Shown here: positions 1 through 64,000 of the stretch, piece after piece | How positions within the stretch are numbered: position 1 is the stretch's first letter | Layout of the letters: each line of letters starts with the position of its first letter | DNA from: Umbilicaria muhlenbergii | Lineage: Eukaryota; Ascomycota; Lecanoromycetes; Umbilicariales; Umbilicariaceae | Direction of reading: 5' to 3' | NCBI GenBank assembly: GCA_000611775.1 | Contig: KK106984.1 | Coordinates: 1,456,364 to 1,520,363, forward strand | Length of the DNA stretch: 64,000 nt | Notes under the pieces: model-generated | What the model saw: only the letters and a program-made list of their open reading frames with translations | Databases searched by the model: none | Told to the model about the DNA's origin: nothing | Made by a program: the position numbers and the translations under genes

Positions 1-1324
1 AGTATGTTGATCTAACAGTCAGAGCATATTTGAGGTATTGTTGATTATAAAAGAACTTTAAAAGATCATACAACCTGCCTTGAAGAATTACAGCAATTTT
101 TACATCAGTGGAATGTTATTGTGAGTGAGGTGAAGGGGAAAATGGAAATTTTGTTGAAAAATTGTACAGATACTCAAGAGACTGAAGTTAATAATTCTGA
201 TGACTTGAGTAATATCAAGAATGAAAGCCTGTAGCTTGTGTAACCTGCAGCTTACAGAGTCCCCTGATGTTATGTTAACTTTTAAGCATATAAAGATATT
301 TAAAAGTCTGCAGTGATGACTGTTCAATCCTTCTTTCCTCACATATAGTGCGTCACTGAAAATGACTCCACCATGAACAGAGTTTGAGCACATTATCATT
401 GTATATTGCGCATCAAGAAAAGTAAGTCATGAAGCATGCACTGAAGTCCTTCACTTAAAAAGCACGGGGCAGACAACTATCACTCAGAGCTTGATCATGA
501 TGTGATGCAAGCTTGACAAGAGCAAAGAGATTTCTGAATTATAAAACAGCACAATCAGGTGAAACACTTCTGCAGTGAATAATTAACTCATGCAGCAAAG
601 CAAGTATGTGAAAGATTTTCAAGCTGTAATGAGTGTTGAAGCTGAAGAGCTCACAATACTTGAAAAAGTAAATACATCTTTGAGCCCTCTGAAGTGTTGT
701 TGCCATCAACTGACTTGTTAACAGAGGAAGAGTATGACAACCTTGAAGATTATCATTACTTCATTTCTCATTCACGCCGTTTCAAACTGAACCTTTCATG
801 ACAGGGGAAGAATTTCAGACAGACATTGTTATGAGATGTTTAAAATCATGAAGAGAGATAAGAGTTTGTGAAGAAGAAAGTTAAATAATTATTTAATCAT
901 AAAATCAGTGAAGTGAAGGTTATCTTATTTGAGTGAAGGTTTTTAAATAATAAAGGCTCACCTTCTTCATTTAATAACTTCAATGATGTAAGCAGAATAT
1001 TTATTTGTTTCTAAGAATAACTTACTACTGAGTGACAGTGACAGAGAGCATCATCATGAGGTAAAGTAGTCAAGGTCAGCAAGTGATTTATTAGCAGGAA
1101 ATTAAGTCTTCATTACATAACTTTACACTGCTGATGCTGTCACACTGTTGCCTTTTGTCAGCCTTTCCCTGCAGGCGCTTTGAACAGTGTCACACAGTTT
1201 AACATCATGCTTGAACTCTGATATGAAGCTGAACACTGAAAGTCTTGACCCTATGATACTTTACCTTAAATATGTAGTTTCAAATTACTGTAACTTTTTC
1301 ATAGTGTGACTGTGTATAAATTTA
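1..1324. other. decayed AT-rich DNA, nothing recognised
   Basis: No frame longer than about 100 codons is open and I recognise no protein family on either strand. Fragments on the + strand at about 60-240 and 700-800 read like acidic, once-coding sequence, but they carry stops and match nothing I know. The base composition is the same decayed type as the rest of the block. Confidence 0.5.
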
Positions 1325-1831
1325 CAGCAAATGTCTACATTGACTCTCATAAAGTTATTTCTTACTAGAATAACCCTCAAAACTTTAAAATTATCAGAAT
1401 GACCCTCATGACCCTCATGATTCTCATGATGTCATGACGTCATGACCCTCACTACCTCATCATTACTCTCATAGCTTTATTAATGTCATCTCTCTGTGTG
1501 ACTGTCTTCACTCTCTCTATAAGCAGCTGATTCTTCAAGTTTTCATCAGTGATAACATTCACAGGTGATCATCATATTATTTATCTTATGAAGAAGATCT
1601 GCAGCTGCAGAAACTTTCAAGAGCATCTTCTCTCTTATTAACATGTCTTAACAGTGTGTAAAGAGCATGATTTAAATTCAGAAGATTATGTCAGCCTGAT
1701 ATATAACATGAAATCATATTGAGTCACTTACACTGTGATTTGAGAACTTGTCTCTCTTGAAGAATTGCTCTCTTTATCTTCATGAGAGGCTGTGCAATGC
1801 TTGACTTCTTCTTAATAAAGACTTAATGTAG

Positions 1832-2264
1832 TTCATGAGGCAACACTGCACTATAGACAACACTGCATCCCCCTCCCCCCTCTCAACTATTGAAATTACC
1901 CATTTCTCCACCATAATTGCATGCATTCAACAGAGAAAGAAGTGCATATTCTGAAGATCATTAAGGTCTATAATAATGCTCTTACAAATTCAGAAAGCAG
2001 CTAGAGACACAGGCTAAAAAGTTAAAACAGCTGCAGGATAAAGAGGAGAAGCAGACTGTGAAAACTGCAGTTATCACAGCAAAAGCAGTCTTGAAGATGC
2101 TGAACTGCATAAATTCTACAGCTCTGTTATAAATTACAATGTAGAGCTTCAAAGTTTCTTATTTAGATCAAAATTTACAGCTCAATTGATGAAATTCTGA
2201 TTTTTTTCCCCTTGAGGGGGGGGGGGGGGTGTGATGTTGCCTATAGTGTGATGTTGCTTCATGA
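1832..2264. mobile_element. MITE nested in TIR element copy 1
   Basis: Terminal inverted repeats of about 45 bp: 1,832-1,880 begins TTCATGAGGCAACACTGCAC and ends in C-rich sequence, and 2,216-2,264 is its reverse complement with a run of 14 G. The related copy at 33,182-35,154 lacks the segment: sequence flanking about 1,826 and 2,392 is contiguous there near 34,640. It therefore inserted after the two host copies separated. It keeps CC and GG runs that are almost absent around it, suggesting a later arrival. No coding capacity is seen. Confidence 0.75.
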
Positions 2265-2702
2265 ATTATGTTACTGAATTCTCTGATCAAGTAATATCAG
2301 AATTAATGTTTACAATTTATAAACAATTAATTTAAGTAGGGTTTTGTTCAGAATGCTGATGTCAAGGTATTAATATTATTTAGCGTGTGTGCAAGCAGCA
2401 CAAGAACAAGAAGGTCACTCACTGCTCTTAATGTGAATTAATCACTTATAATCAACAGTGCTGTCAAAAGGCTTCTGCCTTAAGCTCTGTCTTCATGAGC
2501 TTCAGCAGCTCAAGCTCCTTCAGCAGTGAAAACAGTGAAGATGAAGATGACAGTGAGGATGAAAGCAGCAGCAGAGAAAAGATCAACAGAGAGAAAAGCA
2601 GCAGAAAGAAAGACAGCAGAGAGAAAGACAGTAATTCTTTCACATCAGAGCATCTTGCTTAAAAATCACTGATCATCCTCTTAAGTCCTGCTTCTAGAGT
2701 CA

Positions 2703-3158
2703 GTGCTTCAATGCCTCAAGATGATGTCTCAAGGCACTGTCTTAAAGCATTTAAGTCCTGACCCTAGAAGTAAGCTGAAGGTGAAGAAGCAGCAGGAGGC
2801 AGAGAGAGTGAAGAAGATAAAAAGAGTAAAGAAGATAAAGTCATTAAAACAGCAATTAAGAGCAACAACTGCAGAAGCAGAGAGAGCAGAGAAGACAAAA
2901 GTGAAAAAGATAAAAGTGAAGAAGATAAAAGTGAAGAAGATGAAGAAGATGAAGAAGGCAGAGGAGAAGCAAAAGAAGAGAAAAAATGTTAATCACTTAA
3001 CATCTTTTCACTTCTTCTCCTCCTCCTCTGAGAATGAGGATGAGATAAAGAGGAACAGACTGTTCACTCAGTTAACTTTGAAAAAAGACTCAAATGAGGC
3101 TCACCTTCTTCATATGATTGAGAAGATGAAAGGTCACCCTTTCATCTGTCAGAAATGA
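2703..3158 (+). CDS. Lys/Glu-rich ORF of TIR element, copy 1 (unknown function)
   Basis: Open frame of 151 codons starting MLQCLKMMSQGT. Residues about 20-100 are a highly charged Lys/Glu/Arg tract of near-repeats such as VKKIK, likely helical or coiled coil. A Ser/Glu linker (SSSSENEDE) follows, then a tail with RLFTQLTLK and EAHLLHMIEKMKGHP. The homologous frame is also open in the inverted copy at 33,874-34,314, with the same start, charged block and tail. A Ser/Asp/Glu-rich stretch lies upstream in both copies, so the original protein was probably longer. I do not recognise the family. Low-complexity composition could keep the frame open by chance, so selection is not proven. Confidence 0.45.
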   Translation: MLQCLKMMSQGTVLKHLSPDPRSKLKVKKQQEAERVKKIKRVKKIKSLKQQLRATTAEAERAEKTKVKKIKVKKIKVKKMKKMKKAEEKQKKRKNVNHLTSFHFFSSSSENEDEIKRNRLFTQLTLKKDSNEAHLLHMIEKMKGHPFICQK

Positions 3159-3849
3159 CTCACAGCATTAATCAATCATCAGATGAAAAAGACAGTTGAT
3201 TTTTAAACAGCTGCTGTTGACATGACCTGCTGATGAAGAACTCATGCTGACATTGAAAGAAAACTTCTTTCAACAGAACAATATCATCAGGTCATGAGAT
3301 GAACTCATGATTCAACTGAATCACCTCTGTCAGCAAAGTGAGATTCATTTAAGAACATCTTCATTTACAGCATCTTTTGTTATTCCTGCTCTTCTTCACT
3401 TTCATCTTCTTCACATTCTTCACCTCCTTCACCTCTGCCTGCGCTTTCACAGTTAAGCAGCATCACAATTTAATCTGATCATCTGACAAGGCCCTCAGTG
3501 AGGGCGGTGACAGCAGCAGTGACAGCAGCAGAGGCAGAGAAGATAAAGAAGACAGAGTTAATGAAGCAGTAATTAAAAGCAGCAGCTGCAGAGGCAGAGA
3601 GGATGAAGAATGCAGAATTAATGAAACAGCAGTTAAAGATTGAATCTACATCATTGTTAGTAAAAAGTTCATGTAGGAAGCAGGCACGTTGAGGGAGTGA
3701 AACAATGAGTAAATTACACTTGAAACATAAAAAGAAATGAGGGTCATATGAGAGTCATGAGGGTCAGAAGATCATTCTGATAATTTTAAAATTTTAAGAA
3801 TTATTCTAATAAGAAATAACTTTATGAGAGTCAACATAAACATTTGCTG

Positions 3850-5266
3850 ATTAATTTAATATAAAGACACTTGAGTATGTCCTTGAACATGATGAGAGTG
3901 AGTGATGAAGTTGTCATTTTCACATTTGTGAAGAAACAAGTTGAGAAAATCATCCTGAGGTTCATTTAATTCATCATCTGTAAATCTTCAGTGCATTAAT
4001 TCTTCAACACTGTCATCTTCTTCTTCATGATAAAGTAACTGAACCTCATCATTTCACTGTTTTAGTAAAGTTGTGCTGAGGTATTTTATAAAGAACTTCA
4101 TTTCTTTTAAGCTTATCCTCATCTTCTGAAAAAGCTTTAAAATTACCTCAAGTGAGCTGCATGCTTCATTAAGTCCTGCATGTAAACTGCAATATCATTT
4201 AATCATGCCTGCCTTCATATGATAGGGCGGGGCCTATGTAACACACTGACTCATTAATGTCACAATGTGTTTCAGTGTCTTGTGTAGCACATGGTATTTT
4301 GATAGAATTCAAGCTGAAATCTCTTTTTACATCATGAGTGAACTTTCTACTGCAATGATTAGTGAGATCATGTGACTGCACATGACTGCACATGACTACT
4401 TAATAAGCATAAAATACGCCTCATGTATGTTTTGCCTCAGTCATTCAGACCCCTCTGCCTCAGCTAGAACTAGCTGAACCTTAATGTCCTTTGAGATTAA
4501 CTACAAACACTGACTGTGTGCATTTTCCAGGGAGGGTCTGAGGGCGTAATTTTAAAAACAGGTCAGAAAATGCTTCATTTAATTATACACACACTCATTA
4601 TGACTGTATGTAGAAAACGCTTCATGTCAAAATCTCAAGTCATGAAGACACAACAGTCACTTAAAATCAATCACAATTTTGTTATTCAATGTTACAACTG
4701 TAATAAATTATATAATGACTGCTTTATTTAATGCTGTAGTCAGTATTTCAAAAAAGTGTCTTGTTATTAAACAGTTTCTTAAGTTTTCACAGAGTGTACT
4801 TTTCAGTTCAAAACAGTGACCTTATACCTTAAAAACTAGATGGTCACACTCTCTCAAAATTGCTTCATCATTTAAACTCATTGATAGCAGCCTCTGAACT
4901 GAGTTATATAAAAATCCCTAGCACTGAATCTTCTGTGTGATGAAAATGTAAAGATTTTGCATAACTTCTGCATAGTTTTGTGCATAACATGCACAAAACT
5001 TGTGACACGCAGAAAACAGCAGAGAAAACAGCAGCAAAAACAGCAAAAAAGACAGCAGAAAAGGCAGCAGAGCAGTGACAAGAAATAAGTGTAAAAAGAT
5101 AAGTTCTCAACATGTGAGAAGTTTATTTATGTTTTTAATTATTAAATAGAAAACAAGTATTTCTCAGATGTACACAGCAGAAATATCTGAGCATTGCATT
5201 AAACTTAAATTACATGTCTGGAAGTGATTTCAACCTGTAATTATTAATAACATGCTCAGACCCTAT
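3850..5266. other. unrecognised decayed sequence
   Basis: Short open frames at 4,199-4,393 (-) and 4,516-4,731 (+) have no recognisable domain. At 5,000-5,070 an AG-rich low-complexity patch (repeated ACAGCAGAAAA) gives spurious Cys/Phe-rich frames on the minus strand. Minus-strand sequence at 3,890-4,150 reads like a once-coding acidic segment but is not identifiable. Confidence 0.4.
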
Positions 5267-5350
5267 GAAGAAAAGCTATCTGATCAGGTTAACTTCATGA
5301 TTTTGTCATGATGATGCATGTTAACAACTCTTTTCAGAATGAGTCTGAGT
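5267..5350 (+). repeat. direct repeat copy A (partner at 8,966)
   Basis: About 85 bp containing ATCTGATCAGGTTAACTTCA and a TGATTTTGTCATGATGATGC block match 8,966-9,050 with only a few differences. The copies are 3.7 kb apart and flank the minisatellite and the TPR-like relic. Confidence 0.65.
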
Positions 5351-5612
5351 TAACTGAGGTAATGTATGTTTGAAGAACATTCACTGCTCACTTACACCTG
5401 TCAATGATGATGGTAGATGATGATTTCATAACAGTTCAGAAAAGTTTATTTAATCATTTATGTCAGCACTGTGAACACTGCCCTGACTTCAGTGAGCAAG
5501 TGCAAGACTTATCAGATGAGCATGTGATTATCATTTTCAGAAGATATTCATTTAGTAAATCTTATTCTAAGAAATGAAAGCTTCTGCATGAATCAAAGCC
5601 TCAAAAATCACT

Positions 5613-5822
5613 GCAGGCTGAATCACAGCAGGCTGAATCACAGCAGGCTGAATCACAGCAGGCTGAATCACAGCAGGTTGAATCACAGCAGACTGAATCA
5701 CAGCAGGCTGAATCACAGCAGACTGAATCACAGCAGATTGAATCACAGCAGACTGAATCACAACAGACTGAATCACAGCAGCTTGAATCACAGCAGACTG
5801 AATCACAGCAGGCTGAATCACA
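5613..5822. repeat. 15-bp minisatellite
   Basis: About 14 tandem copies of a 15-bp unit, consensus AATCACAGCAGGCTG, with variants CAGACTG, CAGATTG and CAGCTTG. Because 15 is a multiple of three and no stop occurs in two frames, it is open on both strands: RLNHS repeats on + and PAVIQ repeats on -. Neither is likely a real protein. It lies upstream of the decayed coding-like stretch that begins at about 5,900. Confidence 0.95.
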
Positions 5823-5899
5823 GCTCTCATCTCACTCATCAGACACATCTCAACATAAAGAGCTTAAAAGAGCAGGTATAAAAGAATCAGAGAAGAGAA

Positions 5900-7540
5900 T
5901 ATAATCAAAACAGTGAAAAGATGAGGCTGTAGACTCATTTCTATGAAATGCTCTCAAGGTCACTGAGTGATGTATAAGACAGGATCAGCTGAAATTGCAT
6001 ATTATAAAGCAGTATGAAGAGGTCATCTGAGCTTTTACTGATCACATCAATGTCAGAGTCATGAGAGAATCATATTAAGCAGATGAACACATCATCAAGA
6101 GAGAATCATATCAAAGAGATGAATATTCAGACAATGAACTTGTCACTTTAATAACTAAATTCACCTTGCTCACAAGAGATTTCATAAGAAACACTAAACT
6201 TCAGAAATCATTTATCACATTTTAATCTTTAATCTTGCTGTCATACTGTGAAGTTCTTAGGAAAAGGGGCGTTTCTTACAAGATTGTTGATCAGATAATT
6301 AAACATATCACTTTCTGAGACTGTGATTGAAAAAGACTACTAGACGGCGCCTCATGAATAAATAGCATCATTGCTGATTTAGTCAGTCATGATTGAATAA
6401 TCTTTCACGTCATAGAATTATTCTTCATTGATGTGTTCTTCAAGCTTTACTCACTTGTTAAGTTGAACTCACATCATTTTCAGATGCACTGTCTCTTACT
6501 TACCTTGTCAGTATTCACAATGAGGAAAACTCACAATCAATTCTTAAACATCTCAAAGCAGATGAGTTTGTGAAACATAATTACAATGATTATTTAAGAC
6601 CTGAGTACATCATTCTCAGCCTTATTTCATCTCTGCTTGATGCATACAACACAACAACTTAAAAAATCTCATATGAATTCTGATCTGATAACAAAGGCAG
6701 TGCTGATGAGAAAGCATTAAAATTGATGAAATATTCATCACCCTTGATTACAACTCAGATTGCGTGCCAAAGTCAGTCAAGAGCATATACAAAGTTCATG
6801 CTGTTTTTAAGAGCACCTCAGTTGATCTTGATTTTAATGTTGTAAAATTAAAGTCTTTTTAAAGTAATGATCTGTCTCTCACACATCATAATTAAAAGCA
6901 GGATTAATTTTTAAATCTAGCATTAAAATCATGTTTCTCAGTTCAGGAGAGCTTTCATAACATGATTAAAAATTCTGTGATGAAGTTTTCAAATGATCAC
7001 AGATACTTCTGTAATGATTAAACTTTTCTTTTAAATGAAAAAGTCCTCACCTGTGCATTGAGTCTGATTATAATCTTTAAAAAGAATATCAACCTCTTCA
7101 CTCTTCCTCTCTCAGCTTTCTTATATTCTTTGAGTTGTTCTGAAATTCAAGAGGACATATTATTTCATGAACTTTTATCACAGAAACAATGAAATCATCA
7201 TGACAATGAGTGTGAAGTTTCCCTGCTTGACACTGACTTTGATGAGGAGGTCATTCATCTTTTCTTAAGTCAAGTCAAGCTGAAGCAAGTCATCAAGTCT
7301 TGCATCAAGCTTGATGTGATTGTTCAGGGTGTATTGATGAATGATTCATCAGCATACTCACTTAATGATGAGTCACAGCATCAAATATCTCAATTCATGA
7401 ATCATAAGAAGCTGAGCCTGTTTAAATTAATATTCACAGCTCACATCTGTCCTCAGGATCAGATCTTAAAATCTTTATAAACTTGATTTCATGATTTCAT
7501 AGCTTCTTTGTTACATTATTAACAATAATCTCAGATTTCA
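5900..7540 (+). pseudogene. decayed coding-like stretch, unrecognised
   Basis: Plus-strand frames show long stop-poor pieces, for example at about 6,490-6,660 and 7,150-7,430 (TDFDEEVIHLFLSQVKLKQV is readable). They look like remains of a large protein upstream of the TPR-like segment and could be its N-terminal part. I see no P-loop or other diagnostic motif and cannot name a family. Confidence 0.3.
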
Positions 7541-8860
7541 GGATCTTGAGAAACTCTTGTTGCCTCATCTTCAACATACTTGACAATATGTTCAAGGAGA
7601 GTCTTGTCTCAGTCTGTCAGCTCATGCCTGTGATAGCTTGATAAAAGCATCTTTAACAGTGTGAAGGTTTGTTGCAACATCTCACATGAATGATGTAATT
7701 TCCACCTTGATCAAGATTTGAGATAATGAATTACCAGATCACCTGCAGATGATGATTACATATCAGCAAAGTACTTCATTATAATTACAGGATGATCATG
7801 ATCAATCTGATGTTATGATACAAGATATCCTCAAGGGAATTATCATTGATGTGATAAATATCAGATCACATTGTTCACATGAACATCTGCTCCTTTCTCA
7901 GACAGAAAATGCAATATTGTGCACAGAGTTCAACAAAGTGTCATCATATTTAGCAACTTGAGAGGTGAAGAATTTGAAACCTTTCAGGTTGAAGCTTCAA
8001 GTGATTCAGATGAAGAATACTGTACTCAGCAGGATATCATGATATCAAGGTGACTTTAATCATGCATGCCTCTGTCTTGAGACATGTTTCAAGATGATTC
8101 CTCATGATGCAAGTCATTATCATGTCATGCATCATCTGACTGACATCTACTGTGAACTAAGAATGTCAAATGAAGCTGAAGATTTAATGCTTAATGAAGT
8201 CAAGCAGTTAAGAGTCTGAGGTAAGCAACATTTAAAATCATTCTGATGTCTGACTCTCCTGTTGGCGGAGGCTTATATTGAGCAAAGAAAGTTAAGTGCA
8301 GCTAGAACTGTACTTCAAGAACTTCTCAACATATTAAATGAGATAGCTGATCATGATGTAACTGATCAAGTAGGTCATGTCTGTTTGATGATCAGCTTAA
8401 CATGCATAAGTTGATATGAATCTCAATGAGATGAAGCCTGTTAAAGTTTAAAGAGCGCACTTGATCTCATTGAAAGATACAAAACCTTTTCAGAAAAGAG
8501 CTTTTATATAAAAGTCATCAACATTTTCCTTTTCATTGTTCTTTCTGAGCTTCATCAGTGTTCAGGGGCTGAGAAGACTTTTATGTTAACAAATGATATC
8601 CTCTGTGAGCAGGTGCCTCAGCATTTCATGTTAAAAATAAGTTCATATTTTTTAAATTGTCTGAAGTCTGTCTCTCAGTGACCTTTAATCAGTTGAATTT
8701 ATAACTTTTGTCTTCAAATGATGTTGCAAGCTTATTTAAATATTATAGTGTCAACACATGCTTCTGAAGCGTCAATCAAACATCATGACTTATTGCAGCT
8801 CACCATTAATAAATTCTCATCAATCAATGTAGATTTATTAATGTTCAGTCATTCAAAAAA
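7540..8860 (+). pseudogene. TPR-repeat protein relic
   Basis: Plus-strand translation across several frames gives helical repeats resembling tetratricopeptide repeats: EAYIEQRKLSAARTVLQELL at about 8,268-8,327, then DEA..SLKSALDLIERY and a SELHQCSGAEK stretch. The clearest upstream piece reads HYHVMHHLTDIYCELRMSNE (about 8,117-8,176), again TPR-like. Such arrays are common at the C-terminus of fungal STAND/NLR-type proteins, but no NB-ARC or NACHT motif is visible here, so only the TPR call is supported. Many TGA stops interrupt it. It sits directly upstream of the folylpolyglutamate synthase relic on the same strand. Confidence 0.45.
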
Positions 8861-8965
8861 CAGTTCCTAGGACACCCTCAGATTTTGTTATAAATTCAAT
8901 GATGAGGTTCATCATCAAATGAAAGAGGCAAGAGCGCTTGAGGAATCTGAGGTTGAAGATGAAGA

Positions 8966-9050
8966 AAAGCAATCTGATCAGGTTTAACTTCATGATTTTG
9001 TCATGATGATGCATGCTAATGAGCTTTTCAGAATTAAGTCTGAGGCAACA
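8966..9050 (+). repeat. direct repeat copy B (partner at 5,267)
   Basis: About 85 bp matching 5,267-5,350, lying between the TPR-like relic and the folylpolyglutamate synthase relic. Either a small dispersed repeat or the scar of a local duplication. Confidence 0.65.
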
Positions 9051-9109
9051 GGCACATCCTCCTCAACTCATAATTATCAATGAAATGAAGAGAAGTTATG
9101 AGGTCAGAA

Positions 9110-10690
9110 AGATTATAAAGTAACTTTCCTTAATATGCTGATTCAATACAGGAAGCCATATGATGCCTTAACAGCAGAAAAACAATCATGAAGCTTAACT
9201 TGAATGATATGCACAGCTCAGATGACATGATGAAATGACTGAAAATTCTTGATCACTCAGTACAGTTTTGCAGTCTTCAGTGATAATCATGTCATTAATC
9301 AGAATGATAAATTGAAGATTTAAATGATCTGAATGTCATACATGTAGCAGGAACAAAGGGAAAGAGCAGTATTTATGCATTCACTGCATCTTTTCTTCAA
9401 ATGCACAGGAACATCACTGCTTACCTTTAAAAATTTGAGCTGTACACATCACCACATATGATAAACATACATGAGAGGATTTGCATCAATGATGAGCTAA
9501 TATCAAGAGAGCTTTTCACAACATGTCTTTTTGAAATCTGAGATAAGCTGTCAGATCAGGTCACACTCAGTTTAAATATTTCTTGATATCTTCAGCTCCT
9601 AGCTCTTCTCTTCTTTCATGTGTTTATTGAGGAAAAGGTGAACATGATGATTTATGAAACTCACACTGACAGAGAATTTAATGCAACAAATATTATCACA
9701 ACATCAATTGTTACAGCTGTTACATTAATTGTAATGAATCATGTTAAGCTCCTTCATTCAACAATCAAAGAAATTGCCTGACACAAGGCAGGAATCTTCA
9801 AATCAGGAAGTTTAATCTTTTCAACTCTTCAGAAACAGATGATCACTGCAGTTCTTCAACAGTGAGCAGCAGAGAAAGAAGTTATGCTGAAATTTGTTGA
9901 TGTTGACTCTACACTTTCAACAAATGTGACAGCTTTAAAGCTCATAATTTAAAGAGTAAATTGCTCTTTAACTCTTGCAGTGATTTATGCATAACTCTCT
10001 GTGAAGGCACCTGAAGTGCACAGTCACATGAGAGAGATTTTTACTTATGACCTGAAGCAGTTCTCCTGGTCAGGATGTTATCAGCAAATCAATGATCAGA
10101 ATTGTCAATGATTTCTGAATGAAGCACATAATGAAATAAGTGTGCAACATACTGTGCAGTGGTTTGCTGAGACTGCCTCAGAGAATCAAAAGTAGGTTAT
10201 AATGTTTAAATCATTACATGAAATCATATGTTAATAATCTTAGGAACATTGTACCTCTCACATGCATTCTTATATTTAATCATTTCTCAGAATGAGATGA
10301 TGCAGCTCTCCTGCATTGTATCTTAAAATCCCTACAAGATAACAAACTTCAAATGCAATATGTCATTTTGAGCACATATACTGAAAGATGAGATGACAGA
10401 ATCAGGATTGATATTTGCTCCTGTAGTAATATAAGGAAGAAACAAAGTTAACTCATTCTGCAGATAAAAACTTGCAAAACTGCTTCTCATCAGAGGTTCA
10501 AGAGCATTATACTGAGGTTTAAAAGAACTTTGATCCTAAGATCATAGTATCATGTGAATGAACAATCAAGAAAGCTTTAAATCAGGTTAAAGAAATCAAT
10601 AATCAAAACAACAGCATGTAAACTTTGATAACAGAAAGTCTGCACTTGATCAGTGATGCACTTTATCTCTTAAAGTCTGCATAAACTTGA
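9110..10690 (+). pseudogene. folylpolyglutamate synthase pseudogene (near full length)
   Basis: Folylpolyglutamate synthase adds glutamates to folates, retaining them in cytosol and mitochondria. Family landmarks appear in order: the ATP-binding loop LNVIHVAGTKGKSS at about 9,330-9,370 (family GTKGKGS), YTSPHMINIHERICIND (family YTSPHL..RERIRIN), a YETH....EFNATNII segment (family YE.H.GGE.DATN), DHVKLL-type remains near 9,745, HKAGIFKSG at about 9,782, the LNEAHNEIS/QW region near 10,115 (family DGAHN), a SERDGAALLHC-like segment near 10,290, and the C-terminal SLHLISDALYLL at about 10,640-10,676 (family GSLHL.G..L.LL). Numerous TGA and some TAA stops and typical Gly-to-Ser/Glu, Arg-to-His and Pro-to-Ser/Leu changes show it is dead. 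Introns may exist but cannot be placed. It is probably a decayed duplicate of a working gene elsewhere. Confidence 0.9.
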
Positions 10691-13489
10691 GTTTAATTCA
10701 ATCAACAAGGCTACTTCTAACATCAATTTCAAGTCAATGACTGTGAGTGAATGATGTATCAAAGCACAGCAGCAGGTCAGCAGTTTGAGCAAGTGCATGA
10801 AAGATACTCATTGCATGAAGCTTGACTCATGAGTGTGAAGAGTCATTGTATGATTCAGGCAGGATTTATTAAATTCAGTAAAGCTCATTGATCTGTGACT
10901 TTAAGGCTCAGAACAAGCGGGAGTAGTTCATGAAGTCATGTCAAAAATAGAAGGAACAGATTAAGGAAGAACTTTACAGAAGAAAAAGTGATGAAGGTGA
11001 CAATATTAATTTGCTGCATTAAATAAAAGTGATTGACTGTTGTGATCTTCTGATTACAATTATATAATCATATTAAAAACCTTTAAGGTCTGAGGTCAGC
11101 TCTGAGCAACATACTTTAAAGAGTTTCACTAAACCACTTAAAGTTTAGCAGGAGGTCAGGATTAAGTCATTTTAATCTTAATCACACCTTACTTCACTGT
11201 CAAGTATTTTTTTAAAAACTGATCACATTTAAATTCTGACATCCCTGATAGCCCTGAATCTTTGAAGCAAGTCAACTTAAGAATACTGTGAAGATTTATC
11301 TTTATCAGAGTAATCTTTGTGCAAGGCTCACTCAATTCTTTCATTAACTGCCTTTCTTAGTCAAGGTTCTTAATCACATTCATGAATGATTTTCTCCTTA
11401 AGAGAGTCACTCAGGTGAAGCTTTTCAACTGAAAGTACATGACTGATGCATGAGGTGATGTGAATAAGAATGAGGTTCAGAATCTGATGAGGGAAGAAAG
11501 TGATGAGACTTGAAAGAAACTCAAATGACCTCAAGGCCTGAAGTTTGCACAATTTCATGAGAGACTTGATGTGGTGTGTAATAATTATTTAAACATATGT
11601 TTAGTCATCTTCCTGATTGTTAGCAGAACTTGAACAAATGTTTTAGCCTTCTTGAAAAGAAAGTCTTGAAGTCACTGTTAGTTGAGAAACAGCTAGCTCT
11701 TTTCTTAAGAATGAAATCAAGCAGCAAAAGTTGACATTCACAAGAGCATATGCAATTGATATAAATTTGAGTCTCATTAGTTGAAGTCTCCCTCATAACA
11801 GAGTTATATACTATATATCAGAGCTCTCATCATCATATTACTGATACATCAATCAATAACACAATTCAACCTGAAAATGCTCTTCTCTTTGATGAACATG
11901 TCTGGAGAGAGTGATCTGTGAAAGGAGATGATGTAATTCTTATGAGAAGATACAAAGTAGAGCTGAAATAAAAATTAAAGAAGATGACAGATGACATTGT
12001 TTAATGACATTAACATTTTCATCTGCACACAATGAACCTGATGACCTTTCAGCGTTTAGATTGTAAACATCATGAGGATGATGTTTTCAATGTTGAGGAG
12101 CTTGTCAATGTCAATGTATTCTTCAGTCATCAGATCATCATAATAGTACTTTCATGTTTCACACATGACTTCAGAAGTGATTATATGTTATAAATGATAA
12201 GACTTGTCTTCCTGCTTATCAGATGTCTCTTGTGTATCATTCATGATAAATATCACCACTGAGATACCTTTCACTGAGTATATTAATTCTGAGCGGTAAC
12301 TGAGAGCTTCACAAATCTCAATATACTTATACTGTTAGCAAATCTTCAAACATGTCAGTATCTTTCAACATATGTTAAAGTATTACACAGCAGAGAGCTC
12401 AGGAGAGATGATATGAAAAGATTTATTTAATGAAGTCACTCAGAAAAGCCTTTCATGTACTTCAATTGTGCTAAATGATTCACAAAGTAAGGAATGCTTT
12501 GACTTTTCACTTCAGCAAATTTATTGTACTGAGTGACTGTTCAGCCCTCTGCTTAATTTAGTACTTGCAGTGTGCTGTGATGAATGAAATCACTTACAGA
12601 CAGTGAAGAGCCCTGTTGCATGAAAACCTCAATCATGCATAGATAATGCATTTATCAATCAATTCACTTAAATTGCTTCATAATGCAAGCGCTGAAGGTT
12701 CTTTAAGTCAGAATCACTTACTCAAACTCTCATCACCTCATTGACATGATCCTCAGAGATCTCATGATGTAGCAAAACAACACACAAAGATATAAACAGG
12801 AGACTCTGAAATCATATTATAATGACTGAAGATTTGCTTTCATGAGTGTACACTTTCATGATATCAAGAAGTGCATCTTTTTAAGATCATTCATTTCTGT
12901 CTGAGTAAGTGCTGCCATAAAGAACTGTATCTGTCAGCACACTGAATGATGATTGATGACACAGCAGTTCATCACGTGTAGTACTTAAGTCAAAGATGTT
13001 TATCCTCTTTCATCACTTGTCTGAAGATGAAACTTGTTTCAACATCTTCACTGCCTCCTGCCTTTATCAAATTTCTGACTTTGTGCATTAAGACTTCATG
13101 CAAGCCTTCTTCTGAGGACGCTCAGAGTTGTAATGAATGAATTGAAGCTGAGGTCTGACATTAAGCAGTTTTGCAGGCAAAGTGTGTGTTGAAGTTGAGT
13201 GAAAGTCATTGTGACTCTCACTCAATGCGCTTCAAGGTGATAGTGAAGGATGTGAAGGTGAAGGTGAAGACTATGTTGAGGATAAAAATATGTGACAAGA
13301 TGAGCATCTCTGGACAGGTTTTCTCAAATAAGTGATTTTTGACTTCAAATAACAAATGTAATCCTGCACACAGCCCTGAAATCTGTCAAGGTGTTGTTGA
13401 TTCATAATTAATGAAAACTTTCTGATACCTCTAGAAGAGAGCAGATTAACATTTATCTCTTCATGTGATAATCTGACAGTTATGACTCA
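10691..13489. other. unrecognised decayed sequence
   Basis: No domain recognised. Only short frames occur (for example 11,370-11,558, -). A GGTGAAGG-type purine repeat lies at about 13,235-13,270. The composition is the same as in the surrounding block. Confidence 0.4.
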
Positions 13490-13787
13490 TGCACAGTGAC
13501 TGTATCTGAATAAACTTAACTTTTACACAGCTGCTTAGTCAACTCCTCACAAGAATACACTGCATGTGACAAGCTGTGCAAGCCTGACTTGTTGATATTC
13601 TTACAGTGTCAGAAGATACAACAGAGATGCTGACTGTAAATCTGTATAAATCATTGAGCTTTATGATTCTACATGTGAAATGATCTTTCTCCCTATGAAA
13701 GTTGTGAAGATAATTAAGCATTAAAATATGTGACAGAGTTAAGCACCTGTACAGAAGTTAAGTTTATTCAGGTACAGTCACTGTGCA
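13490..13787. mobile_element. MITE with 33-bp TIRs
   Basis: The left end, TGCACAGTGACTGTATCTGA then ATAAACTTAACTT, is matched by the reverse complement of the right end (13,755-13,787) with one difference over about 33 bp. The element is 298 bp and its interior has no coding potential beyond an incidental minus-strand frame. No clear target duplication could be assigned, and I saw no second copy in the window. Confidence 0.8.
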
Positions 13788-16262
13788 CAGATCATAAACA
13801 AGAGTTCAGAATCAAAACACAATGAATCTGAAAATCATGATGCTGAATATTGAAAATCAACATTAAGAGTAACTCAGATTAAGATACAGACTTCTGCCTG
13901 ATTGAAGAGCCTTTTTTCAGCTGTTATCTTTAATGAATCAGCGTAAGAGTATCTGTGCTTCAAGATAGAAGAGATGTGATGAACTTATCAACAATGTAAT
14001 GATCTGAGCACGCTGATGTTTATAATCCTGACACTTGAGTACATGAGAGGCTTTCATTCAATGTGATGCAGCTTGTACCACAGAGTAAGTTATCCTGAAT
14101 GAGTAACTCTCATGAGGGATGTTTAAAGTGAACTTATTCCTTTGTGTGGTAATTCTTGTGCTTTAGATTTTTAATATTATGTGTATGCCTTGTTGCATTG
14201 TTGTGAAATCTCAGCCCTTTTCATATTTTTCTTTATCATGATGATCTTAATTCCTGCGCATGTTATTATCTGTGTTGTGAATTTGCTACTTGCTTCATTG
14301 CTTTTCATGACAGAGCATCATACTCAGTCAGATAATTCATACTGACTGTTGCAAGAGATCTCTTATATTCTTATATTAGCATCTGATGTTGTTCTTGTGA
14401 TTTTAAGTGTCATTACAGCAGTTAAGAGTAAGCGCTGTGCTGTTGTGAAGAATTCAAGCAACTGATTAAATTTAAGAAATTGTTTGAACTTAGTTACTGA
14501 TATATTGCTTCACTGATTCATATCATGTCTGAACTGAGTTGAGGTAATTCTTTATTATCATCTTATCTCCTGTGAATCTAATGATCACTAGGCCATGTGA
14601 ACATTATGACTCAGCATGAGGAAAAACATCAATCATCTGAGCTGTTGAACTGTCTCAGTCATGCTTCTTTCATTTTCATGTTTATCATTTCTTGCCACGT
14701 AAGTCTTCTCTGATTCAAAAGTGAAGGTTGCATTTACTGATACTCAGTTATAACAGGTGACATGATGACTTCATATTTAAAAATGTTCTTGTTGTGTGCT
14801 GTCTTGAATATTTTTTAATTGTAGCATGATATTTCTTTCTCATATTCTTGTCATTCACCTGAAACTGACAAGATTTTTTCATGAGATCCTTTTCATCTAG
14901 CAGCAGATGATAAGTACTTTTGAAGTGTTTATCTTTTTATTTTATAATTATGTGCTTGAGGGTTACCTTTCTCCTGCTAGGATTATTTGATGAAATTGAT
15001 CAGCATTTACTTTTAAAGGTAGGAAAGATGCTCTTCATTGAAACATGAACAGCTGTTAACAGCATTATTGAAAGATGTTTATATCACTCAACATCATATT
15101 TCATCCTGTGATTTGAATCAGGTTCATACCTCAGCTGTTTACAAAGTGACAGAACAATGAAGTTCAAGTTTTAAATAATTACTTCAGATGACTCTCAGTT
15201 ACACAAAGTGCATCAGTACATCTTAAATTTACACAAGATTTTCACAACTTTCTGCAACAGAGCTGTGAGGCAAGTGAGGCTCATGATCAGGCAGTGACAC
15301 TTTCAGAGTCAAAAGCAGCACAAGATAAGTCAGATAACTTAATTGAGCAGAACAGAATCATGATGAAGTTTAACAAGTTGTCTTTATTGATGAGGCAAAA
15401 GAATCATGAGATGTTTTAATTACATGTGTAGTGTTACATGATCTCTTTTCCTGTCACAACAACAAGTTCATTGTTTTTCTTCATGACTTGAGTGTAAGCT
15501 CTGTTTTTTAATATCATACTTTGAATCTTTTTTCATCCTGCACGTCCCTGTGTTTCTATGAGTGAGAAACATGATACAATTTATTTATAAAACAAATCAC
15601 ACTCCTTCTTCTCAGAGTGATTAATTATCATGATCAGGAGACATTCCTGAGTTTCACACATAAAACATACTCATCTTGACATAACAATTTTCTTTGAACC
15701 TTGCTTATGCTCATGACTGTAACAGTAGTGATGGCATCAGCCTGTCATCATGCAACGCTCATGATCACATCCATAAATTGTTTTGATGTAGTTGCACATT
15801 GTGATGATTGTTAACAGCATCCCGGTGATGATCAAGCAAGGTGAAGGAGAGAGCATGAAGATTATGCAGAAATGATGATTCAATACACATATAATCATCA
15901 GCTATCAATCATTTTGAAAATCATATGAATTGCATCAAAGTCAAGAATTCTTCACACCTGACAGTGATAATCAGTCATAAATTGCAGAGGAACACTCTGT
16001 TCATGCTTGAAGTCATAAAGATCAGGCAAGCCTGCTCAACAGGATTCAAGATATGCATTCATGCAGTTGCATGTCATCTGCAGAGTGATGATGACTGCTT
16101 GCATCTCATTAATGATTATTGTTCATGAATGGTGAAGGTGAGAGTGAGGTGAGGGAGATCACATGTTATTTCATTTTTATTACTTCATTGTAGTAATTAA
16201 AGTGAAATAGTGTAAATTAAATCTTAACCTCTGAACCTGTCTTTTAGTGTTTCCTGTAATCA
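13788..16262. other. unrecognised; possible membrane-protein relic at 14,100-14,900
   Basis: Plus-strand frames between about 14,100 and 14,900 are strongly hydrophobic, for example LFIFFFIMMILIPAHVIICV and LILASDVVLVILSVITAVKS, suggesting the remains of a multi-pass membrane protein. I cannot assign a family. The rest (15,000-16,260) contains only short frames such as 15,925-16,128 (+) with no domain. Confidence 0.35.
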
Positions 16263-16325
16263 TGTCACTCATTAATATTCAGTTTAATACCTAGTTGTAG
16301 GTGAATTGAATATTAGTGAGTGTCA
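16263..16325. repeat. fold-back element A
   Basis: An inverted repeat with arms of about 24 bp around TTAATATTCAG, starting TGTCACTCATTAATATTCAG, with a short loop. A shorter relative sharing TTAATATTCAGTT and CCTA/TAGG core sequence, with a GTAATCATGTCA flank, occurs in opposite orientation at 21,881-21,914. Confidence 0.7.
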
Positions 16326-19300
16326 CAGGTATCAGTGAACAGAATGATTCAATATGAGAAGACTTTTTGATCATTGTTATTCTTTATGCTGTTGAATCTA
16401 CATGAGTCAAAGCGCCTGCTATGTACATGTCTCAATCAGGGAACTCTGATCAGTTTATACTTAATTTGTACCCTGCTGAAAGCTGCCTAGCTATGTAACT
16501 GCAGCTATTCATGTGAGAGAGTTCACATTCACTCTAAGAAGTCATTTCACAGTTCAAGATCACATTTTAGTGAGTGCTGTATAATAAGACTGTTACCTTG
16601 CTTACTGCATGCACTATTCTTAATTCTCAATCTGTGATGACTATGAATACATGTTTATTTCATAAATCAATCACTTCACCTTCTTCTGTTCCATTAAATA
16701 TCTCTTTACTTTCACTCAGGTGGGAGACTGAGGCAGAGCAAATATTACAAAACAGTAATAATCTTAAAACACTTGAGCTTGCCTGTCAGCTGACTCCTCA
16801 TGAACGTCAGGACTTTCCCTGATTTTTGTTATCACAACAGAATACTTCTTTAATTAATAATGTCTTGAGCTCTCTTCCTGTGAAGGAGAATGATACTCAT
16901 TATCACTTAAACAAAAATGAGAAGGTCAAGGAGATCATGAGGTTAATAAAATCATCATCATCTCATGATTGAAATAGTGATTAAGTACTTCTCAGTGCAA
17001 TCTCTGTCATAGGTGTGAGCAGCTTTGCTGAGGCAATCAACTGAGAGATTTGCACAGTTTTTTGCCAGATTCCTTTTTGATTGTTGATAGAGAAAGCACT
17101 TGATTATACCTCAGACCTCATGAAAGACTTATTGAGTGATGTTTATAATGTCTGCAATCAACTACTTCAACACTTTGCTGAAGTCCGTCAGCAGACTAAT
17201 GAATATGAATCAGTCAAGAATGTAAGTTTCCTCTTTGTACTCACACATAATGTGTTTAACTGTGATGATAAGCACTATTCAATCAACATTCTTTGACATA
17301 CTAAGTTGTATGTAATGATTTATCACAGTTCTGCGCTTTATCAAAGCTGTTTAAAGCTCTGAGCTTCATCTTTAACTCAATTAAGGAACTGTTTACCACT
17401 TAAAATTAAACCTTTATTTGAACACTAGAGCAACTTGTGATGTTGAAGAGGCTCTTTGAGGAAAATATCATATATTCAGTTAATGTTGACTGAAAAAGCT
17501 CACTTTCAAATTTCTTCTGTTTGAAGGATATTATCAGCCAAGGTTCAAATTAACTGTTGTGTGAGGAAGCACTTTGAAATCTTAAGACAAAGGGTCAGAG
17601 CTTATAACTTTAATGCTTATTGAAGGAGATAACAGTTTTTATTTAAATGATGTATACAACTGCTTCCTTTTAATCACAATACTTAAATACTGACATATGC
17701 AAGCCTCCTATGCAGCTCACCGTCCTCAGGGATGAATCATGAGACTTGAAAGAACTCATTATCAAAGCTGTTTCACAAGATGCAAAGACAGCAAAGTTAA
17801 ACCTGTCATTTTCAGTAATGTGACCTTCACGTGATTCACATTAAAGAGATTAAGTTGACTTGTTTCTGCTCTGACTGCAACAGGATGAGCATCAGGCGAT
17901 TTGTTATTTAATAAACAACAATGCAGAAGAAGAAAAGAGTGATTCAGATTAATTCTCAGCTTTTAATGAATGATTCAGCTGTATGTGTGATGGAGGCTCT
18001 CATAGGCTTTGAAGTTAATTGAGCGCAAGGCTCTTAATTGTAAGGCTGTTGAGGGTGGCAGGATTCAGAGGTTTATTTGAAGTTAAATAAGTATGACTGT
18101 ATGTTAAGAAATACAAATCAACATCAACATGTGACCTACCTTGCAGTCATTGAATGGCAGCAGCACTTGATGATGACATCTTACTCCTTAAACCTCTCCT
18201 GATTTCTCTCTGTCACTCACAATGGCCGCTGAACAGTCCTTCAACTACTACATATCAGAAGGAATACAAGAACTGAACTGCATTGCAATTATCATTATTC
18301 AACTACAGAGGGTCCACTGAGAATTTAAAAGAATTTTATAATCTCACTTTAACTTAGTGAGCAAATTGCAACATCAGACGCTGTGAAGAAATTCATAATC
18401 AAATTAATTAAATCTTGTCTCCTTTCAGCGCTGAAGTAGCTCATCTTTGAATGCTTTAAGCTTTAAATCCCCTGAAGTTCAGATCTGTTCAATAAACAGA
18501 GATCATCTTTCATCTTTCATCTCTCATGCTGTCATTACTGTTGTCAACTTCACCTTCATCACTCTCACTGCCTTCACAACACACTCTGCTCATCATGCTT
18601 CTTCTTTTCACAGCATCACAGCTGAGGGCTGTCATTGAATGCAGTAACTACTAAGGATTCAATCAGACTCTGAAAAATAAGAATGTTCATCTGCTGCTGT
18701 TGAATATTATTCAATGAATTGACTGACTCATAAAAAGAAGTGGGAAATGCCTAACTATAAGGTCATGAGTGAGGGGCTTGAACCTTGAAATTCACTCTGA
18801 AATTTGACTCCTGAGAGCTGACAGTAATTAAGTTCAACAATTGCAGACCTGATTAATTCACTTAAGAATGTTCTTCTTATAAAGGTGTCACTCACTCTTT
18901 ATGAGGAAAAAGGTCTTAAGGGAACACTGTGAGTGATTCATTTTTATGTAAAAGTTGACGGTCAGCTTCTGTGTTTGTTGACAGGACAATTTTAATATTT
19001 TATAAACATGACAGTCTTGTCTTCTGCCTAGTGCTTCACTTCCTCACCCTTGCGCTCAATGATGATGCTTTTGAATCTGAGCATGTTAAATGCCTGAAGG
19101 ACATCTGCAGCTTGAACATCCTCAAGCTCAAGATAAGTCTTCAGCTGTGCTGAAAAGAGTCAATGAAGGACATCTCAGTCTTTTGACATGCAGAACAAAC
19201 TGCAAAAGGGACTTTTATCTCATCTATCAAGACATTGTTTTACTTTATGTTTCTTTGACGTCTCTTACAGCTTGAGAAGGCCGCCGGCTTTCATGATTCA

Positions 19301-19730
19301 CTTAACTCATACCCTCAGAAGGGGTGCAGGCAACACTTGAGGCATTTCATCAATTCTTCATTAAATTACATAAACTTATTGATTAATGATATCAACTCAA
19401 TTTACTCCTGTCTAGTATGAAGTAGCTTGTCTACAGATTCATAGACATGCTACATAAGTTCTTCAGTCAATACATGAAGTACTGCACAACATTATGACAG
19501 GGCCTATTTAATGTAATGAAACACTGATGAAATACCTCAAATATTGTGTGAATGTCATTCATACTTTGACTCACAGTATACATCTGCTGACCTTTGCAAG
19601 TGATACTCCTTGTTCAATGAGTTCTTTTTTTGTTTCATATGCATCAGATCTTTATCATTTTATCAGTTTTAAATATTTCTTCACTGTCTCCATCAACATG
19701 ATTACACATTGGCAGAGGTTTGCTGTTTGA
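16326..19730 (+). other. coding-like but unrecognised stretch
   Basis: Several plus-strand pieces read like decayed exons: 16,574-16,822 (Ser/Leu-rich, ending LACQLTPHERQDFP), 17,081-17,296 (LSDVYNVCNQLLQHFAEVRQ, helical), 18,447-18,638 and 18,971-19,275 (overlapping frames). They are separated by stops and match no family I know. A real but dead gene or genes is likely; the boundaries are not determinable. Confidence 0.3.
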
Positions 19731-19734
19731 AGAG

Positions 19735-21450
19735 ATTCATGAATTCCTTCAGGTAATTCATGAGCTGTTTATTTGTCTCATAAGTTGATTAATCTCTTGT
19801 CTTTGCTCTTGCCTCTGCTGATTCATTTACTGCCTCTGCTGATTGAGCTGCTCTTTCAGTTGATCATGTTCTCTTTGTAGCTCTGATTCTGTTTTGCTGA
19901 TAATTGATGAACTTTAATGTTTCAGCAGAAGATTGATCTGACTCTTTAATTTGACATTGTCCTGCTTTAATTGATTATTATTTTAACTCTGCTGATTAAC
20001 TTCCTTCTGTAGCATGACCTTCAGTGATAGCTTCAGTTTCTTGAATCTCACATTGCCTTGAGATGAAGGAGCACTTGTCATTAGCTTTTATAAATCAGAT
20101 AAGTCAGATTCATTTTCAGTGTTAACAATTGAAATGAATGACTTGAACTCTGAATCAGGTAACTGAATGATAGCGTTTTGAATTCTATTCAAGTGAATCA
20201 GGATGAATATGTCATATATCTTTCAAGTGAAGTTGTAAGCTGTTCATTTCTCTTTGCCGTCCTGATCTCTAACGCTGTACTCTTGAATAAGATATCAGTG
20301 AAAGGTAGTTTTATCTTCATCAATTAAAGAATAATGATCATATATTCTTATCATTGCATGATCATGTGAGATCAAAAAACAAAGAATCTTCTGATGAAGA
20401 TTCATTAATCAGGTAATCATTTGATTCTCTTAATAAAAATCCTTCCCCTCTGAAGCTTTTTGATAAAGTTGAACAATAACATCAACTGTCATACTGATGT
20501 TATGAGCATTCTGCCAGTCTGCAATATTTAGTTCATTTTCACCACACTTGACCTCACACATAAGAAATGAGAAGTAGATATTTCCTGTAAACAGCATCAC
20601 CTTTGCTGAAGAAGTATATGACTTCAATCTCTGAACTTCATCATCAGTAAATGCAGATGATATCAATTCAACTGCATAATCAGGTTTTGAGTGAGGATCA
20701 GCAAGGCAAATGCACTTTGTTTAATCTGCACTAATCTCTTCAGTCAAATACTGAAGATCTTGAACATCATGTGTATGAAGAAGCTCAGCTGAAGGGATAA
20801 TTAATGACATAATATCTTTTACAACTCTTGCCTCATTCTTATTATGCACTTTCTTCAGAGTAATTCAAAAGGAGCTATCCTGAAAAAGAGAATGCTCAGG
20901 AGATTCATATTCATCACTGAGCAAAATGACACATAACTCTTTGCAGATATCAGAAATGATAGCTTAACTCAGAGATTAATACATGAAGATATCAGCCTTC
21001 ACAAGAACACTCTCATACTCTGAAGAGTAAGCAAGTGAGTTTTCATCATCTTTAATGCTTTAAGTATAACTCATATCAGAAGAGGAATGTTTCCTAAACA
21101 GCTGTTGATTCATGTTTAAATTCAACTTGAAATATTCCTCAGGCCAGGTTCCTCACTGAGTTTAATAATTGATTGCATGATCACTTTTATTGCTGATACT
21201 GCTTGCCGCTTCCTTGTCTTCAACAGCACAGCTTGTCAGTGAGATTCATGCTCATTTTTCAATAAGTTCCTCTTGAATTTGTGAAGTTGAATATTCAGCT
21301 TCTTGTGATTGCTTTCATTTTCACTCAAGTTCTCCACCTGTTTTGAGCTCATTTTGATAACACGGCTGTTTGAATTCCTCAGGTTTAAAGTTTAAGATGA
21401 ATCTTTGTGACCACTCTAGAGACTCTGTGGCTTTGAGAAGAACAGGTGAA
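19735..21450 (-). pseudogene. fungal DUF7924-like protein pseudogene
   Basis: Minus-strand translation is nearly continuous apart from substitution-type stops. From the N-terminal side it reads SAELLHTHDVQDLQYLTEEI, DPHSKPDYAVELISSAFTDD, AKVMLFTGNIYFSFLMCEVK, NIADWQNAHNISM and SHDHAMIRIYDHYSLI, then DGKEK.TAYNFT.KIYDIF, LNRIQNAIIQLPD, and a Gln/Leu-rich coiled coil (about 20,060-19,740). The order KPDYAVG, PFLMCEVKC, SISHDH..VRIYGHYP and DGKEKWTAYNF is the pattern I remember for the fungus-specific DUF7924 family (restriction-endonuclease-like fold proposed, function unknown). The family name is from memory. Residue changes are of the Gly-to-Ser/Asp and Pro-to-Ser type. Confidence 0.65.
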
Positions 21451-21880
21451 CTTTGTGAGTTCTTGTTTTATATTAACTTTAAAGTAGAACACAAGAGATA
21501 GTCTACATACCTCTTCACTGAGAGTGTTGCTCATTGATGAAGAGGGAGCTGAGTGTTTTAACTCAGTGTTCTTGTCTTTACTTTTTTTTCACTGATGTAG
21601 TGTCTCTTTCTGACGTGCACCTTCACAGATAAATCTTTGTGAGCGCTGATTCTTTTCTAAGAACATCACATCAGGTTTTAAAGATTATCACCTCTTCTTC
21701 TTGATAATTGTCTTCAGTTGATTCATGGTCATGATGATTGAAATGAAGAGAGGTAAAGAATGTCTTTAATGTTGCTGCTGACTTGAAACAGGACTGAGTG
21801 CGCTAATCTTAATAAAAACATTAACATCAATACATTACTTCATTATACATATCATGAATGCAGGTCTGCATCCATGGTAA

Positions 21881-21914
21881 TTAATATTCAGTTAGTAGGT
21901 GCACTGAATATTAA
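21881..21914. repeat. fold-back element B
   Basis: TTAATATTCAGTTAGTAGGT followed by its approximate reverse complement. It is related to 16,263-16,325 in core and flank but inverted, so the pair looks like a minimal fold-back or MITE family. Confidence 0.6.
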
Positions 21915-22429
21915 GTGTGATGACATGATTACTGACTTTTTGTTATGATTTTCAACCTCATTAGTTGCTATTCTATATATGATTAACACTACACTACAGA
22001 GAAACTGCTAAATGTCTTAAATCTTATGATGAGGTTTGTAGTCATGTTTCATGTTTAATTTAAAAACTCTTGAGTGCTTCTTCCTTTACCATCATGAGCT
22101 GTCAAATCATCATGACAATCTGTGTAAGGTAAGGTACTTTATCATACTTACTGATCTTTCCTAATTGCCAGACCAAGTGAGTTCACCATGTGTGAGTTGT
22201 GAAGTCATCATAGCCTCAGATCAGTTGTTGTGAGTTTAACAACTGAGTCACTTTTTCAGAGCACTGACTCAGACCTGTCACTTCCATGCTTGACAAGCTG
22301 CTGTGAAGGGGAAATTGATACTAGTCTTTCTTCACTTAGCTTGATGAGAAGAGCTGTTTTAAAAGCAGGTTGATGTGTCAGGTTCTGTAATCATTCACAA
22401 CATCTGAATTTCTTTGTTGCAGTGTCAAT

Positions 22430-23080
22430 TGTGCACTGTCTGAATTGTCTGAGGTCTGAAAGAGTAAATCAGTCATGCATTGCCTCTCTTTGAAAATGTA
22501 TATCAGTTGAGGCTTCACATATTCAGACACAGCTTCAGAGCGTTGCCATTTAATTTACAGATGTCAATTGTATTGAAATAATCAACTTATAACTCAGTTT
22601 TCAGGAGATGCTGTTGATGAGCTTTCTCTCACACAATTTAAGCTATGAGTTTTAATGACAGACATGAATGTTGCTGCCTACAGCTTTCATGACTGAGTCA
22701 TACTTATCATTGATCTGCTGTGTTGTCTCTTTGTGAAGTACTTTGATTTTCTCATAATCATAACAGAGAGTGACCTGTTTCTTGCTGAGGATGATCAGGA
22801 CTCATGAGTCTTGAGTTATGCTCATGTGACTGAGAAGATTAATGAGGGCACTTTTAAATGAGGTGTTGAGGTAAGCAGTCAGAATGATCTTCTTAACATA
22901 CTGATTGACATAGTATTTATTATAGATGTCTGCATGAGAGTGACTCATGATCTTGTTGTGCTTCACAGTTGTAGTGACATTTAACTCACAGATTGATCAG
23001 CCCTGAATTCATGTCAACAGTATGTCAGAGTAATACTACAGAAACCACAGTGAAGAGTTAAAATCAACATGTGAGAAATG
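22430..23080 (-). pseudogene. DUF3435/FluG-type tyrosine-recombinase-like gene, C-terminal relic
   Basis: Minus-strand frame reading from about 22,990 down: HNKIMSHSHADIYNKYYVNQ, then YVKKIILTAYLNTSFKSALI, NLLSHMSITQDS, a Lys/Glu-rich helix around KVLHKETTQQINDKYDSVMK, and a CERKLINSIS segment. The GHSRADIY.KYY pattern (here SHSHADIYNKYY), with following blocks resembling ALI.LL..MS.TRDP, matches the catalytic C-terminal part (His ... Tyr) of the fungal DUF3435 family, which includes Starship captains. The upstream half (23,080-23,400) is not convincingly readable. It belongs to a different subfamily from the gene at 60,582-62,740. Confidence 0.55.
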
Positions 23081-23681
23081 TTTGAGTTCAACATCCTGAG
23101 GTTTCAATTTCTTGTAGATACCTCAAGAGCATACACATCTTCAGTGTTTCTTTCAACAGATGTATATATCACACTGTTAAAGCTGCTTTCATTTCACTCA
23201 CTTCAATCTGCAGTGTTACAATGAAAGGAGAATGAAAGTTTAAGTGTGCAAGCATGATGATCATATCAAGAACCTCCTTGTGATATAAATTACTACACTT
23301 TCAGACTTTTATGATGAATTTGGCCTTGTTAACTTAAATCAACAAGTTTTGATTGAGAGAGATCACCTGAGTTCCCCTCTGTGAAAAAGGGGAGGGTGGT
23401 GTGTCACATGTTTAAATTCAAGATCATGCCTTGATTTGTGTGCTTCACGGCTGATGATGTGCATCTGTAGATCAATAATGATTCAATTTCACAAGATGTG
23501 ACTCATCAGTCATGATGTGAATAATGTTCATCAGCACTTTGATGTTCCTGCAGCACATAAGGGTTACCCCTGTGAGGTTTTCTCTGCAGTTGCTCAGGTA
23601 AGCACCTTAACATCTCTGCACTCTGTAATGTAGAGGGTGATCAGTGCAGGAATACTAAGAGTGCAGGTAAGCTTCTGAAGC

Positions 23682-23733
23682 CTTAATGCTGTACAGTAAA
23701 AAAGTTGATCAGCTTTTACTGTACAGCATTAAG
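23682..23733. repeat. perfect 20-bp-arm hairpin
   Basis: CTTAATGCTGTACAGTAAAA, a 12-base loop, then its exact reverse complement. The arms have no mismatches in otherwise heavily mutated surroundings. It could be a transcription hairpin, the ends of a minimal element, or recent palindrome formation. Confidence 0.85.
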
Positions 23734-23999
23734 TCTGTTCTGATTAAGATCACTCTGAAACATCTTCTGTGTTTTTTATCTCACAGTCTTCATCATATCT
23801 TCTCTCTGATTATTTCAGCGTGCTCAACTCATTCCTGCTCAGTCTCATCATAATCATGCATCCTTTGACATTTGACAGCGCACTATGACTATCAGCTCAG
23901 CATCATTAAACATCAAGATCATCATTCAAGAATAAGTAAGACTCTGAAAATGATTAATCTTGAAGAAGTAAGTTCATCATCTAGAGAATTAATCACATT

Positions 24000-25530
24000 A
24001 ATCATATTATCAGTTCAAAGCTGCTTATGAGTGTTTCCTTGAAGGTCACTCTGTTGAAGAAACAAGAGCACTTTTGTGAAAATGAATCACAGATCTTATA
24101 AGAGAGTCATCTTCTGCACAAAATCATTTAATTGTATCACTCATCATTATTAACATTCTGAAGCCTGTGATTGAAACATCTTTGCTGAAGTCATTTGATG
24201 ACATCAATGATGAGCTTCTTTCTGTGACAAATTCACCTTTTCCTGTATCAGGTATATTATCTCAGCTGATTAAAGAATTGAGACCCTCCTCAGATTGAAT
24301 ATACAGTCAGCCTTATTCATGAAAGGGAGTCAGCTTGATTAATTTATATGAGTTTGAAAGACAACTGTCTTCAATATCTTCTGAATTTCATCTTATTGAT
24401 GTTGACTTCACATTAAAAGCAGCATCAAAGCTTCCTTTGTGTCAAGAAATCATGCAGCAGCAAGTGTTTTTCAAAAACAGTGATCATAGTATCTTGATTG
24501 TGAATAATGATTTAAATGAATCATAAGAATTAAGCTCCTCAGTGAAAACATTTGCTGTGTCATGCTTCTCAGCTCAGGATTTTAATCATCAGTTGAGTGA
24601 TCTGAAGAAGCTCTTTGAGTCATATCTGACATGACTGAAACATGATGAGACTGCACATAATTATTTAAATGTCATGTCACACTCCTCTGACCTTCACAAG
24701 AACTTGAGCCTTTCAGAGATAAGTTTTCAGTCAGGTAATTAATTATTGAGCACTGCTAAGCATTTTCCTGACATTCATTTAAGTTATATTTATATATCTT
24801 CTCCCTTCAGCTCAGCATTCTGACTTCACACTGAAGATTTTAACCTGCCATTCATCAATGTATTATATGATGGAGACTCAAAGCTCTGAGTAGTAGTTGA
24901 TTCAAGTTCAACAAGTCAACTGAAAAGTCTTTTGATGAAGGACCTCAGGATAAAACCAGATTACAATTAATTTATTCAGCATTAAAACCTTCTTTCAAGG
25001 CCCTCATTGTTATGCACATGAGGCATTAAATTTAAACTTGTCCTTCAGACATCAGGGTGTCTGATACTGATGCAGCCTCATACTTATCATTACAGGGTGA
25101 ATCTCAGAGTCAACATAACAGAAGTGATCAACTACACTGACTTAATGTGAATTGTGCATTCATTATACAGAGAATGCTGACAAGACTTATTCTGTTCATC
25201 TGCTGAGCCCCTGCATGTATCTGACATGAAAATAAGAAAGCTCAGGTCACTCAAGATTAATACATTCTGAGAAGATTCAATCTCACTTAAAAAGGCATGA
25301 TCATACAGAAATTAAACCTCAAAAAGCTCTGTTGTTCAGACATCAGTTAGAAACTTAAAAAGATTAATTAATGTTCATGCATGTCACTCAATGCCACAGG
25401 ATTTCACTCCATCAAGTTCAAGTTCATTGAGCAAGAAACAGAATTGTGAGAAGGTGACAACATCAAAGGTTCATACATAACTGTTGAAGTACAAGATATT
25501 GTCAGTGATATCTTCATTATTCAGACTTTA
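24000..25530 (+). other. coding-like stretch upstream of Ulp1 relic
   Basis: Plus-strand frames such as 24,335-24,526 (SEFHLIDVDFTLKAASKLPL) and neighbouring stop-poor pieces at 24,120-24,330 and 24,560-24,740 (FNHQLSDLKKLFESYL) look like exons of one decayed gene. No domain is identified. They may be the N-terminal part of the Ulp1-like gene or an independent gene. Confidence 0.3.
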
Positions 25531-25531
25531 A

Positions 25532-27000
25532 TTGACACGGCAACAGAAGCTGTCACTAGATATTGATGATAACTCAATGATGTGTTTTTTTACAATCACA
25601 TCATCCTCTTTTTTAATTGAATTTACATCATCATCTTCTCTGTCTGAGCTTGCATCATTATTTACTTCACTCATGTTTACATTTGAAAGTCAATCAGGCT
25701 CTCTTGTGACTGCAGAAGTTGAAGATGATGAATAAAGCAGCTGTCCTTTCAACTTAATTAAGTCATTAAATGCTTGCACTGATGACTTGTCAGCAACTCC
25801 TCAATTGAACACATCTTCATCACTTGTTGCTGAGCAGTCATTGTATGTCATAGAGGACAGGCAGGATCTGTCAGAAGTTGTAAAGAATAATTATTTATCA
25901 ACATTGAATGAGTTTACTGACACTTTCAGGCTTTCAGCTATCAAGCAGGAAGTGCAGGAGTGTATAAAAGTTGTGATAAAGTCATGCTTAAAAACTCAGA
26001 GGAAGAATGCAGTCATGATTGAGTCTGAGAAAAAGCATATACATCATCTTCAGAATGACCTGATGGCTGTGACTGAAGAATGTGTGAAAGGGTTTAAGCA
26101 GGACTGCACTTTCATGTTTAAGCTTAATTGTATTATTCAAGAGCTGTCAGTTCATTTCTCAGAAATTACAAAAGAGGACTTGAAGCCTGTCATTCATTTC
26201 ATTACTTATAAAGAGCTCATGATAATTTCATTAAATCAGGTTCCTGATGAGCAACATGCTGTGATTACTCTCTTAATCATTGATTTTTAATCTCAGTGTG
26301 CTCTGAGTACATCTGTTGAGCCTTCCTCTCACAATGTTCCTTCAGTTCAGAGGATTGAGTGATGAATTGAATTCATCAAACACAATCATTTAAAGTTTGA
26401 TCACAACAGCTCAAGGTTGTTCATATCATTCATTCTCAACCCTGAGAATGTTTATTCAATTTTAAGATGTTTTCTGTTAAATTAAGCTTCACCTGCAGAT
26501 TCCTGACTCAATGATGACATCATTATGTTCATGATTCAGTTGCTCTTTCTAACTTTGAGCAATGTGAATATCATTGACTCTCTAATGATTGAGGCTGCAT
26601 TTACAGGAAGCAACCTCACACTGCTCAGATATGATCTTAACACTGAGCTTATTCTTTTGCCCTGTCATTATAAGGACCACTGATGTCTTGTTGTAGTAAA
26701 AACTTTGCTATCAGCCCTCATGATTTACAATACATTCAAGCAGCATAATTCAAGAACACAGTTTGTGTATAATCAGTTCTCAAAGAATCTCTCTGACCTA
26801 CAGCTCAAATTTGAAGAGGTATGCATATTAAATTACTGTATTTAAACATCATCAGATTAATAATGTTGAGTTAACTTTATCCTGAGCTTGTTGACATCTG
26901 AAATTATGAAGTGTTTACTATTGCCTGTGCTGAAGCACTCTTACACTTCAGGGTTTTGTCACATAATGACTCATTAACTTAAAGCTCTGAGTGATATATA
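25532..27000 (+). pseudogene. Ulp1/SENP-like (C48) cysteine protease relic
   Basis: Family members remove SUMO or related modifiers. The frame at 25,787-26,290 (167 codons) is helical and charged (KVVIKSCLKTQRKNAVMIES). The protease core follows: NSLMIEAAF-type sequence at about 26,570, a YDLNTELILLPCHYKDH segment running into CLVVVKTL at about 26,630-26,710 (the His of the family HW motif is at about 26,678), MIYNTF where the family has an Asp (IYDSL), and NYEVFTIACAEALLHF at about 26,904-26,951, matching the D-C-G-[VI]-F active-site block. The catalytic Cys position reads Tyr and the following Gly reads Glu. The His box and CAEALL support the family; the full extent is uncertain. Confidence 0.65.
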
Positions 27001-29300
27001 TTAAGAAACTACTTCAGCAATTTCACAGTCAAATTGTTAACTCACATTTTGTCAATCAACTGCATCAGCATGTTTTCACTTCTTTACAAAAGTGATCATT
27101 CCCTCTCAGCAATGATTCTATCATTTCAATTATGAAAAGATCATGATGCTCATTGTTTCTTGAGGTATCTGTTGTTATGAACAAGAACTGCTGCTGAAAT
27201 CTAAAGACTCTGAGTTCAAATTGAGTTTAATTTTACAGCATACAGGTGAATTCTACTGAGCTTTCATTAAATGAGATTTATCACATTCTTGCTCTTGCCT
27301 CAGTCATTGTCAGCTCTCAGGTGCTACTTGATGTTGTTGATTTATATTGAAGCATGTCAGATCACTTATCAGAGATGAAGCAGAAGATGAATTAAACAGT
27401 TAAAGCATATTAACTGTATAATCATGCTGAGGCTTCTCTTGTCAGTAATCATGTTCAGTAACACAGGCTGATCATCTTTCTGTATCAGTAATTCAGGGCT
27501 TTACATGAGTATTATCAGTACAGACTTACTGAAAACAGAAAGAATCATTATCTGAAAAATTATAAACCTTTCTTATCTACACTGTCAATTTGCAAGTCAA
27601 AGAACTCAACATCATACACACTTAATGCTCTTGTTGATGATTGTCACAACATAACAGATGTGGAACTCAACGCAAAATATTATCAAGAGAAATGAAACAA
27701 GATCAAGAAGCTTAAAGATTAAGAAGAAGCACTTTTCAACTTTAATGAGCAGTTCAAAAAAGAATATGAAAGTATTAAAGTATGAAGACTTTTGCTCATG
27801 AGAAGAATCAGAAGCACTTTTAATGAAAATGTGTATATCAATTTAAAACAGTAAGCTGTTGACTCTGTCATTATTAACTTTGATAAATTAACTCTTATAA
27901 GTATCTTGAGCTGCAAGACAAGAAACTAGAAATCTTCATGAAGACTGTGAAGCAGTTACACTTCAAGCTTGAACTCTTGTGTCTTCAAGCTGAAAAGCAT
28001 GATTGATTGTTCTTTGAAAGTTATGATCATCTTAATTTTAAACTAAAATTGAAAAGCATGAATCCTGATATTATTGTTAATGAGCAGCTTGACTCTCAAC
28101 TTCTGCTTACCTGTTTTGAGACTTCATAAATTTCTTTAATAGCAGTACTCTTTAAACTGCAGATGAAGCTCTGATATGCTTTGTAATTATATGATTGAGT
28201 TTCTCAGGTTTTGAATGACATTGTGTGCATACAGCCTTCACTTTATATATTATTATGTTCTCTCTTGTCATCATATGAAGCTGTTGTGACTGCTGAAAGA
28301 GATATCTGTTGATTTAATAATCAGCTTCACATTTTCTTTTAAGATTAATCTCAAGCATCTTCTTCTGTTGCAGCTCACCTGATGCATCATCTTTCATGAT
28401 TGCTCATTGATCTCACTTTTAATTCAGTCCCTCTCACCTCTTTAAGCAGCAAATTATCAGCACCTCATTTGACATGTGCTGTGTAAACAGGCGTCAACAT
28501 CATCAAACATGATGTTTAAGAGTAATTTGATTGTAGAACAAGTAAGTTTTAATTTAAATACAAGAAAATCACTCCTCTTCTCTTTCAGTTCTTTAAGTGA
28601 TTCATCACACAGAGATTCTTGATCACCTCTTAATCACAAGATACTCATTGATCACCTCTCTGATGACAAGAACTCACAGAGGGCTGCTTAAAGAAGTTAC
28701 AGTCATTCAGATTATGAATATGCTCTGAGGTCTTGCTGACATGATTCACAGTCATGATCCTCACGTGATGAATCACCTGCATTAAGACTGAGCAGCTGAT
28801 GATGATGTGAGAGGACTTTTAATGCTCTTAAGCATGTTTCTCTCACCTTTCAGCTTGTGATCTTCCTCAGAGTGAAGATGATAATGAAAATACTCTGTTT
28901 ACTGATCTTTCTTCTCTCTTGATTAACCCCTCATCTTTTAACAGTTGTCAACGTGTGATCAGTAAGCCTCAAACTCAGCAGTGATGAAGGTGATGATCTT
29001 CTTCAGATAAAGAAGTTGTGAAGGACAGACACAAGATGATGATAATGACAGAGATGATGAATATGAGGATGAGAGTAAAAGTGAGGATGAGAGTGAAGGC
29101 AAGAAGAGTGTATGAAGCTTGAAGCACATGTTAACAAAGATATGCTTATTTGTGCATGATTTACTGACCTTATCTTCTTTGTTGAGTTTGCTTTGATGTG
29201 GTAGTTGATCTGATGCAGAGTCTTATAATTAATTTTAATTAAATTATATTTCAGTTCCTGCACTCATGATCTTTGAAGGAATCAAATTGAATTTTTAATT
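27001..29300. other. unrecognised, partly coiled-coil coding-like
   Basis: Plus-strand fragments at about 27,540-27,960 (KNYKPFLSTLSICKSKNSTS; EALFNFNEQFKKEYESIKV) suggest a long helical protein, possibly the C-terminal region of the Ulp1-like gene. From 28,100 to 29,300 only short frames occur and nothing is recognised. Confidence 0.3.
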
Positions 29301-29339
29301 AAAAATTGTCAGATCTGTTCATGATGAAGAGGTTAATGA

Positions 29340-29530
29340 AGTTGCATGCTTTGAATTGCTTTCATTGTTTACAATGACAGGGTGTGCTTCATCATGAGGT
29401 ATTATGTGAATAAGTTCATGATCAGGAAATTGAGGGAATTGAATGCTTTAAGTTGCTTTCACTTTTTTAAGATGACAGAGGTGTACTTGATTGATGAGTA
29501 TTATGTGAATAAAATGACACTTCAAGGCTC
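29340..29530 (+). repeat. two-copy tandem repeat, about 97-99 bp
   Basis: 29,344-29,440 and 29,441-29,530 share GCTTT.A.TTGCTTTCA, ATGACAG.G and ATTATGTGAATAA at equal spacing. In one plus frame they encode similar units of about 32 residues (LHALNCFHCL and LNALSCFHFFKM). This may be a protein-level repeat of a dead gene. Confidence 0.55.
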
Positions 29531-29609
29531 TCATGAGTCTCATCAGATTAAAGTCACAATCACTTTTTACACTTCTTCACTTCATATAAACATCTTGTCA
29601 GTTTTCTTT

Positions 29610-30570
29610 TCATCTTCTCTGCTGCTTCATCTCCTCATTCTCAATCAGCACTTCCTCTTTGTTGTCTGAATAATTGAATGTTAACTCTGTCCCCGCCGTG
29701 ATATCTTCAATGTGAAGAACATCAACCTCATAAATATGATCATCAGTGTGATTGAGGGACACTGTGAACTGATGACATTTAAGCTCACAAGAGTGATTGA
29801 TGAAATGACTTAATTCACTCATGTGCTGTCTGTTAATGATGAGGATCTGCCTGTCAATGATGAAGATTTGCTCATCAGTGTATTTACACTCCTCAGTGAA
29901 CTTGTTAAGTGAGTATAAGTATGAGTTCTTGTCAGGACTGATGGCGGCTTCATGAGTATTAACTTCATCATGTGTGATGACTTCACTGTGATAAATGTCA
30001 ATGAATTGACCTCTCTTGAGATTAACAGAGCAGTGAAGACCTAGAATGTATATTAATGTCATGATTTTTAATCTGAGGAGGCTGGCTACACTGACTCAAG
30101 TCATAAGAGTCAATCTTAAAGATTTTTAATGAGATTTAATGACTGTGTTGAATCAGGCAGTTCCTGCAGTTCTCATCACAGTTGCATTGATTGTTACATT
30201 TAAAAATGTGATTATAAGTATTTAGAAATTATGTGTGAAGACAACCTTTCTGCTCATCATTAATGTAGTATGAGAACATCTTTTTGTCATTTGAGGTACT
30301 TGTGAAATCATCAAGGCATTCACAGGACAATAGTTCACAGCTCATGTGACATTCATCATCAAGATCACAGTTGCAGCTGTGATTAAAGTCCTCAAAGATG
30401 TGAGCAGTTCTCAGTGTATAATTAAGCATTTCTCACTTATTTTTAAAAGTCAATCAATCTGTTGAATTATATTTAATAAGTTGAAGTGAAGGGGTAATCT
30501 GTCTTGATCAATTACATTATAAACAGTCAAGGTTGATTCTGACACTTCTTCAAGAAACTGATGAAAGACA
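29610..30570 (-). pseudogene. Clr4/DIM-5/SUV39-type H3K9 methyltransferase pseudogene
   Basis: This family writes H3K9 methylation in heterochromatin. On the minus strand, from 30,570 down: a SESTLTVYNVIDQDRLPLHF segment like the pre-SET lead-in; a pre-SET Cys cluster CNCDLDDECHMSC...CECLDD (about 30,370-30,310); CNNQCNCDENCRNCL completing the zinc cluster (about 30,200-30,150); then the SET core at 30,062-29,610 with NLKRGQFIDIYHSEVIT, SYLYSLNKFTEE, SHFINHSCELKCHQF (family FINHSC.PNC) and ITAGTELTFNYSD (family ELTFDY). Order and spacing are right for an H3K9-type SET protein. Pro-to-Leu in NHSCEP and Gly-to-Ser/Asp losses, plus TGA stops in linkers, show it is dead. No chromodomain was found upstream. 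Confidence 0.88.
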
Positions 30571-32228
30571 AGAGGTTTGAACACTAAAGTTGTCAATTAT
30601 TTAATAGAGATTAACAGGATTATGAAATCTGTTTATTAAAACTTCTCTTTTTGCAGTTGAAGCACTGAGTCAGCACATTGAGCAAGAATGAGACACGGCA
30701 GAAATAAATGAACAGAGAGTTAAATTTTCTAAAGAGAGCTCTCATCAGCTGTGTTAAAGCTCAGTGTATTTAATGTTATCAAGTATGATAGAGCCCTCTT
30801 CAGTGTTGTGAATTTAATTCACAAGATGTGCTTTTAATGAAAACAGTACCTGATTTCAAAAGATGTTGTTAAATATGCCTTGAGGTGATCATCAGTCTGA
30901 TGCAGAGTCATAACATTAACTTTAATAATGTTATGTTTTAAACTTGTTGCCTTTGAAGGGATCAAGACGCTCAGAAAATGCAACCTGACATGTATGAAAG
31001 AACTTTAAAACAATTTAAAGCATTCAGAGCACTGAGAGTTTACATGATTAAACAGCTCTTTAATCTTTCTCATTGTCTTGCAGTGACTTAATTGATGATC
31101 TTCATCAAGCTTTATTATTCTTCTCTTTTCTCTTTTTTTTTTTAATTTCACTTCATTTACTTCTCCTTCTTCTTCTTCTTCTTCATGATGAAAATGAGCT
31201 CTCAAAGTTAAATTAATGTCAGCAGGGGTTGTGCCTGTAGAGGTAATCATTTACATGTCAAGATGAAAAACACAGATTAATGAGTCTTGTCATAATTTTA
31301 ACAGAAATGCATTACCTGAGATCAACTCACAATTTTGAAGAAGGAAGGGGAGAATGATAATGTTAATAACAATGATGATGAGTCAACTGTTATGTGAGGA
31401 AAGAAATGACAGCAGTGATGAGATAAAGAGATGAAAAGAAAGAGAATTGATTTTTATGCAGATGTTAATTACATCTTCATTTATAAAGTATGAAGAATAT
31501 GTGAAGCTACATCTTTAAAAGCATGCTTTCAGTCACATGAAAATCATCTTGTAAGATAGATATCTACTGTATTTATGATTAATCATCAGGTTCAAACTCA
31601 GGCAAAAAGCATTGATTTGAAGATCTTCAACTCAGCACTTTTGATGAGGAATGATATGTTCTTTTTTTGCAGATTTTAAAGTCATGACTGCAAGTGCCTG
31701 TGAAATGAAACCTTGAAACTCATCATAAAGGCTTGAGACACTTCAAATCATCTTATGCTTGAGATGCATTTCATTGTTAATAAGTTTATCATAATCAAAT
31801 GCAGGCACCTCCCTCTCAAAAGCTCTGCTTGAAGCAGGTCACATACCTTGAAAGCTTTGTATTAAAGCAGGCCCTCTTGAAAGCCCTGCACTGAATGCTG
31901 AAAATTTCAAGTCATCATGTAGCTTACTCAAAGGAAACATCAGATTTGATGACTCTTGCATTAACTGAAGAGCAATTGACATGCTGCTCACTGTGACTGA
32001 CTCAATCATGATTTTTATACAGCTCAGAGCTCATTGTGATTCTGTATATTTAAGAAGTTGAACTTTAAAGTTGACTGTTGTAAGCTGCATTTTAATTTCA
32101 TTTTTCCTGATGCATGTCATCTGATGTGTGCTCAGGTAAGGTATCTTCATTCTGAAGCACACTTTATTAATTATTATATGACACAGGCTTTTTCTTTCCT
32201 GCACTCATGCTTCATCTGCAACAACTTC
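30571..32228. other. unrecognised decayed sequence
   Basis: A minus-strand frame at 31,005-31,250 has an acidic/basic tract (HHEEEEEEGEV, KLKKKREKRR) and may be a low-complexity exon, possibly N-terminal to the SET relic, but this cannot be shown. The remainder has no recognisable coding content. Confidence 0.35.
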
Positions 32229-32390
32229 AACATCATCTCTCAACTCACATCTTCAGCAAATCACAGCTGATTGCCTGATATGTGATTTAATGACCTCACA
32301 TAACGCCTCACACTGCTATATGAGGTCATTGAATCACATGTTAAGTAATCAGCCGCAATTTGCTGAAGCTGTGAGTTGAGAGATGATGTT
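32229..32390. mobile_element. fold-back element with arms of about 75-80 bp
   Basis: The left arm starts AACATCATCTCTCAACTCAC and is matched by the right arm ending GTGAGTTGAGAGATGATGTT. The arms pair along almost their whole length with a handful of mismatches and a short loop near CGCCTCACACTGC. There is no coding capacity. The transcript would fold into a long hairpin, so it could be a fold-back/MITE or a source of double-stranded RNA. Confidence 0.85.
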
Positions 32391-33181
32391 AAACTCATTA
32401 ATGTCAAATGGCTGCTGCTGTGACTGAGGTGAAGGTGAGGCTAAATATCTTCATTTAACAGCATGAGTTAACCTGCTTAAGATAAGCTCACTTAATAATG
32501 TACATCTCTGCTTTCAGTTCTTCTTCACTTCATCTTCTTCATCTCCTTTTGCTCTTTGCATCTTGAGGGGAGGCAGTGACTTCTTGTTAATTAATGAGTA
32601 CACTTTTATATATACTGTACTGTACCTGAGTTGCATTAAAAGTTTTTATATAGTTACCTTTAAGTATTTAGGTAGCTATCATAGTTTATATCAAGATATT
32701 ATAATTGCTTTAACAGTTGTCATCTGTATCACTCTGAATTTTTATTAACCGTGCTTTTTTCTTAACCTTGAAACAACAGTATTACAACAGTAAAACAACA
32801 GTTTGTTTATGACAACAGGTGATTATGACTATATGTTACATTTTTAAAAGTTTTATTAAACGTGCAAGATCAATGAATGTGTGATAATTCATACATGTTG
32901 TGATAATTATGTCTTATCACACAAATGTGTTGTAAGTTTAAACAAGTGTGATCATCTTGATGTTATGTTGTGAAACTACATTTGAATTTATCACACAGTT
33001 GAAAGTGTTCACACATGTCTGTTGTTCATACATAAATGTTTATATTATTTTGTGATGTTACATTGATATTTATCACACCGTCAAAGTTGTTTACATGTGT
33101 ACATGACATATACATATAAATCAAATAGCATTTGTAACATAGAATCATAGCACATTATGATGATTTAATTAAATGTTAAAT
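32391..33181. other. AT-rich spacer with iterated TTATCACAC motifs
   Basis: From about 32,570 the sequence becomes more TA-rich than the rest of the block. Between 32,878 and 33,095 the motif TTATCACA or its complement TGTGATAA recurs about five times, with an imperfect repeat of roughly 90 bp (TGTG.T.TTACATT, TTTATCACAC, GTTCACACATG). No gene is recognised. A replication origin or element end are possibilities without direct support. Confidence 0.45.
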
Positions 33182-35154
33182 CAGCAAATATTTATGTTGA
33201 CCTTCATAAAGTTATTTCTTATTAGAATAACTCTTAAAACTTTAAAATTATCAAAATGACCTCTTGATCTTCATGATCCTCATATGATCCTCATTTCTTT
33301 TTATGTTTCAGATGTAATTTATTTATTATTTCATTCCTTCTGACGTGCCTGCTTCCTACATGAACTTTTTACTAACAATGATGTAAATTCAGCTCTTGAT
33401 TATCATCTCACTGACTTTGTCTTCTTCACTCTCTCTGCTTCTGCAGCTGCTGCTTTTAACTGTTGTTTCATTAACTTTGTCTTTTTTATCTTCTCTGCCT
33501 CTGCTGCTGCTGCTGCTGCTGTCATCACTCTCATTGAGGGTCTTGTCAGACAGTCAGATCAAGTTGTGATGCTGCTTAACTGTGAAGATGCAAGCAGAGG
33601 TGAAAAAGATGAAGAATGTGAAGAAGATGAAAGCAGAGAAGAATGAAGATAACAGAGAATGCTGTAAGCAGAGATGTTCTTAAATGAACTTCATTTTACT
33701 GACAGAAGTGATTCAATTAAATCATGAGTTCACTTCATGACCTGATGATACTGTTCTGTTGAAAGGAGTTTTCTTTCAATGTCAGCATGAGTTCTTCATC
33801 AGCAGGCTGTGTCAACAGCAGCTGTTTAAAAGTCAGTTGTCTTCTTCACTTGATGATTAATTAATGCTGTGAGTTATTTCTGATGAGTGAGAGGGTGACC
33901 TTTCATCTTCTTAATCATATGAAGAAGGTGAGCCTCATTTGAGTCTTCTTTCAGAGTTAACTGAGTGAACAGTCTGTTCCCCTCTATCTCATCCTCATTC
34001 TCAGAGGAGGAGGAGGAGGAGTGAAAAGATGTTGAGTAATCAACATCTTTCTTCTTCTCCTGCTTCTTCTCTGCCTTCTTCATCTTCTTCATCTTCTTCA
34101 TTTTTATCTTCTTCACCTCTGTCTTCTTCATCTTCTCTGTCTTCATAGCTGCTGCCTTTAACTGCTGCTTTAATGACTCTGTCTTCTTTATTTTTTCTGC
34201 TTTCTTCACTCTCTCTGCCTCCTGCTGCTCCTTCACCTTCAGCTTATTTTTAAAGCCAGGGCTTAAATGCTCTGAGGCAGTGCCTTGAGGCATCACCTTG
34301 AAGCATTGAAGCACTGACCTTAGAAGCAGGACTTGAGAGGATGATTAATGATTTTTAAGCAAGATGCTCTGATGTAAAAGAGTTGCTGTCTTTCTCTCTG
34401 CTGTCTTCCTCTTTACTGCTTTTCTTTTCACTGATCTTCTCTTCACTGCTGCCTTCATCTTCACTGTCATCTTCACTCTCATTGCTTTCACTGCTGAAGG
34501 AGCTTGAGCTGCTGAAGCTCATGAAGATAAAGCTTGAGACAGAGGCCCCTTGACAGTGCTGTTGATTGTGAGTGATTGATTCACATTAAGAGCAGTGAGT
34601 GATCTTCTTGTTCTTGTGCTGCTTGCACAGGCGCTTTTTTAAAGGACAGTCTTTAAATCTTCATTAAGAAGAAGTCAAGCATTGCACAGCCTCTCATGAG
34701 GGTAGAGGAGGCAATTCTTCAAGAAAGACAGATTCTTAAATCACAGTGTAAGTGACTCAATATGATTTCATGTTATATATCAGGCTGACATAATCTTGTG
34801 AATTTAAATCATGCTCTTTACACACTGTTAAGGCATGTTAATAAAAGAGAAGATGCTTCTGAAAGTCTTTGCAGCTGCAGATCTTCTTTGCAAGACAGAT
34901 AATGTGATGATCACTTGTGAGTGTTATCACTGATGAAAACTTGAGGAATCAGCTGCTTATAGAGAGGATGAAGGCAGTCACACAGAGAGATGACATTAAT
35001 GAGGTTATAAGAATAATGATGAGGTAGTAAGGGTCATGATGTCATGACATCATGAGAATCATGAGGGTCATGAGGGTCATTCTGATAATTTTAAAGTTTT
35101 AAGAGTTATTCTAGTAAGAAATAACTTTATGAAGGTTAATGTAAACATTTGCTG
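33182..35154 (-). mobile_element. TIR DNA element, copy 2 (inverted relative to copy 1)
   Basis: Starts CAGCAAATATTT at 33,182 and ends AACATTTGCTG at 35,154, with TIRs of about 110 bp matching those at 1,325 and 3,849. The 5-bp flanks TAAAT (33,177-33,181 and 35,155-35,159) are identical and are the best candidate target duplication. It aligns with copy 1 except for the segment that holds the nested MITE there. The interior, read on the minus strand, carries a Ser/Asp/Glu-rich segment (about 34,545-34,390) and the Lys/Glu-rich frame. It lies 30 kb from copy 1, so duplication and mutual decay are expected. Confidence 0.85.
33874..34314 (-). CDS. Lys/Glu-rich ORF of TIR element, copy 2 (unknown function)
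   Basis: Open frame of 146 codons starting MLQCFKVMPQGTASEHLSP. It parallels the 151-codon frame at 2,703-3,158 block for block: a charged region with QQEAERVKK, a KKMKKMKKAEKKQ tract, SSSSSSENEDEIE, RLFTQLTLKEDSNEAHLL and a KMKGHPLTHQK end. Acidic and basic blocks alternate and no catalytic motif is visible. Both copies remaining open is notable in a stop-saturated region, but codons such as AAG, GAG and GAA are insensitive to the mutation bias and could explain it. Confidence 0.45.
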   Translation of the reverse strand: MLQCFKVMPQGTASEHLSPGFKNKLKVKEQQEAERVKKAEKIKKTESLKQQLKAAAMKTEKMKKTEVKKIKMKKMKKMKKAEKKQEKKKDVDYSTSFHSSSSSSENEDEIEGNRLFTQLTLKEDSNEAHLLHMIKKMKGHPLTHQK

Positions 35155-35159
35155 TAAAT

Positions 35160-35400
35160 TAATCCTCTCAAACTTATAAACTTCTTAAATGACTCTTAAA
35201 ACTCTGAAATTCCTCATTTGACCTCATATAATCCTCATACAGAAAAATCATGAAAAGTCACCTCAAAAAGTCATCTTCAAAATCACAAAAAGCTGAAAAG
35301 CCGCCTCTTTATGAATCTTCAAAGCAGCTTTTCAAGGCGGCTTTTTATGATTTTTGAGGCAGCTTTTCAAGGCGTCTTTTCAAGGCAGCTTTTTCTGATC
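35160..35400. repeat. inverted and direct short repeats (GCCGCC / CTTTTCAAGGC)
   Basis: AAAAGCCGCCT (35,296-35,306) pairs with AGGCGGCTTTT (35,335-35,345), and CTTTTCAAGGCG-like motifs recur three times up to about 35,390. The first 80 bases (35,160-35,240) resemble the terminal region of the TIR family (AACCTCATATAATCCTCAT type), so this may be the end of a related element abutting copy 2. Confidence 0.5.
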
Positions 35401-38080
35401 AGGAAAGCAGCAAATTCTCTTAAACATGTTATTTAAACTCTTGAGATAATAGATTCAGCCTTTTTCTTGTAGTAGATCAAAACTCATCATGCACTGATTA
35501 AAGAAGTACTAAATCTGAAGTAAAGTGTTAAAACTGAAGCAGAGCACAGAATGTCAAATTTAAAGCAAGAGATCACAGTGAAAAAAGGTTGAAGCTGAAA
35601 CAAAGTGCTAAAATTGAAGCAGATTGATTAAAATTGAAGTAGATGCTCAGAGTCTCATAATTGAAGCTGTGAGTTTTATCACTGTTGCTAATACATGAGG
35701 TGAGATTGAGATAGTGCAGTCACTGTATGACATTGCAGACAGAAGCAGTAAAAGAACATTATTTACAATTCATTTAAATTATCACTCAATTGCTGTAAAT
35801 CTGTCAATTCATATGAACCTCTAGAGATTTTCATATACTCACAGTCACTTTTAATCATCATTCTTCTTGTAGTTAAGTTCTGATATAATAAACACAATAC
35901 TGTCAACTTCTACCTTCATGTTCTGCTTATATCATCACAGATTAAACAATTATCAGTTGATGATCTTCTCTGAGAGATCATGCATGTGTACTACTGTAAA
36001 TTTTGAAATGTTATCAAATCCTTCAACATATAATTTTCTGAACTTTGATTCATGAGTGTTGATAATTTTCTTAACTCTTTACTTTGAAGTTCTGTAACAT
36101 GATTGAGCAGCATCATTCAAGGGTGAAATAATGACTTAACTCAAGTATTTAAAAGCATCTATCAGAAGTTCTGAATCTGGAGTGACATTTCAAATGTCAT
36201 CATCAGTAGTCAGCTTTATCTTAAACTGGCACTTTTTCAACTTGCCGGGATTAGAAAGAACGTCAAAAAGGTGCATCAGCTTAAATACATAACTTCAAAG
36301 GCATGAATGAAGCTCAGTGAAAGCATCAATGAAGAGAACCTGAGCATCACAGAGAATCTTAGTCTGAAAGCTGCTGAAGATCAGTACATGCTGATCAAAC
36401 CTCATAATCAGCACTTATGAGGATTCTGAGATACTCTGAGTAGTGAGTAATACTCAGATATGATGTGATGCCAAGGCAAGAAGAGTCAGGGAGGAGAATC
36501 ATTTTTAAATTAAAAATTAAATAACTCCTTCTTGTCTTCATCTCTGCAGATTGCACTGAACCTTTCAAAATGTGAACCTTTCAGCAGGATTGTTTGAGAA
36601 GTTTCATTCTTTCATCTTTGAATATATTTTAATCATCATGACTTTGATAACTTTAATAATTATGTAATCATTTTACAGATTGTTCTACTGAGACTTGTTG
36701 AGGAAGAGGTCTTTCCCTTCATTAATTAATGAGATAAAATGAGTGCACATCAACTGTTGAATGATGACATTAATCAATTCAAGACTTTCTGTTTAAAAGT
36801 CTATCATGTACAAGTGACCTGATAAGTTCAGAGAGGTCTTTAAAATCTCCTCTGACCTTAACACATGATAATGAGCAAGGGCCCCCTTTAAAGTCACAAA
36901 GTGTTCAGGACAATTAAAAGCTGTTATCATTTAAAGAAAATGAAAAGTCTGAGGAAATCTCATCAGAGTGTTGCTTCTTTAAATACAGCAGTTGGTGAAG
37001 CGCTTCAGGTACTTCATTCAGAAGCATGAAGAAGACATTTTAAAAAAACTTGAGACTTTAACTTTTATGACTGTGAGATTTAATGCTTGAGTTTCATCTT
37101 CATTTCAATCTGAGCTGTTTTTATCAACATTAACAGTTTAAGCTTCAACCTCTTTAATCTGCAATTTTCTCTGTTTTGCCCTGATGAAGTCAAGCATAAA
37201 TGTATAAGAGTGAGGTGCAACATCAACCTGTCATGATCTTAAGAATTTTGAATATAAAACGCTCTTTAAAATGATCTGCTCACTAGCCTCATAAAGAGAC
37301 CTCACAAGTAGTAGTTCAGCATAAAAAACTTTTAAGCTGTCTGCCTCAATTGACTCTTCATTTACAACCTCATCTTGACTGAGACGCCTTGCATTCTTTA
37401 AAAGGTATATTTCACAATCTGAGTCATTACTCTGTTGATGTGAACGCTATAGAACTTGTCAGTCAATAAAGTCATAAATTTAAAAATGTACTTACATCAT
37501 CAATTGAAGAATTTCATGTCAAATAGTCTTGACTGAGTTGCTCATCAACACACTTTATCTGCACTTTCACAAATTTGCAGAAAATATTAAGATCATAGCT
37601 GAGTAATGAGCTGTAGTATCATATAATATGAGCTGAAATATTCACTTCAATCAGGACTCAATGATTTCTAAGGTTATATGAAATGATGATGCATGTATGC
37701 TTTCATTCAATTAATCATACTGATCCTCTCAGCATCTTTCTTCTTTTTTGAACATCATTCACATCAAGTTCTGTATGCTTACTGTGCAGGACTTTGGTTG
37801 ATTCATTTCACTCAAAAAGAGATAAGACACACATGAGAGGAGATGTTAACAGTCACTTTTGTGAAAGAAAAGAACTGAGGTCTTCTTTCACTTCTTTCTT
37901 AGTTCTGAGTTTAAATTGAATGTCAGAATAATCATCAATAGTGATTAACTTTAACTCAGCTTCTTTAATAACTTCATCAACAGTTCTGACTTTAGACTGA
38001 AATTTGAAGTCAGAGGAGAGACATCAGGGCTCTGACACAACTTGATTATCTCATAAGAAAGGTTTGTGTGTGGCAAGTTC
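35400..38080 (-). other. coding-like but unrecognised, mainly minus strand
   Basis: Minus-strand pieces at about 37,440-36,720 are stop-poor: VVNEESIEADSLKVFYAELL, then LLVRSLYEASEQIILKSVLY and DVAPHSYTFMLDFIRAKQRK. Further pieces occur at 36,260-36,120 (NPGKLKKCQFKIKLTTDDDI). These look like one decayed gene downstream of, and on the same strand as, the sirtuin relic. No family is recognised. Confidence 0.35.
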
Positions 38081-39400
38081 TTACACTCAGATATCACAAT
38101 TTATCTTAAAAATGTGATCTACTACACATTTGCAGAACGCCTTGAGGGGGGGCTTGTTGTTGACATATATAATCTTTTCACTGTTATGATGTATCACTGA
38201 AATTAGCTTGCTCTTTAGTTCATACCTTGAGCTGTCAATTGCCAGGGATGTACTGATAATTAGTAAGATATCAGGCTTTGAACTCATGTCATTGTTGATG
38301 ATGCTCACTTTTCTCTCACTCAAAGGATCATCAATATCTTGAAACAGAACAATGTTTGATCATAAATGTTTAACATGAACATTCATTTTCTTTCCTCTTG
38401 TCTGCTGTTCTTCTAGCCTCAACATGCAATTTGAACATGATACAACCTCTCTGAAAATAAGGGTCATCTCATATATGATGTCTCAGCTTGTAAGATATTT
38501 GCAGTATGAGCATCAGAAGGAATTAAGGTTGTCATGAAGTTGAATCACTTCACAGTTCTTAAATTTCATGTCAGCATTAAGCTCAGCTCTTACTTTCAGT
38601 TCATCAAGATTCTGAGTATAACATCTTTGAAGCTTTTCAGACCTTTGAAGAACTTGAAGGAATTGATGTGTATCTGTTTCAATCAGATCTTCAGATTTTG
38701 ACATGTTTCTTATATCAATTAAGCATTTGTATAACTCTTTTCTTCTTTCTTCTTCATTGAGAACTTCTCTGTTGAAAAGCTCTTTATTTGTCTTGTGAAG
38801 ATCATTTTCAGACTGAAAGTCCTGAGTCACTCTGTTATTCAGAGATGAGCTAAGATGTAGATAAATACTCACAAGTATATTACAATTAGTATTAATCTCA
38901 ACATCAACAAATACAATGATTTTACTTATTTAATTTATATTACCTGTGACCTTCTGCAGCTCTTGCTCAATATTCTTTATAATGTCTCTGAGTGTTAGCA
39001 TAGACTTGTCAGATTAAATGAGTTTATGAAAAATACCTGATGAGTTTACTGTTGAAGATGAATTCTTTTAAGTGAATGATATATGATCTGCTGTGAAGGA
39101 ACTGTTTTCATTCATATGAACTTACTCACTGAGAGTTGTGCTCACATCTCCTGTATTTTGTTCATCTTCAACTTAAGTTGATGTGAAGACCAGCTGTACT
39201 CTGTGATGAGTTTTATTGAGTTTAGTGTTTAACCTTGAATGAGCCACCTTTGAGGGAGAACTGTTATCAGTTGGTTGTTCTTTTCTGAAAAGCTGCTGAA
39301 TCTCAGTATTGAGGACGTGAATGATCTTATGATTTACATTATAATCTTCTTTAAGGTTTAATTCATCTAGCAAGTTTCTGAGATAATGTTTAAACTTGAC
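38080..39400 (-). pseudogene. sirtuin (Sir2-family deacetylase) pseudogene
   Basis: Sirtuins are NAD-dependent protein deacetylases. Minus-strand landmarks in order: an upstream segment with a charged helix (39,373-39,173), DKSMLTLRDIIKNIEQELQK near 38,990, a VFVDVEINTN segment at the place of the GAGIST NAD loop, THQFLQVLQRSEKLQRCYTQ running into NLDEL (family YTQNIDGLE), VIQLHDNLNSF (family LHG; the His is kept), zinc-site pairs CSYC (about 38,510) and CSNC (about 38,435), VLFQDIDDPLSERK, KPDILLIISTSLAID (family DLLLILGTSL) and IIYVNNKPPLKAF. It ends at about 38,087 with VVDHIFKINCD. A probable intron lies near 38,880-38,945. Gly-to-Glu/Asp/Ser changes and TGA stops show inactivation. The resemblance is closest to fungal Hst-type sirtuins, by memory. 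Confidence 0.9.
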
Positions 39401-40199
39401 AATAACTTAGCATTTTTTCAAAGTATGCCTCAAGTATCTTACCTCTTGAATTTGAACATTCATTATAAATATAAAGATATCTGTAATCTGTCATCAAGTC
39501 AAGATGATTCAGAAGTCTCAGAACATCTTTAGCAAATCAAGAGTTCATATTCTATTTAGAATCTTCATATGTGATGCATCTACAATCAGTGCTGAACACA
39601 GGCATTCACAAACAAGGGCTTCTTTTAAAGAGTGAGACATAAAGAAGGTTATTGCAGAAAACAAATTAAATTAAGTCAAGAGTGATGACACTGAACACAA
39701 GAATAAGGAGAGCAATAATTGAGCAGATCAATGTTATTCAGATCATCTTATAATGTCTTTATGTGAGTTCAGCTGATAAATTTACTCATGAATTTGCTTA
39801 TGAAATTGCTGAGGAACTGTTTATGAATTGACTCATTAAATATTACACTGTATATTATTGCTATCTGCTCTTATACTTCATAATTAAGCCTGAACATACT
39901 TATACTTTGTAACAGAATCAGTGTTGAAGAAATTGAAGAACACATAACATCAGAGATAAGTTAAATATTATATATAATCAACCTCCTGCACATCCCGCTC
40001 TTGTATGATTGCAATAATGCATGTTTTCACATTAAGACCTTGCTTCCCGGCTTTGAGGTTCACCTCAGAGTAAGTAACCTTAAGGTAAGTCAAGCTCATT
40101 TGCTAAGCACAGCATTCAACTTCATGTTGTGAAGAGGGAAATATGAAAGCTTAAAGCTGTCTTATAATTTTTTTTTCAGAAAATCAAAATTTTTGAACA
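39401..40199. other. unrecognised decayed sequence
   Basis: Only short frames occur and I see no motif. The stretch separates the sirtuin relic from the Copia fossil. Confidence 0.4.
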
Positions 40200-40632
40200 G
40201 TGTTCACAACACTGCACTCAGTGAATGAGATTACTCACAGTAGAAATAAGATTTAAGATAAGAAGCTGTTGTACAATGAACTTCACCTTGACTCAGTAGT
40301 AGTAATAACTGTAGCAGTGATGTGAAGGTTTATTAATGAGTTAAGCCTTGATCAAGCAACCTCTAATATTACACTGTTAGAAAACAATGAGTCAAGCATA
40401 AAGCTTATGCAGAACCTGAAGCAACACAGTTATATGAAACACATTAATGTACAGCATCACTACATTCAAAATATGATTGATGACAAAGAGCTGATTGTCA
40501 ATTGAGTGCCTACAAGAGAGATGTTGGCTGATGAACTAACAAAAGTGTTGACAAAAGATACATTTAAAAGTCATCATCAACAGCTAGAGCTCATACAACT
40601 TGCTGAGACTTTGAGGGAGTATGCTAAATGAA
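40200..40632 (+). mobile_element. Ty1/Copia retrotransposon fossil (3' end of pol)
   Basis: Plus-strand sequence with the RNase H end of Copia-type pol: a LENNESSIKLMQNLKQHSYM stretch, a KHINVQHHYIQ segment and a VPTREMLADELTKVLTKDTF segment (family VPT...ADGLTK). The rest of the element is not found upstream, so this is a broken fragment; LTR remnants may lie in the 41.0-41.5 kb direct repeats. Age cannot be estimated because paired LTRs were not identified. Confidence 0.85.
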
Positions 40633-40795
40633 GAAGAATCTCTTCATAACAGTACATTTAGTACCATCATAATGAGGCCGCTCATATCTACAAATGATCA
40701 CTACAAACAAATGCTGAACACTGAACATTAAACATTAAACATCAAACACCTGAAAGCAACTATCTACTGATTGACAAGATTTCATTCAGAAAATG

Positions 40796-41690
40796 TGTTA
40801 CATCTCATTCAGAAATGCACCTGATTAATTAATCAAGTGCCTCATTCACAAATGCTCTGAAATTTGTGAATCATACAGCTCATTGACAAACTCATCTCAT
40901 TCACAAATGCAGTAATTTCTGAATGAGTCACCTCATTTCACAACAATGTAATGTTTACAACCTGTACATCACTGAGTGTGTTTAAAATGACAACCCTACT
41001 TTTTACATAGAAGTGATTGTATGAATTAATAAAGTGATTGCGCCGGTTGAGGTAGTTAAACATCAAGCAGTTAAATTTAATTAGACATCAAGCAGTTAAA
41101 TTTAGTTGAGAGATTGTAGTTGTAGGTAGATCTTAACTGAAAGTCTTAACTTTAAAGGTGAGTCCTCATGAAATGACGCCCTCAATTTCTAACATGAACA
41201 TCATTAAAAATATTATAATTATATCTTATTCATATTTAACATCAGTCACTTAACCTGTTACTGAACTCATCTCTGACACTGCAAGCCATGACTCTTAGGA
41301 GGGTAGTATAGATGTGATTATGTGAATTAACAAGATGATTATGCTGATTGAGGTACCTAGTCAGGCATCAAGCAGTTAAGTTTAGTTAAGAGATTATAAA
41401 CAGACCTTAACTGAAAGCCTTGACATTAAGTGAAGTCAAGGCACACTTAATAAAAATTTGCAGTTGAGTCAGCTGAGTCACAAACACATAAGTGAGTGAG
41501 TGTGTTTGTCAATGAGCTGTACAATTCACAAACATTTACTGAGTGTTTGTGAGTGGGGCGCCTGAGTCACAAATACTACAGTGTTTATGAATGAGGCGCT
41601 CAATTGGTGAATCAAGCGTGTTGAGTTAAACATTTATGAATGAGGCGCCTGATTGATCAATCAGGCGCATTTTCAAATGAGATGTAATAA
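40796..41690. mobile_element. 0.9-kb element with long structured inverted repeats
   Basis: The left arm (40,796-40,935), starting TGTTACATCTCATTCAGAAA, pairs with the right arm (about 41,480-41,690) ending TTTCAAATGAGATGTAATAA. Both arms contain palindromic sub-repeats; a perfect 24-bp palindrome, GCGCCTGATTGA followed by its reverse complement, occupies 41,645-41,668. Two internal direct repeats of about 150 bp (41,013-41,170 and 41,313-41,450; shared GCATCAAGCAGTTAA-like and CTTAACTGAAAG motifs) resemble LTR or subterminal sequence. The right arm retains many GGCGCC and CpG sites, unlike its surroundings. No protein is seen. Confidence 0.7.
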
Positions 41691-43517
41691 ATGACTCCTT
41701 CAAGGACTCAGCTGACACCAATGTGTCATCAGTGTTAATGAAGGTGAAAGCTCAGGTGCTTCAATGAAGATTAAGAGAAGAAGAAAGAAACTCAGATGAA
41801 GCAGTAACTTTCACTGAATACATTAAATTTAACAGTTTTGATAAGAGACAAACAAGGCTTTTGAAAAGGATTTCTGAGTCACATGTGAAGGCTGCAAGCT
41901 CATCATTGTTAACTTGAACATAATGACGCTCATCCTCCTCACAGAATAGGTGAAGACTTTAAACAGGTGCTGAAACACATTAATATTAAATTAGAAGGCA
42001 ATAAACTATGATTTACATCTTCAAGAGTTGTTGCGTGATTTGTCATGATGAGTTTGTTGATGTTTTTTGAAATTTGAATGTTTGAATTCATTTATTCCTT
42101 AAGACAGCTTTAGGCTGCTGTAAGAAAAGTGATTAATTTATTTTAACTTAACTTGAGAGAAGAAAATCTGCTTCAAAAAGGCAGACTTGCACAAGAGCTT
42201 CTCATGACACCTTTTTGCACACTGTACTTAATTATGAATAAAGAGAGTTCTTCAATTCTTTATTCATGATCAAAACCTGCCTGTTGATGACTCATAATTC
42301 AATTACTTTGTTCAAATGTGAGGCATTTAAGTCAAAAGGGAGAGCAACCTCTGTCAGGCCTCTCACCCTGATGATATCAGACAGGGAAGACATGAGAGTG
42401 CTTCAGACAATAATGAGTGAAGAAGCTGCACGGATAGAGGATCAGCTAAGGAAGATAGTTCATTAATTTCATGTGATCATCACATCACTTGACTTAGTGA
42501 AGGACAAACGGCTCAAAAGAGTCATGAAATTCATGAGAGAAGCTCAGTCAGAGTCTGAGAAGCTCACAGAGACTCTGTTTCACTCAATTAAGGTGAGAAT
42601 TCTTGAGGAAACTAAATCTTTATTAAACAAGACCTGATATTTACACGCAAGAAAGAATTGATCTGAGGGTAAGAATTATAAGAAGCTTGAGGTTGATGAT
42701 GATTAAGAGAAGCTCAAGAAGACAACTAAGGAAGATGAGCTTAAAGAGTGAAGTCCTTCATCAGACAATTATGAGGATGAGGGGAAGTGAGAAAAAGAAT
42801 AACCTCAAAGTGATTATCATTTGCTGAGGAGAAAGTGTTGTCCACTTTTCATGATATGATATCAACTTAATGTAGTAAAATAGTCAGCAACTCACTGATA
42901 AAAGATTTATTAAGCTGATTATTCAATATTCTGACCTTGTCTTTTCTTCATTTTCTCTTATGTCACTTGACTTCAAGTGTTCTCTTAATTCTTTACTCAA
43001 GTAATCACCTGAGATCTGACAAAGCCAGCTGTGAAAGAATTGACTACTAAGGGTGTTGATTGTACTGTGTATGCTATATTATTCTCACTCAATCTTTCAG
43101 ATACAGAGCTTTGAATGTTTAATAATTAATGCTTGTCTTGAGATCTTTAAACTAATTTAATTATGCTGCTTATGCAGTGATGAACTTCTGAGAGAAATTC
43201 AGTGCTGAACTTGAGGTTCAGCAAGGGAAGAATGTCACTTATGTTGTGAAAGTGAGTCATCATTGTGTACTTGTTGCTAAAGAGGAAGTTCATTGACCTC
43301 ATGTTTGAATATTGAAAAATGAAAGTGAAATCACAGTGAAAGCTGACTGAAAAATATCACACTAAAACTATGAATAAGAGCAGAAATGTTGCCTTGAAGC
43401 TTCAATTGTGAATGCTTTAATTATCATTCAAAAGCTGATACCTTAAGGGAGTATAAAAGCCTATGATAAACATCACAGTTGTTCAACAGGTTATGCATTA
43501 AAAACTTTGACTTAAAA
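41691..43517 (+). other. coding-like but unrecognised stretch
   Basis: The frame at 42,266-42,466 (SDREDMRVLQTIMSEEAARI running into EDQLRKIVH) continues after a stop into KDKRLKRVMKFMREAQSESE and a Lys/Glu-rich acidic tail near 42,760, consistent with the decayed helical C-terminal part of a protein. No domain is recognised. 43,000-43,517 holds nothing recognisable; its end is the promoter side of the next relic. Confidence 0.35.
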
Positions 43518-44240
43518 ATGAAAACTTTCTGTCAGATCACAGTTTTGATCTCTGAGGCTCTGATAACTGCAACTTCATTTGATTGCTCACTCACTGCTAT
43601 TAGAACTGTGACTCTCTTGAATGAGAAATTAATCTCAACTTCAAGTGCAGTCCTTGTCACAAGTGCTTCATACATCAGCAACACTGCAAATACTAATACC
43701 TTTAGCAGTTATATGATAATTTCACTGATTAATGTGTACAGAACTCAATTATCTCTTTTCTTTAAATCAGATGCTGATGTGCTGTCTTCAGTAAACAATT
43801 CAACAGTCACTGCACTTCTCAATGCTTCATTTACTCAATACACTTTTTCAACTATGTGAGCAGGGAGAATATATGTTGAGTTAAATCTCAACCTCAACAA
43901 CAGCAAGATTGAAGGCAGCTACACACATCTTTCTGATATTGATGTTAATTATGTTGATGATTATTTTATGCTCATAACATGCTCTTCTGAGGCTACAGCA
44001 GTATCTGATTGCAATATTAACTTATTCAGGCAGACAGATATTAAATGCAATAATTAAGTTGACAGCTCTGTCTGCTTGAACTCTGCTTGAAATACTGCTG
44101 ATGAGCCTGCTCTACCATTTTTTGCAGCATGTAAGAGGGCCGCTTACACTTATCTTAATGATAATGATGCAAATGTCAATAATCTTAATAGTACCTTCAT
44201 CTTCTGTTGCATCAGCACATCATGCAAAGCACCTTTACAG
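43518..44240 (+). pseudogene. thaumatin-like secreted protein relic
   Basis: The start MKTFCQITVLISEALITATS resembles a signal peptide. The mature part reads SAVLVTSASYISNTANTNTF, MIISLINVYRTQLSLFFKSD, a FTQYTFSTM.AGRIYVELNL region (family GWAGRV..G), then DIDVNYVDDYFMLITCSSEA (family DVS.VDG.SVPI.C), CNINLFRQTDIKC, a SSVCLNSA segment, PALPFFAACKRAAYTYLNDN (family FFA.CAGAYTYP.D) and FCCIS.SC at the end. Cys placement and these blocks fit fungal thaumatin/osmotin-like extracellular proteins. The assignment is from memory of the family. Two main frames are involved and few stops are present, so it is less decayed than its neighbours. Confidence 0.55.
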
Positions 44241-45074
44241 CAAGTATTGAACACTCAGCAGTGTCATCACTCAGCATGATTCTTTACACACCTCTAGATC
44301 AGTTAACTGAGTGTCACAGTGTATTACAGCAGTTTCTAGCAATGATGATAACATATGCCTACTATGTGAACCACATCAGTGTGAGGGACAGCTTTACAAC
44401 TGATAAAATTATAAGGTTTTTAGTTGTCTTAGGTAGATTGTACATTCAATGTATTACTCATGAAGTTCAGGCTCAGCAGATCAAGGATCAGGGCTTATTG
44501 TTAAATTTAATTTAAATAAGGACAGACTGTCATGAGAGAATAAAAACAAAAGTCATTAACTAAAATTAAATGATGATGATAATGTGCAGTTTAAGCGCTG
44601 ATCCAGATGACTGAGATTAAATAATTAATTAACATCACTTTCAACCTGAGCAGCAGAGATGATTCAAAATCATTTCAGCTGATGCATATACATGCATATC
44701 ACTCATTCTGTTGTTTATTAAACTGTGCTGACAAATCACTTGTTGAGTCACCCGCTCACTCAAGACTAGCGCTTTGATGAGCAAGTTAATGTTTTAGTGC
44801 TGAGGTCAAAAGTTGATTCATGATGACTGATATGAGCTGCTCACAGCAGTTTTGAAACCTCTACAAATCATTGTCCCTCCCGCTCATGTGAATGAATGGG
44901 ACTGGCGGCTGGCTATAATTAGCATCAGGCTTGAGTTGATTTTCATGAGAGCTTGATACAGCCTTGGGAAGAACCTGAGTCAGTGAGGTGATGATCAGAG
45001 GCAGTGACTGCAGCAGTGAAGGAGGTGAAGGAGGTTGAGTTAAGAATGTGACAATCAAGGGCTGAATTTATAGT
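44241..45074. other. unrecognised; short frame at 44,207-44,515
   Basis: A plus frame of 102 codons (LDQLTECHSVLQQFLAMMIT; FTTDKIIRFLVVLGRLYIQC) overlaps the end of the thaumatin-like relic in another frame and is not recognised. From 44,560 to 45,070 nothing is identified; 44,990-45,040 is GGAGGTGAAGG-type purine-rich sequence like that inside the TIR family. Confidence 0.35.
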
Positions 45075-45213
45075 AAACTACACTTAAAACATATAAATAA
45101 AATGATGATTATATGAGGGTCATGAGGGCCAGGGGGTTGAACAGGGAATTTTAAAGTTTTGAGGTTATTTGAGGAATTTAAAACTTTTTGAGAGTCAATT
45201 CAGACCTTTGCTG
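45075..45213. repeat. lone terminus related to the TIR element family
   Basis: The order ACACTTAAAACATA, ATATGAGGGTCATGAGGG, AATTTTAAAGTTTTGAGG, GAGAGTCAATTCA and TTTGCTG at 45,213 parallels the right terminus at about 3,715-3,849, with divergence. No matching left end with CAGCAAA is seen nearby. It is either a truncated relative or the right end of a larger element whose left end could be near 35,160. Confidence 0.6.
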
Positions 45214-46099
45214 ATTAATTATTCTGAGAAAGAATTTGAAGAAGAATGAGCATCAAGTCTGTGAGCACTAATTACTGTTTATTAATGAAAGCTCAGAGTT
45301 GCTTCACTCAATCATATTGAAGAAGATCCTTTCAGGTTTGAAGCACTGACTTATGATGTGAATGAGAGAAGGGTAAGTTTACCTCTGTCACACTTGACAG
45401 CATAATGAAAACAGCTGAGCAGGCTGCAAGCTCCTTGTAGCACTTAAATTAACATCAATGTATCTCACATATTCTGAGATGAGGCCACAATTAGCACAGA
45501 AGAGCCAGAATTGAAAGAGAGTATTAAAAGTTAAGAGGTGTCAATTCTGAATCTGATGAGTCAACATTTAAAGTTGTCTGAAGACAAACTGCAGAAAGGA
45601 AGAGCTTCATCTGAGAATTTAAAATTTAAATATTTAATCTGCTCTCTCAACTTTTCTGTCTTAATTAAGTCTCAAGATCCTGCATTCTCCTTCTGCATAT
45701 GTAAAGTGCTGACCAAATGGTCACACTTCAGTCAAGTAATTTAGACCGTGCGGCTTATAGAACAAAGTGTCATCAAAAATTATCAAAGCATATTCATAAG
45801 ATCTGACTATTCAGTGAGGAATGAAAACTGCTAACAAAGATTTAAAGTGATCAAGCTTGAAATCTTAATTGAGCTGACAGAAGTACAGCTAATCACAAGT
45901 GATGATAATTCATATATCTGAAAAACATTATCAGAGAAACAACACCTCTTCAAGAAACATTTGAGCAAGCATTTTATTGAGACTTACTGAGAACTATGTC
46001 AAGGAGTTGATGTATCATTTGAAGCTACTCTGACACTGAAGTTGAACAACACTGCAGAGATAAAATCACTCAGGATGAGATCAGGAGTTAATGTATGCA
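45214..46099 (+). other. coding-like but unrecognised stretch
   Basis: The frame at 45,538-45,744 and following pieces (VIKNYQSIFIRSDYSVRNEN; LTEVQLITSDDNSYI; FEATLTLKLNNTAEIKSLRM) suggest a decayed gene running into the coiled-coil segment that the retroelement interrupts. No family is recognised. Confidence 0.35.
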
Positions 46100-46220
46100 T
46101 ACTCTTTATCACTTAACTACTGTTAATGAATTAAACAGAATGCCTTCAGCTCTGAATTCAGCTTCATCACAGTTATTGAACAATTGCAAACAGATAAGCT
46201 CAAACTGACTGCTAAGTTGA
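46100..46220 (+). pseudogene. coiled-coil gene, 5' part (split by retroelement)
   Basis: An in-frame segment ending VIEQLQTDKLKLTAKL at 46,220, just before the 5' LTR. The same frame resumes at 54,586 with NESNDHATKMTELKELAEEK once the target duplication is discounted. The heptad-like pattern indicates a coiled coil. The protein family is unknown. Confidence 0.7.
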
Positions 46221-46498
46221 TGTCAGAGCCACCATATAATAATATGACAATATGACAAGTACAACACTATAGTATGACACTATAGTATGACATTATATAA
46301 ACATGATGACTCAGCGCCTAGCGCCTTAGCATCAAGTAAAACTCTTCACAAGGAGGTTCAGAAACCTGCTTCCTCAGTGATCAGTTTTGCCATCAAATAG
46401 AAGATGTATAATCACTGCATTGACCTTATCATGACTTTTGCCTACGACACCCCGTTCAAACATCAGTATGATGACCGTCATACACTCAGCCCTTTACA
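46221..46498 (+). repeat. 5' LTR of the Gypsy element
   Basis: 278 bp, TGTCAG...TTTACA. Contains about three 13-bp units of the GTACAACACTATA type near its start and an interior shared with the 3' LTR. Confidence 0.92.
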
Positions 46499-46549
46499 TA
46501 CTGATCACTCAGTACCTTCAGGTGAACGGTCACGTCAGAAGCATAAGAC

Positions 46550-47890
46550 ATGATGGCATCAACACTTCAATCTCATCAGATCAGTGAAACAGTCAACAAT
46601 CAAGCTGAGGCAGGCCCTTCAATTAGCAGGTTTACATTATTAATCATTGATACCCCTACTTCTGACCTCCCTGATGATGATGAACATATCACTGCAGGCA
46701 ACTTCAATGACATCATTGAAGACCTTGAGGCAGTCACTGCTCATAATCAGGAGGTCATTGAGCGCCAGTGATTACAACTACAACATGTATGACAAGAAAT
46801 TAAGTTTAAAGACAATAAAAGGGAGCTCTGAGAGCTTAATCAACATCTGCAAGAAGGTCCTTCAACTATGATTACAGCAAACTCAGGAAACAACACAGGT
46901 TCATCACATGAACTATGACATCAAGTTATGACAGACATCACACCTCCCCCTTTTCAATACCTTGTAAAGTCATGAGAGCCTCACCTCTATGCAGGAGGCG
47001 TCAAAGTCATGAGATGAAAACTTCAAGAATACTTGAACAAAATCAATCAGAATCAGGAGCTGATGTCAGAGCAATTCTCTACTGAATGAGATTTCATCAT
47101 CTGAGCAGGCATCTACCTTGAGAAAACAGTCATGAGTGACTGATGAAAGCAAAAGAAGCAGCATGATCACATCTGAGTCATTTACAACAACTTTTTAAAG
47201 ATTTTAGAGAAGAACCTATCTCCTGATGAAGACATGAATGAATGAAATATCATCACCTTCAATGCAGCTGAACTTCACAATCATGATATAATCATCTTCT
47301 GATATGACAGATTATCAGAACTCTACTGCTTTCTTTCAACTTCACATAAGAAAATCAGTGAGACACTCATTTAAGATCACTGATGATCAAGGCTTCCTCA
47401 TCATGTCTTGACTGAACTATGATGTTGAGATCTGACGCAGGTTGTAAGACAGTCAGTGCAGGAAATTTCAACACATCTTGATGTCATCATTAATCATGAA
47501 TCATTTCAAAGCTGCTCAGACACCAAAAAGGATCATTAAAGCAAAACTGACAACAACAACAAAAGTATGACACAGACATCATACTATGACAGAAAAGAAT
47601 CTTTCACTGAATAATAAACCTCTCACCCTCAACAATTCAACTGTGAAAGAGGAAACAATTCATGAGACTTTTATCAAGAAAGTAGCTGTGACCAAAGCTG
47701 AAATTTAAACCACATATCAGTTGCGGAGAAAGTGATCATGACAACAATGCAGACATTCACAGGACCCTCATGCTGACAAGAAGACTTTATTCTTAAGAAC
47801 AAAGTGAATGCATGAAAAGCAGCAGACCTCTGTATCAAGTGTGAAGTCATCAGTCATTGAACAAATGAATGTATGACGGGATGATCAACA
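46550..47890 (+). mobile_element. gag region of the Gypsy element
   Basis: The gag frame opens at 46,550 (MMASTLQSHQISETVNNQAE). A CCHC-type zinc knuckle (CIKCEVISH...EC) is visible at 47,833-47,874. Broken. Confidence 0.8.
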
Positions 47891-49500
47891 GCAGTCACTA
47901 TCACAGTTGATGCAAATAAATGATTCACAGTCAACCTTCAGCTCATCTTCTTACTTATCATTGATGATATCTCACATCTGATATCAGGGCAGTTAGAGGT
48001 GAACTTTCATACAACAAGGGATGATCTGAAGAAAAAATATTCATATATTATCAACAACGGCAGCCAGGGCAATACAATCACACAAGATGTTGTCAATAAG
48101 CTGTTTTTACTGACTGAATCCTATGAGGCTCAAGGCAATGCATGAGGTAATGTGATTGAGCTATCAGAGTCTGTCATACTGATGATTGTGATGTACAACA
48201 CTGACAGTCAACCTTATCACTATAGCAATCATTTCTTTATCACACAAGACAACACACCAGCTCCTTTTGTCCTCAGGTTATCATTTCTAGTTCATGCAAA
48301 CTCAAATCACTACTATGATATGGGTAAATTCCTATGAAGAAAGCCAAAACATACTACTGCACATCATATATTCATCACTGATGAAAAGAAGGCGTTGAAG
48401 AATGTTCTACATATGAATAACCTCATCATTACTGACTGCTTTATAGGGCTGGCGGACCTAGTGACTGATATGAAAAAATATACCCTACAAATGAACTCAT
48501 TGTGATATGACAAAGAGTACAACAATGTTTATGACAGTTTACCTCCTGAATATCATGACTTCACAGACATATTTTAAGCAGCTGAGAAGCAGTCTTTACC
48601 TGAGAGAGGTTTACATGATCATGTCATTGACTTGAAATCAGGGCAGCAACCTTCATTCAGAAAGTTATACTTGATGTTCTCAGCTGAGCTTGATGTACTG
48701 AAGGTATATCTAGATGATGTTATGAAGGCAGACATAATCTGCAAATTAATATCACCTGCAGCTTCACCTGTTATGTTTGTACTGAAATCAGACGGCAGCC
48801 TATGACTAGTCATTAACTATAAGCGCTTGAATGATATTATCATTAAAAATCACTACTCACTATCACTTATATCAGACATGTTGAATCATCTTCAAGGAGC
48901 TAAGAAGTTCACTAAGCTGAACTGCAAGAATGCATATAATTGAATATGAATCAAGGGTGAAGATGAGTGAAAAACAGCATTTCAAACATGATTCAGCCTG
49001 TTCAAATATCTTGTCATGCTTTTCAGTCTCATGAATGCTCCTGCTACATTTCAGGCATTCATTGATAAGGCTCTTAATGAGTTCCTTGATATAATCTGCA
49101 TGATTTATCTAGATGATATCCTGATCTTCAGCAAAGATGAATCTGAACATGAGGAGCATGTATGACAAGTATTAACTGCATTATAATGTCATGATCTTCA
49201 CCTTAAGATCAGCAAATGCTTCTTTAATGCAACAGAAGTGAACTTCCTGAGGTTTAAGATCAATACTGAAGGCATACATATGAGTTCAGAAAGGATTCAC
49301 GCCGTTGAAGAATGATTATCATCAGAGAACATTCATGAATTGCAGGTATTTCTAAGCTTCATTAACTTCTTAAAAAGGTTTATAAGAGATTATTCATGAA
49401 TTGCAGCATCACTGTTAAATCTTCTGAAAACAGGAAAGAATAAAAAGAAGACTGAGGATACATTATCCTCTCCTCTTCAGTCTTAATGAACTGTTACTAA
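47891..49500 (+). mobile_element. protease and reverse transcriptase region of the Gypsy element
   Basis: The protease region lies at about 47,920-48,200. The reverse transcriptase palm motif IYLDDILIFS is readable at about 49,106-49,135, with YLMFSAELDV- and LVINYKRLND-type segments upstream. Broken. Confidence 0.9.
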
Positions 49501-49599
49501 AAGAAAGCAGAACAGCCTGATCTCATTGTAAAGATTTAACACAAGCTATTCAGCATGCAGCCTGCAAGTCAGAGGAAAGTTATAATAAGAAAATGTTGT

Positions 49600-50090
49600 A
49601 CCTGCCTCTTTTCCACTTTCAGAAGCTGCATTGAAAGTGTTTAATGCTTTGAAGGAGACCTTCATGAGTGCTTCATTACTACACTACTTCAATGAAAACA
49701 AACTCATGAGGGTTGAAACAGACGCCTCTGAATTCACAATTGATGAAATCTTGACACAACACTTCAAGGTTGACGGTCAATTGCACTGATTATCAGTTAC
49801 TTACTACAGCAAGAAGCTGCTAAATACTGAGACCTGATATGATACAGGTGAGCAAGAACTCCTTGTCATCATGAAAGTCATGCATCATTGACAGCACTAC
49901 TGTCAGGGTGCTAAACATCAAATTGTCATACTGACTGATCATGCAAACCTTGTTTGGTTCATGACTACCTCAAACCTCACATGAAGGCAGCTCAAGTGGG
50001 CTGAAAAGCTCACTGAGTACAACTTTAAGGTCACATATCAAGAGGGCAAGATGACCTGATTATGAACTGCTGAAGGCTGTCAGTACCTCA
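49600..50090 (+). mobile_element. RNase H region of the Gypsy element
   Basis: Readable segments VETDASEFTIDEIL (about 49,715) and ILTDHANLVWF (about 49,930) are typical of Ty3/Gypsy RNase H. Broken. Confidence 0.88.
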
Positions 50091-50939
50091 ATCATCACTG
50101 AAATAATGCAACAGTCCTTCCATTTAGGAAGCAAGGACTATAAGTCAGTGCAGGAGAAATTATATGCGCTTATCACAATGACGCTGCAGTCAAGATGCTC
50201 AGTACAACAGAGGCTACAACAAGAGAACATCATATCTGTCACAATGAATACTACTGATATGATGAACACTGAAGATGATGATCTCATTAAAACATCAGTG
50301 ATGCAGAATTTATCTGCTCAAGAAGAAGCAAGCTGTGATGAATATGTTAATACAATGAATATTGAAGCTGATGACATAACTGAAACATCAGCAGTCCATG
50401 ACCTACATGCTTGAGAAGCAAGCCGTGATGAATATATCAATATGATGAATACTGAAGCTGATGATATGATTGAAACATCAGCAGTTCATGACTTACATGC
50501 TTAAGAAGCAAGCTGTGACTGAATAAGAGAACTTAAGTATGCAAAGTCTCAGCAGCACTCAATCAAGGATAACTCAGCAGACACTGCAATTATGAACAGT
50601 GATGCAAGTCATGTTTTTATTAACCTTCAAATTGAGGATAACACTTCTGCTGACATTGTTGAAGTGCTTCAACTCATGTCTACTCACTCACCAATAGGTG
50701 AGGAGATAACAGCTTATACAAGAATGTTTATCAAACAACTTAAATGTGTGATTCATACTGAGCAGTCAAAAGACAGTTTGATATGATGAGTATGACAGGG
50801 ATTAACTACCCCTTTCAAGGATAAAAACAACTTGACTGAGTCTGAGATGACAAATATGAATATAAACATGAACTCTGAGATGATCATGACATCAGAAATG
50901 CAGCCAAATATGGCATTTATACTGTCAGATATATGAAAA

Positions 50940-51760
50940 CATTGGCAAGAAATAAATGATGTCATACACTACAACAGTAAGATCTACATTCCACAGAACT
51001 CTGCCCTTCACAATGTGATGATCAGTTGATTTCATGATGATGTTTTTGCAGGCCATTTCAGGAAATCAAGAACTGCAGAATTAATGCAGTGATCTTATGA
51101 TTGATCTGATGCTGTCAGAGACATATGACGTTACTGTCATGACTGTGTTGAATGTCAAAAGGTGAAGCCAGCTCATCACAAATCATACAGATTATTAAAC
51201 TCATTATCAGTCTTGAAAGTGTCATGACATATGATGACAATGAACTTCATTACAGACCTGCCACTGAGCAGCACATATGAAAGTATGACATGAGATTCAA
51301 TCCTCATCATAATCAATAAGTTGATCAAAATGACTCATTATATTTCAGTACAGAAGACAATGTCAGTTGCTGACTTCATTGAAGTGTTTATTCAGGACAT
51401 AGTCAAGCATCATGACATGTCAGAAGTTTTAATCACAGACAGAGATAAACTGTTTACATCAGAGCAGTGAATCAGCTTCTGCTTTCACATGTGATGTCAT
51501 CATAACATGTCAACAGCTTTCCACCTGCAAACTGACAGTCAAACAGAGAGGCAGAATCAGTCTCAGAAGACATATTTACACATATTTGTTGATGAGCAGC
51601 AAGAGAACTGAGTGAAGCTTTTATCCTGCATGAAGTTCTCATACAACAACTTCATACATGCTGCTATGAGAAAGAGCCCCTTTCAGCTTAATTTAAGGTG
51701 AGACCCTCAGATGAGCCTAAGTAGATCACTTATACAGCACTCACATGAACAAATAAGACT
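50940..51760 (+). mobile_element. integrase region of the Gypsy element
   Basis: The zinc-binding HHCC part includes AGHFRKSRTAELM and CVECQKVKPAHH (about 51,045-51,180). The catalytic core follows, with FITDLPLS, a LITDRDKLFTS segment and FHLQTDSQTER. Broken. Confidence 0.88.
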
Positions 51761-52084
51761 TTATGCAGATGCACAGCAGCTTCAAGATCAAATTGTAACA
51801 GCTCAGAAGCAGCTATGACAGGTTAATGAAACATATGCAAACTATTATAATCAGCGCTGAATAGAGATAACATTCAAAGAAGGTGATTTAATACTGATCA
51901 ATGAAAAAAATATGTCAGTGAACAAACAGATGAAGAAACTGCATTGAAAAAAACTCAGCTCATTCATGATATGATGTGTGATAAGTCAGTCATCATATGA
52001 ACTTGACCTCTCAGAGGATCAAAACATCTATAATGTATTCAACATCACTCTATTGAAGTCATTTTAAGGCACACGTCATGTGTC

Positions 52085-52260
52085 CTCTGCATTGGCAGGA
52101 AAAGACCTACTACTCAACTGAGATGATGAGTGAGAAGTCAAGGCAATTGTGAATAATCATGTTCATGACAGCAGGCTTCAATACCTCATCAAATGAAAGT
52201 TGACAGATCAGGTGTGAGATGACACATGAAAGTCAACACACTTCATCTGCAATGCAAAGG
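52085..52260 (+). mobile_element. chromodomain region of the Gypsy element
   Basis: A segment with VNNHVHDSRLQYLIK and DDTWKSTHF fits the C-terminal chromodomain of chromoviruses, which directs integration to heterochromatin. Broken. Confidence 0.75.
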
Positions 52261-52319
52261 CAAAAATGCAGAAATTTCATGCTGACAACTCTGATAAACT
52301 GAAATTCAGGTGAGCTGTA

Positions 52320-52536
52320 TGATGTGATTTTTCAAAGTTGATTGAGAAGCTGTCACAAAAGTCATGAGCCTTAAGATGTGACTCTTCAAGGTTGATTGAG
52401 AAGCTGTTGCAAAAGTCATGAGTCTTAAGATGTGACCCTTCAAGGTTAATTGAGAAGCTGTTGCAAAAGTCATGAGCCTTAAGATGTGACTCTTCAAGGT
52501 TGATTGAGAAGCTGTCACAAAAGCCATGAGTCTTAA
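52320..52536. repeat. 54-bp tandem repeat, four copies, inside the Gypsy element
   Basis: TTAAGATGTGAC recurs at 52,371, 52,425 and 52,479 and, degenerate, at 52,533, giving an exact 54-bp period. The unit includes GGTTGATTGAGAAGCTGT. The length divisible by three leaves an antisense frame open (18-residue repeats), which is incidental. Confidence 0.93.
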
Positions 52537-52559
52537 GAACTGAAAACTTTGTCAGCTTT

Positions 52560-54281
52560 GTTAACCTGATCTTTTATGATGAAGCCTGTGCTCTACAACA
52601 AGTATGACAGAGGCTATGATGCTATGATGTTATGATGAGATCTCTAATAGAATTACTGCATGAACTACATTATCATCAACATGTCACATTGCAGAGAACC
52701 AGAGAACACTCAAGTGCAGAAACATTTCATTTCAAATCTGAAGATCAAAATGAACCTGAGATCAACACCTTGCACTCAACCCCTCATCAATGTCACATTA
52801 AGTCACTTTCATTTATTTACTTGTCTTCTGCTGTTTTAAACTCTTCTTCATTATCTGATAAAGCCTCTGACCTCATCTCCTCAATGCAGTGCTGCTCACA
52901 GAGTTTAATATACTCTTGATGATGATGAGATTGATGAGCATTAAGGATGCAGAGAGCGTGAGCAGTGCTTTTCAGCAAGACAGCAAGAGCTTGAATGAGC
53001 TTCTCAGAACTACTGAATTAACATTAATCACCTCATTATGAATGTCATGAGACTCATGTTGAGGAGCAGCTGCAGGGGGTGTGAAGGATGCTGATAATGA
53101 TTAATAAGAGATGACAGTGTGAGGATCTGATGATCAGTCATTAAATGCTATGACTAGTTAACAATGCAAAAGTATGACATAAAGTACGACAAAAGTGTGA
53201 CATAAAGTACAACACTTTGTCATACTAAACAAAACAAAAGAGGATTGAGAAAGGCAGACTTACAGTGTGCTGTCACTCCTCTGATCATCATAGACACGTG
53301 CTGAGACAACAACATCAGAGCTCTCAGAGTCAAGAGCAGTGATGATCAGAGGCTCTGTCATGCATTACTCATGAGGATTGTGAAGAGATATTCAACATGT
53401 GCAGGCTCCCCTGTTCAACACAAAGCAGTGATCAACTCCAGCCCTTATACAAGGGCCACAGTGAGCAGTAACTGACAACATGTGACTGAGGTTCTCTCAA
53501 ATCACACGCTCATGATGATGAGCCTGCTGCACGTGAGCCGGCAGTGAGGTATCATCATGACATCACACAGAGCAGGAATCACTGTCAGAGATGTCACTCA
53601 GAGGTAAACACTTGACTCTCTTCAGGCACTGAACAGTCAGTTTTATCACTCTGTTTCCCTGTCTCTTTCTGAAGGTGTTGATCATCACAGTTTCATTCAC
53701 TGACTCTGACTCAGAGCCCTCCTCATCACACTGAGCTCAGAGATCAACAGGCTTCCCTGACAGAGGTGAGTCTTCACTGTTGTTCACAGCCGTGAGTTTG
53801 AGAGTTCAATTATTGATTGCTTATATATCATGTTAGCATTCATATGATGTATGACAGGAAGTATGACATCACAAGAATGTTGAGCTGTAAGCTGCAAGCT
53901 TCATGATGCTCCCTTCATGAGGTGAACACCTCTGCAATGAGGATGACGTCATGAAGTCATCAGGTCACTCAATGAGCTGTGAAAAAGTCATGAGATGTAT
54001 GACAACATGTCATAAGACAAATGACTAGACAAATGATGAAGAATAAGCACAAAGGGAAGGGTGTTTTGAACCTATGATAAACATGATCTTGATGTTTATG
54101 TTATGAAGAAGAACTTACTGCCAGGCGTGATATCATCATAATTAAGTGAGGGCACATGATCAGCCTTACTTTAGTGCAGTCTCATGTGATCACCCTACAA
54201 CCTCAACTGTTATGACATCATAATGAGGTTTATGAGCATTCAGTTGGCCCCGGGGACGGCGTCATGAGAAGAGGAATGCTG
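52560..54281. other. long 3' spacer of the Gypsy element
   Basis: About 1.7 kb between the chromodomain region and the 3' LTR with no recognised domain. It includes a frame at 52,632-52,919 and TATGACATAAAGTAC-type repeats at 53,165-53,225. It is unusually long for the family and may carry an extra frame or captured sequence. Confidence 0.6.
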
Positions 54282-54585
54282 TGTCAGGGTCATCATATAA
54301 TAGTATGACAGTATGACAAGTACAACACTATAGTACAACACTATAGTACAACACTATAGTACAACACTATAGTACAACATTATATAAACATGATGACTCA
54401 GCGTCTAGCACCTTGACATCAAGTAAAACTCTTCACAAGGAGGTTCAGAAACCTGCTTCCTCAGTGATCAGTTTTGCCACTGAATAGAAGATGTATAATC
54501 ACTGCATTGACCCTATCATGACTTTTGCCTATGACACCCCGTTCAAACATCAGTATGATGACCATCATACACTCAGCCCCTTATA
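54282..54585 (+). repeat. 3' LTR of the Gypsy element
   Basis: 304 bp, longer than the 5' LTR mainly because the 13-bp GTACAACACTATA unit is present about five times rather than three. Confidence 0.92.
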
Positions 54586-54865
54586 GTTGAATGAGTCAAA
54601 TGATCATGCTACAAAGATGACAGAACTGAAGGAGCTGGCTGAAGAAAAAGACATTCACTTAAATCAGATAATACAAGCAGCTGAGATGAACAAGCAGTTA
54701 TTACAGCAACAAGTGCAAATCCTAACAGATATGATAAAATACTTTAAAAACACAATGATCAAGTCTGTGAATGAGTTCATAAACAGACTCAAGCTTGACC
54801 TGAATCTTTCTACTGAGAGCAACTTAAGTGATGAGTTAATCTTGAATTCTTGTAACTCTACTTAG
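54586..54865 (+). pseudogene. coiled-coil gene, 3' part (split by retroelement)
   Basis: About 92 codons, open to a TAG at 54,863: KMTELKELAEEKDIHLNQII, then MNKQLLQQQVQILTDMIKYF, helical with heptads. It continues the frame that ends at 46,220, so the retroelement insertion interrupted this gene. No stop occurs within this segment. C-terminal end of an unidentified coiled-coil protein. Confidence 0.7.
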
Positions 54866-57230
54866 AAAGCATTAATCACACAAAATCATAAATTAATGCT
54901 GTAAAGTGCATGTGCAGTGAATGATTTTGTGCTTTATCATGAAGCATTCTCTCAAGTGACTGTTTGATCAAGCTTTTATTAGTGACTGCCTGAGACTCTG
55001 TGACTCAAGAGACCTGAGAAATTAATCTTCATGAGTGCTACGCACTCACACTCAAAGTAAACCCTGCGGGCTTGAGTTCCTCATGAATGCTTTATATGAG
55101 TGTCAAGCTTACAAGGTGACAATGACCTTGAGTACTCATAATTCTTATCACTCTTTAGCCCTCAGAGCAGTAATAACCTCAAGCATCCTCAGCTTTGATG
55201 AGCTCACATTCATGTTCCTTGAGGCTATCTCAAGAAGTGAGGCAGTTAAATGTCTTCTCAATGTTTCACTTGCAGTGCCTCCCCCTGATCTTCACATTTG
55301 TTACGCCTCATTTGCAAATATGAGTGATTGATCATCAAGAACACAGCTAATCTTACACAGATTATGACATGAAAATAAACTGATGAGAGAGTTTTGTTGA
55401 ATATTGCAAAGTATTTATTAAATAAGATGAGAAGTTGTATAAGCTAAAAGCTAACCTTGTTGAAATGACAATCTAAATCAGTTGCAGGATAGACAATAAT
55501 TGAAGTTGAGATGATTAAAATTGAGATTCTCTCTCAGCATGATGTCATGTTGCAGCTGCTTCATGCATGATGAAATGTGATCACAAATGCAGGAAAGCTA
55601 CCTTAGAAGAAAGTAATGTGATGCATTCAATAATCATCTTATTCTAGAATATTCAGCACCTTCAGCACTGTCTCTTGAGTACAATAACAGTGTATGAGAT
55701 CCAGCTGTCCTCAGGAAAGATCTCAGTGTATTTGCAACTCAACATATCCCCTGTGACTTTCAAATTGTTTGTGAGAAGCTCATCATGACAGTTATTCAAG
55801 AGCTTGAGTTTTCTGACATTAAGCACATCTACAGTCAGTTTTGTGACTTGTCTCAAGAAGATCAAGGCGGATACTTAATGCTTCATGCAGCGCCAAAAAT
55901 GATCAATTTCATAATATCAAGTGTGAACAAAGTCTTACTGTGACCTGTAAGAGACTTGGTGGCAAAAGCAGTGTCAATATTCAGGATCAACACTTTCAAA
56001 TTGAAGACTTTCACTGAGAACAGAATCAGTGAAGTGTTTATTATTATATTTAGATTCAATATTCTTGCACACCTCAACATCAATCAAGATTGAAAAAGCA
56101 ATATCAGTTCCCTGACAGTGCAAGTAACTGAGGAATGTGAAAGTTTATCACAAGATCATTATACTATACATTGTGTTGTGCTCTGATAAGTGTCAGAGAC
56201 AGCTTTCTATAAACAGCTATGATTTTCAACAAATTGAAAAGTTTTCAAGAACAGATGACAGCAAATAAATGATTGACTCAGAGATATCCTCTCTATTGAG
56301 TGTGTAAGGCTCTTGAGGTGAATCTTTACCTTAAAGAAGATGATCATAATGACACAAGATGTTTTTGAAGCGACATTCTTTACTTCAAACAATAGTTGAA
56401 TGGTGAGACAATGCTTTAAGTTCAGAGCTTACCCTGCTATTAGAAGAGAGGCGCCGTGCTGACACATGCAAGTTGTATGATGTTTTCAGTAAAGATTAAA
56501 ATTATGTTTGTCATCTTCTGTGACTGTTATCATTCAGCTTAACTCAATGAACAGACTTCTGAGGTATGATCAGCTTTGATTGACTTAACTGCAGCATTAC
56601 CTTAGGCTTGAATCTCAGTTCAGGTTGCTGTATTTGAAGCGTGATGTGAGGTTTCTTAACCTTGATGAGGATGTTTTCTGATGTGACAGAATTCTGATTA
56701 ATTAAATCTGCCAGGTGAGGGTCCTTTTTCATGAAGAGGCAAGCATCACTTTAAGTTACTGTGTGTGAGTGTATGCTTTCACTGTCGTTGTTGTGGCTGA
56801 TGCTTTTTGAGGAGAAGCATGATGAAGATTGAAAATGCAGGTACAGGGAGAACAGGGCATCCTCATCTTGCAATGATGATGTGAATTAATCAGATGTAGT
56901 TCCTGGCAAGTGCAGCTCTGTCTGTTGCAAATTTTCACTCATACTCATGTCATTTATCAGGCATAACTCATCAACATCTGAAGGTGACATCACTCTGCTA
57001 CAAGTCAATTCTGGTAGATCCTGCAGATTCTCATGATCAGTCATATCACAGAAGAAGACCTCTGTCAGTTTATATGAAAATTCATGAGAAGGATTTTCAT
57101 TCAACAATTGATGTTGAGTTTGCTCATTGCCTCAGTCAATCTTTAAGAGATCTTTTTTCTGCTTCAGCAGCTGTGTTTTTTGTTCATCTTCACTCTGCCT
57201 CTTCCTCTTCTGACTTTTAATGCTAGGAAT
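54866..57230. other. coding-like but unrecognised stretches
   Basis: The plus frame at 55,035-55,331 (98 codons; LNVSLAVPPPDLHICYASFA) and plus pieces at 55,650-56,180 (SDIKHIYSQFCDLSQEDQGG) look like exons of a dead gene. The minus pieces at 57,107-56,544 (SPSDVDELCLINDMSMSENL; KPHITLQIQQPELRFKPKVM) look like a second gene on the opposite strand. Neither is recognised. Confidence 0.35.
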
Positions 57231-60200
57231 TCAGTTGATGAAAGGTTCTGAGTTGTGCTCTTTTCACTGATGTTTGTTCATGTGTAGACTTTTCTGCAAG
57301 CCATGCACATCATTAAGATGATATAAAAACAATGTTTCATCATTGAGCTGCTGAGTGCATAATGGGTGAGGACAGTTCAATGGTCAATAAGATTTTTTCA
57401 GATGTCATTGAAGATGATTCTGAAACTGAGCTTCTCTGATTCAGGAGACTCATCTCACTGTTGTGAACATGACAGGCTGACTGTCACCTAGACAGAAGAG
57501 ACAACTTAGACAGAAGGAACAAAAGGCTGAATGAACAAGTGTGTTGCAGTAGATAATCAATCTGCATCACTTAAAGGTGATTGACTTAATGTGCATTTGA
57601 CAGTGCTCATCTCATTCCTCTTGAACAAATCAACTGAAGCAAGTTAAGCAGTATTTCAATTCCACTTGTGATCACTCAAGGGTACATGTCAGCTCTTTGT
57701 GATGACAACTGTGAATATGTGTACTCTGTTGAGGTTTACATATACTGCAGCTGTTAAATTAATATGAATTCAGGAGACATCATGATTATACTTTCTCATC
57801 TTCACATCACAACCCTTCACTGAGCAGACGTCATTGATGAGTATCTCTCTCAGTCAGTATAAGGTTGTGCAGTCTTAAGATGCAAGAGAACACAGGTTCT
57901 TGATAATTTGTCTTCATTCTTCCTCAGATATGATTTTATCTGAAATCATCATCTGTGTGAGATGACCACGTTCTGACATCATCAGTGACAGGATTTCCAG
58001 GAGGTTCATTTTCACATCATTGTCAAGTCACTTCTTCCTGCAGATCATGACTTTTCAGTCTCTCTGCATCTGAACTTAATCAGTTTGAAATTGAAGTAAG
58101 CTCTTTCTTATGATGCTGTCATGATAGCTCTGAGCTTTGTTTCTGACCGCTTGAATTTCAGAATGAGTGGCATTTTCATCTTTAAGATGATGAATTGATT
58201 CTTGAACTCAACAAGCTGTGAATCCTGCCTGATGACAGCCTCTTTTTCAGCTGAAATCTTGCTTGAAAGGCCCTTTTCACGGAACTTGGCAAAAGATTAA
58301 AAATAGTCAACATGATCATGTTGAGCTGATTCACTTAAAAAGGCGGATCTCCTGCAAATGAAAGAGGTATTCACCACATAGCTTTGATCATATACATGAG
58401 TGTCAGTCTGCGTTATGTGCTGAGATTATTCAACTTCAGAGGCTGTACCTCTCTGTATTATTTGTTTCTCAGCATGACTGAGTTCTGCACTCTGTGAGTC
58501 TTTCAAGACAACTTACTATTGATCATCTTGTCAAGGTAGTGTCATATGACATGAACTGTAACTTGATCAAAGTATCCTGAGAGCTTGAGCATAGATCTGA
58601 CAATGCGCTCAGAGATCTTCTTTGATAACAGTTCTTCTGAGACACCCTGGTTCATAATGGCATTGCATAGTATTGATAGACTCTTTATGAAGTCATGCCA
58701 TTGAAGAATAAGTTTATTTTCACTGAGAGGTATTTATAACTGTCATAAATCTTCTGCTGAATTAACAGTGAAGATAGCCTTGTCTGTGAGAGTCAAGGCT
58801 AATAGATACTGAGCATCATCATACAGCAGATTGCTGTGTTGACTGATAAACATGTCATACCTTCAAAGAAAATCATTAATTAACACATACCAAAGGTGAT
58901 GTGGATATCAATACACAGTATTCTCTGAATCATGATTGTTTTTCACTCAATGTTGATCAATCTGATATATCATCTTTCACTCATCATTAAGGATGTGTAT
59001 TAGGATAACTTCAATGTCCTGCAAGTTATCAGTGAAGCTCTCTTTGAATAATTTTACATAAATTTATCTGATATTGAAGACCTCCTTTGTTCTTGTTCTC
59101 TTTGTCAGAGAAAAAAGCACTGATCCTCACCTCAGTTCAACAGAAGACGGTGATTGTGAAGGAAACTTGCACTTTATTACATGAATGAGTGAATTGAACA
59201 TCATCAACAGTTCAGAACATGATGTTGAAACTGATCAACTCATTTTTGTTGAACAGTTGCTTCTGCTTTTTCTTATTCACAATCAGGCCTTCTTTGATCA
59301 AGATATTTCAGATTTATTAATGAAGTACTGTTTAACTATGAGGACATTATAATCAGATTCAATGTTCACTTACATGATATACCACATGTCTGTCTTCCTC
59401 ATCAAAAGGACTGCTGGTAACTCAGGTAAAGTCAGCAAAGAGTCACTTCACAAAAGTATTTACTGAATCAACAGTGATTCATTCATCATCAATTCTTCCT
59501 CAGCTAATGATGACATGAAAGTGAAGGAAGTCTTTAATAGTGACAAGGTCTGAAGGTGATAAACCTTCTCATAAACTTCAAGCTTTTGTAGAGCATGCAT
59601 TCATCATGACATTGTTGTTGAAAAGTAATTCTCCTGTGTCACTGCTTTTCTCCTCAATGGTGTCCACTCATCTACTTGATCAGGTAAGCATAGGATCTTT
59701 CACAGGATTAATTTTAAAGTTGCATTCACTTTTCATAACATCTTAAAGCTCAATTCTGATCTTTAAGGGTTTTCTTCATGTATTTCATGTTGTTCTTGAT
59801 GTTATCCTTCACCTGATGAGCTCCCTGCTTGTGATCATTGATTATGACTCTCTTAAGTAACTCATTCATGGTGACTCCTTTCCGGCTCATAACCGCATGA
59901 GGTAGAGGGAATAGGCTTGATGAGCTCATGAAGCAGGTGCATATACTGAGAGAAGAAATTATAGAAGGGAAGAGTGACAATGCTGAAGCAGACTTGAAGA
60001 GAGGTGCCTTGAGGGCAGAGATCAACTGAGATTTGAATGAAGTCAGAATTGAAGGTGCACACTCTCCCTTTGAATCCTGTCTTGAAGTCATTTCAGGGTC
60101 ATTCTGAGGTGGTACAAGGGAGCGCTTAATAAATGAGTGAGGATGCATCATCTGAATCAGAGTGCTACATCACCTGAAGTGAGGTGCTGAATCACTCTGT

Positions 60201-60581
60201 CACTCTAAAAGTGATAGCCTTGAGAGAGTGTTGACTGAGTTGCATCACAACTTCCATCATCATGAGCCGCCATTTGAGGGCTTATCCTTAATGATCAACT
60301 CTTTGTATTCAGGTCTGTCCCTTCATTTGACTACATGAGGTGCTACAAAGGAGAAAATTATGTAGGTGACATCTGCAAGTGTAAGGGTCATCCTTGACTA
60401 GCACTCAAAAGACTGTTTGAAAAGTAATGAATCTGCATTAAAGCTGAGACAGCAAGTATGTATGTTTCATCTCTTTACATGCTCTTGCTGATATGTGTAT
60501 ATGCTGTAGCTCTAGTCTCATTCTCTAATTTCATATATACACTCAAGCTTCAAATGTGTATTATATTGTCAAGATGTTTCC
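57231..60581. other. unrecognised decayed sequence
   Basis: Minus-strand helical fragments occur at about 58,200-57,850 (KMNLLEILSLMMSERGHLTQ). A plus piece at 59,150-59,330 reads HDVETDQLIFVEQLLL. A less decayed patch at 59,870-60,140 retains CpG and has a plus-strand helical reading (MKQVHILREEIIEGKSDNAE) and overlapping minus frames. No family is assigned. Confidence 0.35.
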
Positions 60582-62740
60582 TCATTTTGATTGCATCACT
60601 TGATCACATTTCTTGATGAACTCTATCTCATGCACTCTTGCTGCATGAGTCTGAAAATGATGAATATGCTGAAGTGTTGTGTGACAGGATGAATGCAAGC
60701 ATTTAAACAACTTCCCTTGAGTCAACTGTGAGTAGTGCATCTTCTCAAGATGATGACTCAACTGAGCTTTAGTGCTGAGAGCATGACCACCACAGTTTTT
60801 ATTAAGGCAGAAGAGGCATGTTTTTGAGTGACACTGCATGAGGTATAAGCCACGTATCTGATCTGAGGCAAGGCGTTTGACAGCTGAAGGATACATCATT
60901 TTGTTCAGTGATTCTTGCTCAGAACATAACTGGCTCATCAGATTAATAATCAGCAGCTGATCAGTATGCACATCATTCTTGCCTGTACATGCCTCCTTTC
61001 ATAGAATCTCTGCCAGTGCAGCATGTTCAAGAAGTGAGAGCTTGACTGAGAGAGGTACAAGATCATCTGAATCATCATGATGTGTATTAAATCAGGTCAC
61101 TCACTGTTCTTTGAGGGCTTCTTGTCACAGGTTTCACTTTTGATATTTGATCTTGTTGTCAGCATCATGATGCACTCTTCATAATGCTGCTTCATCTGAT
61201 TCCTCAAGTCATGTCTTTTTCAAGCTGTCATATTCATTCTGACACTGCTTGAGCAGGCATTGTCTTGCATCCTGTAAAGTCATCACATTAAAATGCTTTA
61301 AGATTTTGATCTCTCATTCCTCAGTCAGCTTGATTGAGGCATGTGAATCCCTCAGCAGCAGCTTATTTTCAGTCATAAGCATAAGATCCTTTTGCTGTAC
61401 TGTGTCATGATAAGTGAATTAAACATCTCACTTGACTTCAACAGTCCTGTAATGCTTCTTAAAAACATGATTTGACTTGTGACTCATAACTTGATTTCAG
61501 ATAAACTCAGGCGCAGCAGAAACTGTAATTCATCAGTATGAATCTTTAATCCTTTGCCACAGTGAGCTTCAGTACTGTTCAGCGTATTATCACAGCTGAT
61601 GCACAAAAAATAAAAAAAGACTGAGTTTGAATGACCTGAATCATGAATAAGCTGCCTTCAGGGGTCACTCATGCATGCATATAAGTAAGCCTTATCTGTG
61701 ACTTCTTCATTCTTTATACATCAGAAGAATGACTTGTTCAATACATAATTCTTTCACTGAAGGTACTTCATCTCTTTAATGAAAGTCACAGGGACATCAT
61801 AAATCTCCTCAGTTGTCTTGTAGTTATCTTTGAAGACATCATCTGCTAAAGTTATAGTGACAAGAGGTATCATAAAACACATGCTGAGATGATTATTAAA
61901 ATCTTCATGCAGCAAATGTATTGTCTTATCAAGCTGTCAGTAATTATGCATCTGCATCTCATGCATTCAGAGGGATTATGACTCACTCTTGTAACATAAA
62001 CTCCTCTTGAAATGAAAATTTATTCAGATGCTGAAGTTAAACTCTGCACCTCCTGACTTAAAGTTGCATCATTTGAGGAGCTTAATGTTCTTGTAAAGCA
62101 GAGCTTCATCAGTTCCTCTGATTTCTTCAGTGTTATTCTTCACAATTGTTCCTGATCTTTCAGATGTGAATGCAGTCAGCAGCACAAAACAAAACAGCTG
62201 AATCCTTTTTCTTTCAAGTGAGTAATGATGAACATCAGTTGATCAAAGGTACTTGACAACATATTTCAAATCATTCATTCTCATAAGAGGCTGGCGCAAT
62301 ATTCCTCTGATGAGGTTGCAGGCTCATTGCATGTCATTTTCAATAAATTAAGCTGATAATTAACACAATGAAAGGTGTTGCTAAACTTGTTATCTTACAT
62401 CTCTCATGATCTGACTTGTGACACTGTTCATCTCATGCTCAGCCTTGAACTTGTAAAGTGATTGTAGCCTGATAAATGCATTCATTGTGACATTTAACTT
62501 CATGATAGCGCTGTTGTTCAGACTTCACTTCATGAAATTGCAAAAAGCATCTGCAGTGACTGTTTTGAGAAAATTCAGTGAGTTCAAGGGTTTCAAAGGA
62601 TCCTCAATATATGCACAATACTTAAAGAACACTGAGTCAGATGAGTGTAGAGCATGAAAGATGCACAATTTACTGTTGCAATTTGCATAAAGTCCCTCCA
62701 TAAGTGATCTTGCTGAATGAAGTGAGTTTGTCAAACCCGT
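60582..62740 (-). pseudogene. DUF3435/FluG-type tyrosine recombinase (candidate Starship captain), near full length
   Basis: Minus strand, about 720 codons long before decay. From the N-terminal side: LMEGLYANCNSKLCIFHALH, SVFFKYCAYIEDPLKP and NAFIRLQSLYKFKAEHEMNS. Next come RKRIQLFCFVLLTAFTSERS and the core block EIRGTDEALLYKNIKLLK (about 62,135-62,085; family RGTD.AL.YKDI.L). The C-terminal catalytic block is SHKSNHVFKKHYRTVEVKWD (about 61,485-61,430; family GH....VFE.YY), followed by LMLMTENKLLLRDSHA and a Lys-rich helix. It ends in a C2H2-type zinc finger (CLFCLNKNC...H; FKCLHSSC...HFQTH) at 60,850-60,620. Motif order is that of DUF3435 proteins, the family of Starship captain recombinases. 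TGA stops and Gly-to-Ser, Arg-to-Cys and Pro-to-Leu changes show it is dead. The start lies about 0.1-0.3 kb inside the composition boundary. Confidence 0.8.
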
Positions 62741-63000
62741 TTCTGTGACGCTGAGTGACAGGCTTGACTTTTTGATAATGCTCTGAGCTCTTGATCAAGC
62801 GTCCTGATAGAGGTCCATGAGCCATAGTGATTTGAATTCAAAATGAGAAAAAGCAAAGGAGGGCGGGGGTGCGACAGCAGCAAGTGAACTTGAGATACAG
62901 AAGAAAGCAACAGAATGAGCACAGAATGATATCTCAATGAAGAACAATGTAACAGGTGATTCAGCAGGTGAGCAATCTTGCCAGGGGGGGGAAGCCTTCA
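62741..63000. other. composition boundary between decayed block and host-like DNA
   Basis: CpG- and GG-poor sequence gives way within about 150 bp to CpG-rich sequence; the first dense G runs and GCGGGGGTGCG appear at about 62,860, and the change is complete by 63,000. No terminal repeat can be confirmed without the other end. It is the candidate edge of a large insertion. Confidence 0.7.
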
Positions 63001-63667
63001 AGCTCAGCATGCAATTTGCCTCAGGGAAGGAGTAAGCTGAGTGACGGGGGCAGCATTCAGGTATTGAGGCCAGCGGCGCATAGTCGCAGGCGGAAACCGC
63101 CTTCAAACCTGATGGGCAGCGGCGGTCCAGTCAGATCTGCCATAACTTGCGCCGTGCAACCAGTGGCTAAGCTAAGCAATCTAGGAGCAGCAAGGAGTGA
63201 GGATGTTGAGTTGAAGGGGGGTGCCGGAGTTGAAGGTGGATGAAGCATCCAAAAGCAGCGCGTTGACCAGCAGTACTGGAGGCATCAGCAGGAAACCGGT
63301 GGACAGCTGCCAACACGCAGCCGCTTTAACGGACCGCTAAGCCTGATCAAGCGAAAAAGTACACTCGCCATACAAAAGTCAGACCGACGGGATGCCCAGT
63401 TCCCTTGAGTCTATGGTTGTATGTGACAGAAAACCGTCATAAAATAGTATATGACCAACTTTTGGTAGAGTAGAGTAATGCGGTCCGTGAATGACCCTAG
63501 CTCTCACTACGTCATGCTTCGGCTGCCGTAACCTTTAAGGTGCTACCGGCAGACGACAATCATCGCTGCTTTTCACTCCGTTTCCCTGCCGCTTCAAAGA
63601 CTCGACCGACGCGGTCTAAGGAGTCGCGACCGCCAATAATCGAAAAGAGGAGCATTAACCCTAAACA
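63001..63667 (+). promoter_or_regulatory. intergenic / promoter and 5' leader of the downstream gene
   Basis: GC-balanced, CpG-rich, with no protein family recognised in any frame; the long frames on both strands have host-like composition but overlap one another and look incidental. A CCAAT sequence at 63,633-63,637 is only about 30 bp before the ATG and more likely lies in the leader than acts as a promoter box. No TATA box is evident. Confidence 0.45.
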
Positions 63668-64000
63668 ATGGAGGGCCCGACTGCAGCTCTCCAAAGACCA
63701 TTCCACCCGGTTCCGAGGCACATTCAGCCACAACCACAACCGCCACTTGCTTTCCAGCAATCTCCAGTTCATCATGCTCATTCTGCTTTAGCCCCTCAGC
63801 TCGAGCCTGAGCTGCAAGGCCTCGGCCATGCAGACGCGCACGCCTACTCTCCACAGTTCCATACCCAATTCGATGAAACGCCCAGTCGCCAGGTTCTACA
63901 TTCTAACAACGCATTCGATCAGCGACCACCTCAACCTCAGCCCCGCTTTACAGAGATTCGAGCTAATGCATTGCACACCCCGCGCAGCCAGCAGAACAGT
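63668..64000 (+). CDS. 5' end of an intact host gene, Gln/Pro/His-rich protein (partial)
   Basis: Starts MEGPTAALQRPFHPVPRHIQ and stays open for 111 codons to the window edge. The ATG has A at -3 and G at +4, and an in-frame TAA sits two codons upstream (63,662-63,664), so this is the first possible start. The N-terminus is rich in Gln, Pro and His (QPQPQPPLAF; RPPQPQPRF), typical of disordered N-terminal regions of fungal regulatory proteins. No domain is reached, so function is unknown. Its codons freely use CpG, CC and GG, in sharp contrast to everything left of 62,850, which indicates a functional gene next to the decayed block. An intron downstream cannot be excluded. Confidence 0.75.
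   Translation, partial: MEGPTAALQRPFHPVPRHIQPQPQPPLAFQQSPVHHAHSALAPQLEPELQGLGHADAHAYSPQFHTQFDETPSRQVLHSNNAFDQRPPQPQPRFTEIRANALHTPRSQQNS

Follow-up and report, generated by a model that had tools for sequence, protein, structure and literature searches.

The locus described here raises the question of what produced the long CpG-poor block of DNA that ends near its right border, and whether the recombinase gene lying at that border belongs to the block. The window is the whole stretch of 64,000 nucleotides that was analysed (C4:1456364–1520363; positions within it are prefixed w), in a genome of 34.8 Mb in seven contigs from a fungus that is probably a lichen former. The sequence-only reading of the window had proposed a decayed Starship with its captain at the right edge, a sharp composition boundary at about 62,850–63,000 and the other end beyond the window. 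The step in composition is real, with GC of 0.357 and CpG o/e of 0.10 over w0–62,850 and values of 0.534 and 0.76, respectively, over w62,850–64,000. At the level of bases, CpG (and also CpC) is reduced in the window and TpA is depleted. A second boundary, sought leftwards, is present at C4:~1,209,700. About 105 kb of the block (C4:1211301–1316363) is covered by 1 kb samples only, eight of nine of which have CpG o/e below 0.2, the ninth (C4:1276364) having 0.45. We note that a CpG-poor sample is also found outside the block, at C4:706364. A CpG-normal island at C4:1409364–1411363 was considered as the site of a living gene and was rejected, as its frames form a tandem array that includes a run of N.

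Both borders of the block are parts of a 5S rRNA gene, in register, and the features that define the right border are as follows.

w1–63385, no strand: right-hand 63.4 kb of the element, from its edges and composition
w63386–63424, minus strand: 5′ part (nt 39–1) of the interrupted 5S rRNA gene
w63386–63400, minus strand: 15 bp direct repeat (5S nt 39–25), with a second copy at C4:1208893–1208907

The remainder of the gene lies 311 kb leftwards, at C4:~1208.8–1208.9 kb, on the same strand and with a different terminal sequence attached; the left border of the block gives a match to RF00001 above the cut-off (38.4 bits), likewise on the same strand. Rfam returned no matches over the window at the gathering threshold, the portion of the 5S gene inside it being too short. 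The left edge is placed at C4:1,208,907/8, which confirms an end beyond the window, and the element between the two edges is 310,841 bp in length (C4:1208908–1519748). Joining the two flanks restores an uninterrupted 5S gene that is 97.6% identical over 127 bp to another copy (L059), and two pairs of ends on C1 joined in the same way each reach 99.2% over 129 bp, with a single gap. Intact 5S genes elsewhere in the genome represent paralogous unoccupied sites. The test for an empty site with a short direct repeat, made within this genome, shows that the flanks rejoin into a whole gene and that the repeat stands at both edges. The step at 62,850–63,000 does lie near the edge of the element, but we reject it as the edge itself, as the 5S junction places this at w63,385, some 0.4–0.5 kb farther out.

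The first gene inside this edge is the captain, which was predicted at 60,582–62,740 and is indeed present on the minus strand, but with a somewhat different span and broken by stops.

w60564–62825, minus strand: disrupted captain gene for a DUF3435 tyrosine recombinase, lying first from the 5′ edge and transcribed inward
w62826–63385, minus strand: 5′ terminal 560 bp ahead of the captain, for the most part not CpG-poor

Pfam identifies PF11917 in two pieces on the minus strand (w61,083–61,496 and w61,787–62,275). The extent of the gene, and the fact that it is broken, follow from two protein alignments: P0001 (322 aa) aligns without gaps to w61,529–60,564 with 233 of 322 residues identical and 12 stops, and residue 1 of P0002, from Lasallia pustulata, aligns to w62,825. 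The captain therefore starts 560 bp in from the edge (w63,385), and the inward-facing, edge-first arrangement that had been suggested is borne out. L. pustulata provides the sole named homologue of the captain. Comparison of P0001 with solved structures gave only five weak matches of Afadin type, with E values of 0.06 or worse. As for the flanking gene, its best named homologues are from Pycnora praestabilis (65%), Lambiella and Xylographa, all of which are lichen fungi, and no Lasallia name appears among the 120 homologous proteins listed, which speaks against a close tie to that genus. The CpG loss had at first suggested an onygenalean host, a reading rejected in view of these named homologues.

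Our preferred reading, to which we assign a probability of roughly 0.8, is that the block is an inactivated Starship that was inserted in a 5S gene by its DUF3435 captain and was subsequently hypermutated. The assignment rests on PF11917, the position of the captain, the 5S junctions, the repeats and the cargo, within a comparison of one genome. The proposal of a decayed Starship at this edge is supported by the second boundary, the rejoined 5S gene and the 15 bp repeats. The captain, encoded just inside the 5′ edge, would have inserted the element at nt 25–39 of the 5S rRNA gene, probably by site-specific recombination, splitting the gene and leaving up to 15 bp of 5S at both ends. The block may have been one element at insertion that was later swollen by nested insertions, with C-to-T hypermutation, mainly at CpG, presumably killing both captain and cargo. 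As is typical of Starships, the element has its DUF3435 recombinase first at the 5′ end and facing inward, short direct repeats derived from the target at both ends, large size and accessory genes; as in elements of the Osiris type, the insertion lies inside the 5S rRNA coding sequence. Terminal inverted repeats, which are common in Starships and not universal, were not found above chance: the outer 60 bp share only 5-mers, as do 99% of shuffled sequences.

The block contains the relics of several genes. The scan of the cargo with Pfam took in 20 of 447 candidate segments, and 12 of these 20 matched no family at an E value of 0.01.

w37430–38929, minus strand: SIR2 and Ulp1/C48 protease domain relics, cargo (Pfam, 1.4e-15 and 6.7e-5)
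w29451–30125, minus strand: SET-domain relic, cargo (Pfam, 2.5e-12)
w7785–8441, plus strand: weak TPR-like stretch
w18992–19312, plus strand: piece of a DUF3435 relic (Pfam)
w22670–22975, minus strand: piece of another DUF3435 relic (Pfam)
w46258–54583, plus strand: nested LTR retrotransposon with 239 bp LTRs 94% alike and pieces of reverse transcriptase and integrase
w23890–30200, plus strand: segment of which the block contains two more partial copies (C4:1269867–1274987, 88–89%; C4:1354019–1358309, 79–83%)

The chromatin-enzyme and protease relics reported by the sequence-only reading are accordingly present, whereas no metabolic enzyme was seen among the segments scanned. The supposed TPR protein corresponds to a stretch that resembles TPR but falls below the Pfam cut-off, and what was taken for a second DUF3435 gene does match this family but consists of two pieces on opposite strands. 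A further DUF3435 relic lies at C4:1386868–1387781, and DUF3723 relics, from a gene described as prevalent in Starships (PMC12134995), occur at two places in the block. The description of the relics as single-copy holds for w54,590–60,301, which has only three other matches, all short (30–65 bp), but not for w23,890–30,200, the second copy of which (C4:1354019–1358309) is without the SET part, or for w36,141–39,048, which has a 73% relative on C2 (C2:97752–100660). Copies of the right half of the nested LTR element that reach 3.8 kb or more number at least 24 elsewhere in the genome.

Both ends of the element recur in this genome. The captain end is found with a 5S 5′ part at three other loci and the same 3′ end is found with the same 5S 3′ part at four others, from which it follows that the element belongs to a family. 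The captain copies have the captain in common, with likeness stopping beyond ~w60,302 and different DNA following, which is the variable cargo expected of one Starship type at several sites. Relatives of w62,801–63,379 are located at C1:6395556 (94%) and C1:6988019 (83%), with partial relatives at C1:2630325, C5:2534658 and C2:6437449. Further 3′ ends were noted at C1:5538237 and C5:2269793. In other copies, ends paired by orientation and nearness are ~75–110 kb apart. The core on the captain side departs from 5S in the three sister copies, so that members of the family may share a repeat of no more than ~CCCAG(T), or about 5–6 bp.

The most serious alternative, which we regard as unlikely, is that two or more Starships of the same family entered one 5S gene in tandem or nested, so that one element supplied the captain end on the right and another the 3′ end on the left, the inner ends having been lost. 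The closest kin of the two ends do differ, the 5′ end being 94% identical to C1:6395556 and the 3′ end 98–99% identical to C2:6437069 and C5:2534279, and junctions of a 5′ end with a 3′ end lacking an intervening 5S exist at C5:2534658 and C2:6437449. The inner duplications of w23,890–30,200 and the other DUF3435 relics likewise indicate that the block may be a nest of Starships and not one, and the two DUF3723 relics are compatible with this. However, no copy of either end was found in the C4 block besides the two at its borders, in genome searches that give lower bounds and BLAST of part of the block. Together with the differing kin, we count the missing inverted repeats, the departure of the sister copies from 5S at the captain side, the coverage of 105 kb by samples and the captain copy at C1:6395556, for which a genome search found no 3′ end, against our preferred reading.

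It is far less probable that the block is ordinary heterochromatin or a centromere grown by retrotransposon insertion with a captain at its border by coincidence. The length, the CpG loss, the many repeats and the CpG-poor sample at C4:706364 would suit such an origin, but it is already contradicted by the junctions, as both borders are 5S parts in register with a 15 bp repeat and the terminal sequences recur at other 5S parts. Least credible of all is a small captain-only element beside 300 kb of unrelated DNA, which would account for the loss of likeness among captain copies just past the gene but not for a 5S remainder that carries the 3′ end 311 kb away instead of adjoining the captain, for the spacing of paired ends in other copies or for the lack of a 3′ end near the captain in the stretches compared by BLAST.

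Voyager of Macrophomina phaseolina is a Starship with a 5S target, and the C4 element is likened to it by this target and not by captain kinship; Voyager is reported to have a role in a trade-off. 5S-targeting Starships have already been published, namely Osiris of the Enterprise family in Aspergillus fumigatus. As described in PMC12153272, Osiris fragments the 5S gene by insertion in its coding sequence and has a captain at the 5′ end, direct repeats of more than 6 bp and variable cargo, all of which the C4 element has in common with it, the likeness again being one of features and not of captain kinship. The same source gives mean sizes of 38–138 kb for elements regarded as active or recent, unlike the C4 element, which is ~311 kb, dead and hypermutated, and reports terminal inverted repeats in 18 of 20 A. 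fumigatus Starships. Starships riddled by C-to-T changes through RIP are described from Paecilomyces variotii, Spiromastigoides and Gaeumannomyces (PMC11623301, PMC12134995), and the C4 element is similarly full of such changes; the RIP described there has a CpA bias (PMC12134995), in contrast to the loss of CpG (and CpC) and depletion of TpA in the C4 block. No title reporting a Starship in a lichen fungus appeared among the open-access matches listed for lichen, Umbilicaria and Lecanoromycetes, most subscription papers being outside this scope.

In this probable lichen fungus, the locus reveals a Starship family that targets 5S genes, and both ends of the element are resolved although the inside is almost unreadable. 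The outer ends of the C4 element (about 0.5 and 0.8 kb) were largely spared hypermutation, and a stretch on C1 is CpG-poor in samples from the captain edge at 6395.5 kb out to 6680 kb. We advance as a doubtful suggestion that this one family forms large CpG-poor blocks, there and on C4, that such blocks may by now serve a structural role, for example as pericentromeric DNA, and that the spared ends on C4 would still be open to a captain that acts in trans. The 5S gene serves as an address label, in that pairing its parts can find and measure dead giant elements, and this makes it possible to test how many Starships hypermutated genomes contain, how old they are and what became of them.

A DUF3435 gene read inward from the right edge of the block had been proposed by the sequence-only reading, and PF11917 matches together with alignments to two homologous proteins, P0001 and P0002, bear this out; the gene, the captain (about w60,564-62,825, minus strand; w, window position), is broken. 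A profile search of the genome (34,788,950 bases, 7 contigs; the window is C4:1456364-1520363) gave 21 PF11917 matches, four within the window and two of those in the captain. The segment w61,529-60,564 aligns gaplessly with all 322 residues of P0001, with 233 identical and 12 stops, and residue 1 of P0002, from Lasallia pustulata, aligns at w62,825. This umbilicariacean fungus is the sole named species among the captain homologues. Relative to P0001, 7 of 30 arginines are kept. One CpG transition is consistent with 25 of the 89 differences (mean 3.3%, maximum 6.6% in 200 shuffles), and a single C-to-T or G-to-A change could give 76 of the 89, a manual count, the shuffle control applying to the CpG count only. 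The proposed second DUF3435 gene is present as relics, but these are two pieces on opposite strands:

w18,992-19,312, plus strand, PF11917 relic piece (profile match)
w22,670-22,975, minus strand, PF11917 relic piece (profile match)

Further DUF3435 genes were noted at C1:5138937, in CpG-normal DNA with long frames, and at C2:2642500, with an open frame of 791 aa.

A genome search with w60,500-63,660 returned at least 21 rows: the window, eight captain-copy pieces on C1 and 12 rows matching solely around w63,318-63,460. The captain copies are:

C1:6395556-6414929, minus strand, interrupted captain copy
C1:6959003-6988019, plus strand, interrupted captain copy
C1:2576193-2630625, plus strand, interrupted captain copy

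Similarity among edge-reaching copies ends at w63,429-63,430. Alignment of the edge at 14 loci revealed whole 5S rRNA genes in nine (L056-L064); the window and loci L048, L049 and L050 have the 5' part of a 5S gene only, followed by the captain end. The window retains 5S nucleotides 1-39, counting from a 5S start at w63,424. The flanking gene (L009:5285-6685, minus strand) has 709 homologues with a top identity of 93%; among the best 120 of these, the closest one with a species name comes from Pycnora praestabilis (65%), and Lasallia is absent. The host probably belongs to the fungi that form lichens.

A second composition boundary, suggested by the same reading to lie leftward of the window, is present: CpG o/e is 0.85 at C4:1206364 and 0.14 at C4:1226364, with a step at about C4:1209700. 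Where the CpG-poor block stops, C4:1208812-1208931 (minus strand) gives a weak RF00001 match (38.4 bits, cut-off 38). With 47 of 1512 candidates scored, the genome holds at least 15 RF00001 matches, of which ten reach 72-77 bits and the other five 35-42 bits. All five weak matches comprise the 5S 3' part to CCCAGT (CCCAAT in a variant at L069), then a common sequence starting ATCTC. Searching with this shared 3'-end sequence gave at least 12 rows, namely nine end copies and three short inner repeat copies. In searches that give lower bounds, the C4 block yielded a single copy of each end, the 3' end at one border and the 5' end at the other.

The sequence GACGGGATGCCCAGT is present at C4:1208893-1208907 and at w63,386-63,400, which defines the element as C4:1208908-1519748 (310,841 bp). 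When joined, the C4 flanks are 97.6% identical to the 5S gene at L059 over 127 bp. Two other flank pairs, L067/L048 and L068/L050, picked by nearness and orientation, each match a whole 5S gene at 99.2% over 129 bp with one gap when joined. Insertion across the family is at a single 5S gene position. The captain is the first gene and faces inward, and the copies differ in the DNA beyond it. The core on the captain side resembles 5S in the three sister copies but is not 5S itself (e.g. ACGAGACGCCCAGT), so the family as a whole may share a repeat no longer than CCCAG(T). The outer 60 bp of the two ends have only 5-mers in common, as in 99% of shuffles.

It is possible that the C4 block is a composite, since the closest kin of its ends differ: the 5' end is 94% identical to C1:6395556 and the 3' end 98-99% identical to copies on C2 and C5. 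The latter are the 3' parts of L054 (C5:2534658) and L055 (C2:6437449), two of the 14 loci aligned at the edge, at which a captain-type 5' end abuts a 3' end with no intervening 5S gene, representing either tandem elements or a circle-like junction.

Samples on C1 are normal in composition at 6385 and 6392 kb and again at 6740 kb; between 6405 and 6680 kb CpG o/e is ≤0.11 in five of seven and 0.32-0.40 in two. On C1 as well, therefore, a captain edge (6395.5 kb) falls at a change in composition. Another C1 element, with ends paired at 6878 and 6988 kb, is uneven, being normal at 6885 kb and CpG-poor at 6920-6975 kb.

Gene relics of chromatin enzymes and a protease had been claimed for the block, and Pfam matches identify relics of SET, SIR2 and C48 domains. 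Repeats of at least 300 bp total 30,640 bp within the 203 kb of block examined base by base. Nested and repeated features include:

w46,258-54,583, LTR retrotransposon
C4:1269867-1274987, partial copy of w23,890-30,200 (88-89%)
C4:1354019-1358309, partial copy of w23,890-30,200 (79-83%)
C1:6702593-6703446, piece of w23,890-30,200 (78%)
C4:1242702-1244233, DUF3723 relic
C4:1323901-1325432, DUF3723 relic

The right half of the retrotransposon has at least 24 other genome copies of at least 3.8 kb (32 of 462 candidates scored). The adjoining w54,590-60,301 has three other matches, all short, and w23,890-30,200 also has three short matches on C2. One repeat occurs as inverted copies about 30 kb apart (w1316-3852 and w33179-35163; 83-91% over pieces of 162-788 bp). 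The DUF3723 relics at C4:1323901-1325432 and C3:1205-2736, the latter near a contig start, have equal scores and stop numbers and are probably recent copies of each other. At C2:94567-100660 a DUF3723 relic lies within 3 kb of the sequence that is 73% identical to the SIR2/C48 region of the window, and this is perhaps part of another Starship.

Site-specific recombination driven by the captain would have inserted the element into the 5S gene; passages of PMC12153272 describe the captain as necessary and sufficient for Starship transposition. Later insertions would then have nested inside it, with hypermutation following them. Across w0-62,850 GC is 0.357, CpG o/e 0.10, TpG and CpA about 1.5, CpC and GpG about 0.5 and TpA 0.58, compared with GC 0.534 and CpG o/e 0.76 across w62,850-64,000. 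RIP as described in part of PMC12134995 is of the CpA type, whereas the C4 block shows loss of CpG and CpC with TpA depletion, a pattern seen in the window and the examined parts of C4. Each end of the element is far more mildly CpG-depleted than the interior over its outermost 0.5-0.8 kb (w62850-63385 and C4:1208908-1209700). A CpG-normal island within the block (C4:1409364-1411363) consists of a tandem array in open frames and a run of N.

The Voyager Starship targets 5S. A text search of PMC12289983 found no mention of 5S, rDNA, rRNA or Voyager, and passages of PMC10799480 mention Starships and Lecanoromycetes, never together. Excerpts of PMC11623301 describe RIP-affected Starships, one of about 700 kb. 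Sections of PMC12153272 report that, of 20 Starships, 19 have direct repeats (2-12 bp) and 18 have inverted repeats, with repeats longer than 6 bp associated with 5S targets, and describe Osiris (Enterprise family) as inserting in and fragmenting 5S rDNA. Sections of PMC12134995 list DUF3723 among genes prevalent in Starships and state that certain captain families prefer 5S. Given these accounts of 5S insertion, 5S-targeting Starships are already known, and the C4 element joins that kind.
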